A stretch of DNA of 64,000 nt from Lepidostoma basale (taxonomy: Eukaryota > Arthropoda > Insecta > Trichoptera > Lepidostomatidae), in the NCBI GenBank assembly GCA_022606425.2, contig JAHDVF020000016.1:3254501-3318500 (forward strand). The letters are read 5' to 3'. The first letter of the stretch is position 1. Every line of letters starts with the position of its first letter. The position numbers were made by a program, and so were the translations under genes. The notes under the pieces were generated by a model, which saw nothing but the letters and a program-made list of their open reading frames with translations, had not been told where the DNA came from and did no database searches. This document shows, piece by piece, positions 1-64,000 of the stretch.

Positions 1-34
1 GAGTATATATGCTAGTTATAATAATGTTTAAAAT

Positions 35-400
35 AACTCATGTCAAAAATAGTGTTTAAAGGAACTCATATCATAAGTATTGTTTAAATAAGTACCGATG
101 TTTAAAGTTGTAATTACCGATGTTTTTAAGTTTTTTTTTTCATTTGTATTTTTTTATATTATTAATTGTTTATAAAATGTTATTTTATAAGTCCGGATGT
201 TTAAAGTTGTTGAAAGTACCGATGTTTTAAAGTTTTTTTTTTCATTTGTGTTTTTATATTATTAATTGTTCATAAAATGTTGTTTTATAAGTTGTAAAAT
301 ATTTCTGTAATTTTTTATAACTTTATTAAATAAATAAATAAATAAAATAACCCATGAAATAAATAGTGTTAAAAAAAACACATGAAATAAATAGTGGGGT
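35..400. repeat. AT-rich tandem repeats
   Basis: Two diverged copies of a unit of about 99 bp (about 92-190 and 191-290) share GATGTTTAAAGTTGT, a T run, CATTTG and TATATTATTAATTGTT. Before them CTCAT..GTGTTTAAA recurs, and at 353-395 CATGAAATAAATAGTG occurs twice. No coding potential is visible. This is a local tandem array with no recognisable element ends. Confidence 0.7.
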
Positions 401-559
401 ATCAATAATAAGAGTCCTCTCACGATACTCCCATATTAAATCGGATAAATAAAAATAATAAAAAATTCTTATAATTTGTCTACTCGTATATAATTTTTAT
501 AAAAGAAAATGGATTAATATTAGGAAAACAACATTATTTTCTTCAATAATGAAAAGAGA

Positions 560-780
560 GTAGTAGGTATCGATTTCCCTGGGCCGGAATAATCCTCGCG
601 CGAGGCCATTTACAGCACTCTACATTCCGCTCGCCTGCGGAGCGGAGCAGTTCGGGCGGTGATGGTGAATTGCGAGCCCGGCTGAAGCATGGGACAGGTG
701 CCGCTGTGTGGACCATAATTTCGTTATTCTCCAATACTCAGTCCCCGGTCCATGGTGGGGGGGAATGTAGGGTGGCAGCC
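560..780. other. GC-rich single-copy island
   Basis: A block clearly richer in G and C than its surroundings, with CpGs kept (for example CGCGCGAGG near 597). It has no match elsewhere in the window and no convincing codon structure; the short frame at 543-734 on the minus strand looks accidental. It could be a conserved non-coding element or promoter fragment. The flanks (401-559 and 781-1027) hold nothing I recognise. Confidence 0.35.
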
Positions 781-1027
781 CGATATATTCGCTCTCCTAA
801 TGTCTTATCGAAATATGAAGTTTGATCCCGATAACGGCATTTTACTATGATTGCCGAATTTACTTCCTTCTAGAGTATTACTAATACATCTCAAGTTTTC
901 TACTTCGGATTCAGTGTGACCGAGCCAACATTGATTTCTAATAAATATATACATCACGATATTAAAATATGTAAAGTCCGATATACCTACCTATAAACTA
1001 ATCACTACATTTCTTCATGACAAAACA

Positions 1028-1215
1028 ATCTAAATAACCATCACGCCACCTCCCCGAAGAATTAAGTGGTAATAATGGACGGGCACATTGTTCTGTCCTA
1101 ACATAATTTTCTCGCATCCTCCACATTCATACATCTTTATCATGCACGTACGTTAATTTTTCCGTCTCCTTAAGTGACCGAAATTTAATATTTGATCGTG
1201 CTACTTTTCCCTCGG
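1028..1215 (-). mobile_element. Degraded RTE-type LINE 3' end
   Basis: Read on the minus strand this matches the last part of the RTE copies at 4319-5000 and 17818-18408: the region coding for the RGRPRKTWHDQI motif, the segment coding for RACMTRCMNVEEA, and the terminal GGCGTGATGGTTA, here as the plus-strand taaccatcacgccacctcc. Many substitutions and small indels mark it as an old insertion. Confidence 0.6.
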
Positions 1216-1283
1216 TCTTCCTCTATTTCATGACAAAATAATGATAAATAAATATTTTTTTAAATATGAAAGAACATTATTTT

Positions 1284-2508
1284 GGGGGTACAAATAAGTT
1301 CTCGCTGTTTTTCTTATCGAACTTGTATTTTTTTATATACACATATAGCAATATTGAATACAGTTTTATTTTAAAGTTAAACCTTCAACCTCAAAACGTT
1401 AGTATGTGTTGAATAGTCAAACGGTAAAGAACATTTTTTACATCGCCTCAAACATGTCGGATTTCGTACCAAAAAAACGTTTTACGGGGAATTTTGTTAC
1501 ATTATTATATCCAAAACCAATCTGCAGCGGAAGCACATCGAATTCTTGTTGCTACTTACGGCAACCATGTACTATTAGAAACAACGTGTAGAGATTGGTT
1601 TTAACGTTAAAAAAAATTACCTCGAAGATAACGAGCGTTACGGCGCACCGAAAAAAATTTAAGACACGAGAAGAACTTGCAGAATCATTAGGAGTTGAAT
1701 AACAAATAATTTCAAAACGATTTAAAGACTTATTAAAAAAGAAGGAAATTGGGTTCCGTATGAATTGAAGCCGAGAGATGTTGAACGGTGCTTTTTTACC
1801 GGCAAACAATTGCTTCAAAGACAAAAAAGAAAGAGTTTTCTGCATCATATCGTGACTGGTGATGAAAAATGGATACGCTACGACAATTCAAAGCTGGAAA
1901 AATCATGAGAAAAGCCTGGTCATGTTTCGACATCAACAGCAAAGCCAATAATCCGTGGCTCCAAGGTCATGCTCTGTATCTGGTGGGGATCAGCTCGGTG
2001 TGGTATACTATGATCTACTCAAACCCACTGAAACCATTACAAGACATTGCTATAGACTGCAATTGATGCGTTTGAGTAGAGCATTAAAAGTTAAAAGACC
2101 GCAATACGCCAACAGACACGACAAAATTATTTTGCAGCATGACAATGCCCGACTCCATGTTGCAAGAGTTGTCAAAAGTTATTTGTAATCGCTCAAATGA
2201 AAAATTCTACCCCACCCGCCTTATTCACCAGAAATTGCTTCTTTCGACTACCACTTGTTTCGATCGATGACACGCGACCTTGCTGATCAACATTTTTTTT
2301 TCTTATGACGATACCAAAAAATGAGTCTATGACTGGATTAAATAAAAAAACGCATCGTTCTTCCAATACGGATTTCAAACATTAGCTGAAAGATAGAAGA
2401 AAGTAATACCTAGCGATTGACAATACTTTTATTAAGATAATCTTTATCAGTTTTTTTAAAATAATATTCAAATTTAAAGAAAAAACAGCGAGACCTTATT
2501 TGTACCCC
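1284..2508 (+). mobile_element. mariner element (degenerate)
   Basis: An element of about 1.2 kb bounded by terminal inverted repeats of about 28 bp. The left end reads GGGGTACAAATAAG and so on; the right end is its inverse at 2481-2508 with one mismatch. TA follows the right end as expected for mariner, but the left flank is TTTG, so that duplication has decayed. The interior is a broken mariner transposase. Size and TIR length suit a slightly shortened mariner. Confidence 0.9.
1454..2430 (+). pseudogene. mariner transposase pseudogene
   Basis: Reading across frames gives most of a mariner transposase: the N-terminal helix-turn-helix part around QSAAEAHRIL near 1530, then NWVPYELKPRDVE near 1750, and the catalytic D,D34D core. 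First Asp lies in TGDEKW (codon 1861), second in HDNARLH (2141), third in FDYHLF (2246); the last two are 34 residues apart as in mariner. Frameshifts occur in the N-terminal half, and stop codons at 2186 and about 2198 interrupt the segment before HPPYSP. The protein would cut and paste its own element at TA sites; this copy cannot make it. Confidence 0.88.
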
Positions 2509-2510
2509 TA

Positions 2511-3034
2511 ATACATGAACAATTAACTTGTCCATTATCTCGGCAATACTGGTCAGCATGTGATAATGGATTTTCCGTGAATGTCTTCAAATAAATTTTT
2601 AACCCGTTATTAAATCACAATGTTTCCCGCCATTTCCCGAGCACTTAAAGGACTGTAAGCTAAAAGAGAACCAACGCACAATAAATACCGCTGCGACCAA
2701 TTAAAATAACTGTTTCTTTACCCACGTCCAACCTTTTAGCGTTCAAAATCGAGTAAGTAAATTACAGGGATGTGTTTTATCTCTCGCGTTTGTTAAACGA
2801 GTGTTTAACCGTCGCGTTGCCATGTGGTAAATTGAGTTTCCACTGCCAATTTAAAGTTGATTTTCTTAAAACCTATGGACCCTAATATTATAAAAAAAAT
2901 TGTAATCCTCCATTGAAGTGTTCTCAATATTTCGTAATAAAAAAAAAAGCAAAAAATTACTTCCTTCATCCCAAAAAAAAATATTTTTTAAGACTGCCCT
3001 CACCTTCATTCGTGTTGAGGTAGAATTTGTTTTG
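2511..3034. other. No recognised feature
   Basis: AT-rich DNA without a coding frame, TIR or match to other repeats in the window. Confidence 0.5.
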
Positions 3035-3400
3035 CTAATATTTACAACTTTATCAAAAGTGACAAATACTTACTCGCTGTTTTGAACTATTATAAATTAT
3101 ATGTTTGGCCTTTCTCTGACGTAATAATACCGATTGTGCAGCACGCAACTTAATAATATCAGAACTGTGAAAATATTAACACTTTACCAAAAAGGACAAA
3201 TATTAATACGTACTCGTTGTCTTGAACGTGGGATACATTTTGCCTAGGTGCCTTTATCATACGTAAAATTATAGCGCCATGTGAACGGAAACGCTTAGCT
3301 TCATAATATTACTTAGAACTCTGTAAATATGACCACTTTATCAAAAGAATCAAATATTGATACGTACTTGTTGCGTTAAACATTATATAAATAATATAAT
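3035..3400. repeat. Three diverged tandem units of about 140 bp
   Basis: The block ACTTTATCAAAAG, then CAAATATTGATACGTACTTGTTG, recurs in altered form near 3047, 3180 and 3330, each preceded by TAATAT..CAGAACTGTGAAAATAT-like sequence. This is a short, old tandem array with no coding content. Confidence 0.55.
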
Positions 3401-4318
3401 TTTTATTAAAGCCTCTTTACTAACTACACAAATTATTATGTTGGATCTCATGAACATTTTAGCTTTATACAGAGTGTCTCGTACCGTGATTTATATCACG
3501 TCATTTTGTTGTGCAGTGATTATCACCGTTATTGTGGTTTTATTGAATTTTCGTTGATAGAATATACGTTGTACAAAATCTGTGTACAGTTCACTGATTA
3601 ATCAGTAATGAGACAATTTATATAGCGCCGTTTTGTAAAGTTTCTACACCTCAAGGGCACTTAAAAAATAACGCATTTTCATATTCAACGCAGTTGAGTG
3701 TAAGTTGTTAATGTTATCTATTTTTTGTTGTGGCTTATCGCATATGTTAAGGCTGTTTTTGTAATCAAACAAAGATGTTAGCAACTAGACATTTAGAATT
3801 TAAATAATTACAGATGTTATTTATGTATTATAGATATAATTTTTACTTTTGTTTGCCGACCTGTAAAGGTATATTTGAATGTTATCGCGGGTATTTTCCG
3901 GGTATATTATAAAATAACAACTAATTGCTTGGATATTATTTGTATAGGCCGAACAGTCAAAGGTGCTGGCTTAGGACCATAGAAAGGTATTTTTAAAAGG
4001 TCAATAAATATAAGTGCAGTATTTCCCGCATTCTTCAAACAATGCATTTAGGTTGTTTGCATAGGCCAAAAGGTTAAAAGGGTCAATCCCAAGAATTAAA
4101 ATTGGTTTACTTGTCTATGTAAACAGTAAATTCTATAGAGCGCTTATAAAGGATAATCCTAGCAGTAGGTACAATGACAAGAAACCATCATGCCGTTTCC
4201 CCGAGAGGGTAGGCAGTTAGAAAATTATTATTTAGAAATTTAATTAAATAAAAAGGTTGTTTAGTCACAGTACATTTTAGATATACGAGTATGTTAGTTA
4301 TACCATTATTTAACATTA
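3401..4318. other. AT-rich spacer with an RTE 3' tip
   Basis: No gene seen. At about 4186-4218 the plus strand reads accatcatgccgtttccccg and then ggtaggcag, which is the inverse of the last 35 bp of the RTE family: a tiny 5'-truncated copy on the minus strand. Confidence 0.5.
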
Positions 4319-5000
4319 TTGCAATGTTTAAATTTTGTAGTTGAATTTGTGTATTTAGGTAGTATGTTTACAAGAGATGGGAGAGTGGAGAGGGATATTG
4401 AAAGAAGGGTTGGGGCAGGCAACAAAGTGAATGGTGCACTTAAAGTTGTCATCGCAAACAAAAACCTATCCAAAAAAGCTAGAATGGCAGTGCACAATGG
4501 TGTTCTTCTACCGACCCTTATGTATGGAAGCGAAGCATGGAACTGGCAAAGGAAGGACGAAAGTAGAATAAATGCAGTAGAAATGAGATCTCTTAGACGA
4601 ATGTGTGGATATTCTGTGTATGATAGAGTGTCGAATGAAAATATAAGAAGTGAATGCGGTGCGAATGATGGTGTCATGAACAAAATAATGAAAGGATCAT
4701 TAAGATGGTTTGGACATATGGAAAGAATGTATGAAGAAAGAATGGTAAAAAAAATATATTTTAATGATGTAAATGGTACCAGAAATAGAGGAAGACCAAG
4801 GAAAACGTGGCACGATCAAATAAATCAAATATCGAATGTCGGCCATGTGAGGAGTCAGAGAAATCGACGCGCGTGCATGACACGATGTATGAATGTTGAG
4901 GAAGCGAAAGAAATATGTCAGGAAAGAAATGTGTGGCAGTCCATTCTTTCTGCCTACCCCTTCGGGGAGACGGCGTGATGGTTAGTTAGTTAGTTAGTTT
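4319..5000 (+). pseudogene. RTE-type LINE, C-terminal fragment with (TTAG)n tail
   Basis: An open frame of 219 codons (4319-4978) encodes the C-terminal end of an RTE-like endonuclease-reverse transcriptase: FVYLGSMFT, LMYGSEAW, SLRWFGHMERM and RGRPRKTWHDQI in the usual order. The RT catalytic palm (YADD) and the endonuclease lie upstream and are missing, so this is a 5'-truncated insertion. The stop is followed by GGTTAGTTAGTTAGTTAG, the element's own 3' microsatellite tail. The start Met is just the first ATG in the truncated frame; homology begins around 4340. It is close to the copies at 10600 and 17818, so the family was active fairly recently. Confidence 0.85.
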
Positions 5001-5203
5001 TTAAATTTTGTAATGTTTTGTGTGTCTTTGTTTGTCTTTGCATCTTTGTGTTATATGAATAGATATCTAACGACTTAGTATTTTATGTAAATGGATCTAA
5101 TTGGCCTACACGGTGAAAGATAAAGCTTTACGGTGTGGTTAGGCTAAGATTATAATTATTTAAATATTAAGTTTTAATTTTGTAATTTTAATGTGCATAA
5201 ATA

Positions 5204-5470
5204 TGGTACGGAACGGAATGACTTGAGATAACGGGAAAAACCAGCCACCCTTAGTTAGGGTAGGCTTTATATACAGAACCCTTTTAGATAAGGGAGAAGT
5301 CTCCAGTTGTCAGTGCTATAGTAAGGACCATCCTTACGCTCCCGCGATCTCACGTCAGTTTTCCGTTCCGTCAAAGAAGTTTACAAGTACAAGTTTCTAG
5401 TTTACAAGTACTAGTTTACAAGTTTACTAGTTTACAAGTTTACAAGTACAAGTTTCGGCTAAAGCGTCAA
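5204..5470. repeat. Repeated and inverted motifs upstream of piggyBac
   Basis: ACGGAACGGAA (about 5213) has its inverse TTCCGTTCCGT (about 5357), with small hairpins between them (ACCCT..AGGGT, CCCTT..AAGGG). From 5378 to 5455 a TTTACAAGT(AC)TAGT motif repeats about six times. Such sub-terminal repeats often lie inside piggyBac ends, but I could not find a convincing TTAA plus CCC terminus here, so membership in the element is uncertain. Confidence 0.4.
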
Positions 5471-5698
5471 GTTGAGCTTTAGGCTGAAACAGCATATGAA
5501 TATTGAAAAAAAGAGTACTTATGTTAAAATTCTAGTTAGTGTTTACAAAAATAATTCGTTACATAGTTGTTAACTATTTAATATAATATTAGTTTTTCTT
5601 CTAATAATACATAATATTAGTTTATAGTGTAGAAATCAAAGTGAATGTTGAAAAACAGAAATCAAGAACCTACCTATACTTATTGAACATTAATAACA

Positions 5699-7464
5699 AT
5701 GGCAGGAAAAAATCTAACTGACGCAGATATTGAACAATATTTAGAAAATAGTGAATCTGATAGTGATTTGGAATATGAACCTTTAAACGATCAATTATCG
5801 ACTACTGAAGATAATGTCGAAGTTGATTCTGTGGAATCTGATACGGATATAAGTGTACAACCTGAAGTTGATGAAGTTGCAGAAAGCCGAGCAATAGCAG
5901 ATAGTGAAGATATAGTTTGGGTATCGAAATCAGGTTTCGCTTGGAATTTTTTACCACCAGCATCATCAAGACGACGTGTACATAATATAGTAAGTGAAAG
6001 GCACGGATTAACCGGTACAGCTGAAAATATTGTTAACATAGAAGACACGTTTAAATTATTTTTTACAAAGGAAACTGTAGAAGATGTGTGTTTAAACACT
6101 AACAATTTCATTAGTAGAGCTGGATTCAATTATAATACAATATCACCAGAAGAAATATACGCATTCATTGCGGTTTTGTTAGCGGCCGGTAGAAATAGAG
6201 GACGAAAAATGAATATTAGTGAATTGTGGACTAATGAGGTTTTATATCGTCAGCCATTTTTTACGGCAGTTATGTCTAGAAACAGATTTCTAGAAATATA
6301 CAATACCATAAGATTCGATGATAGATCCACACGTGAAGAACGCATTAAAAATACGGGAAATAAAGCAGAACCCGCGCAAACGTTGTTTAATAACGTTAGA
6401 GCAACATTTGCAAAGCATTTTTTACCTGGTGAACATATTACAGTTGATGAACGTCTCGCTAGGTTTAGAGGGAAATGCCCATTTAGGGTTTACATGAAAA
6501 GCAAACCGGGAAAATATGGCATTAAAATATGGGTAGCTGCTTATACATTTTAGATGCACAACTATACACAGGGAAAATAAACAATCAGAAGGAAATGAAT
6601 CAAGGACAACGAGTGGTAGTTGATTTAGTGAATAGATATTTTGGAACAAATAGAGGTGTCACCGTAGATAATTTTTTTACATCCGTTCAATTGGCGAACA
6701 AATTATTAGAGAATAACTTAACTATAACAGGGACTTTGAGGGCAAATAAGAAAGAAATACCTGCAGCCTTCCAACGTTCTCCTACAAAGGAAGTTTATAG
6801 TAGCATGTTTGGGTTTAATAAAAATTTAACATTGGTCTCATATGTCCCAAAAAAAAACAAAGCCGTATTTTTATTATCAACCCAATTTAACGCGATACAA
6901 ATAGATCGACACTCTCTCGAAAAAAAACCGGATGTAATTCTCCATTATAATGAAACAAAGGGGGGCGTTGATCTAGGGGACAAATTAACACAAGAGTATT
7001 CTTGTGTACGTCGAACAAGAAGGTGGCCATTCAGAATATTTATGGAATTAATTGATGTAGCGGCACTGAATGCATATCTGTTATGGGTAACTAAATTTCC
7101 AGAATGGAAAGCAAAAGATAGAAGTCGTCGAAAAATATTTATTAGAACATTGGCCACAGAATTGGCAAAACGTAACGTTGAGCAAAGAAATATCACATTT
7201 TCTCGTTTTCATGTTCCGCAAAAAGATGCAATTAATATGTTTTTCGGTATTGACACATCACACGAACCGTCTACGTCAGGAACAGGAAAACACCCTATTA
7301 AAAGTGGAAGGTGCAGATTTTGCCCGGCGGATAATAAAAAAAGAACAAGATTCACATGCCATTTGTGTGATAAAGCTGTTTGTATTTTGCATAGGAAAGA
7401 GGAAACAGTTATAAGTTGTATAGAATGTTATTCCATAGAAAATATAAACGTAGAAGAACAGTGA
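5699..7464 (+). pseudogene. piggyBac-like transposase, one frame-breaking deletion
   Basis: Two overlapping frames (5699-6552 and 6529-7464) together cover a piggyBac-family transposase of roughly 590 residues, the usual length. The N-terminus is acidic (Asp/Glu-rich first 70 residues). The RNase-H-like core keeps all three catalytic aspartates: VDERL (codon 6446), VDNFFTS (6667) and GGVDLGDK (6970). The C-terminus has the Cys/His-rich DNA-binding finger (GRCRFCPAD, then CHLCDKAVC, LHRKEE and CIECY; about 7309-7430). The break is at about 6535-6550, between IWVAA and YILDAQ, where a few codons normally present are missing and the frame shifts. I see no other stop. The family excises precisely at TTAA; this copy looks young but needs its protein from elsewhere. 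Confidence 0.9.
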
Positions 7465-8450
7465 TAATTTATTTTTTCATTTCAAAGTTACGAGTTTTGA
7501 TACCTATTGTTTTTAATCATTCTATTTTTTACCTTATATTTATGTCTTTATGCTTTGTTGCGCTATTCAAGATAATTAATATCGTGATTTAATTTAATCC
7601 TTATGCTCCATATTAAATGTACCTAAATGATATCTTTATTATGTTGGTTACCGTGTTAATTGTAATATTTCTATAAAAAAATAAATGTCATCTTTGTTCT
7701 CCATATGAAATGTACCTAAATGATATTTATATTACGTTTGTGATTGTGTTAATTATAATATTATATTTCTGTGGAATTAGACTTTTTTGAATTTCAAAAT
7801 AAATGTCAATTGTATGTTTTGACCTTTATTTATGTTTTAATATTTCAATTTATTTTTGTGCTCTTGTTTGTAAATTGTATATTTTATTTTGTGACCTTTT
7901 TAGTGATAGATAATAATAAAAGTATTTTTAAATTCAACCACACTTTTTTTTAACCCGATTGAAAATTGAAATCATGATTTATTTATTGTATTTGAATTTT
8001 GAAAAAGCCAGAGAAATTAAACCTTAAATATGTTATAAAATACAGTATCTATAGGTAACATTCTTTGATCAATCTTTATTAAAAATAAAAAAAGTATTTG
8101 GAATTATTTTACAAAATCAAATATTTTAAAAATGAAATAAATTATTATACACGCTGTATTACATACGCGCACAATACACAAGTAGGTACAATATGTCGTC
8201 GTGTCTCGGCGGGGCGAGAAAAGATCATACTTGCGGTCAGTCGTTCATAAATGCTGTGTCGTCATTTTATATCAGAATGGTCTGTCTCGCATGGTTCCAG
8301 AAAAAAATTAATAATGATATGTTTTTCAAATAATCCATGTATGTTATAGATATCGATCTATTCCTAATGAAATTCCCTACAAGATGACATAAATTAAATT
8401 TTGATTAATCGAGTCATATGCTTGATATTTATAGATAAAGTTAGCGGTAA
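7465..8450. other. AT-rich 3' flank with a two-copy tandem repeat
   Basis: A unit of about 95 bp starting CTCCATAT.AAATGTACCTAAATGATAT occurs twice (about 7604-7690 and 7699-7772). TTAACCC at about 7951 and GGGTTAA at 8503 were weighed as piggyBac ends, but their partner ends were not found. Otherwise empty. Confidence 0.5.
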
Positions 8451-8454
8451 ACTG

Positions 8455-8800
8455 AATTTACCACATGGGAGCGAGCGTTTTGTTTTGAACACGGTACGTT
8501 AAGGGTTAACGCGGGTCCTAATAAGCTAAATGAGAAAACGGAATTAAACCGCATAAATAATGATTGTATTCTAGCAGAAGCGACAACATTACCAATTAAT
8601 ATTCTTATTGAAAACCCATAAGCACCTTCGGGGAGCACATTCTCCTAATTAGAAAATAACCTTCTTTTGGTTTGGGAGTGGAAATAAATATTAATGAGCG
8701 CCCTCGCCGGATCAGCTCCTCTCCTGGCAGTAGGTAATTCTCCGTGAGAGGAGTAAAATATCCGCCAGCATTGTTTGTTGAACGAAATAAAAAAAAAGTG
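8455..8800. other. GC-richer single-copy island
   Basis: Less AT-rich than the flanks, with no match elsewhere in the window. The short frames here have no recognisable motifs. Possible conserved non-coding DNA. Confidence 0.3.
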
Positions 8801-8948
8801 TTCCTGTGAACAGAATTTGATTATTATCTGCTGGAAATAAGAGTACATCATTTAAAATAATAATATACGAGTATGACATTCATTGAGATTATAACCAATA
8901 ATATAAGGTAAGGTAAAAATCTATAACATGTGATATATATTTTTAGTA

Positions 8949-9155
8949 CAACCTTCTTCTTCTGGTAACGTGTCAGGTCCCTCCAAAGTTAGCGATCACT
9001 GCAGCGAAAGCATCTCAGTCCTGTGGTACTTGAAACAGTTTCCAACTCTGCTCATTCCTGTCCAATTCCTTATATTCAAAAGCCAAGACAACTGCCATCT
9101 GCCAACTCTCCACCGTCCCTCTATTTTGTACATGATTACTAGTCAAAGAAGATGG
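8949..9155 (-). mobile_element. Diverged LINE tail, same family as 9173-9835
   Basis: Minus-strand translation gives KIEGRW, QLSWLLNIRNWTGM and a C-terminal EGPDT, matching KIEGRR, QMSWLRNVREWTGI and GGTRQG of the neighbouring copy. The tail is (GAA)n on the minus strand (cttcttctt at 8951). Heavily mutated, so older than the others. Confidence 0.6.
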
Positions 9156-9172
9156 TATATTTTCTCATAACT

Positions 9173-9835
9173 TATTCTTCTTCTTCAAGTGCCCTGTCGG
9201 GTCCCCCCAACGTTGGCGATCACCTTGGCGAACCTGTTCCTGTCCTGCGCCGCTCGGAACAGCTCCTCCACACCTCGGATGCCGGTCCACTCCCTCACGT
9301 TTCGCAGCCAGGACATTTGTCTCCTTCCGGGCCCTCGGCGTCCCTCAATTTTTCCCTCCAATATCAGTTGGAGAAGGTGGTACTTTTCTCCACGCTGTAT
9401 ATGACCCAGGTGTGAGATATTTCGAACCTTGATAGTTGATAACAATTCTCTGTCAACTCTAGCTAGCCTCAGGACTTCGGTATTGGTAACCATGTCTGTC
9501 CAGGGAACTCTGAGCATTCGGCGATGGAGCCACATTTCAAATGCTTCCAGTCTGTTCATTGAGTTAACTTTCAGGGTCCAAGTTTCACACCCGTACAATA
9601 AAACAGACCACACATAGCATTTGATCATTCTCTGGCGGAGTTTCAAGTTTACGTTATCATTGCAGAAGAGTGATTTCATTTAATTAAACGTAGCTCTTGC
9701 TGCCTCAATTCTGCATTTTATCTCTACATCTGGGTCAATAGATTGCGTTAGTATGCTGCCGAGGTATTTAAATTTTTCCACCCTTTCAACGTTACGGCCG
9801 TTCAAACGCAATACTGACCCACTTTTCTCCTAACA
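9173..9835 (-). pseudogene. RTE-like LINE, C-terminal fragment with (GAA)n tail
   Basis: A 164-codon minus-strand frame (9185-9679) carries VWSVLLYGCETWTLK, RLEAFEMWLHRRML, HLGHIQRGEKYHLLQL and RRQMSWLRNVREWTG. This is the standard C-terminal region of RTE-like endonuclease-reverse transcriptases, downstream of the polymerase palm. Upstream on the minus strand (to about 9835) homology continues in a shifted frame. 5'-truncated; the 3' end is a (GAA)n run. The closest relative in the window is 48693-49555, which extends further 5'. Confidence 0.85.
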
Positions 9836-10107
9836 CATGACCAAAATATGATACCTTTCGAACCTCCACTACAACAGCTCTCTATCGTAGTACAATTAAC
9901 AAATTTAAATATAAATATATTAATATATTGTTGATTTGTTACTTTTAGATTAAAAACTATTTTTTAAATAATACCATTTATTAATTGAATGATATACAAA
10001 AAACCTTTGATAATAATCACCGAAGCTACCAGCAATACTTGAATCCGCTAAACCTATATCGGATTAATTTTATATTATGTTTTTAATGTATGCATTATTC
10101 TCAAAAA
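9836..10107. other. AT-rich spacer
   Basis: No recognisable feature. Confidence 0.4.
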
Positions 10108-10262
10108 ATCTTTCTTCTACTTCTTCAAGTGCCCTGTCGGGTCCCCCCAAACGTTGGCGATCACCTCGGTGAACCTGTCCCTGTCCTGCGCCGCTCGGAA
10201 CAGCTCCTCAACACTTCGGATGCCGGTCCACTTCCTTACGTTTCGCAGCCAGGACATTTGTT
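10108..10262 (-). mobile_element. Short LINE tail, same family as 9173-9835
   Basis: About 150 bp matching the last 50 codons and the (GAA)n tail of the 9173 copy almost base for base (agtgccctgtcgggtcccc, then ttggcgatcacct). 5'-truncated. Confidence 0.8.
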
Positions 10263-10599
10263 GCAAAATCTTTGATTTTATTAATCACGTACTTGAAGAC
10301 AAATCAATTAATTTTAAACTGTTCGCAACAGCTGTTACAAGGCGCTCACTTCCCATAAAGGGCGCATGGCCCTTGCTAAAAGAAAATATTACAATCTCTC
10401 ATCAAAAAATGATCTCCCTGAAAGTTTAAGCGCGCATTAACTTTTACGTGAATTTGAAATGAATTCCGGGAACGTTGATATCCTAGGCAGACCACCTTTT
10501 ACACGTCGTAAAAACACCGTCAAATTATACGCACTCTGCATTCAATTATGAATGAATTATTTTGTTTCTTTTGAAGAAGAATACTATTTTTGCGACTTA

Positions 10600-10790
10600 G
10601 AATGCCTAATAAATCAAATATTGAATGTTGGCCATGTGAGGAGTCAGAGAAATCGACGCGCGTGCATGACACGATGTATGAATGTTGAGGAAGCGAGAGA
10701 AATATTTCAGGAAAGAAAAGTGTGGCAGTCAATTTTTTCTGCCTACCCCTTCGGGGAGACGGCGTAATGGTTAGTTAGTTAGTTAGAATG
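10600..10790 (+). mobile_element. RTE-type LINE tail with (TTAG)n
   Basis: The last 50 codons of the 4319 family (QILNVGHVRSQRNRRACMTR to AYPFGETA), then GGTTAGTTAGTTAGTTAG. The start of homology at about 10604 is abrupt, a standard 5' truncation. Confidence 0.85.
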
Positions 10791-11384
10791 CGTTATAAAA
10801 TGTGGTTTCGGTCCAAGACTTTAATTGTTTTTTTCTAAATATTTTATTTTACATTGACGTATTTTCTGTGTTGTCTTTTCTATTTTCAACATTTACTGTA
10901 GTTTCATGCATTCAAGATCGGTATAAGAACACACACTCGAACATGTACCATACGTTGGGATATACTCGGTCCTTGGTATCTCGAGGCGAAGCTCAGCTTC
11001 CGGACTGAAAATGCATTAGCTGTAATTCCGGTTAAGCCGTTTGCCCGGAACAAATCCCGTCTTCTGGGGACGACAGCTGATGCCGTGTTTAACTGCATGT
11101 CCCACGCACACAACGATGTTCGCGCACACACGCACACCCCTTACAGAGCAATCCTGTTCGCTCAATTAAATGCAGCAATCTGGGATCTGAGCGCGACTCT
11201 AGTGATAGTACCACATTTAGTAAAAATGAGAATTAATTCAACGCATTGAAACTACAACTTAAGTACTATATACGAGTATTTTGTAATTTGAAACAGAGTA
11301 TGAAATCCAAAATCATATCTACGGAACGTTGATTAGATTTATAAAAAATACATATATCGTTGCTTAACTCGTAAATTTTATTAT
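10791..11384. other. Single-copy spacer
   Basis: No match to other repeats. 10960-11220 is GC-richer, with short frames but no recognisable protein. The motif TACGAGTA occurs at about 11271. Confidence 0.4.
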
Positions 11385-11451
11385 TAAGTAATTAAAATTA
11401 ATGAAACCGTACGTTTTACGACTTGTTTCGGCTTGCCAAAACATTATCAAA

Positions 11452-11673
11452 TATTCACTGTTAAATTAAAAAAACACTATTTTAATATCAAAAATTTTGT
11501 ATATTTTTTATAAAATCGTCGCGACAGCTGTTTCGGTAACCGATGTTGCCATCGTCAGGTGTTATAATAAACTAGTTCGTAACATCGGTTACCGAAACAG
11601 CTGTCGCGACGATTTTATAAAAAAAACTCAGTTTTTGATATTAAAACAGTGTTTTTTAATTTAACAGTGAATA
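11452..11673. repeat. Foldback element with roughly 95-bp arms
   Basis: Arms 11452-11550 and 11581-11673 are inverted copies with few mismatches (CACTGTTAAATTAAA at one end, its inverse at the other, and the shared GTCGCGACAGCTG block). Only the left arm carries the complete hammerhead-like motif; the right arm begins inside its helix II. Confidence 0.85.
11521..11562 (-). ncRNA. Hammerhead-like ribozyme motif (family 9)
   Basis: Minus strand: CUGACGA, extra U, helix II GGCAAC/GUUACC (five of six pairs) with a 4-nt loop, GAAA, palindrome ACAGCUGU, then C as the predicted cleavage base. Helix I is weak here. Confidence 0.6.
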
Positions 11674-11860
11674 AAATTAAAATATCAAAGTGTTTCCGCC
11701 AAAACAATGGATTACATTATCAAATATGTATCAAATAAATCACGTGTTATTATGCCTCAGCAAGGCCAAATATGTCAATCCCATAAAGTGTAATTAAAGT
11801 TCTGGAAATATGACATTTTCGTTCATATTATTTTTAAGATTCAGTAAACATTATATATTA

Positions 11861-12400
11861 CCTTCCCTTTTGAACTTTAAAAGATTTGGTAAAACCTGAA
11901 ATTAATATCCTGTTTATGTCAATCAAAGACAAAATATTTTGTAATATACTCGTATATCCCCGATGAATCATTTTCTTGAAATATTGCGTTAAAAGTTTCA
12001 AAAAGGTTGATACGATCACTTTCAATCAAAACCACAAATATGAGTATATGAGGAAATATCTAAATGAGAAACGCGTCAAAGTAAAAAAAGCGATTTTGTA
12101 ACAGGTGATTCTAGCACCGCGGAATGTGCGCACTGATCTCACTTCCCGCACTCATCACATTCCTTCTACAGTTTCGAAATCCATTCTTTCTAGTAGAATC
12201 ACTTACAGTGCGCTCTAAAGGTCCTCTACGCGAGTCAGAATAATTTGCACGTCCCTTCTTTACTAGGAACATTTCTATCAAAATAAAAGTCCATAGGGCT
12301 TAATAGAAAACGGAATTTTATTTTTCACCGTCATTGGGTCAATATAAGTTTATTTTAGGTTTGATATAACAAACTTACAAAACAAAACGCTGTCTTTCTG
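11861..12400. other. No recognised feature
   Basis: Single-copy AT-rich DNA; TACTCGTA at about 11946. Confidence 0.4.
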
Positions 12401-12401
12401 A

Positions 12402-12800
12402 AGGAGTAGGCAGAAATAATGGACCGCTACACAATATATTTTTTATTTATTTTTATTTATATAAAAAATACATAACAAAGCATGTATTCCCCATGAGTTA
12501 TAATTAACTCATTTTGGGCCTTAAAATAATTACAATGATTATAATATATAGCATATTCATGACAAAACACACAATTATTACAAACACAAGAATATTACAA
12601 CAAGCAGAATAAAAATCAAGATACACTAATATACTAATAATTACCACTTTCCACATACTGCCTGAGGTCATACAGCTTTAGGCTGTTCGCTACATTATTA
12701 GAGCCTCGAATACTCTCAGGAAGCCTGTTATATTCCCTACAAGCCAGTAAGTTCTCTCGCTTCTTCAGTATTCATACATCGTGTCATGCACTCACAATTA
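12402..12800 (-). mobile_element. RTE-type LINE relic split by another LINE
   Basis: AGGAGTAGGCAGAAATAATGGACCGC (12402-12427, inverse of the RTE stop region) is separated from its continuation (12758-12795: TTCTCTCGC, then ATTCATACATCGTGTCATGCA) by the insertion described next. Confidence 0.6.
12432..12757 (-). mobile_element. CR1/jockey-like LINE 3' end
   Basis: On the minus strand the first 110 bases encode CREYNRLPESIRGSNNV and NSLKLYDLRQYV followed by a stop: the C-terminus typical of jockey and CR1-type reverse transcriptases. A 3' UTR of about 210 bp follows, ending in an A-rich (TAAA)n tail (plus-strand tttatttatttt at 12440). It inserted into the older RTE copy. Confidence 0.6.
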
Positions 12801-13640
12801 TCATTAAATTCTACCTGATTACAGTTTTAGCATTTCGATAATTATATCATTGAAATATTTTATAAACATCATAGCAATAAATAGCTCCACGAGAACCAGA
12901 AAATGTTAAACAAAATGATATATGATATTTTGTGTTCATTTTATAAAAGAGTCTATAAGTAACATAATATTTTTAGGTATTAAACAAATCAAAACCAGTA
13001 ACTTCAGAACTGATATATAACTCAAATTAACAGTCTCATATATGTAGGTAGTAAAAAGAACAGGAATTGGTTATTCTCAATGAACGTGTATACTGCGCCA
13101 TTATAAATTTACCAAATATTTTTGTGTCTAGAAACCCTTGTATTATATATTTCTAATAAAATTCCAAAATCAATGAAAATGTTTTCCTCGTTATGTTGTT
13201 TCAAGTGCTCGGGATTCCTGTGAAAGAGTAAAGGGTTAAAAAGCGCTGTAAAATAATAATATTCTGTCCTAACAATAACAGAATCACGACACATGAAAAG
13301 GAAAAGTCCCCTCTGAGGGCTCATAAAGGTTCGATCATTCTCGCCGGTATTAAATGTTTATTTTCCTATAAACGGAATATTGTGGGCACATTCCACAAAA
13401 ACTTTCGCCCAAATAACGGGACACTTGTTTCTAAATAGTTCCGCCGATATTTATTTTACTCATTTTCAGTCCATCCGAATTCTTCACAAAACGGATTTTT
13501 ATAATATAAAAGTGGTTTGATCCCAACTCCCTGTACTCTATACGGGTTTTTGGGTTATGGGTCGATAATTTATATACACATAATTTTACGAAAAGAAATG
13601 ATGTTAAAAACTTTTCTTGAGAAATGATGTTAAATTCCAT
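12801..13640. other. No recognised feature
   Basis: AT-rich single-copy DNA. Short frames at 13109-13324 and 13431-13640 (minus) have no motifs. Confidence 0.4.
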
Positions 13641-13646
13641 ATTTAA

Positions 13647-13790
13647 TAATTAATATGTACTAATGAAACCGTATGTTTTAGAAGTTATACTCGTATTTAG
13701 ACATTGGATAATGCCTTAGACAGGCAAAACCTGTTTTAAAATAAACTTTCTAGAAAACAGACAATTTCATTGGAATTAATTAAATAAATG
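13647..13790. repeat. 'GATAATGCC' foldback element
   Basis: Inverted arms TACTAATGAAACCGTATGTTTTAGAAG and its counterpart at 13745-13775. Between them on the plus strand (13704-13735) is GGAUAAU, helix GCCU/AGGC, AAAA and CUGUU: the family version of the hammerhead-like motif with a degraded core. Confidence 0.6.
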
Positions 13791-13925
13791 AAACACAAAT
13801 ACCTTTCATTCTTGAAATAAATCCTTTTCTTTCCGCCTGACATCAAAATTTATTTAGAAACCATTATTTTTACTTAAATCTTTTAGTTTATTTCTAAAAT
13901 ATTTCACCAAATACCAAAATTCTGT

Positions 13926-14590
13926 ACTAGAGACCCCAATCGTTTATACCATAAGTAGACCCCCGGTCCCCATGGGGCCCCTGGAGGGAGCTGAGGGGTA
14001 ATTCTGGCCCTGGGGGAGTAGGGGAGCCCTGTAAAGCAAAAAGGGGGCCATGAGGTGCTAAAATGTAAAACCTTTTAGAATTTTTAAAATCTGTTATAAC
14101 ACGATGTACATACCTATATAATTTGTTACACACTAAAAGCTATTGATAAAATCACCTTAAAAATAAATATCATCTATGATTTTGTGATGTTTCAATTAAT
14201 CATATACGTACACCTGTATTAGTTTTACACTTTCTCTGATATTATTGACTTATAATAAAAACATTTATTATGTATATTTTCGAATTGTTTTATTTCCAAA
14301 ATACCTTTCTGAAATTAGAAAAATACTCTCGTAGAATATTTTTTAGCGATTTCACACCAGGTTCGTTATTGACACTACATCAAGTTCGTCTTTCTCATTA
14401 CGATTATTTAGTAAATATGAATTACTCAACTATAACAAACTACTATAACTATAAGTAAGTATACAAAAAAGGGTTTCACGACATTTTTCAGTTTTGTTTC
14501 ATTAAAAAAAAGGTAAATTTCCAGGGAACCTGATGTAATTTTGTGTTCAAAAGGGGGGCCATGGGTCAAAAAAGTTTAGGAACCTATGGT
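13926..14590. mobile_element. Possible hAT-derived element
   Basis: The right end (about 14545-14590: GGGGGGCCATGGGTC, AGTTTAGGAACCTATGG) resembles hAT termini. The left part (13926-14065) contains GGGGCCCC, GGGGGCCATGAGG and an imperfect inverse of the right end (TTTATACCATAAG). No transposase is seen inside. Ends and target duplication could not be fixed. Confidence 0.3.
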
Positions 14591-16320
14591 TTATACGAAC
14601 TACGTAAAATAGTATTTTTTGAACCGTTAACCATACTCATTTTTGATAAGACGATAAAAATATATCTTAACCTACGATTTTATATTAAAATGTATATGTG
14701 TTACTCTTTGCAGAAAACTTACTTTACCCCCGTGTGGACCGTCTAATGATGTTATCTTACACACTATCGTACATAGATAGTTTATTAAAAACGTGGTCTT
14801 ATAAAGAACAAAATTCTTTGAAACAAAACTATTCCTTAGAACGCCGACCGCGCGTGTTTAGACGTTTCTTGGAACAAAGAAATACTTTTAGTCTGAATGT
14901 AGATTTGAGATATTATTCGCAAGTCGGCCGTGAGAAGGGTTGACACCAGCCGGTCCTGGCGGGGGGAGCTGCGGCCTCCGAGGATAGCCCTTACCTGGGA
15001 CGTGAACAGATATACGGGAAAGTGTCATATTTTATAAATGGTGTCGTAACGCTGGATTAGAAGATGAAAAAAGCTTTTTGTTTTTTTGTGTGTCCGCTTT
15101 GAAATTCGCGAATTTTGAACATTTCACCGTGTTTATTTATAAATATAGTACGTTTTTTTAGATAAGGTGTCAGAGTAATCTGAACAATTGAATAAGGTTT
15201 TATTAAGTGAGGTTTATAGTTAAATATATTATGTATACGAGTATATATATATTTTTAAATATTGACAAACATAACTTTAACATACATACATAGCGGTATT
15301 TTTTCTAGAAAAATAATGTAAATTACCAAATTAAATAATTCAAATGAATGAAAACGATTATTTTGTAGATGTTTTGCTGAAAGGCATAATAATGATGAAT
15401 AATGTTTAAACATGGCGAAATATGCATTTCTTGTTGAATGTAATAAAACTTTTAGAAAACAGACGTTTACAACAAAATTTAAAATTATTTATTTGCATAA
15501 TGGTTAAGAACCATTTTCGACGACCAAATTTTAATTTTCCTTTATACTTAGGCAAATGTTTGTGAAGCTAAGAATATTGTACCAACTTTTTATCTTAGTA
15601 TTACAATAAATGTACCAAAAGGCAAGTTTAATTAAAAGTAAAAGAGTCAACAACTCCCTAATCCAAGAGTAGAGATGTTTAAGAAAACGACTACTGGATG
15701 CCTAAACCCGAACGTTTCCGACCAAAATCACCCGATCTCCAGCAACAGATATAAACTCTGATTGGAAACCCGAGAAAGCAATCTCAGTGAAAAACCAAAG
15801 GAAATTCACCTGAAGTTCGCACCTCGTCAGGAGAACTAATAAAGAAGGAAAAGGAAAGAATCAGCTGAAGAGTAATCCATCAAAGTAACGCAAAAAATAT
15901 TTATTCTCAGAGATTTAATATTATATCGTTCCGCGAGGTTACCTTTATTACCACATCGCCTTTATTCTTCACAATTTGAGTGTTTGTGTTTTTTTTTCAG
16001 AGTGCATCGTATCACGTTACGTATTTGTTCGTGTTTCATATTACATATATCCATTGACCAGTTATTATAAATAAGTTTATGATTTAAAATATTCTACTGT
16101 CCTAAATTGTATTTATACAACTGAAAATATCGAGCTAAAATAATAATAAATAATATCAGAAAGAAGAAGAGCAAAATCATGACAAATTCATTTAATCATA
16201 AAAAATAAAAAATTCTTCTATTTATTTATTATTTATTTAGGTTAACAAACAGCGACTTGGGTCATTTTGCATCACTCTGCAGGAAAACGTTATTTACAAA
16301 TTATCAATATTAAAATAATG
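14591..16320. other. Mostly empty spacer
   Basis: An 81-codon plus-strand frame (14698-14943) has no recognisable domain and I do not call it a gene. 14941-15010 is a short GC-rich patch. 15400-15470 resembles the right arm of the GATAATGCC family (GGCGAAATATGC, then AATAAAACTTTTAGAAAACAGACG). 15620-15890 is purine-rich single-copy DNA. Confidence 0.4.
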
Positions 16321-16350
16321 AAAACATCAGTTATTATATTCCTTAGATAA

Positions 16351-16384
16351 AAAGCTTGGGTCCAAGCGAAACTTGTTGGCATCA
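16351..16384 (+). ncRNA. Hammerhead-like motif, 3' part (family 3)
   Basis: The 5' core has decayed, but helix II GCUUGG/CCAAGC (six perfect pairs, GU loop), GAAA, CUUGU and U are present, followed by GGCATCAATTATAATAACC. The related copy at 44804 has GUUUGG/CCAAAC, so one base pair changed on both sides. Confidence 0.6.
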
Positions 16385-16432
16385 ATTATAATAACCGTTC
16401 CGTGGTAAAAACAATACACAGTTTGTGTATAG

Positions 16433-16470
16433 CCCTGAGGAAGCTCGCTAGAGTAAAATCCGGTTGGCGC
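16433..16470 (+). ncRNA. Hammerhead-like motif (family 2)
   Basis: CUGAGGA, extra A, helix II GCUC/GAGU, then AAAAU where GAAAC is expected (mutated), CCGGU, U. Helix I is GCC upstream and GGC downstream. GTTTGTGTATAGCCCTGA matches the 23616 copy. Confidence 0.6.
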
Positions 16471-16783
16471 AATTTATAAGATGTTTTTTATACAAAGTAT
16501 TAAAAACATGTTTAATTCAATAATAGAATGGTTGTTAAATCTCAGTGGAATATAAGGATATAAATGCGAAGCAATAGAAAAGACAACTTGGTAAATGACG
16601 ATTAAAAAATAATCTTGGTAAAAAAAACTTTTAAATTCTTAATGCAAGAGAAATGTGTTGAATGCATGGCAAAACGATTTATTATTTTTTCTATATTAGC
16701 CAATCAATTTCTGTTGTGGGTTCACATTTGAATTAATTTTTGGAAACATTATATTATCACAACACTTTTTTCACTTTTCACAA

Positions 16784-16880
16784 ACATGTTTCGGGACACA
16801 AACTTTCCTTCTTCAGTGTATGAATTTTAACCTTTTTAAAATTCATACACTGAAGAAGGGAAGTTTGTGTCCCGAAACAA
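16784..16880. ncRNA. Two hammerhead-like motifs head to head (family 1)
   Basis: Minus-strand copy 16784-16820 and plus-strand copy 16847-16880 form a near-perfect hairpin around an AT loop. Each has CUGAAGA, extra A, helix II GGGA/UCCC (GGAA on the minus copy), then GAAAC. The minus copy continues with the palindrome ACAUGU and U, with helix I UACA/UGUG. Confidence 0.75.
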
Positions 16881-17025
16881 TTTATTAGTTAGTACTCGTA
16901 AAAGTTTCATACATTGTATTTGCTATTCTAAAATTTAAGCAACAACTAAACAGTAGTGGGTGCATGTTTTTAAAAAAAAAGAAAAAATATTATTACCATA
17001 AATATTTTAACTAATTAACTAATTA

Positions 17026-17165
17026 TCAATCACGCAGTCTCCCCGATTGCGCAGGCAGAAATAATGGAGTGCCACACTATTCTTTCCTGATATATACTCT
17101 AGATTCCTCAACATCATGCATCTTGTTTCTAACGCACGTCGATTTCTCCGACTCCCGTGATAAAA
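17026..17165 (-). mobile_element. Degraded RTE-type LINE tail
   Basis: The inverse of the RTE 3' end is recognisable (atcacgcagtctccccga, gcaggcagaaataatgga, gcacgtcgatttctccgac) with many changes; 5'-truncated. Confidence 0.65.
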
Positions 17166-17242
17166 AGTTTTGATAAATATTTTTAAATCATTATTTCATA
17201 ACAAAACATATTTTTAATAACTTAGTATAATTGTTTCAGTTA

Positions 17243-17451
17243 TTAGCTACGGCAAGATTTTTTGAAGTAATCCTTAATCTCAATGGCAACATCTTTAAAG
17301 AAGGGAACAATGGCAAACGTTCCTTCTTTGAACTTCATAACATAAGGATTATCATTTAATTGAAAATTCGCGACTAAAACGCCTTCAGAGACATTCATAC
17401 AAAGTGTTTGAAACGCTTCCCCCAGTGAAGAGCACGCCAACGGATTTTCGC
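17243..17451 (-). CDS. Unrecognised reading frame, possible 3' exon or gene relic
   Basis: The minus-strand frame encodes about 70 residues ending KKSCRS and a stop; before it come SSLGEAFQTLCMN, VLVANFQLND and KEGTFAIVPFFKDV. Codon use and alternating hydrophobic pattern look more like a real protein than most frames here. No ATG lies near the N-terminus and the upstream DNA has a stop without a good splice acceptor, so it may be a relic. No domain recognised; not part of any repeat in the window. Confidence 0.3.
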
Positions 17452-17817
17452 GAATGATAATTTAATTTGTATAACGTAACAAGGTTTTCGCAAAAAAAAT
17501 ATTTAAACAAAAAAAAGGCGAGCAAATATTAGGAGAACACGAATTTCATTTGTGTTTTCAAAATATCATCTCAGAAATAATAAAACCGGTAGCGGACGCG
17601 TATTTTACTTTATTAAACTCGAGCGAAATCTAAACGGAAATTGGGAATTTAAGTAATAAATCAATCAAATTAATTTATCGTAAAATCCTGAAATAATACC
17701 CAAATGAACCTACGGTAGTCCTTAAAAATGTTAATTATTAAGTCGAAATCTTTTGATACAGCTCAACTCATTCATTATTCTTAACTATTGTAATAGCTAA
17801 GTTCTTTATCCGAGTAC

Positions 17818-18408
17818 TGGGGCAGGCAACAAAGTGAATGGTGCACTTAAAGTTGTCATCGCAAACAAAAACCTATCTAAAAAAGCTAGAATGGCAGTGC
17901 ACAATGGTGTTCTTCTACCGACCCTTATGTATGGAAGCGAAGCATGGAACTGGCAAAGGAAGGATGAAAGTAGAATAAATGCAGTAGAAATGAGATCTCT
18001 TAGACGAATGTGTGGATATTCTGTGCATGATAGAGTGTCGAATGAAAATATAAGAAGTTAATGCGGTGCGAATGATGGTGTCATGAACAAAATAATGAAA
18101 GGATCATTAAGATGGTTTGGACATATGGAAAGAATGAATGAAGAAAGAATGGTAAAAAAATTATATGTTAATGATGTAAATGGAACCAGAAATAGAGGAA
18201 GACCGAGGAAAACGTGGCACGATCAAATAAATCAAATATTGAATGTCGGCCATGTGAGGAGTCAGAGAAATCGACGCGCGTGCATGACACGATGTATGAA
18301 TGTTGAGGAAGCGAGAGAAATATGTCAGGAAAGAAAGGTGTGGCAGTCCATTCTTTCTGCCTACCCCTTCGGGGAGACGGCGTGATGGTTAGTTAGTTAG
18401 TTAGTTAT
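17818..18408 (+). pseudogene. RTE-type LINE, C-terminal fragment with (TTAG)n tail
   Basis: Nearly the same sequence as 4319-5000, starting 3' of it at GAGNKVNGALKV. It contains LMYGSEAW, SLRWFGHMERM, RGRPRKTWHDQI and the final AYPFGETA, then GGTTAGTTAGTTAG. A G-to-T change turns a Glu codon into TAA at 18059, splitting the frame into 17834-18061 and 18083-18385. Polymerase and endonuclease domains are absent. Confidence 0.87.
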
Positions 18409-18599
18409 AATATAAAAAATATTCCTGGAATCGATTTCGGCCGAAAAATTGTTTTGTTATGATTCCAGACATTTGCAGCTCTAATTGATGAAAAAACAAT
18501 AAGGCGTCACCAACCCAATGGACATATTATATTTAAATTTAGTAGTAAAAAAACATAAGTACCAATTTTTCAAACATTTTTTGAAAATATGTCATCATT

Positions 18600-18950
18600 C
18601 ATTAATTTCTCGGCGCTACATCACGGTGTGGGACTTGGCCTCCTCCACAACGGTCCTCTTCTTCACTGACTTCTGTCTCTGGCCATCTCTTCATACCCCA
18701 GCTCCTTCCATTTTCTCCCAATCTTCTTCCGCGCCCATCTTTTCCTCGGTCTGCCTCTTGGCCACTTTTCGCGGAGCACCCATCTGGATATAATTTGTGG
18801 TGTTCTACCCTCTGGCATTCTTTCCACATGGCCAGCCCACCGTAGGCGTTGAGACTTACAGAACCTCAATACTGTTTCATGGTTAATCAGTTCTTCAAGT
18901 TCAAGGTTTCTTTTAATTCTGCAAGACCCATCTTCTAGCGTGGGTCCAAA
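18600..18950 (-). mobile_element. LINE C-terminal fragment, second RTE-like family
   Basis: The minus-strand frame carries LRWAGHVERMPEGRTP, RGRPRKRWARKKIG and upstream CRIKRNLELEELINHET, the familiar C-terminal block of RTE-like ORF2. The same family recurs at 58512-58660 (tctggccatctcttcat region). 5'-truncated and frameshifted. Confidence 0.75.
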
Positions 18951-19140
18951 AAAAATTCTCTATAATAAAATTTTAAATCCATTATATTGAATACGAATCC
19001 TCTTGAATAACTTTAATACCAATATTTAAATTCAGTAAATTTTACATAATTAATTTAAGATTATTTTTGTACAGAATCGGGTTTACCACCCCTGATCTGT
19101 TTGTATATAAAGTATTCAGTTTGCAATAGTGTCACCAGTA

Positions 19141-19178
19141 TGTCGATGCCAGCGCTCCTGGCGAAACTGGTCGCTGTC
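19141..19178 (+). ncRNA. Hammerhead-like motif (family 6)
   Basis: Core reduced to UGUCGA, then U, helix II GCCAG/CUGGC (five perfect pairs), GAAA, CUGGU, C. Downstream GCTGTC is shared with the copies at 35648 and 48593. Confidence 0.55.
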
Positions 19179-21430
19179 TAAAAAAGACAAAAGTGAAAAG
19201 ATTGAAAAAATATCGTTTTATTTAATAATTATTCAGAAATATTCGATTAATTTTTCTTCAGATATCGAAGTTAATGGATATTTTTCTTAACTTTCGATTA
19301 TTGTTTTGTCACATATTTTATAAATTAATAATATAAATACATAAAAGCATTTTTTCAATTAAACAAAAAAGGAATTTCAATTAGATTCTTTATAAATGTG
19401 ATCAATGGCAGAGTTCGTTTGGAGTACTTCCAACAATTTATTAAAAAGTCTTGTACAAAGGAAATGCGAACTTTTAGACGCGAATATTGTATGAAAAGGG
19501 ATAATGAGAAAATATGAGTAACAAAGAGTTTTCAGTGGCGATATCAATTCAGTGGTTATTATTCTGTAGTGAGTAGGAAGAAATAATTTTCTGGAAAATC
19601 GATTCAACCATTACGAAAGTTTCGCAATGAAAAGAATAGAAATTGCTATCTTGGTGCTTAGAAAGGATTTGGAGGTTTAAGGCATCGTCTTATTAACCGG
19701 AGCCAACAATAGTTGTTCTCGTTCTTAGAAATAATTATACATTTCAGTGGATGACTTTCAAAGCCAATTTTGAAGACAAACTTTAGTGTTTTTTGAACAA
19801 TATGTAATTAGTTATAAACACAAAAATATGTTATACAATAACAATAAAGCAAAATTTGTCATTACCATTTTTAAATCAAATAAAACCCACATCTTTAATT
19901 AACAAGTATTTCAAAAATCATTAAAAAGCATGTAAAAAACATAACATAAAGTTAATATTAAATGCAAACTATTAAATTAATTAAACAGTTTATAATGTTG
20001 AAGTTTAACTTTGGTTAGGCCAAAACAATGGAGTATTTAAATATTAAATGATAAGATATGTTTTATTTTATATTTTTATTTATTATTTCCATAACGATGA
20101 TGTGAAAATTCATACAAAATAATTAATACTAATGAAAACGTTTGTTTTCTAGAAGTAAAATTTAATTATATTGGATTGACATGTATCGCCTTCTAATTAT
20201 ACAAAAAGGCACATATGGTAATGCCTTAAAAATACGATACATATCGTTCGTATAAATTATTATATTTTTATTGTATAACAAGGCCACACATTTTTTTATT
20301 TTACTCAGTTTGGATGGAAGGAGGAGAATTTGAAAAATAAAAAACAGCGCAGAGGAATTTCTGATATAATATTTTATTTCGTTCATTACTTTTATTTGAA
20401 TACATAATTTGAGTTGTTATTTAAACATTATTTTTTCTTGCATTATCTTCCGATAACATTCCTCCATATTTCGTTTTCTACCGTTGTCCTTCACTGCCTT
20501 TACTCATATATATTGAAAACTCTTTAAGTCTTAAATTTAACGACTGTGTATGGAATATTCAAAGTATAATATGTAGAAAGATTTGTTGAACATGTTAATT
20601 AAAATCCATTCATCAGAATTTTATTCGTATCTTGTAACAAATAAATAATAAACTATAGTTTAATAAACATCCCTGAGAGAAGTTGATTTAACATAAAATA
20701 CTCGTATTTAAGATTTGGAGCAACAACTAGACACACATAGCTTCGTAAGAAAAATTTAATTATATAATTTAAAAACCATCGATTTGATACCTACTACCCG
20801 CCGCTGTTGAATAATTTCTGCCTAGTTTCTATTTATTTTAGTTAACAGTTATAAAATAGGCAGGTTAAAATGAAATTTGTATATAAATATATACGTAAAG
20901 TTTAACGTAGAAAAACCTTTTATTTATTTATACTTTTAGAACAAGTAAAAACTAATTTAAATAACTAAAGTGAACAGCGTTATTTAAATTTTTTTTATGG
21001 AATTAAGCGTTGAATCACTATCATAACTAATTCATTTAGTAATAAAATCAATTTTAAATCTGAGACTAAAAATAAGATTTCTCCAACTCGGAATGAATTT
21101 TTCAAAGATTTCAAGAGTTCAAATTCATATAAAATATACTCGTACATTGTTTTATTGTACATGAACTTGTAAATATCTGAAGCAACACAGTTCATAATTT
21201 TGATTTTTTCTTCAAAAATATGGAATAATATAATGGTAAATTATAATAAAGAATCATTGAATGAAGCCTAATCCAATGTTTAGTTTATAATTAGGAGTAA
21301 TGTCACCTAATTTAAAACGATTTAAAATTCTTTCAAAATCCAGTTCAAATCTAGTTTACGCAAGTATTCGCGGATTCGGAGAAACAGACTGAAAATCTAA
21401 TAGTAAAACAAAGAGCAAGGAAAGTGTTTA
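19179..21430. other. AT-rich spacer with one foldback fragment
   Basis: 20080-20260 matches the left arm of the GATAATGCC family (CGATGATGTGAAAATTCATA, AATGAAAACGTTTGTTTTCT, then GACATGTATCGCC). TACTCGTA occurs at about 20699 and 21138. No gene recognised. Confidence 0.45.
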
Positions 21431-21439
21431 TAAGGAAGA

Positions 21440-21640
21440 TTAATGATGCTCTGCGGAGATTTCCCCAGCGGAGGGAGGGCGCCGCGGCGGCTGGGGAGGC
21501 GGGCTGTAATTATTCCTCTCTCCTGGACCAGAGCGGACCTGGAGACGAGGACACTTCCTGGGAGGTGTCAGGATAATAGATTCGACTGTTTTACACTCTC
21601 CGACCGAGTCCCAGACGGGTTTCCAATAAATCAATCACTA
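21440..21640. other. GC-rich single-copy island
   Basis: About 200 bp of high GC content (GGGAGGGCGCCGCGGCGG near 21471) in AT-rich DNA. Frames on both strands are open by composition but show no motif. Candidate conserved non-coding or promoter element. Confidence 0.35.
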
Positions 21641-21820
21641 AAACTTATTTAGTGACATCAATTACTATTTCTGACGTTTATTGTTTTTTATGGAATGAAT
21701 ATACTTTTTGATTTTGCAACAGTTCTTTTTAAATGTCAATTATTTACAATATAAGTAATCAAATTTAAAATATATCATATTTATATGCATTTAGTTTTAT
21801 TTCACTTATTTTTAGTTTTC

Positions 21821-21853
21821 ACTGATTTCGGCAGCTTTCTGACATTTTCTGGT
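21821..21853 (-). ncRNA. Decayed hammerhead-like motif (family 5)
   Basis: Minus strand: CAGAAAA, U, helix GUCAG/CUGCC with one mismatch, GAAA, UCAGU. Downstream AGTGAAATAAAACTAAA matches the family arm at 32015. Confidence 0.4.
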
Positions 21854-22032
21854 TCAATGAACTTCTTTTAAGAAATTTCAATTAACAACATTAAAAAATA
21901 ACAATATAACTATATTTTCTGTACTTTATAGATAACCTGAATTTCGATGTATCATAATTATGGAGACAAGTATAGGTGTGCACGAATAAGTCTACTACTA
22001 TTATAATTAAAAGAAATACGAGCAGTTTATTT

Positions 22033-22245
22033 CTATTTTTCTTTTTTATGCACTTTGTATACAACACTGATATTAAAAAAATAAAATTAGATAAACATGT
22101 TTCGGACAAACAGTCCTTCTTCGGTAAAGATACATATTTATAAAAATATTATAACATTGTTGATGTTTACAAATTCTGACAGATATCTATCTAATTTTAT
22201 TTTTTTAATATCAGTGTTGTTTATACAAAGTGTATAAAAAAAATA
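22033..22245. repeat. Foldback element, family 1
   Basis: Inverted arms at about 22033-22092 and 22188-22245 share ATCTAATTTTATTTTTTTAA, TATCAGTGTTG and ACAAAGTG. The left arm joins the ribozyme motif directly. The right arm lacks it, and its homology starts at the base following the predicted cleavage site. Confidence 0.8.
22094..22126 (-). ncRNA. Hammerhead-like motif (family 1)
   Basis: Minus strand: CCGAAGA (U4 changed to C), extra A, helix II GGAC/GUCC (perfect), GAAA, palindrome ACAUGU, U. Confidence 0.65.
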
Positions 22246-22249
22246 GATT

Positions 22250-23570
22250 AACCATCAGTACAACACAAAGTATGGCGTATATAGAAAAAAAGAAATAGTT
22301 TTTGAAAAAATAAATGTTATGGCTTTAAAGATTTTTTATTGTAAATTCATTTTACATATACGAGTACTTGGAAATATGTTATAATATTTTTCCAAATTTT
22401 CTTTTTAAAAGTATACAAAGCTAATTAGAATCAATAATAAGTGAAAATTACTTTATATGAATAACGAATTGATAACATAAGAAGTATCACAAAATATAGT
22501 ATATGATATGAAATATTTCCTTATAACAAAACTAAAATGTTTAAACCCAATCCCTTTACCCAAACAAAAATATAAAATCTGGTTCTAGCAGAAGCCACGC
22601 TGAAAATAATTAGGGAACAAAAACAACACTCTTGAAAATTAGTCAGAAGTCTGCTGTTTAACAAAATCACCACCATCTTGGTTTTATCCCTTTGCCACTT
22701 CTCCCTTTCACTCCTTAATCTAGAATCATAAAGTCAACCCCGCCCACAAGTCACACCTGACAGATACGAATATACGCCCTTTGATAATGGTGCTGGCGGA
22801 ATCGGAACACGTGTTCCATAATGATTAAATTTACTCCTTTCTTGATACGTCACGTGTTGTGAGATCGGCTGTGTCAGGAACAGAACAAATTATTGAACAA
22901 TTCAGGTCAGAACCGCGTGGGTAATAATAAACTATTATATTAATAACATAATAACATAATTTTTGACAGAGATTTCGAATATAAATTGAAATTAATATTT
23001 ATGAGAACATCACATATTAAATTCTAAAGGGGATAATATGGTATATTGGTGTAAAGGCAACAGAGAAACATTGGAAATATCAAGAATTTAGATCCTAATC
23101 CTGGAATAACTAACTAACTAACCATCACGCCGTTTTCACGATATTCTACAATACATTGTTTTTCCGCTCATTCTTCTTAGTCATCTCATTTCTGTAGCAT
23201 TAATTGTACTTTAACCCTTCTTCTGCCAACTCCAAGCTTCACTTCTTCTTCTTCTTCCGAGGTCGGCAGAAGAAAACTAGTACGTAATCTTGAATAATTA
23301 CGCTAGTTGTTTCGTTATATACATTTTATTTCATTAATTTATAAATTATTTTACGAAAATGATACATAACAGATGAACAAAATTTCGGCGAATCGTTTGG
23401 ACATAACACTAATTAACAAAAATATAATTATAAGATGAAAAAATATATGATATATGATATATATATACTTTAAAAGAAAAAATATATTTCAGAAAGATCC
23501 CAAATACGTCGACGTCGCGTCGGTGAGACAGTTCTCTTTTCAGAATTGATAATATATTTAAAAATAAAGT
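22250..23570. other. Spacer with an RTE 3' tip
   Basis: 23107-23140 (aactaactaactaaccatca, then cgccgttttc) is the last 35 bp of the RTE family on the minus strand, including the (TTAG)n tail. TACGAGTA lies at about 22360. The rest is single-copy and AT-rich. Confidence 0.5.
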
Positions 23571-23575
23571 GAAAT

Positions 23576-23722
23576 AATTTTTCACTTAGTATAAACCACT
23601 TTATTTGAGTAAGTAGCGCCAACCGGTTTCACTCTGTAGCGACCTTCTTCAGGGCTATACACAAACTGTTTGGCGCCACTTACTCGAATAAAGTAGTTTA
23701 TACTTAGAAAAAAAAAATTACT
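23576..23722. repeat. Foldback element, family 2
   Basis: Arms 23576-23622 and 23669-23722 are inverse copies (CTTAGTATAAACCACTTTAT; TAAAGTAGTTTATACTTAG). The motif lies between them, joined to the left arm. The right arm begins at GGCGCC, the predicted first base after cleavage. Confidence 0.85.
23616..23655 (-). ncRNA. Hammerhead-like motif (family 2)
   Basis: Minus strand: CUGAAGA, extra A, helix II GGUC/GAGU (three of four pairs), GAAA, palindrome ACCGGU, U. Helix I GCC/GGC. Confidence 0.7.
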
Positions 23723-25939
23723 TAATTTTTAAATATGTATATCAAACCACCAAGTAATGGCTTCGTATCAAAGTTAATAATGTATTGTTCACGAACACTC
23801 CCTTATTGATACAAAAAATGTAAAAATCTGAGACGATTAATTTTTTTTTTATTGCTCTTCCTACTAGCATAGCTAGTCAAAACCAGGTTGTTTCTTGGTG
23901 TCCAGGTATAGAACAATTAATGTCAATGTTGCCTTGGATAACCACCACGAACAAATAAACACATTCATTCCAAAATATTAGTGTTCTAAATAGAGCCCAA
24001 TTCAGCTTTAAAAAATATATCGCTGTCTTCCTTTCCCTCTTCAGTTGAAGGAAGTTATACGCTAATAAACTCAAGATAAAAGTTGTTGGATACACCCAAC
24101 CTCGTACTCTCTCCGGTAAAGGGTTTTAAGATTTTTTTAACCCTCTTCAACATTAGAGAACACTGAGTCTCATTTCATTTCGCGGTACCTCCCTCAAGCC
24201 TGCTTCTGACTAAGGAGCTATATATTATTAATTGTTACAGTTTTGTGAATCTTGAGAGTTTCGATCTATTGATTAAAGACGTGTGCTAATTCCAATCGGG
24301 ACTAAGTGAAGGCAATCTGGATCCGAGTGGAACACTGAGCGAAGGCACAGCTTGATGTGAAGCTAAGTAGATATGTGGTTGGAACTTTGGTGCAGCAATC
24401 CGTTTAAAACTTATATGTGGCTCGAGTAGATATACCATACTTACAAGCTCTAGGAATAGAAACAGTTGCTGTTAAAATACTAACTTCGGGAGGATTCCAA
24501 CTCCGCTGCTAAAGTCAAGTGGCGAGGAAATTAACGGTTTGCATCGGCAAGCAAACAATTTAATCAATACAATCTACTCTATCAATACTCTATCAGGATG
24601 ATATTTATCTCAAAATATTCATGATCGACACAACAAAAAAACAACTACATGTTACTATATTTTAATAATCTTCTTTCTTGTTATAAGAGCTCCGACACGA
24701 AACGCATCATGCGTTTAGCCATTTATCACCAGGTCAAGCACCGGGTTGGGATCGATGCAATAACGTTTGCCGAGTCGGTGCACTGCGCGCACGCATTCAG
24801 ATGCACTTGTGACACAGATAATATAATATTTTATATAAATAAACATTAAACTCGTTTACAGTTTCAATATAAACGTTAGAATTGTTTTTGAAACGATATT
24901 CAAAAGAGTTATGCCATTTTATGTCGCAAACCGTAAATCTCTTTCCATATTACTTTCTGTAATTAAAATATTATACTCGTATCTGTCATTAATGTTTGAA
25001 GCAGTAATGTAACATTTAATAGATTTAGACACAAGATTTAATTTAAATTATTGTAGGATCATTACTTAACTTCAAAAGTGCTCGTGGGTGGAAGTGTTTT
25101 AGTTTGCGTTATATTTTTCAACCCAAATTTTTTAATTTTATAACGGTAATTAGTTACCAGTATATTCAACTTATGATGTTTTGTTTAGGCAAATAGCAAT
25201 ACGATATTAATGAATTTATTTATGAATTAAAACACAATATTTTCCAGTTGTTCTATATTTTCAAGTTATTTTTTCTTGACATGTATTAAACGTTCATCAT
25301 CGAGTGAATTATCTTAATTTAGTTTATATTATTCTCCCAATAATACACGTATAAAAATCTTTGAAATATATTGATAGAATAAAAATATTTTACGGATGAA
25401 AAATATGAAAATGTGTTTAATATTTGCAAGTGTGGAACGTTATATAATAGACACCTTATTGAAATAATTCACGAATCTCTCAATTCTCTCCGTGCCTGAT
25501 TTTCTGACAATCTCAAATTCATTATCTCGTCAAATATCAGTGTCAACTTGTTTCCTCTCACTCACGTTCAGATAATTGGTCTTAAAACAATACTATTTAC
25601 CATCTCCGAAACACTCGCTGCAGTATCTCAAGGGAGAAACTACAAACTAGTCGCTCGTGTTCTACGTGGGGGAGGGCACTAACTGGAATTAAAGGGGCCA
25701 ACTCTAACTTTATGTCACATGTCACACATTAAGTTTTCATTGTGTCTTGGAGTTTGATATTAATTGTCATTTTTCTCTGTCACTATTAAATATAATCATA
25801 CCATGATTAATCTTGCATAACTCTCATTGCAAATACCCACTTTAAGACTGCGTAGACGATATTATTTCCGTTCTTCAAAATAATGTTACTCGTGTTTCGA
25901 TTATTTCATAAGTTTATAATCTTAATATAACTAAAACAT
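23723..25939. other. Gene-free single-copy stretch
   Basis: No TE, RNA or convincing coding frame recognised. 24260-24560 is somewhat GC-richer. TACTCGTA at about 24974. Confidence 0.45.
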
Positions 25940-26060
25940 GATCGTAAATATTATTGTTTTAAGACTTATTATTTGATAATGCCTTAGAAGGGCGAAACAT
26001 GTCATTCCCATAAAATATAATAAAACTTCTACATAGAAAACTGACATTTTCATTCGTATT
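25940..26060 (+). repeat. 'GATAATGCC' element, right half
   Basis: From the motif (25972-26005) it runs CATTCCCATAAAATATAATA, AAACTTCT, AGAAAACTGACATTTTCATTCG, matching the right arm of the complete copy at 26635. No left arm here. Confidence 0.65.
25972..26005 (+). ncRNA. Hammerhead-like motif (family 8)
   Basis: UUGAUAA in place of CUGANGA, then U, helix II GCCUU/AGGGC (one G-U pair), GAAA, palindrome ACAUGU, C. The core has two changes and helix I is not evident, so it may be inactive. Confidence 0.5.
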
Positions 26061-26634
26061 GATTATCAATTATATAATTAAAACACGTGATTGGAATTCG
26101 CTGGGGATTAAAAACAATTTTTAAGTTTCATTTGTGCATTTTTTTAGGAAAATGAAATGTTTACTGATTGATTTCTAAACTGTTGTCGATATTCTCTTCT
26201 ACATTGTTCATTTTCCGCATTTCACATCTCCGCAGATCTCCACAGAGATGATAAGGTGTTCAATCTATATTTTCAAACAAAATTTGCATCTTCAATCTAC
26301 TCAACATACGAGTACTGCTCGCAAGTTCTCAAGTGTCCTCCCTGACATGTGAGGTAATAATTGACGTCCTACACAGAGGCACGAGGTACGCGGGAGGCGG
26401 TACGCATTGCTTGTTGTTTGATAACACTAGTTACGGAATAATAAAGTTATCCCAACTAGTTTTGCATACGGCTTGATTATTTCATACATATTAAATGAGG
26501 GATACCAGGGAGCATTATTCTGATAGCTTCCTGCACCATTGTATGTATAATACAATTCACTTTTTCTTGTACAAACTTGCACGCTATTTAAAAGTTTCGT
26601 TAATAATATAGGTACTAGAAGAATTTGTAGATAA
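26061..26634. other. No recognised feature
   Basis: Single-copy; TACGAGTA at about 26307; GC-richer patch 26330-26410. Confidence 0.4.
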
Positions 26635-26866
26635 TTTAAATCCATAAATGAAAATATCTGTTTTCTAGAAATTTTATTATATTATATTTTATGTGAATTA
26701 TATATTTCGCCTGTCTAAGGAATTTTCAATTATCACTTTTGAAAATGATTTCGATAGGCAAAACATGTCATTCAAAATACTATAATAAAACTTTTAAAAC
26801 ACAGATGATTTCGTTAATATTAGTTATTTAATATAGAGTTTTACATCATTGTTGAAGAAACGATAA
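26635..26866. repeat. Complete 'GATAATGCC' foldback element
   Basis: Two inverted arms of about 95 bp. Left: ATAAATGAAAATATCTGTTTTC, then the motif at 26700-26732 on the minus strand. Right: the motif at 26743-26770 on the plus strand, then TAATAAAACTTTTAAAACACAG, AGTTTTACATCATTGTTGAAG. The two motifs face outward around a 10-bp centre and both have mutated cores. Confidence 0.75.
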
Positions 26867-27725
26867 AAAAATACTCAAATGTGGTATTTCTTTAAGTTTC
26901 AATCCTATGGATAGATATGCAAAAATGTCTATTAACATATTTGTTAGTTCTTGAAACATGCACTTAGATATTTTTTTAATGGGGGTGGTTTTAAATTGCT
27001 TTCAACATTTTCGTATGTGACAAGTTATTTGAACACAATTACCGTAACCTTTTTTTTGCTCTTAATTCTCATGACATGTGATAGGTAGCTAGTCTATCGC
27101 CATTTTAATTGTCACGTCAATTCTACCATACCAAAAACAACGTAATATAATAATATACTTAAAACTGAATCACGAATATTGTTATTTGTATATTTTCAAT
27201 TAAATCAATGTAAACAACTGCCATTGCTTTGTATGTGATCATCATATGTTACATACTAGAAAATACGATAATTTTAAATGAAAAATACGTTGTGAAAACC
27301 AAGCATTCTTATCCAGGATAAATTAAAATTATAACATTATTTGATTATTGTAAATGTTCTTTAATTAGTGGGAAAAATAAGTGAACAAAAAATATGTTCC
27401 TTCCAATGAAGCACATAATTATTTATTTTGTTACTCTTGCCTTGTTACAACTAAAAAGCGGAGTTTAAACAGGGGGTAATTGTGTTTTTCTTTTTCTCAA
27501 TAATCATATAGTGATACATTTGCCTAAAGCGAACTTTACTAGTTGGCGCCGAAGGAAAGTCGGGCAAAATTAGGTCACTAATTTGAGTAGAAGAAATGTT
27601 CATATCACCACTCTATCATTAAGCAGGCGCACTTATTAATTAAATATTTGATTAATTGTTTAATCAATCGATCCATATTAGGCTTTTATACTTAGATAAT
27701 GATCAGGTAAAATGTTTTTCTAAAC
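26867..27725. other. Spacer with a SINE fragment
   Basis: 27060-27130, minus strand, matches the body of the 47016 SINE (GTAGAATT.ACGTGACAAT, AAAATGGCGATAGA, CTACCTATCACATGTCA). The rest is AT-rich single-copy DNA. Confidence 0.6.
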
Positions 27726-27726
27726 T

Positions 27727-27905
27727 AACTAATGAAATAACTTACTATCACGCCTTCTCTTCAAAGGGTTAGGCAGAAAGAATGGACCGCCACACTGTTA
27801 TTTCCTGACACCTTCCATTTAAATTCATTTAATCAACATTCATACATCGTGTAAAGTATGCGAATCGATTTCTCTGACTTCTCAAGTGGCCAACATTTAA
27901 TATTT
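27727..27905 (-). mobile_element. Degraded RTE-type LINE tail
   Basis: Inverse of the RTE 3' end: tatcacgccttctcttcaa, ggcagaaagaatggaccgcc, cattcatacatcgtg, gatttctctgactt. 5'-truncated. Confidence 0.7.
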
Positions 27906-28084
27906 GATAGATTTTATGGATTTTTGTGGGTTTTTTAATGTAATTTTTATTATAAATCAGTTAAAAAATTTAAATGCCCAGTTTTTACGTGTAGTGTACA
28001 TTTTAGTTTCAATTCGTTCATTTTGCTAACGATTTTCCACGAGACTTTTTGGTTGAATCGATGACAAAGGTATTGATTGTTCGA

Positions 28085-28400
28085 CTGTGAATGCGCAACC
28101 AAATTAAACGTTGATTGGAGTATCTGTTTCCCGGAGCGGCGCGGCGCGGCGGTCCCGGCCCGCAACGCCCGATGTTCTCGGAAGAACATTCGCTGACCCA
28201 TTTGTGTTGCCAGGCCGAAGCACCTTTGTATGGAAATCGGAGGCGAGTTCTCGTTTTTCAGTAAAAATGCATTCTATGTGGCAAGTCAGTATTCATGAAA
28301 TTCTTGTATTCATATGTTAATGCCCCCTGCACGTGTTGCACTCGAGGAGGCCGCAATCAAAGCCAGTCATGTGTAATGTGGTACAAGGGGTGGAATAATG
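28085..28400. other. GC-rich single-copy island
   Basis: GGAGCGGCGCGGCGCGGCGG near 28132, followed by about 250 bp of balanced composition. No match elsewhere in the window. The frames (27950-28201 minus, 28111-28320 plus) lack recognisable motifs. Candidate conserved non-coding element. Confidence 0.35.
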
Positions 28401-28654
28401 ATGAGTCTGAAATGAAATTCTGAATTTCAATCAACCTACTTTACATAATACATGCCATGTTTACACTTTATTCCTTATTCACATTACTATGCAGAAACGT
28501 ACTTGCACTCGGTAATATTTTTCTATTTTTATATTGTATTTAGCTAACGAAGATTTTATATATTATATTACCATTGAAGAATTCTCTACTTCCAAATTAA
28601 TAAATAAAATTAAATACTATTAATAGAAAAATGCATGAATAGTCATTTATTTGA

Positions 28655-28860
28655 ACAATGATGTAAAAATCTATATGAAATAATTAATATCAATGAAAAT
28701 TACTGTTTTATAGAAGCTTTATTGTTGACGGAAATAACATGTTTCGTCTTTCTTAGGCATTATCAAATGTTTGAAAAAAAAATCAAACATTCGATAATGT
28801 CTTATAAAGGCTTAATAAAACTTCTTGAAAATAGACGATTTCATTCGTATTAAAAATATG
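28655..28860. repeat. Complete 'GATAATGCC' foldback element
   Basis: Left arm GAACAATGATGTAAAAATC, AATGAAAATTACTGTTTTAT, minus-strand motif 28737-28767 (helix GCCUA/AAGAC, GAAA, ACAUGU). Right arm 28791-28860 with GAUAAUGUCUU/AAGGC, then a deletion of the GAAAC part, and AATAGACGATTTCATTCG. Confidence 0.75.
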
Positions 28861-28933
28861 TATTCAAATTGTATGGAACTATTTTACATTTTTTTATTTA
28901 TGTTCGATATTTTCAGAAAACAATTTATTGATT

Positions 28934-29071
28934 ATTATGTATTTATGTAGGTAGTAGGTAGTTTCGGCAGCTTGCTGCCATCGTCTGGTGTCTGGTCACC
29001 AGACGATAGCAGCAAGCTGCCGAAACCGGTCGAACAGAAACACAAGTGGAAGCACACTAAATACATAATTA
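28934..29071. repeat. Foldback element, family 5, with two hammerhead-like motifs
   Basis: The ends are inverse (ATTATGTATTTA, TAAATACATAAT). Inside, minus motif 28957-28990 and plus motif 28996-29030: CAGACGA, U, helix II GGCAGC/GCUGCC (six pairs; AGCAGC on the plus copy), GAAAC; the plus copy ends in palindrome ACCGGU, C. Confidence 0.8.
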
Positions 29072-29884
29072 TAAAGAAATTTTGCGTAATTTTTTTTTTG
29101 TTTTCATTATTTAAAATGAACTTCTACCAATAAATTTCAATTAAAAACATTGAGCTTTTCATATATTTATCATTGATAAATATAGATTTGTGTTATTTGC
29201 GGATGTTACAAGCGGTTGTTGTACTCGTATCAATTTCCATTGTATTGCCTTACCAGAATACAGAATAAGTATCCTAGTCACTCGTAATCGATTTCTAGGT
29301 GTGCGCATAAATTCTAAAATGGCCTCTACCTATCTGGGTGCCGACCTCTGGCTTCTGGCTTCCCGGTACTGTGTAGAGGACTTGGGTAATATATTGCTAC
29401 CCCCGCAGGTGTTAGTCGCCCTACCAGGTAGGAGTCTCGTTTGATTTTCTAACAATGATCACATCACAATAAAATGACTGCCAATACATTTGATACTGTT
29501 TTAGATTGAAATCAATTTATTTTTAAATTGATAATAATTATATTCTTTTTATGCAACCGAACTCTGTTACTAAAAATTTTATGTAAGGTTTTATTCCACT
29601 TAAACTTCTCATAGAGACAAACCATTTCGGCAGTGTGCTACCAGCGTCTGGGATCTGGGATCCACCATTAATTAAGTCTTTGCCTGTTAAGGCTGACTTT
29701 AGTCAGACAAGTAAGAGCAAAGTACTTGAGCAAAATATCTCAACTGTTTTTAATGATACTTCGATATTCAATGAAGATACTGATATAATCAATTTCTATA
29801 GTAGTTTGGTTTGTATGAAAATATATTTATAAAAGTGTGTCGACGAAGATTCTGCCGCGTAGCGATGACAAATACAGAAATGTT
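29072..29884. other. Spacer with a decayed motif at 29619-29652
   Basis: Minus strand 29619-29652: CAGACGC, U, helix GGUAG/CUGCC, GAAA, UGGUU; flanks AAGTGGAATAAAAC match the 32015 element. TACTCGTA at 29222. The frame 29190-29444 has no recognisable domain. Confidence 0.45.
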
Positions 29885-30192
29885 TAAGAATTAATTGTAT
29901 CTCAATAGAGACGAAGCTGTAAATTATTTGTAAACAAAATATGGAGGTCGAGGCGTTTACAGGACTTATGACCTGTCATTGATTGGGTTAAGCGATCGCT
30001 TTATGTAATACAACATTTCTCATTCCGCCTTTCTTACGAAAACTACGTCTGACAATTATTTTTTGAAAGTTGTGTACTCGTATATGCTGCCATGTTGAGA
30101 AACATTTCACATATTTTAGTTCAATCTGCACTAGTGCCATCCATTGAGACTAGATGTAAGCATTAAATGTTTATTAATGTAATGTGAAAGGG
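29885..30192 (+). repeat. SINE-like repeat, family G
   Basis: Starts AATTGTATCTCAATAGAGAC, continues GAGGCG.TTACAGGACTTATG, ACCTGTCATTG, GCGATCGCTT, and ends near TTAATGTAATGTGAAAG. The same order is seen inverted at 40975-41336 and 44425-44778. The part GGCCGAGGCGCTTACAGG in better copies resembles a tRNA D-arm/A-box, and ACAGG/CCTGT an anticodon stem, but no good B box is present, so tRNA origin is only a suggestion. Confidence 0.7.
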
Positions 30193-30193
30193 T

Positions 30194-30535
30194 CTTCTTC
30201 TTCTTTTTGTCCTGTCACACCTCCGTGGTGCATAGGGCCTCAAGGAATTTTCTCCACCCGACTCTATCGCATGCCTGATGCTTAACATCGTCCCAAGTGA
30301 GACCTGCTGCCTTAACCTCGTCCTGCAGGGTTCTTCTCCAGGTGGTTCTAGGTCTGCCTCGCTTTCTCTTTCCCCCCATAGGAGACCAGTCTAGTGCGCC
30401 CTGAGCGATGCAGGCTGGGTTCCGTCTCAGAGTGTGACCGATCCATTGCCATTTGCGCCTAGCGACTTGTTCTCTAATTGGCTTTTCACCTGCCATCCAC
30501 TGCCAATGTGAAAGGGTATCAACCCAATTATCACA
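30194..30535 (-). pseudogene. LINE C-terminal fragment, third RTE-like family
   Basis: The minus-strand frame of 108 codons contains KWQWIGHTLRRNP, KRKRGRPRTTWRRTL, DEVKAAGLTWDDVK and DRVGWRKFLEALC, then a stop and a (GAA)n tail (plus-strand cttcttcttcttt). This is the conserved C-terminus of RTE-like ORF2. 5'-truncated, no catalytic domains. Confidence 0.82.
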
Positions 30536-30645
30536 CATCACTAGACAAGGCCTGGAGAAAATTCTCTAATTTTTATATGCTTATAACTTTGACCAGTTTT
30601 TATACAAAAAAAAGTTACAGAAATGTTTGTTTAGCGTGCTAAAGG

Positions 30646-30965
30646 TTCTTCTTCTTCTTTTAATAGATCTGACGATCTGTGACACAGAAATCTTATCTCG
30701 TCGGATGATGAGATCCAGCTGTTCCTCCATCTCTTAGGCGGTCTTCCAAGTGGGCGGTGTCCGGAAGGGATTTCATAAGCGGCTGTATATGCGAGTCTGT
30801 CACCATCCATTCGGGCTACATAGTCCCTCCAGTATCTTCTTCTGGATCTACTCCACTGAACGATATCCTCTATTTCGCAAGTTTTTCTTATGTATGCGTT
30901 GCGGACACGATCTCGGAGGGTTTTTCCAATAATTGATCTTAGGACCTTCATCTCCGATGTTCCTA
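30646..30965 (-). pseudogene. LINE C-terminal fragment, fourth RTE-like family
   Basis: Minus-strand frame: MKVLRSIIGKTLRDRVRN, IRKTCEIEDIV, RYWRDYVARMDGDRLA and GHRPLGRPPKRW, ending in a (GAA)n tail that begins inside the coding frame. It has the order seen in RTE-like C-termini but a different sequence from the neighbouring copy. It lies about 110 bp from the third-family copy in the same orientation. Confidence 0.75.
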
Positions 30966-31567
30966 GTAGCTAAAGGTTAAAAAAAATATTTTTTTTTTTT
31001 TCGCAATTTTAATAATAATATATTTCAATAAATATCATTTATATTTTAAGAATCTATTGAATTAAATGAGGTTCACAATGATTTGCTTTTTACGTAACAC
31101 AAAAAATATATACGGAACGTGGGTGGCTCTCTTTACTCCATACTGAATATACTCCATTTACCTTTTTCGTATTGCCTTCGAATCGATTAATCCCCCATTG
31201 TATTCGGAACTCCCTTCGCAGATAACAAACGGAGTGACAACAAAGCAGAATTTCAGCGTAATGTACCTATCGACGTGCTACGCCAAGTGAGGCGCTCCGC
31301 GGTGCTCGTATAGGACCACTGTTTCCACACCCGCGGACTGCCACTACATTTCCCTCCCCCATTCACGACGTGTTTTCCTGGCGGGCCTTTGTGATGCACA
31401 CTTCTCAAACTGTGAAACTATTATACTCAGAGATTACGTGCAGTGGCGTAATCTGTTTTAACTCTGATTCTTAGAGTCATTGATATTAATAGTTGGAGTA
31501 GTTATTAGTAGTAGACGTGCTATTATCATGTGACAAACCGGACTACATTATAATATTAAAATATCTA
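30966..31567. other. Spacer with GC-richer block
   Basis: 31120-31400 is single-copy and GC-richer with no recognisable protein; possible conserved non-coding DNA. Confidence 0.35.
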
Positions 31568-31990
31568 CAACAACAACAACAAACCATCCAAACCAGGGGT
31601 AGGCAGAGAGAATGAACCGCCACACTACTCTATCCTGACATACCTCTCTAGCTTCCTCCACATTCATACATCGAGTCATACACGCACGTCGATTCTTCCG
31701 GCTTCTGACATGACCAACCTTTGGTATTTGATTAATTTGGTCATGCCATATTTTCCTCGGTCTACCTCGACTCCTTACTCCACTAACATCGTTAACGTAT
31801 ACTTTTTTAACCATTATTTCTTCACCCATGCGCTCCATATGTCCGAACCAACGCAGCGATCCTTTCATAATTTTGTTCATAATACCTTCTTTCGCTCTAC
31901 ATTCCTTCCTAATATCAGCATTAAAAAATCTATTATAAATTATTTTATTTTTACAACACGTAAAAATGATAATGAAAATGAACAATTCCT
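31568..31990 (-). pseudogene. RTE-type LINE fragment with (TTG)n tail
   Basis: Minus-strand frame: SLRWFGHMERMGEE, RGRPRKIWHDQI, RACMTRCMNVEEA, VVWRFILSAYPW, clearly the 4319 family. The tail is different: (TTG)n (plus-strand caacaacaacaacaaa at 31567) instead of (TTAG)n. It marks a sister subfamily. 5'-truncated. Confidence 0.83.
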
Positions 31991-32014
31991 TTAAAATAGA
32001 ATTATGGTATTTGT

Positions 32015-32140
32015 GTTTAGTTTTATTCCACTAGATTTTAAGCTTTGACTGGTTTCTATAGTGGAATACCAGAAGATGGTAGCGAGCTGCCGAAACCGGT
32101 CAAAGACACAGACATCAGTGGATTTTAACTACATATACAT
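32015..32140. repeat. Foldback element, family 5
   Basis: Left arm TTTAGTTTTATTCCACTAG, CTTTGACTGGTTTC; right arm GAAACCGGTCAAAGAC, CAGTGGATTTTAACTACAT. Only the right arm carries the full motif. Confidence 0.7.
32067..32104 (+). ncRNA. Hammerhead-like motif (family 5)
   Basis: CAGAAGA, U, helix II GGUAGC/GCUGCC (six pairs, one U-G), GAAA, palindrome ACCGGU, C. Confidence 0.6.
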
Positions 32141-32288
32141 TTTAAAAAGATTTTGATTAGAGACAAAAAAAATATCGTCATACAAAATAAAATACAAAAA
32201 AACGTTCCTTAATAAATCTTTATAACGTCTGTCAAAACTGATCATATTTTTAAACAATTTAATATTTTAAATACGTATCTGTATAATA

Positions 32289-32322
32289 TCACTGAAGAAG
32301 GACCGGTTGTTCGAAACATGTC
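32289..32322 (+). ncRNA. Hammerhead-like motif (family 1), best conserved
   Basis: CUGAAGA, extra A, helix II GGAC/GUUC (four pairs), GAAA, palindrome ACAUGU, C. Helix I is AUCA immediately upstream and UGAU immediately after the predicted cleavage base. The downstream arm AGTTAGTGTTGTATATAC is shared with 22033 and 41379. Confidence 0.75.
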
Positions 32323-32400
32323 TGATTTTAATTTTTTTTTAAAGTTAGTGTTGTATATACTTAAAAAGTATGAAAAAAAAAAAATGACAAACGAAAAAAA

Positions 32401-33070
32401 TATTTTCGTTATTTAAAACAAGATTGTTTTAAGAAAATAGGAAAATTACAAATACCTAAACAAAACTATGCAAGTTATTTCTATAATTCATTTTTTTGTG
32501 GTTACAAGTGCATCCATGGTTTCGCTACCAGTGAAACACTTAAACATGTAAAATTATATGGATTTTTTCTTCATCCGAAGAAATTTTCAAGCTTTTTGGT
32601 TAAAGTGTTGTAACGAAAGAATAAATGTTTTTAAATCGATAAATAGGATAAGTCTTAATGTATTTGAATCAATATCCTACCATCGGTTTTACTCGAGAGA
32701 AAGCATTTCGTCGGTATTCATTTGGTAGTAACTTAAATCATCACCATATTATTACACGTTCAGTGTGTATTGGTATCAACGAAATAAGTCTGTTTTATTT
32801 GAAAAGAATTTTGTACAAAAAAAAACTCTAACTGTAAATTGAGCTGTTTACGGAAAATTCGCCCCTGATAAAGTGGTGGCACAGACTTCAGTAAACCATA
32901 TACCGCCTATAGTAGGGACCCCAGTCGTCTGCTCACTATTTTATGCTTCCGATGATGGTGACGTGAAAACTGTGTCATGTGTTTTAAACGTGAAAAAGTC
33001 TCACTGTTTTATCTAAATGAAAATCGTTAAAGTTTTTATTTCCTTTTTTTATATTTTATATGATAATATA
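32401..33070. other. No recognised feature
   Basis: Single-copy AT-rich DNA. Confidence 0.4.
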
Positions 33071-33077
33071 ATATAAC

Positions 33078-33500
33078 AGCGAAATCTACAGAGCGACTGG
33101 ATACTTTTGAGAGAAGGGTGCTGCGCAGAATTCTGGGGCCTGTGAATGACGGTGAAGGCTGGAGAGTGCGGCATAATGACGAGCTGTACAATATTTACAA
33201 AGCTCCCAGTCTCTCCACACAGGTCAGACTGAATAGACTGAGATGGGCCGGTCACGTGCAGAGGATGCCATCATCGCGAAACCCAAAAAGATTGCTGGAG
33301 TGGCACCCAGGTGGTAGAAGACCAATTGGACGACCAAGGCTGCGATGGGAGGATGAAGTTGAGAGAGATGGAGCAAGATTGTTAAGAGTGTTAGATTGGA
33401 GGGTCGAAGCGGAGGACAGGAGGAGTTGGAGGCGAAGAATACTGGAGGCTAAGGCTCGATATGGGCTGTAGGGCCATCGAAGAAAGAAAGAAGAAGAATA
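33078..33500 (+). pseudogene. LINE C-terminal fragment, fifth RTE-like family
   Basis: Plus-strand frame (33118-33471, with homology from about 33078): RLDTFERRVLRRILGP, LRWAGHVQRMPSSRNP, RRPIGRPRLRWEDEV, RRSWRRRILEAKA, stop, then a GAAGAAAGAAAGAAGAAG tail. 5'-truncated RTE-like ORF2 end. The frame is open throughout, so it is fairly young. Confidence 0.82.
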
Positions 33501-33519
33501 TAATATAAATCTAATTGAT

Positions 33520-33770
33520 TTTCTGACTAAGTGACCTGCCCATTGCCATTTCAAAGTCGCCACCCGGTGGATGATGTCAGTGACCTTTGTTTTTTCTCTC
33601 ACCGTATCGTTTCTCACTCTGCCTCTTAAGCTTGTTCCTAACATAGATCTTCTCATGACTCTTTGGTCACTCGTAGTTTCTCGGCACTTTATTAGGACAA
33701 GTCAGTTTCAAGACCATATGTACCAACTGGCAGAACACAGACATCATAGACTTTTCGTTTCAAGTTGATC
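33520..33770 (-). pseudogene. LINE C-terminal fragment, opposite strand
   Basis: Minus strand: CRETTSDQRVMRRSMLGTSL, RGRVRND, VTDIIHRVATLKWQWAGHLVRKS: the segment just after the polymerase domain in RTE-like ORF2. It lacks the final C-terminal block and abuts the tail of the 33078 copy, so one may have inserted into the other. Confidence 0.75.
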
Positions 33771-33836
33771 GGTATTTTCTGGTTTTTAAGGATTTAACCC
33801 ATGTTTCCGAAACTTATTAAATAGCGTTAAAACTGT

Positions 33837-34048
33837 GGAATTCCATAATGACGATTTTTTGTATGTATTAAAACACTGTTATTTTCACTTTTGAGTTTAT
33901 TTTTCTCTACATATTTCGAAGGTTATACACCTTCATCATCGGGAGAACGAATTAACTGATTTTATCGTTCTCTCGATGGCGAAGGTGTAAAACCTTCGAA
34001 ATATGTCGAGAAAAATAAACTCTTAAGTGGAAATAACAGTGTTTTAAT
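33837..34048. repeat. Foldback element, family 7, with two hammerhead-like motifs
   Basis: Arms 33867-33945 and 33960-34048 are inverse (TAAAACACTGTTATTTTCAC, GAGTTTATTTTTCTC). Minus motif 33907-33945: CCGAUGA, U, helix II GAAGGU/ACCUUC (six perfect pairs), GAAA, UAUGU, A. Plus motif 33965-34009: UCGAUGG, C, same helix, GAAA, UAUGU, C. In both, helix I is UUCUC upstream and GAGAA downstream, five perfect pairs. The left flank GGAATTCCATAATGACGAT recurs at 48095. Confidence 0.85.
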
Positions 34049-34079
34049 TCTTAAAAAAATCGAATTTATTATTTCTTAA

Positions 34080-34205
34080 ACAATGATATAAAACTCAATA
34101 ATCAATGGTTACGTTCATAATTATTCGTATTCGAAACACGTCTTTCCTATATTATAAAATGAAACATCCAGAAAACAGACGTTTTTATTTCGTATTGTAA
34201 TTATT
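34080..34205 (+). repeat. 'GATAATGCC' element fragment
   Basis: AACAATGATATAAAACTC, ATTCGAAACACGTC, then CAGAAAACAGACGTTTTTATTTCG match family arms; the hairpin part is lost. Confidence 0.5.
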
Positions 34206-34944
34206 ATGTTAGTAATACACGAGCGATTTTTGTTTAATGAAGATAACATGTACACAAAAAAGCCCGTAACCATGCGTAAACTGTGTAAATATTTTATTAC
34301 CATAATCTAAACAGAGTTGTAATTTTGAAATATTTTCGATTAATAAGCTTAAAAATGTAATCAAGCATAATATTATTCGTTTAATTTTAACTTTTTATAA
34401 ATTTTTCACAAAGGTTAAATTCAAACGAAAGCCTTTAAATATTCCCTTTACCAACTTAAAATAGTTAGTAATGTTATTTGCCTTCTTACATGATGTTTTC
34501 GAGATTCTACGTAGGGGCTCATGTATCTCTTGTCTTGTGTACATGGTCGGAGGCGAAGATACTCGTATAATAGTTTACGCTGCGAGTGGCGGTCAGACGC
34601 GTTACTTCTCGTTTGCAAGACAGCTTCTCTTATGATACAGCACCATTCCGAAAAATAACATAAAAACATTTTCTCATAAAAGTCATCTTGTAGAGAATTG
34701 ATGTTTTTAGGATTACTGTTGAATTCAAGATTCTTGAAGCCTTTTTTTTCGACAGATTTATTACATTTAATTATTTACAATCCTGACATAATTCCAATCT
34801 TTCTCACAAATCTTCTCTGCCAATATTTTCTCCTGTTTTCATCAATCTTTCAAAGAGTTAAACAAACAATATAAAATGAAAATGTTTAATAAAATATAGT
34901 TCCAAACACTTTTATATATTTTTTTTTACTCAACTTAATTTTGT
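34206..34944. other. No recognised feature
   Basis: AT-rich; TACTCGTA at about 34560; 34500-34640 a little GC-richer. Confidence 0.4.
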
Positions 34945-35075
34945 TTTATCTGTTGGAGCTTGGTCAGGGTAACATAAACAAACAACATGTTTTTTAATTA
35001 AGTTTGTTTTTATAACCCTGATGAAGCTTCGATATGAGTGAAACCGGTTGGTTTGATAAAACAAAATAAAATGGT
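34945..35075. repeat. Foldback element, family 4
   Basis: ATTTTGTTTTATC and GATAAAACAAAAT are inverse outer ends. The left arm holds a deleted motif (minus 34951-34970, CUGACCAAGCUCC), the right arm the full one. Confidence 0.65.
35014..35050 (+). ncRNA. Hammerhead-like motif (family 4)
   Basis: CUGAUGA (exact core), extra A, helix II GCUU/GAGU, GAAA, palindrome ACCGGU, U. Helix I AACC/GGUU adjoins the core exactly. Confidence 0.72.
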
Positions 35076-35239
35076 GTAAAAACGAAGTATAAAATTGTTT
35101 GGAATTATTTTTAATAATGCCACATCACAAATTAAGTGTTTCATACCAAAGGACAACATGTTTATTGTTTTAAATAAATATTTACGCACTTTACACTTCC
35201 ATGTTTCAGTTTTACAATACGAGTATATTAACTTCATTG

Positions 35240-36060
35240 TGAGTTAATATATCAGAAAATTATATTACAAATTAATATTCATAGTTGAATTGATGGCTCG
35301 GATTCAACCTTTGACACGCGTTGATGGATAAGTTATCCCCTTATTCAGTTATAGATAGTGCGTACATGAGCGCCCCCAGACTCTGCATATAATAATACAC
35401 CCGCATAGCTTTGCTTTTAGCATGGAAAACTTGTCGATTTCAGTCCAATCCATTCATTTTAACAAATGGAACAGTAGCGAATATAGTATAAAAACTTCAC
35501 TACCGGCTTAAAATAAATACTATTATACAAATGCCTTTAGTATTTAAGCTGACTTTTTTAGGGAGATCTAATGATTTTACTGAAAATCCTTAATAGAGGT
35601 TCATTTGAAATAATAATGAAATAAATATCTGTATTTCCTGTTCTTTTGGTACCAGCGAGCCCGGCAAACCAGGTCGCTGTCGAAATAAATACAAAAGTAA
35701 ATGGAATTCTTAAAAAATCATTTAATTGCTCTATTATTAAAATTAAGCATACGTATTTTAATAGACAGGTTTTTAGACACATTTTAAAAATCCACTGTAG
35801 CATCATTACGTAATTTACGGAAATGATAGACACATTTACGCTGATTTGGTTTTCTAGGATACATATTATATGTGTCACACAGAATATCAACTTTTGGTCG
35901 GATTTAAATTTTGTTTGTGACCATTATTGTAAGTACCTATCTCGCTTTCGCGCATCTTTCGTATATGTAATATTACAGTTTCGCCACTGCGTCAAGTTAA
36001 ATGATTTTAAATAAAATACACTTTTAGTAATTTGTATTAACACCTTTTTATTTGGTAACA
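35240..36060. other. Spacer with a decayed motif at 35648-35683
   Basis: Plus 35648-35683: ACCAG-CGAGC-CCGGC, AAACCAGGUC, GCTGTCGAAATAAA; a family 6 copy with a damaged helix and no 5' core. Otherwise single-copy. Confidence 0.45.
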
Positions 36061-36097
36061 CCAACCAGTTTCGCTCCCGTCGGAGCTTCGTCAGGGT
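36061..36097 (-). ncRNA. Hammerhead-like motif (family 4)
   Basis: Minus strand: CUGACGA (matches consensus), extra A, helix II GCUCC/GGAGC (five perfect pairs, 4-nt loop), GAAA, CUGGU, U. Helix I CACC/GGUG. With 35014 this shows paired changes in helix I (AACC/GGUU). Confidence 0.75.
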
Positions 36098-36156
36098 GAG
36101 AGAGTAAACTGAATATGGTTCGTAAAAAAAGCTTCGTCAGGGTGAGAAAGTAAACT
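36084..36156. repeat. 27-bp direct repeat
   Basis: AGCTTCGTCAGGGTGAGA.AGTAAACT occurs at 36084-36110 and 36130-36156, duplicating the 5' part of the ribozyme motif and its upstream flank. Confidence 0.85.
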
Positions 36157-36159
36157 AAA

Positions 36160-37495
36160 ATTAAATGATTTTGTTAGTTTGCTTATAACTGTTTACCGAA
36201 TATTGTGTTCTTATATATTCTGATAAACAATACCACAAAATCAAATTTTATTGAGAACATTTATATAATGGTACAACGTGCATGTAAATATTCGGAAATC
36301 CTTATATCCCCGTTTTTAAATACCCTTACCAAAAGCGAGCGACACTCGAGATGAATGTATAATGGGATTACATTGTTCAGTACAGCTATCCTACAAGTTA
36401 CAAAGGACCATTTCCATCGTCTGTTTGGTTGCCAGTTTATTTTCCTTTTAAACAACTCTTTGTATCTATTCTCCCTCAAAGTAATGTAGTTTTTTCCACC
36501 CAAAAATGTACATGTAAAAACAACGCTATAAAAGCTCGCGCGGACAAATTATCCGCGCCGTATCCCGAAGAACAAACTGCTCCTGATATATTCTATCAAA
36601 GGAGCCCTCCCACCTTTTTCTGGGAATGTAAATGCGTACATTATTTTGTTGTCACAAAATAAATAACAAGTCAAATTGTGGATACGGCTCGCGTAATCCC
36701 AAAGAAAATTACGCGGTCTTATCTAGAATGTATTTGTCCCAGAGCACACGCGCGATACCACAGTCCATAGTCTTCAAAATTTATGAACGACTTTTTTATA
36801 TTATGGAAATACACGAGGAGGAATTCCCACATACCGTGTGTTCCAGAAACGAGGAAATGGTGAGGAGGTTATGCGCCAAAGTTTTCCTTATTTAAAAATA
36901 ATCAGTTATTATTAAACATCACTTTAAACACGAACGTGAGAGTTTATCACTATAACATCTTCCGCTTCTTCTTCACCTTTTAAATGCCGGGAGGTATTCA
37001 TATGGTTGGACCCCGAGGGTCAACAATTATTTTGTGAAAATCAAAACCTATTAAATACATATTTTTGGAAAAATGGTAAAAGTATAATACATTATTGAGA
37101 TATACTAAATAAATCATGCGTGCTTCGTTTATGCCTTCATTTATCAAAAAAAAAAAAAACTTTAATTCTCACAAGACGGCACAATTCTTATCGTTCAAAC
37201 ACGTCAAATATGAACACGAATTTTAATTAACGGATATTACTGTAATTACCGATAAAATATACATCTAGAGCGCATGTGTGTTACGAATGTCAACCCTACA
37301 TAGCGACGCATTTTGGTTGACCAAAGAAGCTTTTTTTAAATCAATGGAATATAGATAATTTTTGACAATATGTTGCATCTTATTATTTCAAAGAGATGTA
37401 ACTATACATTTAAAATATTATTTTATTTAAAACAGTTAAACTTGGTTAAATATTAATATTTAATATAAATATTAATACTTAAGTGTTAAAGTATC
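36160..37495. other. Single-copy stretch
   Basis: 36250-36900 is of more balanced composition, with frames on both strands (for example 36632-36895 plus) but no recognisable domain. No repeat matches. Confidence 0.35.
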
Positions 37496-37498
37496 GCG

Positions 37499-37656
37499 TC
37501 AATAGTTAGAGTCACACTGTTTGTGCAGAGTTTTGATTCTGCCAATTGCCTCTTGCGACATGAACTTCCAGCTGTCTTTCCATCTCCTGGAGAACTTCCA
37601 GGCATTCTTCTTCCCTCTAGTTACCCATGCCTTCATAAAGAAAGGTGTGGTTATCT
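37499..37656 (-). CDS. Unrecognised reading frame, possible terminal exon
   Basis: Minus-strand frame of about 51 codons ending at TGA (37499-37501). It is rich in Lys, Trp and Arg: MKAWVTRGKKNAWKFSRR, then WKDSWKFMSQEA, IGRIKTLHKQ. A plausible splice acceptor (TTCTCTTATTTAG) precedes it near 37657. It matches no repeat in the window and no family I know. It could be a last exon of a host gene or a transposon relic. Confidence 0.28.
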
Positions 37657-37939
37657 CTAAATAAGAGAAACATTATTTAAATACTTGAATATAGATTATG
37701 TTACTTGCTTGATATTAATATTTAAGACAAGAAATAGCTATTATTATTTTGACGGCGGCAACTTTATTAAATAAAATCTTTATAAACTACGAAATACGTT
37801 TGAGCAAAATAAAACTATTTTATGAAATTCGTTGCTAAATGAAGAAATTTCCTCTTGATCTGTCGGTGAAAACTATATTATGATGCATGCAAACTGGAAA
37901 CTGAATATGGATGATCAAGGTGTTTACAAGGTACAACAA

Positions 37940-38055
37940 ACTTGCATCTTTGTCTCTATTGAGATACAATTAAAAATTTCATGAATTAACCACCCACCAT
38001 GGGTGAAAATCCAGGATTCGTGTACAAGTATAAGTATACATTCACAAAAAATATT
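37940..38055 (-). repeat. Family G outer arm fragment
   Basis: TTGCATCTTTGTCTCTATTG, AGATACAATTAA, then CATGGGTGAAAATCCAG and GTGTACAAG match the right arm of the 40588-40962 foldback. Confidence 0.6.
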
Positions 38056-38439
38056 TATATCGAAAATGTATTTTTTAAAGATAATTGTCAGTTTCTTCTA
38101 TTTTCTTTATTCCCGGGTTCACGGGGAGAAATATCAAAGTGAAATGTTTAAATTGGAGACATTCATATTATTTTCACTGCGACCTGAATGTTGTGCTTGT
38201 TGCCAATAAAGTGGAAATTTCGGGGAACATCTCCGGCCGCTGCACAGGGTTCCGTTTCATAAAAGCGTCTCGCTTCAAATTATACAAATACATATTGTAG
38301 CTGAAAATATTTTTGGATTGAACATGTTACTTCATTTATGGGCGATTCTAAAATGTATTAAAAACAAGACATTCATTTTTAACTATGTATGTAAATGTAA
38401 AATAATATAATAATATTTTTTATGACTATTATTTATTGT
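38056..38439. other. No recognised feature
   Basis: Single-copy; frames 38003-38209 and 38085-38300 carry no motif. Confidence 0.35.
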
Positions 38440-38570
38440 TTCTTGAACAATGATGTAAAACTCCATATTAAACAATTAATATAAATGAAAACTGTTTCAA
38501 GGAGTTTTTTTTAATTTTACATGGACTGACATGTTTTGCCCTTCTTAAGACATTATTAAATGGGGCGAGA
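38440..38570 (-). repeat. 'GATAATGCC' element, left half
   Basis: TTGAACAATGATGTAAAACT, AATGAAAACTGTTTC, then minus motif 38526-38560: UUAAUAA, U, helix GUCUU/AGGGC, AAAA, ACAUGU, C. Core changed at several positions. Confidence 0.6.
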
Positions 38571-38842
38571 ATCAAGTGCGGGATCGTTTATATACACGAG
38601 TTAATGTAACAGAATATTGTTATTATGGCAATTGAAGGAGTTTACAATAGTAAGGAGGTGAAAGTTACAAAATACTGTAAAGCATTTCTTGGAATCAAGT
38701 TTAAATACATTTTAAGACTTCTAATTGACGTAATACAAATATTGAAGTTCTTAAGGTAGATTCAAATAAATTATTTTCTTAGAAAAACATATTTTTATAA
38801 TAATTGACGAATTGCTATGGTAGTGAATTTACATATTTCAAA

Positions 38843-39213
38843 TATAGGGTGTTTGTTTAGTGGTTAAGTTTTAAAACTGGCAATATTGTCTCATAAAGGA
38901 TGTTTTTTAGAGGTGTACAAATTAAAAATAAAAATAAAAACACATTAACATAATGTTAATGTGTATGATATTGGCTTTATTTAATAGAAAATTTTATGCC
39001 ATTATTGTTTTTATATGATTTTGGGCATATTAGTGCCCCGGCTAGCTCGAATGAAGCGCAATCGTGAAGTCCAATTTTCGACACCTTTATTGAACAACTG
39101 AGTAAAATGGTAATATGTACTGACTACAAATTAACTACCAACTGTCAAATTGACAGTTTTCAAAAAAAAAATTGCCAGTTTAAAAACCAAACCTTTAAGA
39201 AAAACTTCCTATA
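38843..39213. mobile_element. MITE-like element, 371 bp
   Basis: Inverted ends of about 40 bp: GTGGTTAAGTTTTAAAACTG, GCAAT on the left and ATTGCCAGTTTAAAAACC on the right, both flanked by TATA. Two further palindromes lie inside (CACATTAACAT/ATGTTAATGTG at 38941-38963; AACTGTCAA/TTGACAGTT near 39141). No coding frame. The superfamily is unclear; TA-type target duplication suggests Tc1/mariner-like. Confidence 0.6.
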
Positions 39214-39507
39214 TATTCATGATTCTTAGTATACAAGTACAGTAATATTATCCTTCCGCGTTGTGGTGGGATCTATCGATGTATTCTTCTCGTCTTGATC
39301 TGTAATATGAGAAACACTGCAGAATCAGAAGTTCACAGAATCTAATTTGATAATGGAACTATATTAAGGAGTGAAGATGAGTATATTAGAGTTTGTTCGT
39401 TAATTCGTGTATAATAGGGTTTTTAATATAATTTTTTATTATATTTATTAGTATTTTTATTTTATTTATAATAATTATTATTATTACTTTTATTATATAT
39501 AAGAATA

Positions 39508-39600
39508 TAAAACTAACTAACTAACTAACTAACCATCACGCCGTCTCCCCGAAAGGGTAGGCAGAAAGAATGGACTGTCACACTTTTACTGATGCGGCAC
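39508..39600 (-). mobile_element. RTE-type LINE tail with (TTAG)n
   Basis: aactaactaactaactaac, catcacgccgtctccccga, ggtaggcagaaagaatgga: the last 85 bp of the 4319 family, inverted, little diverged. Confidence 0.8.
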
Positions 39601-40585
39601 TCCATCCTTCTCTTTTCGCCCTGCGGGAGACGCGGTGTGATGGGTTGCGAACCTCATCGCCACCAATAGGCATCTCCCGCGCACACTTCGATCTTCCAAC
39701 ATCCACAAAATAAATCTAAAACAAATAATATAAATACAATGATATAAAATAAAATAACAAAATAAAAATAATTTAATACAAAATGTTATTTTTAGATGGT
39801 GCACATTTGTCTATTTAATTTATGTTCCACGAATCCACCGTTTTTTAAATTTAGCACATAATGTAATAACACATAATGTTTTTCCGATGTTGCACAAGTT
39901 GACATGGACGATCCGGACTTTTGTGTTTATTTAATTTATGTTACACGTATCCACCGTTTTTTTTAAATTAGCTGTTATATGATTTAATTAATGTTCCACG
40001 TATCCACTTTTTTTATTTGGCAGTAATTAAGAGTATAAGAATATATTATATAATAATCACCAAACAATAACCAATATCAATCTGATGTATCCCGAATTGA
40101 ATCCGGTGAATTTATGCTCATAGGATAAATTTTAGCTATCCACGTGAACTAATGAAGCATTAAGTGCCGTCTAATAAAAACTGCACTTGGCTTTTTGTCG
40201 TCCTTCGTCTTACTCTCCGCGTTCTCCCGATCATTTCGGATCCGATTGAACTGCGATATTTGTATCCACTCGAGCATCAAATTATAATGTGGATCTAGAA
40301 TACAATTCAAACAGATCATTTGTTATACACAAAGGAATAAATACGTTTCTCGGAAGCGAAGCAACAATAAGGCAATAGAATTACACCGAAGTCAGATGTC
40401 GACGAGTGCGAATTTGATAATACGATAATAATTATGTTGATTTGTATACAACATCATTTTATCAGCCCTTTCTTACCATCTTGTCTTCTATGCAAGATAT
40501 TTCTCAAATTAATGTTTATATTTCTCCTATATAACATATATAACATCTTCTCCTATATAACATCTGACAGATCATGTAAACAATT
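39601..40585. other. Spacer with short dispersed repeats
   Basis: TTTAATTTATGTTCCACG.ATCCACC followed by a T run occurs near 39816, 39936 and 39983: a small degenerate array. 39595-39690 is GC-richer. No gene. Confidence 0.45.
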
Positions 40586-40587
40586 TA

Positions 40588-40962
40588 ATAATACAACAAC
40601 ATTTTGAATGTATACAAATTCTTGTAGACAAATACTAGATTTCACCCATTGCGGATAAATTATTTTTATTTTACAAGGATTAATTGTATCTCAATAGAGA
40701 CGAAGATGCAAATTGTTTTTCTGGGAACAGAAGGTGGTGGCCGAGGCGCTTACAGGACTTATGACCTGTCATTGGTTGGGTTGAGCGATCGCTTCACGTT
40801 TAACAACATTCCCCATTCCGCCGTTTCCAATTTGCATCTTCGTCTCTATTGAGATACAATTAATCCTTATAAAATAAAAATAATTTATCCGCAATGGGTG
40901 AAATCCAGTATTTGTCTACAAGAATTTGTATTCTTTCAAAATGTTGTTGTATAAATATTACT
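40588..40962. repeat. Large foldback carrying a family G core
   Basis: Arms 40588-40716 and 40828-40962 are near-perfect inverse copies (ACAACAACATTTTGAATG, CTTGTAGACAAATAC, GGATAAATTATTTTTATTTT, AATTGTATCTCAATAGAGAC). The 110-bp centre is the GGTGGCCGAGGCGCTTACAG, CATTGGTTGGG, GCGATCGCTTC block of family G. Arm similarity is high, so it formed or moved recently. Confidence 0.85.
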
Positions 40963-40974
40963 GGTACATGCAGG

Positions 40975-41336
40975 CAAAAAATTGAAGAGACATCTCCAGG
41001 CGAAATCTAGTACTGTATGATTTGCATAGACTTTCACAGTACATTAATAAAGGTTTTCTGCTTAATGCTTTCTAATCTTAATATAGATGACGCTAGTGTA
41101 GAGTGAACGTAAAAATGTGAAAATAGGTGTAGAAACCTACCATATATACAAGTTCCAAAAAGTTTGTCAGACGTGGTGGTCATAACGGCGGAATGGGGAA
41201 TGTTGTTAAACGTGAAGCGATCGCTCAACCCAACCAATGACAGGTCATAAGTCCTGTAAGCGCCTCGGCCACCACCTTCTGTTCCCAGAAAATAATTTGC
41301 ATCTTCGTCTTTATTGAGATACAATTAATCCTTGTA
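40975..41336 (-). repeat. SINE-like repeat, family G, full copy
   Basis: Inverse of the 29885 copy and more complete: GATGTCTCTTCAAT end at 40975, then TGACGCTAGTGTAGAG, TTGTCAGACGTGGTGGTCAT, the GCGATCGCT block, and AGATACAATTAATCC at 41336. About 360 bp, no coding frame. Confidence 0.75.
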
Positions 41337-41378
41337 AAATTTTATAATATTTTAAATATGTATCTTTATAATATGTAT

Positions 41379-41412
41379 CACTGAAGAAGAACTGGTTGTC
41401 CGAAACATGTCT
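41379..41412 (+). ncRNA. Hammerhead-like motif (family 1)
   Basis: CUGAAGA, extra A, helix II GAAC/GUCC (one mismatch), GAAA, palindrome ACAUGU, C. Upstream ATATTTTAAATATGTATC and downstream AGTGTTGTATA are shared with 32289. Confidence 0.65.
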
Positions 41413-41615
41413 ATGAGTTTTAATATTTTTTAAATGTAAGTGTTGTATACCATATACAAAGTATTTAAAAAAAACAGAAATTAATATTTACATATTTATA
41501 TTATGTATTGTGGTGTTTAATAATAATGCAAAACTCGATTTTTTTTTTAAATTTAACTATCTAATTATATCATCCCATTTTTCTGTAGGGCTGGCCTTTT
41601 TTCATTTTAATTTGC

Positions 41616-41760
41616 ATTTCTTCTTCTTCTTCTTCATTGTTGGCCTTCTTCCCTCCACTGCTGGATATAGGCCTCTTCCAATTTTTTCCACTCCTCTCTA
41701 TCCTGCCCCCTTTGTATCCAAGATTTTCCAACCCTTTTGACAATATCATCGGTTCATCTC
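41616..41760 (-). mobile_element. LINE 3' fragment with (GAA)n tail
   Basis: Tail cttcttcttcttcttc, then the inverse of coding like GLYPAVE and a region resembling the ends at 63188 and 44222. 5'-truncated; family not resolved. Confidence 0.5.
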
Positions 41761-42694
41761 ATCATTTCAATATATAAAAAGCATTACATATTTTTCCCCA
41801 ATACACTAAAGATAAAAGTTTGAGATACAGAATAATAAATAATACATAATAAAATAATAAACAGAGCAAGAAAAAAAACTAAAATATAAAAAAAATAACA
41901 AAATGAATTAACAATTATAATAAGGACAGTGCTTCCCTACACTATCACAAAATAACTTCGAGGTGACACAATTTGGCAAATATTATATATTGCTTATAGA
42001 GTTGTGTATGCAACATATTTTTGGTGTGGCAAATATCTTAGACATGTACTCGTAACATGTGTAAGATATTTGCTGAGATATCTCAATGTTGCCAAGATTA
42101 TTTGTTTCATGTAATATTAACATTTATTCAATAAATACCAGTATGCTCTCATTCAGAAGTACAGTAATCGGATGAGCGTTGTTTCCTGTACTGTACCTAT
42201 TAACCACTTTCCGCAGAACTCATGCGGTCCGAGCTTGAAATGCGATGAGTTGAGAGAATAAAATATGAGAAACGAAATTGGCAAAGGGAGATTAAGGTTC
42301 ACTCTGTTCCAGTTTCTGGGGGAAGCTGGGGACTGATGGACCATTACCTCAGTATTAGGGCGCGGCTGATGGCCGTTCGGATATTGGGGCTTATTCCGAA
42401 CACTTTGAACATTTTATTACTCGCTTATATCCCGACGACTTAAAGTTGATTGCTTATCAATAATTTCTTGATACCGTTAGTAAGGGCTAATATAGAAAAT
42501 TTAATGGACTACTTGCTACATATAAGAACACTGGTTTCGAAAAAGGGTTTTCGTAATCTTCGTGAATAGTACGGAATTGCCAAAGCCTATACGAATTATC
42601 GATCCGAGTTAAAGAACTAAAAAATGTTTTCAGAGTATTAAACCTACCAGTTGTATCCGGGAAGAGGCTCTATATTATTTATTACGTTTTATTA
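41761..42694. other. Spacer with a strong hairpin
   Basis: At 42029-42074 CAAATATCTTAGACATGT faces its inverse across a loop containing TACTCGTA; weaker pairing extends to about 42008-42095. 42130-42400 is GC-richer single-copy DNA. Confidence 0.5.
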
Positions 42695-42838
42695 ATGCCA
42701 GGTGATAGAACACTGCAGATGTTCAGACAGAAGAATGGATAGGGATAGTCAGAAACAGATTTCAGTTAAGTACCCCTGTAGAGGAGGCCAAATCCCACAC
42801 TAAGATGTACCGCCGAGAAGAAGAAGAAGATTTCATTT
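42695..42838 (+). mobile_element. LINE 3' fragment with (GAA)n tail
   Basis: Plus frame EEWIGIVRNRFQLS, PVEEAKSHTKMYRREEE is the end of an RTE-like ORF2; the tail is gaagaagaagaag. 5'-truncated. Confidence 0.55.
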
Positions 42839-43099
42839 TACTTTCCTCATAGGAATTCTCATGAGATGTGTTCCGATTTTCGGGATATTAATTAATTGCT
42901 TTTATAATTAAAAGTATAATATGTATAATTTTTGTTTTCTGCAATAATCCTGATAATACAATGAAATAATCCATTATTTATAACAACAATATCAACATCA
43001 ACAATAACCCATTATTTATAATATTCCTAAAAACTTTTAGAAAAAATTCAAGAAATGATTCGGTTAGTTGATTTCGTTTAGGAATTAAGTGAACCAATT

Positions 43100-43215
43100 T
43101 TTTTTTCTCAAACAATGATGTAAAATCCATATTAAATAATTTATACGAAGTAAATCGTCTGTTTCCTAGTTTTATTATAGTTTATTTAAATGGCAGGGCA
43201 TTATCAAATTTAGCT
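43100..43215 (-). repeat. 'GATAATGCC' element fragment
   Basis: AAACAATGATGTAAAATCCA, TAAATCGTCTGTTTCC, GGGCATTATCAAATTT: left arm with most of the hairpin lost. Confidence 0.5.
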
Positions 43216-43263
43216 TAATAGCCAGAGCTACATTAGATTAATTATAGCAATTTTATTTATCGA

Positions 43264-43400
43264 AGACCATCCTGGCATAGAAGCAAGAGCTATGACTGCC
43301 ATACAGAACGTCCCGGGTTTTATTCCCGGCGATGGCGTCTTTGGTCTGGTGTAGAATTAACCTGACAATAAAATGGCGATAGATTAGCTACAAATTCAAT
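43264..43400 (+). mobile_element. SINE fragment, same family as 47016
   Basis: GACTGCCAT, CCCGGGTTTTATTCCCGGCG (mutated B box), GTCTGGTGTAGAATTAAC, GACAATAAAATGGCGATAGA. The A-box region is lost. Confidence 0.7.
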
Positions 43401-44221
43401 AAAATAGTTTAAAAATAAATCGTAGGCAGTAATTGGGTTTAAACGACGCACTATGTACAAAAAGTGCGAGTATTTTGCCTAATGAAAGTATTTGAATGTA
43501 TTTCGTGATTCATATAAAATTCCAATGCTCCACAACATACGTACAGATGTAATGACATCGTTAACTACGGACCTTCTGAAGACATTTATACTGAAAGCAA
43601 TCTGAGAATGTCTTTACTTGTAATTGGTCCAAGGCCGCGTCGCCGAGTAAGTGCCGTCTCCTAGTCTATTATGATGTTCTGCTGATGACAAATGAATAAT
43701 TGCTTCGCATTTTCTATCAAATTTCTTGTGAAATTTAATTATCCTCACCAAGAAATTTCACTGCAAGAGAAAAGGGTTCTTCTTTGAATAAATTTTAAAT
43801 AACAAAATGTATTACTCAAATAGGTATTTCAAGTAAAATATGCTAATATTCGTAAGAATCAATCAATGTGCGGTCAATCGAAATTATACTTATTATTTAT
43901 AAACAAATACAAGTGAGTAGTGCAAAGATCTAAAAAATGAACAAATTCAATATGTTTGGTATGTATTTTTATATTATAGATAACCATTTTTTTAGGTTTA
44001 TTTTCAATAAACATGAGATGTTATATTCTGTTGTAGGCTTTATGTCGTTCCTTTGGTGATGAAACTTTATTTAATTTGAAATTCGTTGAAATAAATAAAC
44101 TTAAAAGAGAAAAAACAACCTTTGAAATCAAAATTATTCAGAATAACGGATTTCTACAATCGAAACACAAAATTATTTGTTTAACTTATCATAAAATACT
44201 TGGTATTTATCCACTGTATGG
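43401..44221. other. No recognised feature
   Basis: Single-copy AT-rich DNA. Confidence 0.4.
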
Positions 44222-44405
44222 CTAGATAAAAAAGTGGACAAGGCGACTGCTGTGCTGGTGCACAGTTATGTTAGCACAACGATAACCAGAAGAGTCCGGG
44301 AAATGCCTGGATGCAGATCGCTCAGGATAGAAGGGAGTGGAAAGTACGAGAGGGGGCCTACGTTCAGGAGTGGATGGCCACAAAAGGCTGAAGAAGAAAA
44401 ATAAT
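44222..44405 (+). mobile_element. LINE 3' fragment with (GAA)n tail
   Basis: Plus frame IAQDRREWKVREGAYVQEWM, ATKG and a stop, then gaagaagaaa. AQDRREW..VQEW is the usual end of RTE-like ORF2. Confidence 0.6.
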
Positions 44406-44424
44406 ATTATATTTATTATAGCAT

Positions 44425-44778
44425 ATAAGTTGGAGTGACATCTCCAGGCGATATCTTGCAATACGAATATGGCGGTAGCCTTTCATATTGCGTTAAAAAG
44501 ATCTTCTGCTTAATGCTTAAAATCCAATCTTCATTGATGGCGCTAGTGTGTAGATTGAAACTACCATGTAAAGGGTGGTGTTACAGATTAACATATATAC
44601 AACTTCCAAAAAATTGTCAGACATGGTGGTCATAAGAAAAAGTGGAATGGGGAATGTTGTATTACACAAAGCGTGCGCTTAACCCAACCAATGACAGGTC
44701 ATAAGTCCTATAAACACCTGGATCACCATATTCTGTTTCCAATTTGCATCTTAGTCACTATTGAGATACAATTAATCC
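44425..44778 (-). repeat. SINE-like repeat, family G
   Basis: Inverse copy: GTGACATCTCCAGGCGA, ATGGCGCTAGTGTG, TGTCAGACATGGTGGTCAT, CCAACCAATGACAGGTCAT, TTGAGATACAATTAATCC. More diverged from the 40975 copy than the 40588 foldback is. Confidence 0.72.
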
Positions 44779-44803
44779 AAAAATAATATGGTTATTATAT
44801 TTA

Positions 44804-44844
44804 ATGCCAACTAGTTTCGTTTGGACCCAAACTTCATCAGGGCA
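44804..44844 (-). ncRNA. Hammerhead-like motif (family 3)
   Basis: Minus strand: CUGAUGA (exact), extra A, helix II GUUUGG/CCAAAC (six perfect pairs, GU loop), GAAA, palindrome ACUAGU, U. Helix I UGCC/GGCA. Confidence 0.75.
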
Positions 44845-44852
44845 ATATATTA

Positions 44853-45940
44853 GGTCCTTACATATGAAATTGGCGTTTTGCCTTACTGGCAACTTTGATC
44901 TCAAATATCTTCTCTTTGGTTAGGAATTCCAAATTCAAATTTATACAGCTATTTACTCAAGTATTTGTGTTTCGAAAATTATAATTCATTTGTTTTTTCC
45001 TCAATTGTTTTTTTTTCTTTGCGTCACTCAGTTTACAAAATGGAAAACTTGAAATATCGCGTTATTTCCGAGTATGAGTTCCACCGTGGCAAAAGAAAAC
45101 ACTGCCACACAAAGCTGCGGTGTTAGTGATAAAACTGTTTTAATCCACTTGAAGCAAATTGGGAAGGTGAAAAAGCTTGAAAGGTGGGTACCTCACGAAT
45201 TGAGTGAAGCAAATCAACAAACGCGCGTTGACTGCTGCGTTGCATTACTCAACCGGCACAATAATGAAGGGATTTTGAATCGAATCATTACCTGTGATGA
45301 AAAGTGGATCCTATATGATAATCGGAAGCGCTCATCGCGATGGCTGAACCCTGCCAAACCAGCCAAACCATGCCCCAAGCGAAAATTGACTCCAAAAAAG
45401 TTACTTGTGAGCGTTTGGTGGACTAGTGCTAGTGTCGTTCACTACAGCTTTCTTAAATCTGGCCAGACGATTACGGCAGATGTCTTTTGTCAGCAACTGC
45501 AAACCATGATGGAAAAGCAAGCTGCTAAACAACCGAGGCTGGTTAATTGCTCTAGGCCACTGCTGCTTCATGATGACGCTAGACCACACACTGCACAACA
45601 GACGGCTACCAAATTAGAAGAGCTTCAATTGGAATGTCTAAGACATCCACCGTACTCTCCGGACTTTGCCCTAACAGATTACTATTTTTTTGGAAATTTG
45701 GATAACTTCTTGCAAGGGAAAAAATTCAACTCCGATGGGGCAGTCCAAACCGACTTCAAAGATTTTATTGATTCCCGTCCGAATGTTTTTTTTTGTAAAG
45801 GGATTGATGAACTACCTATGAGATGGCAAAAGTGCATAGATAGCAATGGTACATACTTTGATTAAATAAATATATAATATTTAAAAAAAATCAACTTTAT
45901 GTTCCTCCCATACAAAACGCCAATTTCATATGTAAGGACC
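44853..45940 (+). mobile_element. mariner element, internally deleted
   Basis: 1,088 bp, flanked by TA on both sides. The TIRs are perfect over about 28 bp (GGTCCTTACATATGAAATTG at the left, its inverse at 45913-45940). Terminal and coding similarity place it in the mariner group that includes the human SETMAR transposase domain. It lacks about 200 bp relative to a full element. Confidence 0.92.
45040..45865 (+). pseudogene. mariner transposase, N-terminal domain deleted
   Basis: The original start is probably the ATG at 45040 (MENLKYRVISEYEF), whose frame runs into a stop after 28 codons. The long frame (45074-45865) resumes later in the protein at KTVLIHLKQIGKVKKL and WVPHELSE. So most of the DNA-binding helix-turn-helix region is missing and the frame is shifted. 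The catalytic domain is complete: TCDEKWI (Asp codon 45296), LHDDARPHT (45572; Asn of the usual HDNARPH is Asp), LTDYYFF (45677), giving D,D34D. The C-terminus RWQKCIDSNGTYFD matches the family. It could not bind its own ends, but the catalytic part is unbroken. Confidence 0.88.
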
Positions 45941-45990
45941 TAATATTAACTATTTAGGCATCAATTATAATAACCATACCGTGGTTTAAT

Positions 45991-47010
45991 ACAAAGTGAC
46001 CATTGTTTTGATCGAAACACTATGATACCTTAACATTTTAAACTGTTAATGAATCAACTTTGTTTTCTGTATCACAATTGTATTTTATTTTATGCGACAG
46101 CTGTTTAAATTACAAGTGTTTTGTTATTTTATATCAGTAAGTTTAAAATATCCAACCACAGAGTGAGTACTTCAATTCATTAAAAATTGTTAAATATACA
46201 TTTTTAATTTATATAAACATATGATGGTAAGATTTTCACCCACAATAAAACATAAATTGCGTACAATATTAATAAATTCTTTTCATGGAAACATCTTCAA
46301 AGAAATAAAGTTTTCTAGCATTTCAGGTTGTAAAAAAATGTATAACGAGTGCCTGGCCATTTTGTTTGTTTCACAATAATATAGCAATCGCATACCCGAC
46401 CCGGAAAAGAAAACGATATTTTCATCTGGAAAAACAAACATTTGGCATCTCCCGCGGGACTCCAACCGGGACTCGCGTGCTTATAAACCTTTCCCACAAC
46501 TCCGCACATACCGAAACATTTTTACTTTCTTCCCTGTTTTTTAAGGGATTTTATTTTCAGTGGAGTTATTGGGGGCTGTCTTGGTGGAATAGGAAATGTA
46601 CATTTTAAGAAAGATTAATTTTTTTGGAGAAAAGAGTACAATATTTTAGAAAATAAATTTCTCATTTATCTTAAAAACTATTTTCTCATTTTTTATATCA
46701 CGCAGATCGGTGGGTTTGAGAATAAATTATTCTTTAAAAAATTGGTATTTATCATTAACAATTTCTTAAAAAAAAATTATTTTGATTCGAAACCACAAGA
46801 CACCACTGTTTTTATTTATTGTATAAATTTGCTTGTACCGAATGTTTATGTTAAAACTATTTCATAAAAACATCAATATATAGTTTTTAAACATCACATT
46901 TTTAGCAAGGAAGGTGCCTCAACATGCGGTGTTTCTATAACCATAACACTCGGTGTCCCTGAAAACGACACAAAGTTGACCAAACCTTCCACCACAATGG
47001 CGAGAGAAAT
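45991..47010. other. Single-copy stretch
   Basis: 46360-46600 is slightly GC-richer with frames on both strands and no recognisable domain. No repeats seen. Confidence 0.35.
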
Positions 47011-47015
47011 AGAAG

Positions 47016-47270
47016 AGATGAGGCTTCGTGGCCGAGTGGTAAGTGCATTGACTGCCACCCCGAAGGTTCCAGGTTCGATTCCCGGCGAGGGCAGTGTGAT
47101 TGTCACACTGTCTTTGCTCTGGTGTAGAATTCACGTGACAATAAAATGGCGATAGATTTGCTACCTATCACATGTCACGAGAATCACTATGATAGCTACA
47201 TATAATTCCCTTTACATCGATTTGGCTCATGCTGTCATGATGTAAAGAGCGATTCAATAACAATAAAATA
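47016..47270 (+). mobile_element. tRNA-derived SINE
   Basis: RNA polymerase III A box TGGCCGAGTGG (47029-47039) and B box GGTTCGATTCC (47072-47082) are correctly spaced in a tRNA-like head. A tRNA-unrelated body follows (GTGTAGAATTCACGTGACAA, AAAATGGCGATAGA, CTACCTATCACATGTCA) and an A-rich tail near 47260. Fragments of the same family lie at 43264 and 27060. Some LINE in the genome must supply its reverse transcriptase. Confidence 0.85.
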
Positions 47271-47885
47271 AAAAATTAATAATAATTTAGGGCCATCTCT
47301 ACCAAAATAGCTTGCCGAACAAAAAAAGAAAAAGAATGATCGATATTATTTGTTGAATTATTACAAACAAACCCTTGTTGATTATTTTAACGACTTAAAA
47401 AAGTTTTGAGAGGTTTCTATAAAATTGTTATTTTAAAACTTTTTTTTTTAATAAATATTCATAAAATACATAAAGCAAAAATTGATCACAAATAATAACA
47501 TATTTTATCAACACACATGGGTTGCCAATATTTACTAAGTGCGAGGTGTGTAACTGAAAATCATGTCTGTACTTTAGCAACGAATTGAAATACGTTACGC
47601 ACGTAGGTACTATGGTATCATAAATATTGTAGTCTTGTGTGTTCACTGAGTAAGTACTCCCCGGTACACCGCACATATAGACTTCTTGTTACTTTATGAG
47701 TGCCTCAATGCCTGGATAAAGGTAACGGTTTGTCAGTGCCAGGGGATGGACCTACCGCTAGAGAGGGGTGCTGACTAGTAAACACTCTCATGTGCTGTGA
47801 ATAAATATTAAGTAGAAAGATAAATTATATTAAATAAATCATTTTTAAATATTGAGCTTTTTCTGATTTACGTTTTCTTATTTAC
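47271..47885. other. No recognised feature
   Basis: Single-copy AT-rich DNA; a GC-richer patch at 47690-47800 has no match. Confidence 0.4.
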
Positions 47886-47889
47886 GGAA

Positions 47890-48090
47890 CAATAATCTTT
47901 AACTCCGTATTAAATAATTAAAATAATTAAAAAGTACAAGTAATACGCCGGTTATCTAGAAGATTTATTATATTATATTTTATTGAAATGACATATTTTG
48001 TCTTGCTAAGGCTTTATCAAATAGAGATTTAATAAGGCTTTGCAAGGCTAAATATATTATTCCTTTTAGAAAAACTAAACGTGTTAATAC
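47890..48090. repeat. 'GATAATGCC' foldback element
   Basis: Left arm ACAATAATCTTTAACTCCG, CGGTTATCTAGAAG, minus motif 47989-48021 (UUGAUAA, A, GCCUU/AAGAC, AAAA, UAUGU, C). Right arm 48032-48090 with GGCTTTGCAAGGC and AGAAAAACTAAACGTG. Confidence 0.65.
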
Positions 48091-48093
48091 AGG

Positions 48094-48200
48094 GGAATTC
48101 CATAATGACGATATTTAATGATTTAAAATACTGTTTTTTTCACTTGATTTTATTTTTCTCGACATGTTTCGAAGGTTTTTCATCTTCATCATCGGAAATT
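48094..48200 (-). ncRNA. Hammerhead-like motif (family 7) with its arm
   Basis: The arm GGGAATTCCATAATGACGAT at 48094 matches 33836. Motif 48158-48197, minus: CCGAUGA, U, helix II GAAGAU/ACCUUC (one mismatch), GAAA, palindrome ACAUGU, C, then GAGAAAAATAAAA as at 33907. Confidence 0.65.
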
Positions 48201-48555
48201 CAATAGAACATCTAGAACATATGTTATCTGGAAGCTGAGGCATTATTGTATGTTGATAATAATAAAGTAAGGTGAAATTCATTCCGAAAAAAGGGAAACC
48301 AAACTTAAAGAAAACAGACGCTACCTATATATTTATTAAGGGTAACACACAGCAATTGTGATGCATATATAAAAATATATAGATACAATTAAACAATGCC
48401 AATTACATACTACCACAAATATGAATGATTTTAAGAATTAATAGTACAGACTTATAAAACGAAGTCGAAATTAATCTTGATTCAAATAAAACAAATGTAA
48501 TATTTAAAAATGGTAAAATAAAATATAATAATGATTAAATAAAACAATGTTTTTT
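48201..48555. other. No recognised feature
   Basis: AT-rich single-copy DNA. Confidence 0.4.
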
Positions 48556-48560
48556 AACTA

Positions 48561-48640
48561 CGTTGTCGAAATAAAGACAAAAGACTTTATTTCGACAACG
48601 ACCGGTTTTGCCAGGCTCGCTGGCACCTTTATTATTTAAA
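48561..48640 (-). ncRNA. Family 6 foldback with hammerhead-like 3' part
   Basis: 48561-48600 is a hairpin: CGTTGTCGAAATAAAG and its inverse. The minus motif 48593-48627 keeps helix II GCCAG/CUGGC (five perfect pairs), AAAACCGGUC. The second arm ends at the base matching the predicted cleavage site (GGTC then GTTGTC). The 5' core is missing. Confidence 0.6.
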
Positions 48641-48692
48641 ATGAACTTTCATCAAGAGATTTTAGTAAAATCGTTTGATTGTCATAAAATAT

Positions 48693-49555
48693 AATCTTCT
48701 TCTTCTTCAAGTGCCCTGTCGGGTCCCCCCAACGTTGGCGATCACCTCGGCGAACCTGTCCCTGTCCTGCGCCGCTCGGAACAGCTCCTCAACACTTCGG
48801 ATGCCGGTCCACTCCCTCACGTTTCGCAGCCAGGACATTTGTCTCCTTCCGGGCCCTCGGCGTCCCTCAATTTTTCCCTCCAATATCAGTTGGAGAAGGT
48901 GGTACTTTTCCCCACGCAGTATATGACCCAGATATGAGATCTTTCGAACATTGATAGTTGATAACAATTCCCTGTCAACTCTAGCTCGCCTCAGGACTTC
49001 GGTATTGGTAACCATGTCTGTCCAGGGAATTCTGAGCATTCGGCGATGGAGCCACATTTCAAATGCTTCCAGTCTGTTTATTGAGTTAACTTTCAGGGTC
49101 CAAATTTCACACCCGTACAATAAAACAGACCACACATAGCATTTGATCATTCTCTAGCGGAGTTTCAAGCTTACGTTATCATTGCAGAAGAGTGATTTCA
49201 TTTTATTAAACGTAGCTCTTGCTGCCTCAATTCTGCATTTTATCTCTACATCTGGGTTAAGAGATTGTGTTAGTATGCTGCCGAGGTATTAAATTTTTCC
49301 ACCCTTTCAACGTTACGGCCATTCAAATGCAATACTGATCCACTGTAGTCAAGCCGTCCGAATGTCATCCATTTGGTTTTGCTGATATTTATTGTTAGCC
49401 CCAATCTTTCACCGGACTCGTCAACAAGATGAAGGAGGTCCTGAAGATCGCTGACACTTTCAGCTAATAAAACAGTGTCGTCGGCATATCTTATATTGTT
49501 TATCACAACGCCATTTATTTTCAGTCCTTTCTCGGTGTTGATGAGGGCTCGTTTA
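48693..49555 (-). pseudogene. RTE-like LINE fragment retaining the YADD motif
   Basis: The longest copy of the 9173 family. On the minus strand it starts near 49555 and includes NNIRYADDTVLLAE (YADD codons 49477-49488, the polymerase active site), GLTINISKTKWMTF, then after a frameshift near 49280 LLYGCEIWTLK, HRRMLRIPWTD, GHILRGEKYHLLQL and RRQMSWLRNVREWTG, ending in a (GAA)n tail at 48693. An in-frame stop lies near 49155. The endonuclease and most of the fingers and palm are absent, so it is dead. Confidence 0.87.
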
Positions 49556-49736
49556 AAAACATAATAATGAAATAAAATAAAAGTTAGGCAACATTAAAGT
49601 TTCATTTACGACAAAAGTATGATCAGACAAATTTTTTAAAGTTACGTTCGTTCAGATAGAAATCATCGACGTTGCTAAATTACTTAGATGTCGCCAAGTC
49701 CGTACATTGCCGCGCTTTGTGCGTAGTTAGGGGGGT

Positions 49737-50703
49737 AAGCAAATATTATAAAATCCTGAAGACTGTCTTCGCCTCCAGTCGGATATCAATAATATTGTTA
49801 ACTGGAGTCACAGTAATCAAATGCAATTCAATGTCTCCAAATGCGTTATGCTATCATTTACTAGAGCATTGAGAACTGTATATCATAGATACACAATGAA
49901 CAACCAGCAACTGGCACATGTATCTACGATGAAGGATCTCGGAATCATCTATGAGAGTAGGCTGACTTTTCGTGCACATATCGAGAGGATTTGTGGCATT
50001 GCACTGAGGATGTTGGGGTTCATCGTCCGGACCGGAAGGGTTTTCAGGGATCCCAATGTGCTCAGAGTCCTATACAACGCATTGGTTCGGAGCAGGCTCG
50101 AAAGTGGTTCTGTGATATGGAGTCCTCACGAGGCGAGATATTCCGTTATGCTGGAGAGGGTTCAGAAAAATTTCTGAGGTATCTCTACATGAGGGAGTAT
50201 GGTAGCTATCCGTGGCTCTATCCCACGGCATTTCTTCTGGGAATGCTCGGAACCAATTCTTTACAGCTTCGAAGAGATGGACATCTAATAACCCATTTCT
50301 TCAGATTAATTAGGGGATACTTCGAGAACTCGGCCGTACTGGAGGATGTTGGTCTTTTTGTCCCCGATAGATATCTCCGACAGCGACAGCACAGATTGTT
50401 TTACCTACCGGCCGCCAGAACCAATCTGCCTCTGGTGACACCGGTGGGAAGAGCAATTAGTCTGCTGAACGCGGTCTCCTCGGAGATCGACGTCTTTCAT
50501 GTTAGTGAAAGTACGTTCAGGGGGCAAATACTATTGACTTTAGAAAGTATCTTGTCTTCCTAATGTCGAACCATCTCTAATGCGTTCCTGGTACTTTGTT
50601 GTAATATTTTTATGATATTTTACCTGTACTTAATAGATGCCTTAAACATTTTCCTGTTTGTAATGTCTATTAATTTAATAAACTGATTTGATTTGATTTG
50701 ATT
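49737..50703 (+). pseudogene. jockey/CR1-like LINE, 3' part of ORF2
   Basis: Plus strand, two frames joined near 50170: MQFNVSKCVMLSFTRA, DLGIIYESRLTFRAHI, LYNALVRSRLESGSVIWSPH, then FLRYLYMREYG and DRYLRQRQHRLFYLPAARTN. This is the thumb and C-terminal part of a jockey/CR1-type reverse transcriptase, downstream of YADD. The 3' UTR (50563-50690) has AATAAA and ends in TGATTTGATTTGATTTGATT, the element's own tail. The BEL element begins six bases later. One frameshift; 5'-truncated. Confidence 0.8.
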
Positions 50704-50708
50704 ATCAT

Positions 50709-51473
50709 TGTATCGGACGTACGGGGGCGATTAAAACTTCCCGATATTATCACTTAATTTCATCTATCTATTTGTGTTTGTGCGGCGTTGGAATCGTGGG
50801 CTGAATTAGGTAACGGGCGGAGAGAGGGGACTGCGCTGAAAGTCTGCTACCTAGGACGCCGAGGCCAGCAAGCTGTGTGCGAGCGAGAGAGGGCACACAG
50901 GGGTCCGCGGCGTCCATTTTGGCCAGTCCCACAATTCTCCCCGTACATTTTTTGCTCCCGGTTTTAACGTCGCAACTTTGTGTATTTAGAGTATAAGTCT
51001 TCTTTTTTGTATTTTTCTTGTATAATTGATCATGAGGAATAAACGAGGCGGTCGGGACGGAGTGAAGTGTGAACGGTCGAAGCGTGGGGTGGCGAAAACA
51101 GTGGGAGGCCTCGCGGCCGGCAGGTAGCTTTGGGAAAGTGCCGCCAGGTGGCACTGCTACCGGGACCGCCGCCGGCAAATCGTATAAATAGGTGGGCCCT
51201 GGGCAGAGCAAATCAGTGCATGCCTAGAGCCTGCCAAGAGCATCAGTTGAAAATAGCCTTTATAAAGGCTGAGCCCTCGCACACCCCACTTCGCATCACG
51301 CTTCACTCTCTACCGATCGCCGACTAAATATAACTTGCTTATTATTTTTTCGCCCGCTTTCGGTACGAGAGTTAAGTAGCATCACGCCCCTTTCCCCGTG
51401 GACTACATCGGAGACGAGCAGCAGTCGGCGCCACAAATAAAAAATTACAGGGACGTCCAGTGCGTCCCGTACA
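50709..51473 (+). repeat. 5' LTR of BEL/Pao element
   Basis: 765 bp, TGTATCGGACGTACGGGGGC to GTCCCGTACA. It contains a TATA box and AATAAA sites (51038 and about 51435). It matches the 3' LTR with no difference that I can see. A 147-codon frame on the opposite strand is chance. Confidence 0.96.
51183..51190 (+). promoter_or_regulatory. TATA box of the LTR promoter
   Basis: TATAAATA in a GC-rich context, about 290 bp before the LTR end. Transcription would start near 51215, defining U3/R. The 3' LTR carries the same box at 57950. Confidence 0.65.
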
Positions 51474-51488
51474 TGGTCCTTCGAGCCG
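51474..51488 (+). promoter_or_regulatory. Primer binding site, tRNA-Tyr
   Basis: TGGTCCTTCGAGCCG starts at the base after the 5' LTR and is complementary to the last 15 bases (with CCA) of insect tRNA-Tyr. Minus-strand DNA synthesis would begin here. Confidence 0.85.
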
Positions 51489-51507
51489 CGGATCAGTCTC
51501 ATCTCCG

Positions 51508-53832
51508 ATGTCGCCTTCACTCCGCTCCGGGAAGGAAGCCTCCAGTGGGCCCGCTGGACCTTCCACCACCACAGCCGGAGGGAATGCACCGCCTTCCACC
51601 CACTTCGCTGCCGCCCCGGGCCTAGCGCCCCCGGCAGCCCCTCTCACCGCAGCCGAGCAGCCTGCGCCCGCCGTTCGTGTGCCTTCCGGGGACCAGACGA
51701 CCGCCGAGTGGCTGCAGACATGTTCATCTGCGCCCGCCGACAGCGGGGCTTCCGCAACAGCCGACCTCACCACGCCGTGTCCGAGCAGGAGCACGGACAC
51801 CGAGGATGAGGACCAGCCGTCTTCGATCTCTACCCAGGACACCGTCCGCCTGCTCCGCAAGGAGCTGCGGAGGCGCGAGCGGGAGGTCGAGAGATACGCG
51901 GCACAGATGGAAGATCTTCAGGCTTCACTGCGTGCACTCACAGGACGAGCGCCGCCAGCAGGAATGACCGCTCCCGGCCCAGGCGGGCCGGCACAAGCAG
52001 GTCAACCGCGGCAGGATCCAACGCCGTTCATGCCCGGACAGCAGACCCGGGCCAGCGCGCCGGCGCCCGGCCGAGACGGCCCGGCCCACACCGGCGCGCA
52101 GTGGAGGCATGGCGACCCCACATCACAGGAGGACAGGGCGCAGTACCACGATGACGCACCCGCGCCCGGCGCACCAAGCCTGGCGCCAGGTGCGCAGTGG
52201 GAACAAGCAGATCCTACTCCGAGCGGCTGGGCGCGGCCTTACGACCCGCGTTCAGCCCCCGAACGAGCGCTGCCACTGGGGATGACACCATCCGGTTACA
52301 ACGGACCGGCACAGGCGTGTCAACCGCGGCAGGTGCCGCCAGCACTCACCCACCAGGAGCCCGGACATCAGCATCATGCAGACGCGTCAGGCGCGCATTG
52401 GAGCAGAACGGATCCGACTCCGAGCAGCAGGGTCCCATCATACGACCCCTATGCTGCTGAGCGCAGGATGCAGGACCACAGCAGCGCGCCCGCGCCCGGC
52501 CCGAGGGCCCCGGCGCCGGCCGACACGCGGTGGGGACCCACGCAGCCTGTGCAGAGCGGCGAGGAGCGGAGCAGCCACGGGCGCTCCGCCAATCGAGAGG
52601 AGCCGCACTACAACGCCGCGCCCGGCCTACAAGGCCCGGCGCCGGACAACACACGCGGGTACGCGGCCGGCACACACGCCCCGCCACCCCGCATGGACGG
52701 AGCGCCGATGCAGGCGCTTTGGCCCCCAGTGAGCGGTGGAACGGACGAGTCACTCGCCCGCCTGACCGCCCTGATGGAGAGGGCTGAAGCCAGGAGCCTC
52801 AACGATGGCCCTTCCCACTCAACTGAACAGGGGAACCAAATGACGGCCTTCCTCGCCAGACAGTCCATGGCAAAGGACCTCCCCAACTTCGCCGGCGACC
52901 CCCTGGACTGGCCGGGCTGGCAGGCCCAATTCTGGTCGTCTACCACCACCTGCAAGATGACCAAGGCGGAGAACCTGATGCGACTTCAGCGCGTACTCGT
53001 CGGGAAGGCGCGGGGAGCAGTAGCAAGCCTTCTTTTGGACCCGGAGCACGTCCCGGAAATCCTCGAGGTCCTGGAACGCCGCTTCGGTGACGTCCACTCG
53101 ATTGCGACACTGACCCTAGAGAGGGTTAGGAAACTCCCCGACCTCCCGGACAACGCAACGAACGAACAGTTCTTCGATTTTAGTGCGGCGATCCAAAATC
53201 TAGTGGCGCAACTAAATCTCATGCCCTCGGATTACTTGGCGAACCCGGCGCTGTTGTGCGACGTAACTGCAAAGTTACCTTTCTTTCTGCGGGTGAATTG
53301 GGCGCAGACTGCAACCGAGTCAACCATCACCGAGTTCTCGAAGTTCCTCCGGAACATCATGGACCGGATGCCTCGTTTCGGTTGCTCGCTGAGATCAGGA
53401 AGGGCCGCGACGGGACGCGAGAGGCGCGACTTCAAGGCCACAGTGCACGCGACAGCGTACGAAGCAAAAGAATGCGCCGCGCCCGCGCGCGACACCGTGA
53501 GTGCCCCGCCGCGTAAACGCCCCAGTGAATTAAGTGACAATAAAAGTGTAAGAAACGCTTGTGCGATCTGCCAATCACATAAACATAAGTTGAAAAAGTG
53601 CCCCGAGTTTACGAAAAGTGATCCGAAACGGCGCTGGGTGCTCGTTCGAGCGGCCGGCGCCTGTGTTGTTTGTTTGGCCTTACACAAAGGTCAGTGTGTG
53701 CAAGGACCGTGCAACATCGAGGGATGCGGCGGAGATCACCACGAACTCCTACATAGGACGCAAGCGGTGACGTGCATGCACGTCTCGCGGCCCGACCCAG
53801 ATGTCTACCTCAAAGTTGCGGAGGTAACTTAA
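51508..53832 (+). CDS. BEL/Pao Gag polyprotein
   Basis: I take the ATG at 51508; the frame is open upstream through the PBS but has no earlier ATG. 774 residues. About 112-145 is a charged coiled coil (RLLRKELRRREREVERYAAQ). About 150-410 is Pro/Ala/Gly-rich with an imperfect repeat of APAPG, GAxW, DPTPS and YDP. About 455-610 is the DUF1759-like capsid region (DLPNFAGDPLDWPGWQAQF, LERRFGDVHSI). About 685-760 holds Cys/His zinc knuckles (CAICQSHKHKLKKC, CVVCLALHKGQC, CNIEGCGGDHHELLH). The frame ends at TAA 53830, directly after VYLKVAEVT, where the protease should continue. Forms the particle that packages element RNA. Confidence 0.9.
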   Translation: MSPSLRSGKEASSGPAGPSTTTAGGNAPPSTHFAAAPGLAPPAAPLTAAEQPAPAVRVPSGDQTTAEWLQTCSSAPADSGASATADLTTPCPSRSTDTEDEDQPSSISTQDTVRLLRKELRRREREVERYAAQMEDLQASLRALTGRAPPAGMTAPGPGGPAQAGQPRQDPTPFMPGQQTRASAPAPGRDGPAHTGAQWRHGDPTSQEDRAQYHDDAPAPGAPSLAPGAQWEQADPTPSGWARPYDPRSAPERALPLGMTPSGYNGPAQACQPRQVPPALTHQEPGHQHHADASGAHWSRTDPTPSSRVPSYDPYAAERRMQDHSSAPAPGPRAPAPADTRWGPTQPVQSGEERSSHGRSANREEPHYNAAPGLQGPAPDNTRGYAAGTHAPPPRMDGAPMQALWPPVSGGTDESLARLTALMERAEARSLNDGPSHSTEQGNQMTAFLARQSMAKDLPNFAGDPLDWPGWQAQFWSSTTTCKMTKAENLMRLQRVLVGKARGAVASLLLDPEHVPEILEVLERRFGDVHSIATLTLERVRKLPDLPDNATNEQFFDFSAAIQNLVAQLNLMPSDYLANPALLCDVTAKLPFFLRVNWAQTATESTITEFSKFLRNIMDRMPRFGCSLRSGRAATGRERRDFKATVHATAYEAKECAAPARDTVSAPPRKRPSELSDNKSVRNACAICQSHKHKLKKCPEFTKSDPKRRWVLVRAAGACVVCLALHKGQCVQGPCNIEGCGGDHHELLHRTQAVTCMHVSRPDPDVYLKVAEVT

Positions 53833-56800
53833 CTCGGAGGGACAAAAGTACACCGTGGAGGCATACACGGTGGAGGGTCTAGACCTCCCACTACAGCCGC
53901 TACCTGACGGGCGACGCGTACGACCGGTCATACTGATCGGGAATGATAACGCGCACCTAATAGTGTCACGGGAGGTCTCTGAGAAAGCGGACCTCCCCCT
54001 CATGTCTCGAACGGCCCTCGGCTGGTTAGCCAGCGGGAAGATACTTCACGCAACAACCTTGGCGCTACGATCCGAGGACCGGCAGGACACCCGACTAGAC
54101 GAGCTGCTCCGCTACAATTTCGCGGTCGATTCCCTCGGAGTAACGGCCGCGGAACGCATCAACGCAGACGATCAGAGAGCGGAGCAGCTGATGGAGCAGA
54201 CCACTCGGAGACTGGCGGACGGCAGCTGGGAGACGGGCCTATTATGGAAGGAAGACTCCTCCCTGCTCCCGGACAATCGTGCGTGTGCGAGGAGGAGGCT
54301 ACTCACGCTTGAGAAGAAGCTGCAGAGGGACCCGCCACTAGCTGCCCAATACACAGAGAAAATGGAGCTCCTGCTTAGCAAGGGTTACGCTAGGCAGTTG
54401 AGCGAAGCGGAGGCCGCTGCACCAGCACCACGAAGATGGTACCTGCCCCACTTCTCCATATCAAACCCGAATAAGCCAGGGAAGTTCCGAGTGGTCTTCG
54501 ACGCCGCCAGCCGCTGCCGAGGGACCTCGCTGAACGACCGTCTGCTGACCGGCCCCGACTTGCTGACATCTCTGCTCGGGAACCTCATCCGCTTCCGCGA
54601 GGGCAAGGTGGCTCTCGCGGCTGACATTAAGGAGATGTTCCTGCGCATCAAGATTCGCCCGGCCGACTGGCCCTCGCAGACGTACCTATGGCGCCCGAAT
54701 GCGCAGTCGGAGCCCGCCGCCTACGTCCTCACGTCCGTGATGTTTGGAGCGACTTGCTCCCCGAGCAGCGCGCACTTTGTGCGCAACAAGGCGGCGGAGG
54801 CTTGTGCGCTGAAGTTCCCCGAGGCAGCCATCGCGATCAGAACCAAGTTCTACATGGACGACTATCTGGACGCGGTGGACACCCCGGAGGAGGCCGCCAC
54901 GCTCGTCCGAGACATCCGAGACGCCTTGGCAGCCAGCGGTTTCGAACTGACAAACTGGGCGACCAACGAACCCGCGTCCATCCAGAGTGTGCCCATCGAC
55001 GCCAGAGCCAAGACGGCTGTAACCATCGACGGAGGCGAGGAGACAGAGAAGATCCTGGGACTGGAGTGGAGTCCGGCCGCCGACCAGTTCCGGTTCAACT
55101 TTAGGAGGACCGAGGACGTGGCGGCCCGACCCACCAAGCGACAGCTGCTGAGCGCCGTCATGAGAATTTTCGATCCGGTGGGCTTCATCACCTGCCTGAC
55201 GATCCGATCGAAGATCCTCCTACAGGCCGTCTGGCGATCGGGCATCGAGTGGGACGAGGTCATCCAACCGGCGCAGGCCAAGAAGTGGCAGGAATGGTTG
55301 GAGCTCGCGAGCCACATCGATGTCAAGATCCCGCGTTGCACGGCCGGGAGAAGCGGCGGCGACGTCACACTGCACGTCTTCTGCGACGCGTCCGAGCTGG
55401 CGTGTTGCACCGTGGCTTACATAGTCGGGGGAAAGGACGTCTACTTCATTGCCGCGAAAACAAAGGTGGCACCCCTCAAGCCTCTGTCCGTCCCCCGAAT
55501 GGAGCTGCAAGCCGCCCTGATGGCCGCCCGCCTGGCCGCCACCATACGAAAAGAGACGCAACTACACATAATCAAGACGACTTACTGGACGGACTCCTCC
55601 ACGGTCCTATGCTGGATCCGGACGGACCCGCGCAGTTACTCCGCCTTCGTCGCCAACCGCCTTGGCGAAATCGACGAGTTGTCATCTGCCTCGGACTGGA
55701 AGTGGGTGCCCACCAAACTCAACCCCGCTGACGCCGGGACCAGGGACGGCGAGGCGCCGGATCTCACACCCGCTGGGAAATGGTTCGGCGGCCCCGCATT
55801 TCTGAGGGCACCGGAGACCGAATGGCCACGTGAGAGGGTGCTCCAGCCCCAGCCCGATGACCTAGAGTTGCGACCGCAATTCGTCGGGACACTTACCCAA
55901 CTCGACGAAGGAGGATTACCTGACGTCACACGGTTCTCATCCTGGAGCCGTCTGACCCGCGCCACGGCGTGGGTCCTGCGATTCATCCGCCGATGCCGCG
56001 AGGGAGCAGCAAGACGGGAACCAGAGGGGACGCTCCGCGCCGAGGAGGTCCGCGAGGCCGAGAAGAGGCTGACACAGGCCTCGCAATCCCGATCCTTCCG
56101 CAGCATGCGCTCGAGCCGACTAGCCCCTCTCGCGCCGTTTCAGGACCGAGAGGGCCTATGGCGCGCTGACAGCCGCCTGAGGAAACTCCGCGGAGTGTCG
56201 GGCGACACGCGCTCGCCGATAATCCTCGACGGGGACGACCCATACACCCGTCTCCTGCTCAACCACATCCACCACAAAGGACTTCACCCGGCGATAGAGA
56301 CGACTGTGGCAGAGGTGCGCAGCAGCTTCCACGTGCTGAGATTGCGCACTAACTTGCGCGCCTTGCGCTTCCACTGCCCGACGTGCCGCTTCAGACGCTG
56401 CCAGCCACTACCACCCAGAATGGCCCCCCTGCCATCGATCCGGTTGGCCGGACGCGTCCGGCCCTTCACACACTGCGGATTGGACTACTTCGGGCCGATG
56501 GAGGTTACCATCGGCCGACGGCGGGAGAAGAGGTACGGAGCGCTCTTCACGTGCCTGACGACGCGCGCCGTGCACCTTGAACTCGCCGCCTCACTGAGCG
56601 CGGACTCCGCCATCATGGCGCTCCGCCGGATGTCCGCCCGCAGGGGCCAACCCGCAACCATACTCACGGACAACGGAACCAATTTCCACGGCGCTGACAG
56701 AGAGATGAGAGAGGCCGCCACGGAGCTGTCTGCGAATGAGAAGATCGCAGAGTACCTGGCGGGGAACGAGACAGAGTGGAGATTCATCCCCCCCGGAGCC

Positions 56801-57451
56801 CCGCACATGGGGGGAGCATGGGAAAGGCTAGTGCGGTCGGTGAAACAAGCCCTAAAGGCGATCCTAAGGGAGCAAGCCCCTCGGGAGGAGACCTTGCTGA
56901 CCGCACTTGCCGAGGTGGAACACACCATCAACAACCGCCCGCTGACCCACGTCGCCGTGGACCCGACAGAGGAGGAACCCCTGACCCCCAACCACTTCCT
57001 GATGGGGGGAGCCTCGCGACGACCGCATCTCACCATCCTCGCAAGAGGAAAGCCGGACGCCTGCCTGCGAAAGCAATGGCGCATCAGCCAACAACTCGCG
57101 GATGGATTTTGGAGACGCTGGCTAAGGGATTACGTCCCCACCATCAGTCACCGGCAGAAATGGCACCAGCAGCGACCGCCCATCAAGGTGGGGGACTTGG
57201 TGCTACTCGCCGACCCGTCTCTGCCAAGGAACACATGGCCCCGCGGACGCGTCGTCGAGGCCACCCCGGCAGCTGACGGCCAGACCAGAACCGTGACAAT
57301 ACAGACGAGCAAGGGAACATATACGCGGCCTGCAGTCCGCGTCGCTGTATTTCAGCCGGAACCAGACACGCCACTCCCGAAGGATGCTCTTCCGCCGCCG
57401 AAGACCCGTCGACGACCGACCCCCCGCCTAGGATACGCCCGAAAGTGTTAG
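53828..57451 (+). CDS. BEL/Pao Pol (protease core missing), RT-RNase H-integrase
   Basis: Open in the +1 frame from just after a TAA at 53825 to TAG at 57449; no ATG near its start, so it would need fusion to Gag. Numbering from 53855: 1-60 is only the C-terminal part of the A17-type aspartic protease (TVEGLDLPLQPL, VILIGNDNAHL). The segment with the catalytic LLD(D/E)GS-type motif, roughly 60-70 residues, is absent. RT: FRVVFDAASR and catalytic FYMDDYLDA (about 331-339). RNase H: FCDASE (Asp 511). Integrase: zinc-binding HHKGLHPAIE and CPTCR, then the catalytic triad in GLDYFGP (Asp 877), TDNGTNF (Asp 939) and GAWERLV (Glu 990). C-terminus: DUF5641-like with NHFLMG, WRRWLRDYVP and GDLVLLAD. 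No other lesion seen. Confidence 0.9.
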   Translation, partial: LNSEGQKYTVEAYTVEGLDLPLQPLPDGRRVRPVILIGNDNAHLIVSREVSEKADLPLMSRTALGWLASGKILHATTLALRSEDRQDTRLDELLRYNFAVDSLGVTAAERINADDQRAEQLMEQTTRRLADGSWETGLLWKEDSSLLPDNRACARRRLLTLEKKLQRDPPLAAQYTEKMELLLSKGYARQLSEAEAAAPAPRRWYLPHFSISNPNKPGKFRVVFDAASRCRGTSLNDRLLTGPDLLTSLLGNLIRFREGKVALAADIKEMFLRIKIRPADWPSQTYLWRPNAQSEPAAYVLTSVMFGATCSPSSAHFVRNKAAEACALKFPEAAIAIRTKFYMDDYLDAVDTPEEAATLVRDIRDALAASGFELTNWATNEPASIQSVPIDARAKTAVTIDGGEETEKILGLEWSPAADQFRFNFRRTEDVAARPTKRQLLSAVMRIFDPVGFITCLTIRSKILLQAVWRSGIEWDEVIQPAQAKKWQEWLELASHIDVKIPRCTAGRSGGDVTLHVFCDASELACCTVAYIVGGKDVYFIAAKTKVAPLKPLSVPRMELQAALMAARLAATIRKETQLHIIKTTYWTDSSTVLCWIRTDPRSYSAFVANRLGEIDELSSASDWKWVPTKLNPADAGTRDGEAPDLTPAGKWFGGPAFLRAPETEWPRERVLQPQPDDLELRPQFVGTLTQLDEGGLPDVTRFSSWSRLTRATAWVLRFIRRCREGAARREPEGTLRAEEVREAEKRLTQASQSRSFRSMRSSRLAPLAPFQDREGLWRADSRLRKLRGVSGDTRSPIILDGDDPYTRLLLNHIHHKGLHPAIETTVAEVRSSFHVLRLRTNLRALRFHCPTCRFRRCQPLPPRMAPLPSIRLAGRVRPFTHCGLDYFGPMEVTIGRRREKRYGALFTCLTTRAVHLELAASLSADSAIMALRRMSARRGQPATILTDNGTNFHGADREMREAATELSANEKIAEYLAGNETEWRFIPPGAPHMGGAWERLVRSVKQALKAILREQAPREETLLTALAEVEHTINNRPLTHVAVDPTEEEPLTPNHFLMGGASRRPHLTILARGKPDACLRKQWRISQQLADGFWRRWLRDYVPTISHRQKWHQQRPPIKVGDLVLLADPSLPRNTWPRGRVVEATPAADGQTRTVTIQTSKGTYTRPAVRVAVFQPEPDTPLPKDALPPPKTRRRPTPRLGYARKC

Positions 57452-57467
57452 TACGGCGCAGCCGCAC

Positions 57468-57475
57468 GGGGGGAG
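57468..57475 (+). promoter_or_regulatory. Polypurine tract
   Basis: GGGGGGAG immediately before the 3' LTR; primes plus-strand DNA synthesis. Confidence 0.75.
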
Positions 57476-58240
57476 TGTATCGGACGTACGGGGGCGATTA
57501 AAACTTCCCGATATTATCACTTAATTTCATCTATCTATTTGTGTTTGTGCGGCGTTGGAATCGTGGGCTGAATTAGGTAACGGGCGGAGAGAGGGGACTG
57601 CGCTGAAAGTCTGCTACCTAGGACGCCGAGGCCAGCAAGCTGTGTGCGAGCGAGAGAGGGCACACAGGGGTCCGCGGCGTCCATTTTGGCCAGTCCCACA
57701 ATTCTCCCCGTACATTTTTTGCTCCCGGTTTTAACGTCGCAACTTTGTGTATTTAGAGTATAAGTCTTCTTTTTTGTATTTTTCTTGTATAATTGATCAT
57801 GAGGAATAAACGAGGCGGTCGGGACGGAGTGAAGTGTGAACGGTCGAAGCGTGGGGTGGCGAAAACAGTGGGAGGCCTCGCGGCCGGCAGGTAGCTTTGG
57901 GAAAGTGCCGCCAGGTGGCACTGCTACCGGGACCGCCGCCGGCAAATCGTATAAATAGGTGGGCCCTGGGCAGAGCAAATCAGTGCATGCCTAGAGCCTG
58001 CCAAGAGCATCAGTTGAAAATAGCCTTTATAAAGGCTGAGCCCTCGCACACCCCACTTCGCATCACGCTTCACTCTCTACCGATCGCCGACTAAATATAA
58101 CTTGCTTATTATTTTTTCGCCCGCTTTCGGTACGAGAGTTAAGTAGCATCACGCCCCTTTCCCCGTGGACTACATCGGAGACGAGCAGCAGTCGGCGCCA
58201 CAAATAAAAAATTACAGGGACGTCCAGTGCGTCCCGTACA
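57476..58240 (+). repeat. 3' LTR of BEL/Pao element
   Basis: 765 bp, same as the 5' LTR by eye; followed directly by the ATCAT target copy at 58241-58245. Confidence 0.96.
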
Positions 58241-58245
58241 ATCAT

Positions 58246-58511
58246 TCTTATTATTTTTTTGTTTATTATAAAAATTTACTGAAATCATATATCATTTGAA
58301 TTATTGTTAACTCAGAAATACAGAATGATTCACACTTTGAAAACTTGAATTCGTATATGGATTTCATGTATTTTAATACATTGTATTATAATTGTAACTA
58401 GGACACTACAATTCTTGATATGAAATGTTCAATACAATACTTAGGACGGTTATTGTAGTTAAATGGCTTATTTTACATTTTATTTATCATTCCTAACATT
58501 ATTCATCATCG
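58246..58511. other. No recognised feature
   Basis: AT-rich host DNA after the BEL insertion. Confidence 0.4.
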
Positions 58512-58660
58512 TCTTCTTCTTCTTCTTCTTCTCGGCGTTACATTCAGGTGTAGGACTTGGCCTCCTCCATAATAATCCTCCACTGTATCCTGTCCCTGGC
58601 CATCTCTCCCAATCTCATTTCAATCATTTTCTCCCAATTCCCTTTCACGCAGTTCCCCCA
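58512..58660 (-). mobile_element. LINE tail, same family as 18600-18950
   Basis: (GAA)n tail (cttcttcttcttcttctt), then ggcgttacattcaggtgta, ggacttggcctcctcc, ccctggccatctctccca, all present with changes in the 18600 copy. 5'-truncated. Confidence 0.65.
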
Positions 58661-61347
58661 TTCATTTATTTTCTTATTTTAATTCTACTCACTTTATTCA
58701 TTATACTTCTTCTAAACATATATTTTTATAGAGTTCTTCTTAGGAAAAGAAAAAGTTACAAAACAAATTTATAATAATAGAAAGCCGCAAATTTAAAAAC
58801 TTCATTTCTGCGCAGAAGTTAGTCCATTACTCGGATAATTTATTATTATTGAGTATTAAAAGGAACAGATTTATTAAGGCTCCCGTCCCACCGCCCTTGT
58901 AACCACTAAAATAGTCCGGGAAAATGACTGGCCTACCGCTACCGCCGGCCAAACGAGCGGGAAAATTGCACTCATCAATTCTCGCGCCGTCCAGGCGGCA
59001 AGGGAAGGCCGAGGAGGGCCGAGACTTATTTAATTACGAGATTACGGAAACCACCTCCAGAAGTCTGGCTATATGAAACATACGGTACAAGATGATCAGA
59101 TTCGTCACACCTTACACATTGTATCGTCTCTACCATACAAATAATTATTTTTATTTACTTTAAGTTATAAAAAAATGTTTGGAAGTACTTACCTGAGGAT
59201 TAAATTAAAAAAGCTTCCTACTTTTCTCGGTCAGCTTTTATTACCGCATAGAGTGTTTGAACTAGTTTATGTATACCTGTAACAAATACACAATCAAATT
59301 AACAAATTATTATACGTAAACTTTTATGTACGGGTAAACAGTGAAACGAAGAAGGAATAAATGAAATCAATAATTTATCTTTATAAAAGAAGCGTACCAG
59401 AACACGTATAGAATGTTGTGTATTTAAACCTTGTATTTTATGTGCGCGCGAAAAGAAAAAGAGCCATACATTCGGTTCTGAAGTCTTCTCACGAATATAA
59501 TAGACGAGCGCAGTGTTGGGTGAAGTCTGCTCACACGACGAGATTCAATCGGCATCCTTTTCCTCCCGCGCCTTCCTTTATACGTACATAAGGAATCCCA
59601 AACCAGATTACGGGTCGTGATTGAATTGAAGAACAATGGATATATTTTTCAATACAGCGCGCAGCGTCCCGGGCCGGGCCCGTAATGGGGCGCGTGCGAC
59701 CGCCGCCGTTCTCGCCACCTGCCGCTACCCTCTTTACAGGAGCTCTCATAAATAAATTCTATCATTTTCACTTCGCGGAGAAGGCCCTTCTGGAGCCGTT
59801 ACTCCACCTGACATAAAGGTCGCGGGAAGGATTTTATCCGCAAATGCGAAACGTCACACAACGGATTGAAAGGTCTATAGTGGCCTCTCCCGGACACAAA
59901 GGGCGATCTTCGCTCCAAATCGAAAAGTATACGCTTAAGTTTCACGCTCCGGGCACATTAAGTATTGAGGAGCGGGCCTCCTCGGGCCGCGCGAGATAAG
60001 GCCGTCCTGTGTATTATTCTCAGTATCGTATTTCACGTGGAAAAGTTGCGTAATAAACGGTGGGTTTCTTTCATCTTCCTAACCCTGAGAGGTGAGCTTA
60101 GGGAAGGCGCTTCTCCTGACCCTGAAAGTAAACGCGGGCACTTAAGATCTATCTGCCATACATAAATAATCGGATAAGACTACTTATTGAATGCCAAACT
60201 TTCTAAGCATTGAACTGTTTGCCAAATAATTTGTGGAGGCCGAATCTCTAAAGGTAGCTAAAAGGAGCAAGATAGTATTCAATCCATGCTTTCTAAAGGT
60301 TATTCGGTCTAAAAACCTTTGTTAATAAGGTGTTCATTTTTAAAATATTCCATATTTGAAACTTTTTTTTTGTTTTTCTAGATTTACATTCCTTATTTGC
60401 TTCAAAGAGATGTTGTCTACACATGTTGAGTTATCTCTGCGCACATTAATTGCACACACTTTGATGATAGATGGACAAATCGCCCCATTTACTGGCATCC
60501 ATCCACCAAGCCCATGACGTCCTCATCGTTGATGGAGAAACGACACTAAAGAGACCACCGGTATCATATAGATTAGTGTTGTCCAGGATTGACAAAAATG
60601 AATGTAGATGCAGCTGATGATGATGATTATGATACTTAAGTGTAAAATCTAAAAATTCACATTGAATTCGCAAAGTGAACATTTTTATCGTAAATTAGCT
60701 TTTTACAAATTTGGCAGAGGTGTAAAAGGATATGTAAGAGATTTTTGGGTTGCGGTGAAATAAGAATATTCCACTTCTAGACGCATTTTCTGTCTGGATA
60801 GAGTGGCACCTAAATATGTATGATATTTCCCCGGAATGTTGAACATGATAAACTGTTTTAAGTGGTTTCCTTTATTCTGAAAACGAGAGTAATTGTAAAA
60901 TCACATAAATCCCACTCGTGTTCGGGCGCCGCCGCGGGGGGAATACAAAGCAGCGAGCCCATACTTAAACCTGATCCCTACCTTCAGCGCGCCCATCAAA
61001 CACAAACACCACACGGAACGGTTTTCATAAAAAAACATACCATTTCAAATAACGTCAAAATATTTTAAAAATCTTTACACTAGTCTCAATTTGACGTACC
61101 GTACTTTAAATAATACAATTATTATTGATAGCAGTATTTCGACAGCTATTAGACCAACATAATTAGTCTTTTATCAACTTTGAGAATTGTCACTACAAAA
61201 CTAATAATAAATTTGGTGGTTGGTAAAAAAAATTATATATATTGTATATGTTAAAATTTATAATATAAAAAAAATTGGTTCTTTCGTAGATAGACGGCGG
61301 AAGGGCAAACTATTTCAAATAACAATATTATAAGGTTTCACATATAA
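58661..61347. other. Single-copy region with GC-richer islands
   Basis: 58870-59040, 59420-60150 and 60900-61010 are markedly GC-richer than the surroundings, with runs such as CGGGCCGGGCCCGTAATG and GGGCGCCGCCGCGGGGGG. No match to repeats elsewhere and no convincing codon structure in the short frames. (GAT)n lies at about 60617. Candidate conserved non-coding or promoter DNA. Confidence 0.35.
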
Positions 61348-61670
61348 CTAACTAACTAACTAACCATCACGCCATTTCCCCGGAGGGGTAGGCAGAGAGG
61401 ATGGATCGCCACACTGGCCTGTCCTGGCATACCTATCGAGATTCCTCTACATCCATACGTCGTACCATGCACGCACGTCGATTGTTCCGACTTCGAATGT
61501 GGCCGCCTTTAAGTAATTGATTAATTTGGTCATGCCATGTTTTCCTGGGTCGTCCTCGGCTTCTTTTCCCACTCACGCTGCTTGTGTACAACTTTTTAAC
61601 CATTCTACTCTCATCCATTCGTTAAAACTTTTTAACCATTCTACTCTCATCCATTCGTTAATTCTGCACA
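61348..61670 (-). mobile_element. RTE-type LINE fragment with (TTAG)n tail
   Basis: aactaactaactaactaac at 61349, catcacgccatttccccgga, then the inverse of RGRPRKTWHDQI, NRRACMVRRMDVEE and MDESRMVKKLY. A 35-bp block is tandemly duplicated (61590-61624 and 61626-61660). 5'-truncated. Confidence 0.8.
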
Positions 61671-63185
61671 AGGGGTCCGAAAGGATTTGGATATCTCTTA
61701 TGTGGAATATTCACACAAATACAAGAGTACAATATTTTTGTGCTTTTTTTTACCCGTTTAATAAAATAATAATAATATGCTAAATTTTAAAACGCCGTTT
61801 TTGTGATGTAATCACCTCAAGAGCGCATTAAGACGTGTTTTAAATCTAAATGTGAACGCTGCATCTGGTTGATATATGGGTTTTCAGCTTAGATCTGAAG
61901 TCTGTCGGATCATTTATGCATTTGAGGTGTGAAGGATGATTGTTCCAAATTGATGGACTGACTACCGCAAGACCGCTTGTATTAGTTTATAGAACTATTA
62001 AAATGTGTTTTCAAAACGTGTAAGGTAAGTATTTAATTGTCCCACGACCATATATGATCAATTATAAACTTTTTTCTTAAACGATTGAATGCTTGAATGA
62101 TACGATGGAAAAATAAATAAAAATTCCAAAAAATGAGTTGATATCTAACAAAATTACCACAATAAATAATAACTAATGATGTGTATTTTATAACAATGTA
62201 AAATAATCATATTAGATACTTTTTTTCACAATAACAAGAATTTAAAAAAAGAGAAGGCACGAGCGTGTATTATGAATATGCATGATAGAAGAATAATCGG
62301 TACACGGGAAATAAATATTTAATTTTGTACGAACGCTTTTGTTAAAAATTCCGAATATTAAAAGTGTGCGAACAATACGAGTCCAGAGCCGGCGGAGACC
62401 GTCGTAAATTAGCCGCACTTTTTACGGCGAACGGAATCCGCGGGACTTAAACAGTGAATTCATCAACTGTTATCAAATCGCTATACAGCATTTTGTGGAT
62501 CTCGGTGGTGAAAAACTCTCTTCTTTGTGATGTAATAAAGGTATTTAAGTCTTATCCGACGGTTATGCTTGTATTTGTGCGAGTTAACTCGTAAATTTGT
62601 GTACACGCGGGTTTATACGCATCCGCCAGGCGCCACATACATATTTATTACATAATAGCATTGTTTGAATCCCGCTTTACGAGTAGAGCTTTTTTTACAG
62701 AAAGCTTCAATACTTTTGATAAATGTTTTTTATACACTTGTATGAAGCCATGCTACCGAATACATATGTACATTTATTTTATTTTATTTTATATTTTATT
62801 TTAATTATAAATTTATTAACTTATCAGATTAGTGAGAGATAACTTTAATTTTGATTTCATGACCAAAGTATGCAAAATGTTAAAAGGATGAAGAAGCTTT
62901 GAAAGAAGAGAACCGGAGAACAAGTCCAAAATGAAAAGAAATCATACAGTTTTTAGTAGAACAGTTCTGTTTTCGAATCCGAAGACCCATTTCTATTACT
63001 TATCATTTTATTAATTTGGAGAGAGTAATATGAAATTAAAGGTATTGATTGCGAAAACAACCAGTTCAAGATAAGGAGGAAATTAAAAAGTAGACATTTA
63101 TGAGGTGGAGCAACCTCCGTATTTTATATTAGGAGATTCAAAAAGAAACTATTTTCTATAAATTTTAAAATAATACACACTTCTT
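61671..63185. other. Single-copy stretch
   Basis: 62270-62640 is GC-richer with no recognisable protein. 62765-62815 is an (ATTTT)n-like microsatellite. TACGAGTA occurs at about 62679. Confidence 0.4.
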
Positions 63186-63187
63186 TA

Positions 63188-63260
63188 ACAGCCGTTGTCG
63201 TCCACTGCTGGACATAGGCCTCCCCCATACTTATGACATGTCATACGGGGGGTGGTTGAC
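63188..63260 (-). mobile_element. LINE 3' end fragment
   Basis: GTCCACTGCTGGACATAGGC, CTCCCCCATA on the plus strand is the inverse of a widespread LINE 3' end (GGAGGCCTATGTCCAGCAGT, GGAC); compare 41640. Confidence 0.55.
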
Positions 63261-64000
63261 ATTACAACGCCACGCTTGCCAAACGGGTTGGCGAGGTGTC
63301 CTTCCACATTAGCCTATGCATCAATATTATCCACCGAGGTTATTCACACTCGATCTCTAACATTTCGCATAGTTAAGGGGGATCCTATTGACTCTTCGAG
63401 CGGTGCATGGCCATTACCGTGGTGATGGCCATGCTACGCTGGAGGATTGATCTGATCCCAAGTACCTATCCACACCTCCTAGACTTTGGTCTCCCCTGGA
63501 ATACACACTTACGTCATTTGAATTATCCAGTACCCAAGTTCCTCAAATTTGATTCCAGCTATAATATTGGCTAATGTATCTGCACATCACATGATATTAT
63601 GTTTTCCTTCCACACCCCCCTCGACCAATGTGAAACTCGCTACAATTATAAGTCACGATGTGTGAGGACAGGAAAGTGGTTGAGCGAGTCTAGTGTCCTA
63701 TAATTCTGCAAATGTTTACCTAGCGCCCCCTCATGCTGGTGGCTGGCGGTGGGGAGAGGCGGGGAGGGCGGTGAAGCCTTTTCCCACTTTCCGTGTTTAC
63801 TTCCTAAACACGATCGATTCCCAATACACCGGCGGGCTTCTGAAATGATGGCCTGTTGTGTAATCATCTTCTCTATATACCCGCTGGTATACAAAGGAGA
63901 CAAACATACGTTATTTTCAAAACACAAACCACACATCAAACACTCATGTTATAAAAAATAAAAGAAGATTGCTATCAATTCTGCGGTTTCATTCTGTTAA
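63261..64000. other. Single-copy end of window with a hairpin
   Basis: GCATGGCCAT/ATGGCCATGC (63405-63414 and 63425-63434) forms a perfect 10-bp stem. 63650-63860 is GC-richer with frames on both strands and no recognisable domain. Confidence 0.45.

Follow-up and report, generated by a model that had tools for sequence, protein, structure and literature searches.

Hammerhead-like RNA motifs in probable pseudo-LTRs of Penelope-like retroelements of Lepidostoma basale

The 64,000-nucleotide stretch of Lepidostoma basale DNA analysed here (the window) contains many old copies of Penelope-type elements with a small hammerhead-like RNA motif. Four copies retain an intact core and all three helices. 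On the plus strand, these are an F1 copy at 32286..32328 (site 32292; AUCA-CUGAAGA-A-[GGAC..GUUC]-GAA-ACAUGU-C^UGAU, with the predicted cut marked by a caret) and an F3a copy at 35012..35055 (site 35018; AACC-CUGAUGA-A-[GCUU..GAGU]-GAA-ACCGGU-U^GGUU), in which a Penelope-like start codon (MPHHKLSVS) lies 67 nucleotides beyond the predicted cleavage site. On the minus strand, they are an F3b copy at 36057..36100 (site 36094; CACC-CUGACGA-A-[GCUCC..GGAGC]-GAA-ACUGGU-U^GGUG) and an F4 copy at 44803..44846 (site 44840; UGCC-CUGAUGA-A-[GUUUGG..CCAAAC]-GAA-ACUAGU-U^GGCA), whose host element is interrupted by a mariner copy. Two further minus-strand copies, both of family F2, have one core change each. 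At 33902..33948 (site 33942), U4 has become C to give CCGAUGA (UUCUC-...-U-[GAAGGU..ACCUUC]-GAA-AUAUGU-A^GAGAA); the copy at 48155..48201 (site 48195) also has one helix II mismatch, and a start-codon-like sequence (MEFPCINTFSF) stands 57 nucleotides beyond its predicted cleavage site.

The remaining 19 of the 25 window sites inspected are decayed or are palindrome arms, and the more than twenty motifs counted in an earlier, sequence-only reading thus reduce to four intact copies and two nearly so. An F1 copy at 41375..41420 (+) has an intact core and a broken helix I, and an F3c copy at 23615..23658 (−) combines an intact core with three of four pairs in each of helices I and II. Elsewhere, either the core or helix I is disrupted (for example, at 11558−, 22124−, 25974+ and 28982−). 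Decayed motifs include an F1 motif at 22078..22136 (−) inside a palindromic element (22042-22241), an F4 remnant at 16331..16389 (+) that keeps helix II (GCUUGG/CCAAGC), helix III and the 3′ strand of helix I but has lost the core, an F3c-type remnant at 16423..16481 (+), and a D17 repeat-family motif at 25962..26020 (+; UUGAUAA-U-[GCCUU..AGGGC]-GAA-ACAUGU-C, with a broken helix I), with more decayed D17 members near 11747, 13706, 20216 and 26740. A decayed family G motif at 19134..19178 (+; helix II GCCAG/CUGGC) had been assigned to the common core as a copy at 19141, but its actual core is AUGUCGA (ATGTCGA in the DNA) and its family has U6. The Penelope-like element remnant at 18412..19233 (+; 3′ UTR and pseudo-LTR, or pLTR) resembles the sequence that follows a reverse transcriptase (RT) and GIY-YIG frame at genomic locus L047 (72% identity for 18412-18592 and 85% for 18962-19233). 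Similar fragments lie at 35566..35738, where an element tail (35566-35625; 85% to L047) accompanies a piece of family G pLTR (35652-35738; 77% to that family's seed), and at 48527..48680, where a minus-strand family G pLTR fragment (48527-48625) accompanies a tail (48629-48680; 94% to L047). Palindromic elements occupy 33852..34062 (head-to-head, with an F2 motif in each inverted arm, 33942− and 33977+, the latter with core UCGAUGG), 16776..16889 (hammerhead-like motifs 16816− and 16850+, one per arm, within 16787-16879), 28961..29026 (decayed arms, core CAGACGA) and 11471..11657 (one decayed arm, at 11558−). In the first two, motifs initially read as independent copies are the two arms of one element. 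A descriptor match with one mismatch at 15742− was taken as chance, as it is linked to no repeat family.

These motifs are real and exceed chance. Our full descriptor comprises the core CTGANGA, 0-1 or 0-2 inserted nucleotides, helix II, GAA, an A..T palindrome not directly followed by G, and a helix I of at least 3 bp. It found four window sites without core mismatch and three with one, compared with none of either in 20 dinucleotide shuffles, and permuting the core letters gave no window site in the 119 arrangements run out of 179 possible others. Across 264 kb (the window plus 200 kb of the same contig), 6, 12 and 7 sites had zero, one and two core mismatches, against 0, 0 and 5 when the sequence was reversed and averages of 0, 0.42 and 5.9 over 24 shuffles, which places the two-mismatch sites at chance level. 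The 200-kb test alone is thin, because the true core gave two sites and two of the 179 permuted cores gave one each. With selection on the core, the outer A-U of helix III being the only built-in pairing, the 264 kb yielded 17 sites versus a mean of 1.83 (maximum 14) per permuted core over 179 permutations. In the whole genome (768.8 Mb), a core pattern with helices I and II left free of any pairing requirement matches 26,919 sites, versus 10 for the backwards pattern. In viral contigs, CTGANGAAGN{6,16}CGAAACNNGTTGG had five matches, judged by eye to be chance occurrences without helices.

Comparison of copies provides good support for the predicted hammerhead fold. At the 17 core-only sites, helices I and II had on average 2.94 and 3.41 of four pairs, versus 1.56 and 1.46 for permuted cores, and all three helices were present at 8 of the 17, versus none of 328 permuted-core sites. 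In an ungapped alignment of eight of these sites, equal in length, 84.4% of cells were paired (33-44% in slid registers), covariation was 0.478 versus 0.225 after shuffling, with none of 500 shuffles as high, and both sides had changed in six of eight pairs. Among the first 100 of the 26,919 sites listed, all on contigs C1 and C2, helix II pairs 2-4 averaged 2.70 of 3, versus 1.65 with swapped partners (maximum 1.98 over 2000 shuffles), and 13 fully paired helix II types occurred. Core position 7 varies in this sample (A42/U21/G21/C16), and C or U occupies position 17 at all 15 sites scored in the 264 kb. The inner dinucleotide of helix III is self-complementary at 87 of the 100 listed genome sites and at 91 of 100 listed F3/F4 places, the other two helix III pairs being built into both search patterns; a palindrome kept in this way fits dimers in principle. 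The skeleton that the sequence-only reading saw across repeats is thus present and non-random, its five helix I pairs all touch the core (36094−, 35018+, 44840−, 32292+ and 33942−), and pairing in helices I and II is kept while sequence changes in copies chosen without requiring it. Of its interpretation, the hammerhead fold is well supported by comparison and the helix III palindrome is kept, but it missed the Penelope-like nature of the elements, and neighbours are mostly head-to-head.

With high confidence, we identify the motifs as minimal type I hammerheads located in pLTRs of several Penelope-like retroelement (PLE) families, including short, often palindromic PLE derivatives that also carry them. 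This identity draws on the motif, its covariation and palindrome, nearby RT and GIY-YIG frames and, in some copies, PLE-like start-codon spacing. A genome search for GIY-YIG, with 150 of 541 candidates scored, gave 62 matches; 8 of 20 loci fetched from these carry a motif whose core has no more than one change, 10 of the 20 contain F7-type pLTR sequence, and motifs number 15 in ~64 kb of these loci versus 11 in the 200 kb adjoining the window. For example, L047 has a 758-residue frame with RVT_1 and GIY-YIG flanked by two outward-pointing family G motifs; its first Met comes only at residue 159, and it may be 5′-truncated. The window sequence 18412-19233 is a remnant of this L047 element. Families G, F7 and one F3-like copy adjoin PLE frames; no RT/EN frame of their own was seen attached to F1, F2 or F4. 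Of 23 copies examined, 7 have a PLE-like start codon 3′ of the motif (MEFHSANALAFN, MNFHQEISVK, MPHHKLSVS, MIHHKLSTS, MEFPCINTF and others), and none was recovered in the other 16. In families where the codon is readable, the predicted cut falls 57-70 nucleotides upstream of it. Insect PLE proteins begin alike (MEFHQVP in P0005; MNFRKVTPDS in P0021, Euphydryas editha), a likeness of a few residues only. Titles and abstracts on hammerheads in Lepidoptera, in Heliconius and in insect-genome retrotransposons do not describe PLE hammerheads in these insects, and searches for Penelope-like elements with ribozyme in Lepidoptera, and for PLE HHR with Naiad, returned no literature match. As PLE hammerheads acting as dimers have already been published, the present motifs add members to a known class.

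What is unusual here is the extra A or U after the core, an A6-to-U change in the most abundant family, and the close head-to-head pairs. Canonical hammerheads have no extra nucleotide after A9. Among the 100 listed sites, the nucleotide between A9 and helix II is A in 78, U in 20, and G and C in one each; helix II does not join the core directly at A9, and the register without the extra nucleotide pairs 1.74 of 3 helix II positions, hardly above the 1.65 obtained in the true register with swapped partners. Families G (U6) and F2 (C4) depart from the canonical core. Rfam hammerhead models miss these motifs, with no window match at gathering or at E≤10, intact copies included, and none at E≤10 in six other loci. 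Family G is the most abundant family counted, with 6,150 genome copies matching its pattern; it has an extra U after A9, and an eye count of 100 listed copies gave 98 in which A6 is replaced by U. Its sister families in this genome retain the canonical core. Speculatively, family G may be a catalytically active core variant not recognised before, perhaps with the PLE protein as its activator, or else a hammerhead converted into a non-cleaving recognition or priming structure. A search for a hammerhead A6U variant found no literature match.

In the mechanism that we propose, the pLTR would be transcribed and the transcript would fold, with helices I and II forming around its CUGANGA...GAA core. 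A pair of copies could then join via the self-complementary six-nucleotide helix III, and the RNA would be cut after C/U17, 57-70 nucleotides upstream of the PLE start codon where this is readable. The intact copies can probably cut; that cutting matters for transposition is conceivable but somewhat doubtful, and a role in processing or insertion is conjectural. Family G pairs less than 600 nucleotides apart are head-to-head in 15 of 16 cases and tandem in one, and same-family F3/F4 pairs are head-to-head in six of six. Under a loose pattern, pairs within 500 nucleotides in the 264 kb are head-to-head in seven of seven, and the 23 loci L027-L049 contain one head-to-head, two tandem and one tail-to-tail pair. 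Close pairs lie mostly head-to-head, on opposite strands, an arrangement that lends cis dimers no particular support. RNAcofold kept both helix II hairpins with paired palindromes in two of nine copies (36094 and the F8 copy of L038); six instead paired helix II strands between molecules, and family G folds otherwise. We reject the hypothesis that the ribozyme cut marks the start of copies. One arm seemed to begin there in palindromic elements 22042-22241, 44790-45985 and 23530-23700, but the alignment runs on upstream, more weakly; in a fourth element (48.6 kb), a match of 16 bp starts a single nucleotide ahead of the predicted cut. When ten seed sequences were compared with the 264 kb and the 23 loci, 3 of 161 alignment rows, at two places, started within 3 nucleotides of the cut, and one family G row started 4 nucleotides before it. 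Many rows start 28-37 nucleotides upstream of the cut, immediately 5′ of the core, a position confounded by the core being what distant families share.

An alternative that concerns function and shares the PLE identity is that the motif is kept as a hammerhead-derived RNA (or cDNA-priming) structure bound by reverse transcriptase, with cutting no longer needed. Family G keeps its helices and palindrome despite U6 in thousands of copies, copy 5′ ends show no excess at the predicted cut, and passages of PMC11167929 describe Anolis PLE hammerhead mutants with unaffected insertion in vitro and cleavage that needed PLE protein. In other families, by contrast, the catalytic bases persist, N7 being variable and C or U standing at 17; that these bases are fixed together counts against a pure binding hairpin, which would not need them all, and we regard this alternative as unlikely, if a serious one. 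The assignment of the hammerheads to PLE pLTRs must also be weighed against animal retrozymes, small non-LTR circRNA elements that likewise carry type I hammerheads in short non-autonomous repeats and are linked to PLEs in passages of PMC7229834 and PMC7761336. This origin is very improbable, as Tandem Repeats Finder gives no 170-400-nucleotide tandem array in the window, head-to-head orientation prevails among close pairs, helix III is a bare palindrome, and G, F7 and the F3-like copy are located at PLE frames. Finally, although short palindromic elements hold several copies (33852-34062, 22042-22241 and 16787-16879), it is scarcely credible that palindromes of inverted-repeat DNA elements (MITE or fold-back termini) imitate the helices by chance, as the tested pairing lies within one arm rather than between arms, 32292, 35018 and 36094 show it with no second arm found, reversed sequence and shuffles gave no intact-core sites, permuted cores gave 0 of 119 in the window and two single sites over 179 in the 200 kb, and family G arms match pLTRs adjoining an RT and GIY-YIG frame.

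More broadly, the tens of thousands of sites in this genome fall into several families, some of them with canonical cores and one large one with a changed core; comparing these, together with simple transcription assays, could show whether cleavage is needed. If our reading of family G is true, its coexistence with canonical sister families would be a natural side-by-side test of the purpose of PLE hammerheads. The extra nucleotide between A9 and helix II has a parallel in the CChMVd viroid hammerhead, for which de la Pena and Flores reportedly described one such insertion in 2001. The CChMVd hammerhead is a viroid ribozyme with longer helices, unlike the present motifs.

Minimal type I hammerheads of PLEs were described by Cervera & de la Pena 2014 and Luense, Weinberg & Breaker 2017, according to passages of PMC7761336 and PMC6466107. 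As in those accounts, the present motifs lie in pLTRs, are dispersed by the thousand in non-coding DNA and have a very short palindromic helix III, whereas the tandem arrangement said in part of PMC6466107 to be needed is rare around them. The section of PMC11167929 on PAc, an Anolis Poseidon/Penelope element, likewise places a hammerhead at the PLE pLTR-ORF junction, with the cut 26 nucleotides downstream of the start codon rather than 57-70 nucleotides upstream of a putative one. Adineta vaga Penelope families, as portrayed in passages of PMC3846280, share solo pLTRs, head-to-head inverted pLTRs, with palindromes at the junction, and a pLTR that extends into the first ORF codons; their copy number is low, unlike here, and those passages mention no ribozyme motif. 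Animal retrozymes share type I hammerheads and small non-autonomous repeats with the present motifs, and parts of PMC7229834 report that dimers improve cutting by those of their hammerheads whose helix III is weak; retrozymes are described there as tandem and circular, whereas the present motifs are dispersed and often inverted.

In four copies in the window (32292+, 35018+, 36094- and 44840-, of families F1, F3a, F3b and F4), CUGANGA plus a single additional A leads into a paired 4-6-bp helix II and then GAA; a 6-nt A..U palindrome, which in the copy at 36094 includes one G-U, and C/U come next, and helix I has 4 pairs. The full descriptor found nothing in 20 shuffles of the window and nothing for 119 of 179 alternative core-letter arrangements. 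Because this descriptor was derived from the list in the sequence-only reading, we repeated the test on 200 kb of unexamined neighbouring DNA (L007-L026), where the true core gave 2 intact-core sites, two of the 179 permuted cores gave 1 each and the others gave none. Across the window and this neighbouring DNA together (264 kb), 6 intact and 12 one-mismatch sites are present in the true sequence, whereas the reversed sequence has neither kind and 24 shuffles average 0 and 0.42, respectively; two-mismatch sites over the same 264 kb show no significant excess (7 versus 5 in the reversed sequence and a shuffle mean of 5.9). The hammerhead-like motif is thus non-random.

Pairing was then assessed at sites selected on nothing but the unpaired core and the A....U-H element, which left helices I and II free to pair or not. 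The 264 kb contain 17 such core-only sites, versus a mean of 1.83 and a maximum of 14 for 179 permuted cores. At these sites, 2.94 of 4 helix I positions are paired (controls 1.56), and helix II pairs at 3.41 of 4 positions in a register with one extra nucleotide (controls 1.46) and at 1.88 in the register without it (controls 1.64). Helix III, with one pair built into the selection, reaches 2.76 of 3 versus 1.97 in controls, and all three helices are found at 8 of the 17 sites versus 0 of 328 control sites. In an ungapped alignment of the 8 of 17 core-only copies that share one length, 84.4% of cells are paired, and for 6 of 8 pairs both partners have changed in at least one copy, bearing out the earlier proposal that helix pairing is kept amid sequence change. 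The covariation score of this alignment, 0.478, was equalled by none of 500 shuffles, and sliding the partners by 1-3 positions lowers pairing to 33-44%. Sequence kinship inflates such scores, however, and we therefore place more weight on a whole-genome test.

The genome scanned comprises 768.8 Mb in 1,572 contigs, of which the window is 64 kb. The pattern CTGANGAN{10,18}CGAAACNNGTH, which among paired positions pre-sets only the last helix II C and two of three helix III pairs, matches 26,919 sites (13,502 and 13,417 per strand), whereas the backwards pattern matches 10; a narrower F3/F4 pattern matches 3,342 places forwards and 0 backwards. Base-level composition was taken from the first 100 places listed of the 26,919, on two contigs. 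There, the base at position 7, where hammerheads allow any nucleotide, is A in 42, U in 21, G in 21 and C in 16, and the extra nucleotide past A9 is A in 78, U in 20, G in 1 and C in 1. Position 17, from which the pattern bars G, is C in 50, U in 48 and A in 2; in the 264 kb with G allowed, the position is U in 9 and C in 6. Helix II pairs 2-4 in the 100 listed places average 2.70 of 3, versus 1.65 when each site is given another site's partners (1.98 at most in 2,000 shuffles), 1.74 in the register without the extra nucleotide and 1.52 in that with two. These 100 include 13 distinct types of helix II with every pair formed, and restriction to the 78 distinct rows leaves the values at 2.62 versus 1.56 swapped. 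The palindromic helix III of the sequence-only reading also holds, the inner dinucleotide being self-complementary in 87 of the 100.

Family G carries a variant core. Its pattern occurs at 6,150 genome places and backwards at 0, and position 6, read by eye in 100 listed places, is U in 98, with a single A and a single C. Two outward-pointing motifs of this family (L047:692- and L047:3669+) flank a 758-aa open frame with RVT_1 (1.4e-13) and GIY-YIG (6.6e-5) matches at L047, a locus elsewhere in the genome. Read from its sequence, L047 is a Penelope-like element (PLE) with one inverted and one direct pseudo-LTR (pLTR); its frame is perhaps 5'-truncated, as the first Met comes only at residue 159. 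By eye, a TATA-like GTATATAAAG lies ~35-40 nt upstream of the L047:3669+ motif, a position from which transcription would start near helix I. The part of L047 after its frame is matched by window 18412-18592 (72%) and 18962-19233 (85%), and its pLTR and tail by window pieces near 48.6 and 35.6 kb.

More broadly, a Pfam GIY-YIG search of the genome gave at least 62 matches, with 150 of 541 candidates scored. Motifs with at most one core change occur in 8 of 20 fetched GIY-YIG loci (L032, L033, L034, L038, L039, L044, L045 and L046), at a density of 15 in ~64 kb of such loci versus 11 in the 200 kb adjoining the window, and BLAST places F7-type pLTR sequence in 10 of the 20 (L030, L031, L034, L036, L037 and L040-L044). 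Of 23 copies examined, 7 have a similar-reading start codon past the motif (families F7, F2, F3 and G), with the readings MEFHSANALAFN, MEFHNLNAL, MEFHSVNAL, MEFPCINTF, MPHHKLSVS, MIHHKLSTS and MNFHQEISVK; by hand count, 57-70 nt separate the predicted cut from the start codon in six of the seven. Among 120 related proteins listed, the N-terminus M-x-[FHYL]-H is exact in 3 and others are alike (MDFRKVTPDS, MFHQVP); the named PLE-protein relatives are insect sequences, those of moths and butterflies (Phthorimaea, Euphydryas) among them, so that an insect host is probable; the repeats have a lepidopteran look. Families F1 and F4 have the motif architecture common to other families, and neither was found attached to a frame of its own.

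Neighbouring motifs mostly face each other. Head-to-head orientation accounts for 15 of 16 family G pairs closer than 600 nt and 15 of 20 closer than 3,500 nt (100 listed places), for 6 of 6 same-family F3/F4 pairs closer than 1,000 nt in the listed places, beside one further cross-family tandem pair, and for 7 of 7 loose-pattern pairs closer than 500 nt in the 264 kb; at 23 other loci (L027-L049), just 1 such loose-pattern pair is head-to-head, beside 2 in tandem and 1 tail-to-tail. RNA read through two motifs that face each other would hold a single ribozyme together with an antisense copy, which would leave no dimer possible in cis; dimers could form between molecules or within tandem PLEs. 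RNAcofold gave the intended dimer in only 2 of 9 copies tried.

The window also has other mobile elements, with piggyBac and mariner transposase frames and one BEL/Pao element (50709-57775; no difference between its terminal repeats along 300 nt or more), whose ~62% GC departs from the ~33% of its region and from the 28-40% of most of the window. The mariner copy (44847-45946, transposase frame 45074-45865) is inserted in an F4 hammerhead element, and its 34-bp termini (44847-44880 and 45946-45913) are identical in inverted order. ARAGORN found 0 tRNAs in the window and Rfam 0 matches over gathering scores; a tRNA-like stretch at 47022-47093 (26.0 bits, cut-off 29), in surroundings 92% identical to L034, is probably a SINE head. 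A repeat with an open frame at 9176-9683 and 48698-49205, 73% similar to L045:974-1482 and without a Pfam match, is perhaps a LINE fragment. Nested inverted repeats at 40586-41292 (109 bp, 100%, and 130 bp, 95% complementarity) were not tied to any hammerhead family.

Several features can be set beside known PLEs. Penelope elements are known to have palindromes where inverted pLTRs join, and self-priming has been offered as an explanation (PMC3846280). In an Anolis element, hammerhead cleavage took place only with the PLE protein present, and in vitro insertion was unaffected by hammerhead mutants (PMC11167929). In the literature on PLE hammerheads covered, a scope outside which the original 2014 and 2017 reports lie, we found neither a U6 family with 6,150 strict-pattern copies nor a description of the constant extra A/U. 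Minimal hammerheads in PLEs were reportedly described in 2014, and their cleavage as dimers is said to have followed in 2017; the window motifs, most likely minimal PLE hammerheads that may cut, therefore fall within a known kind.
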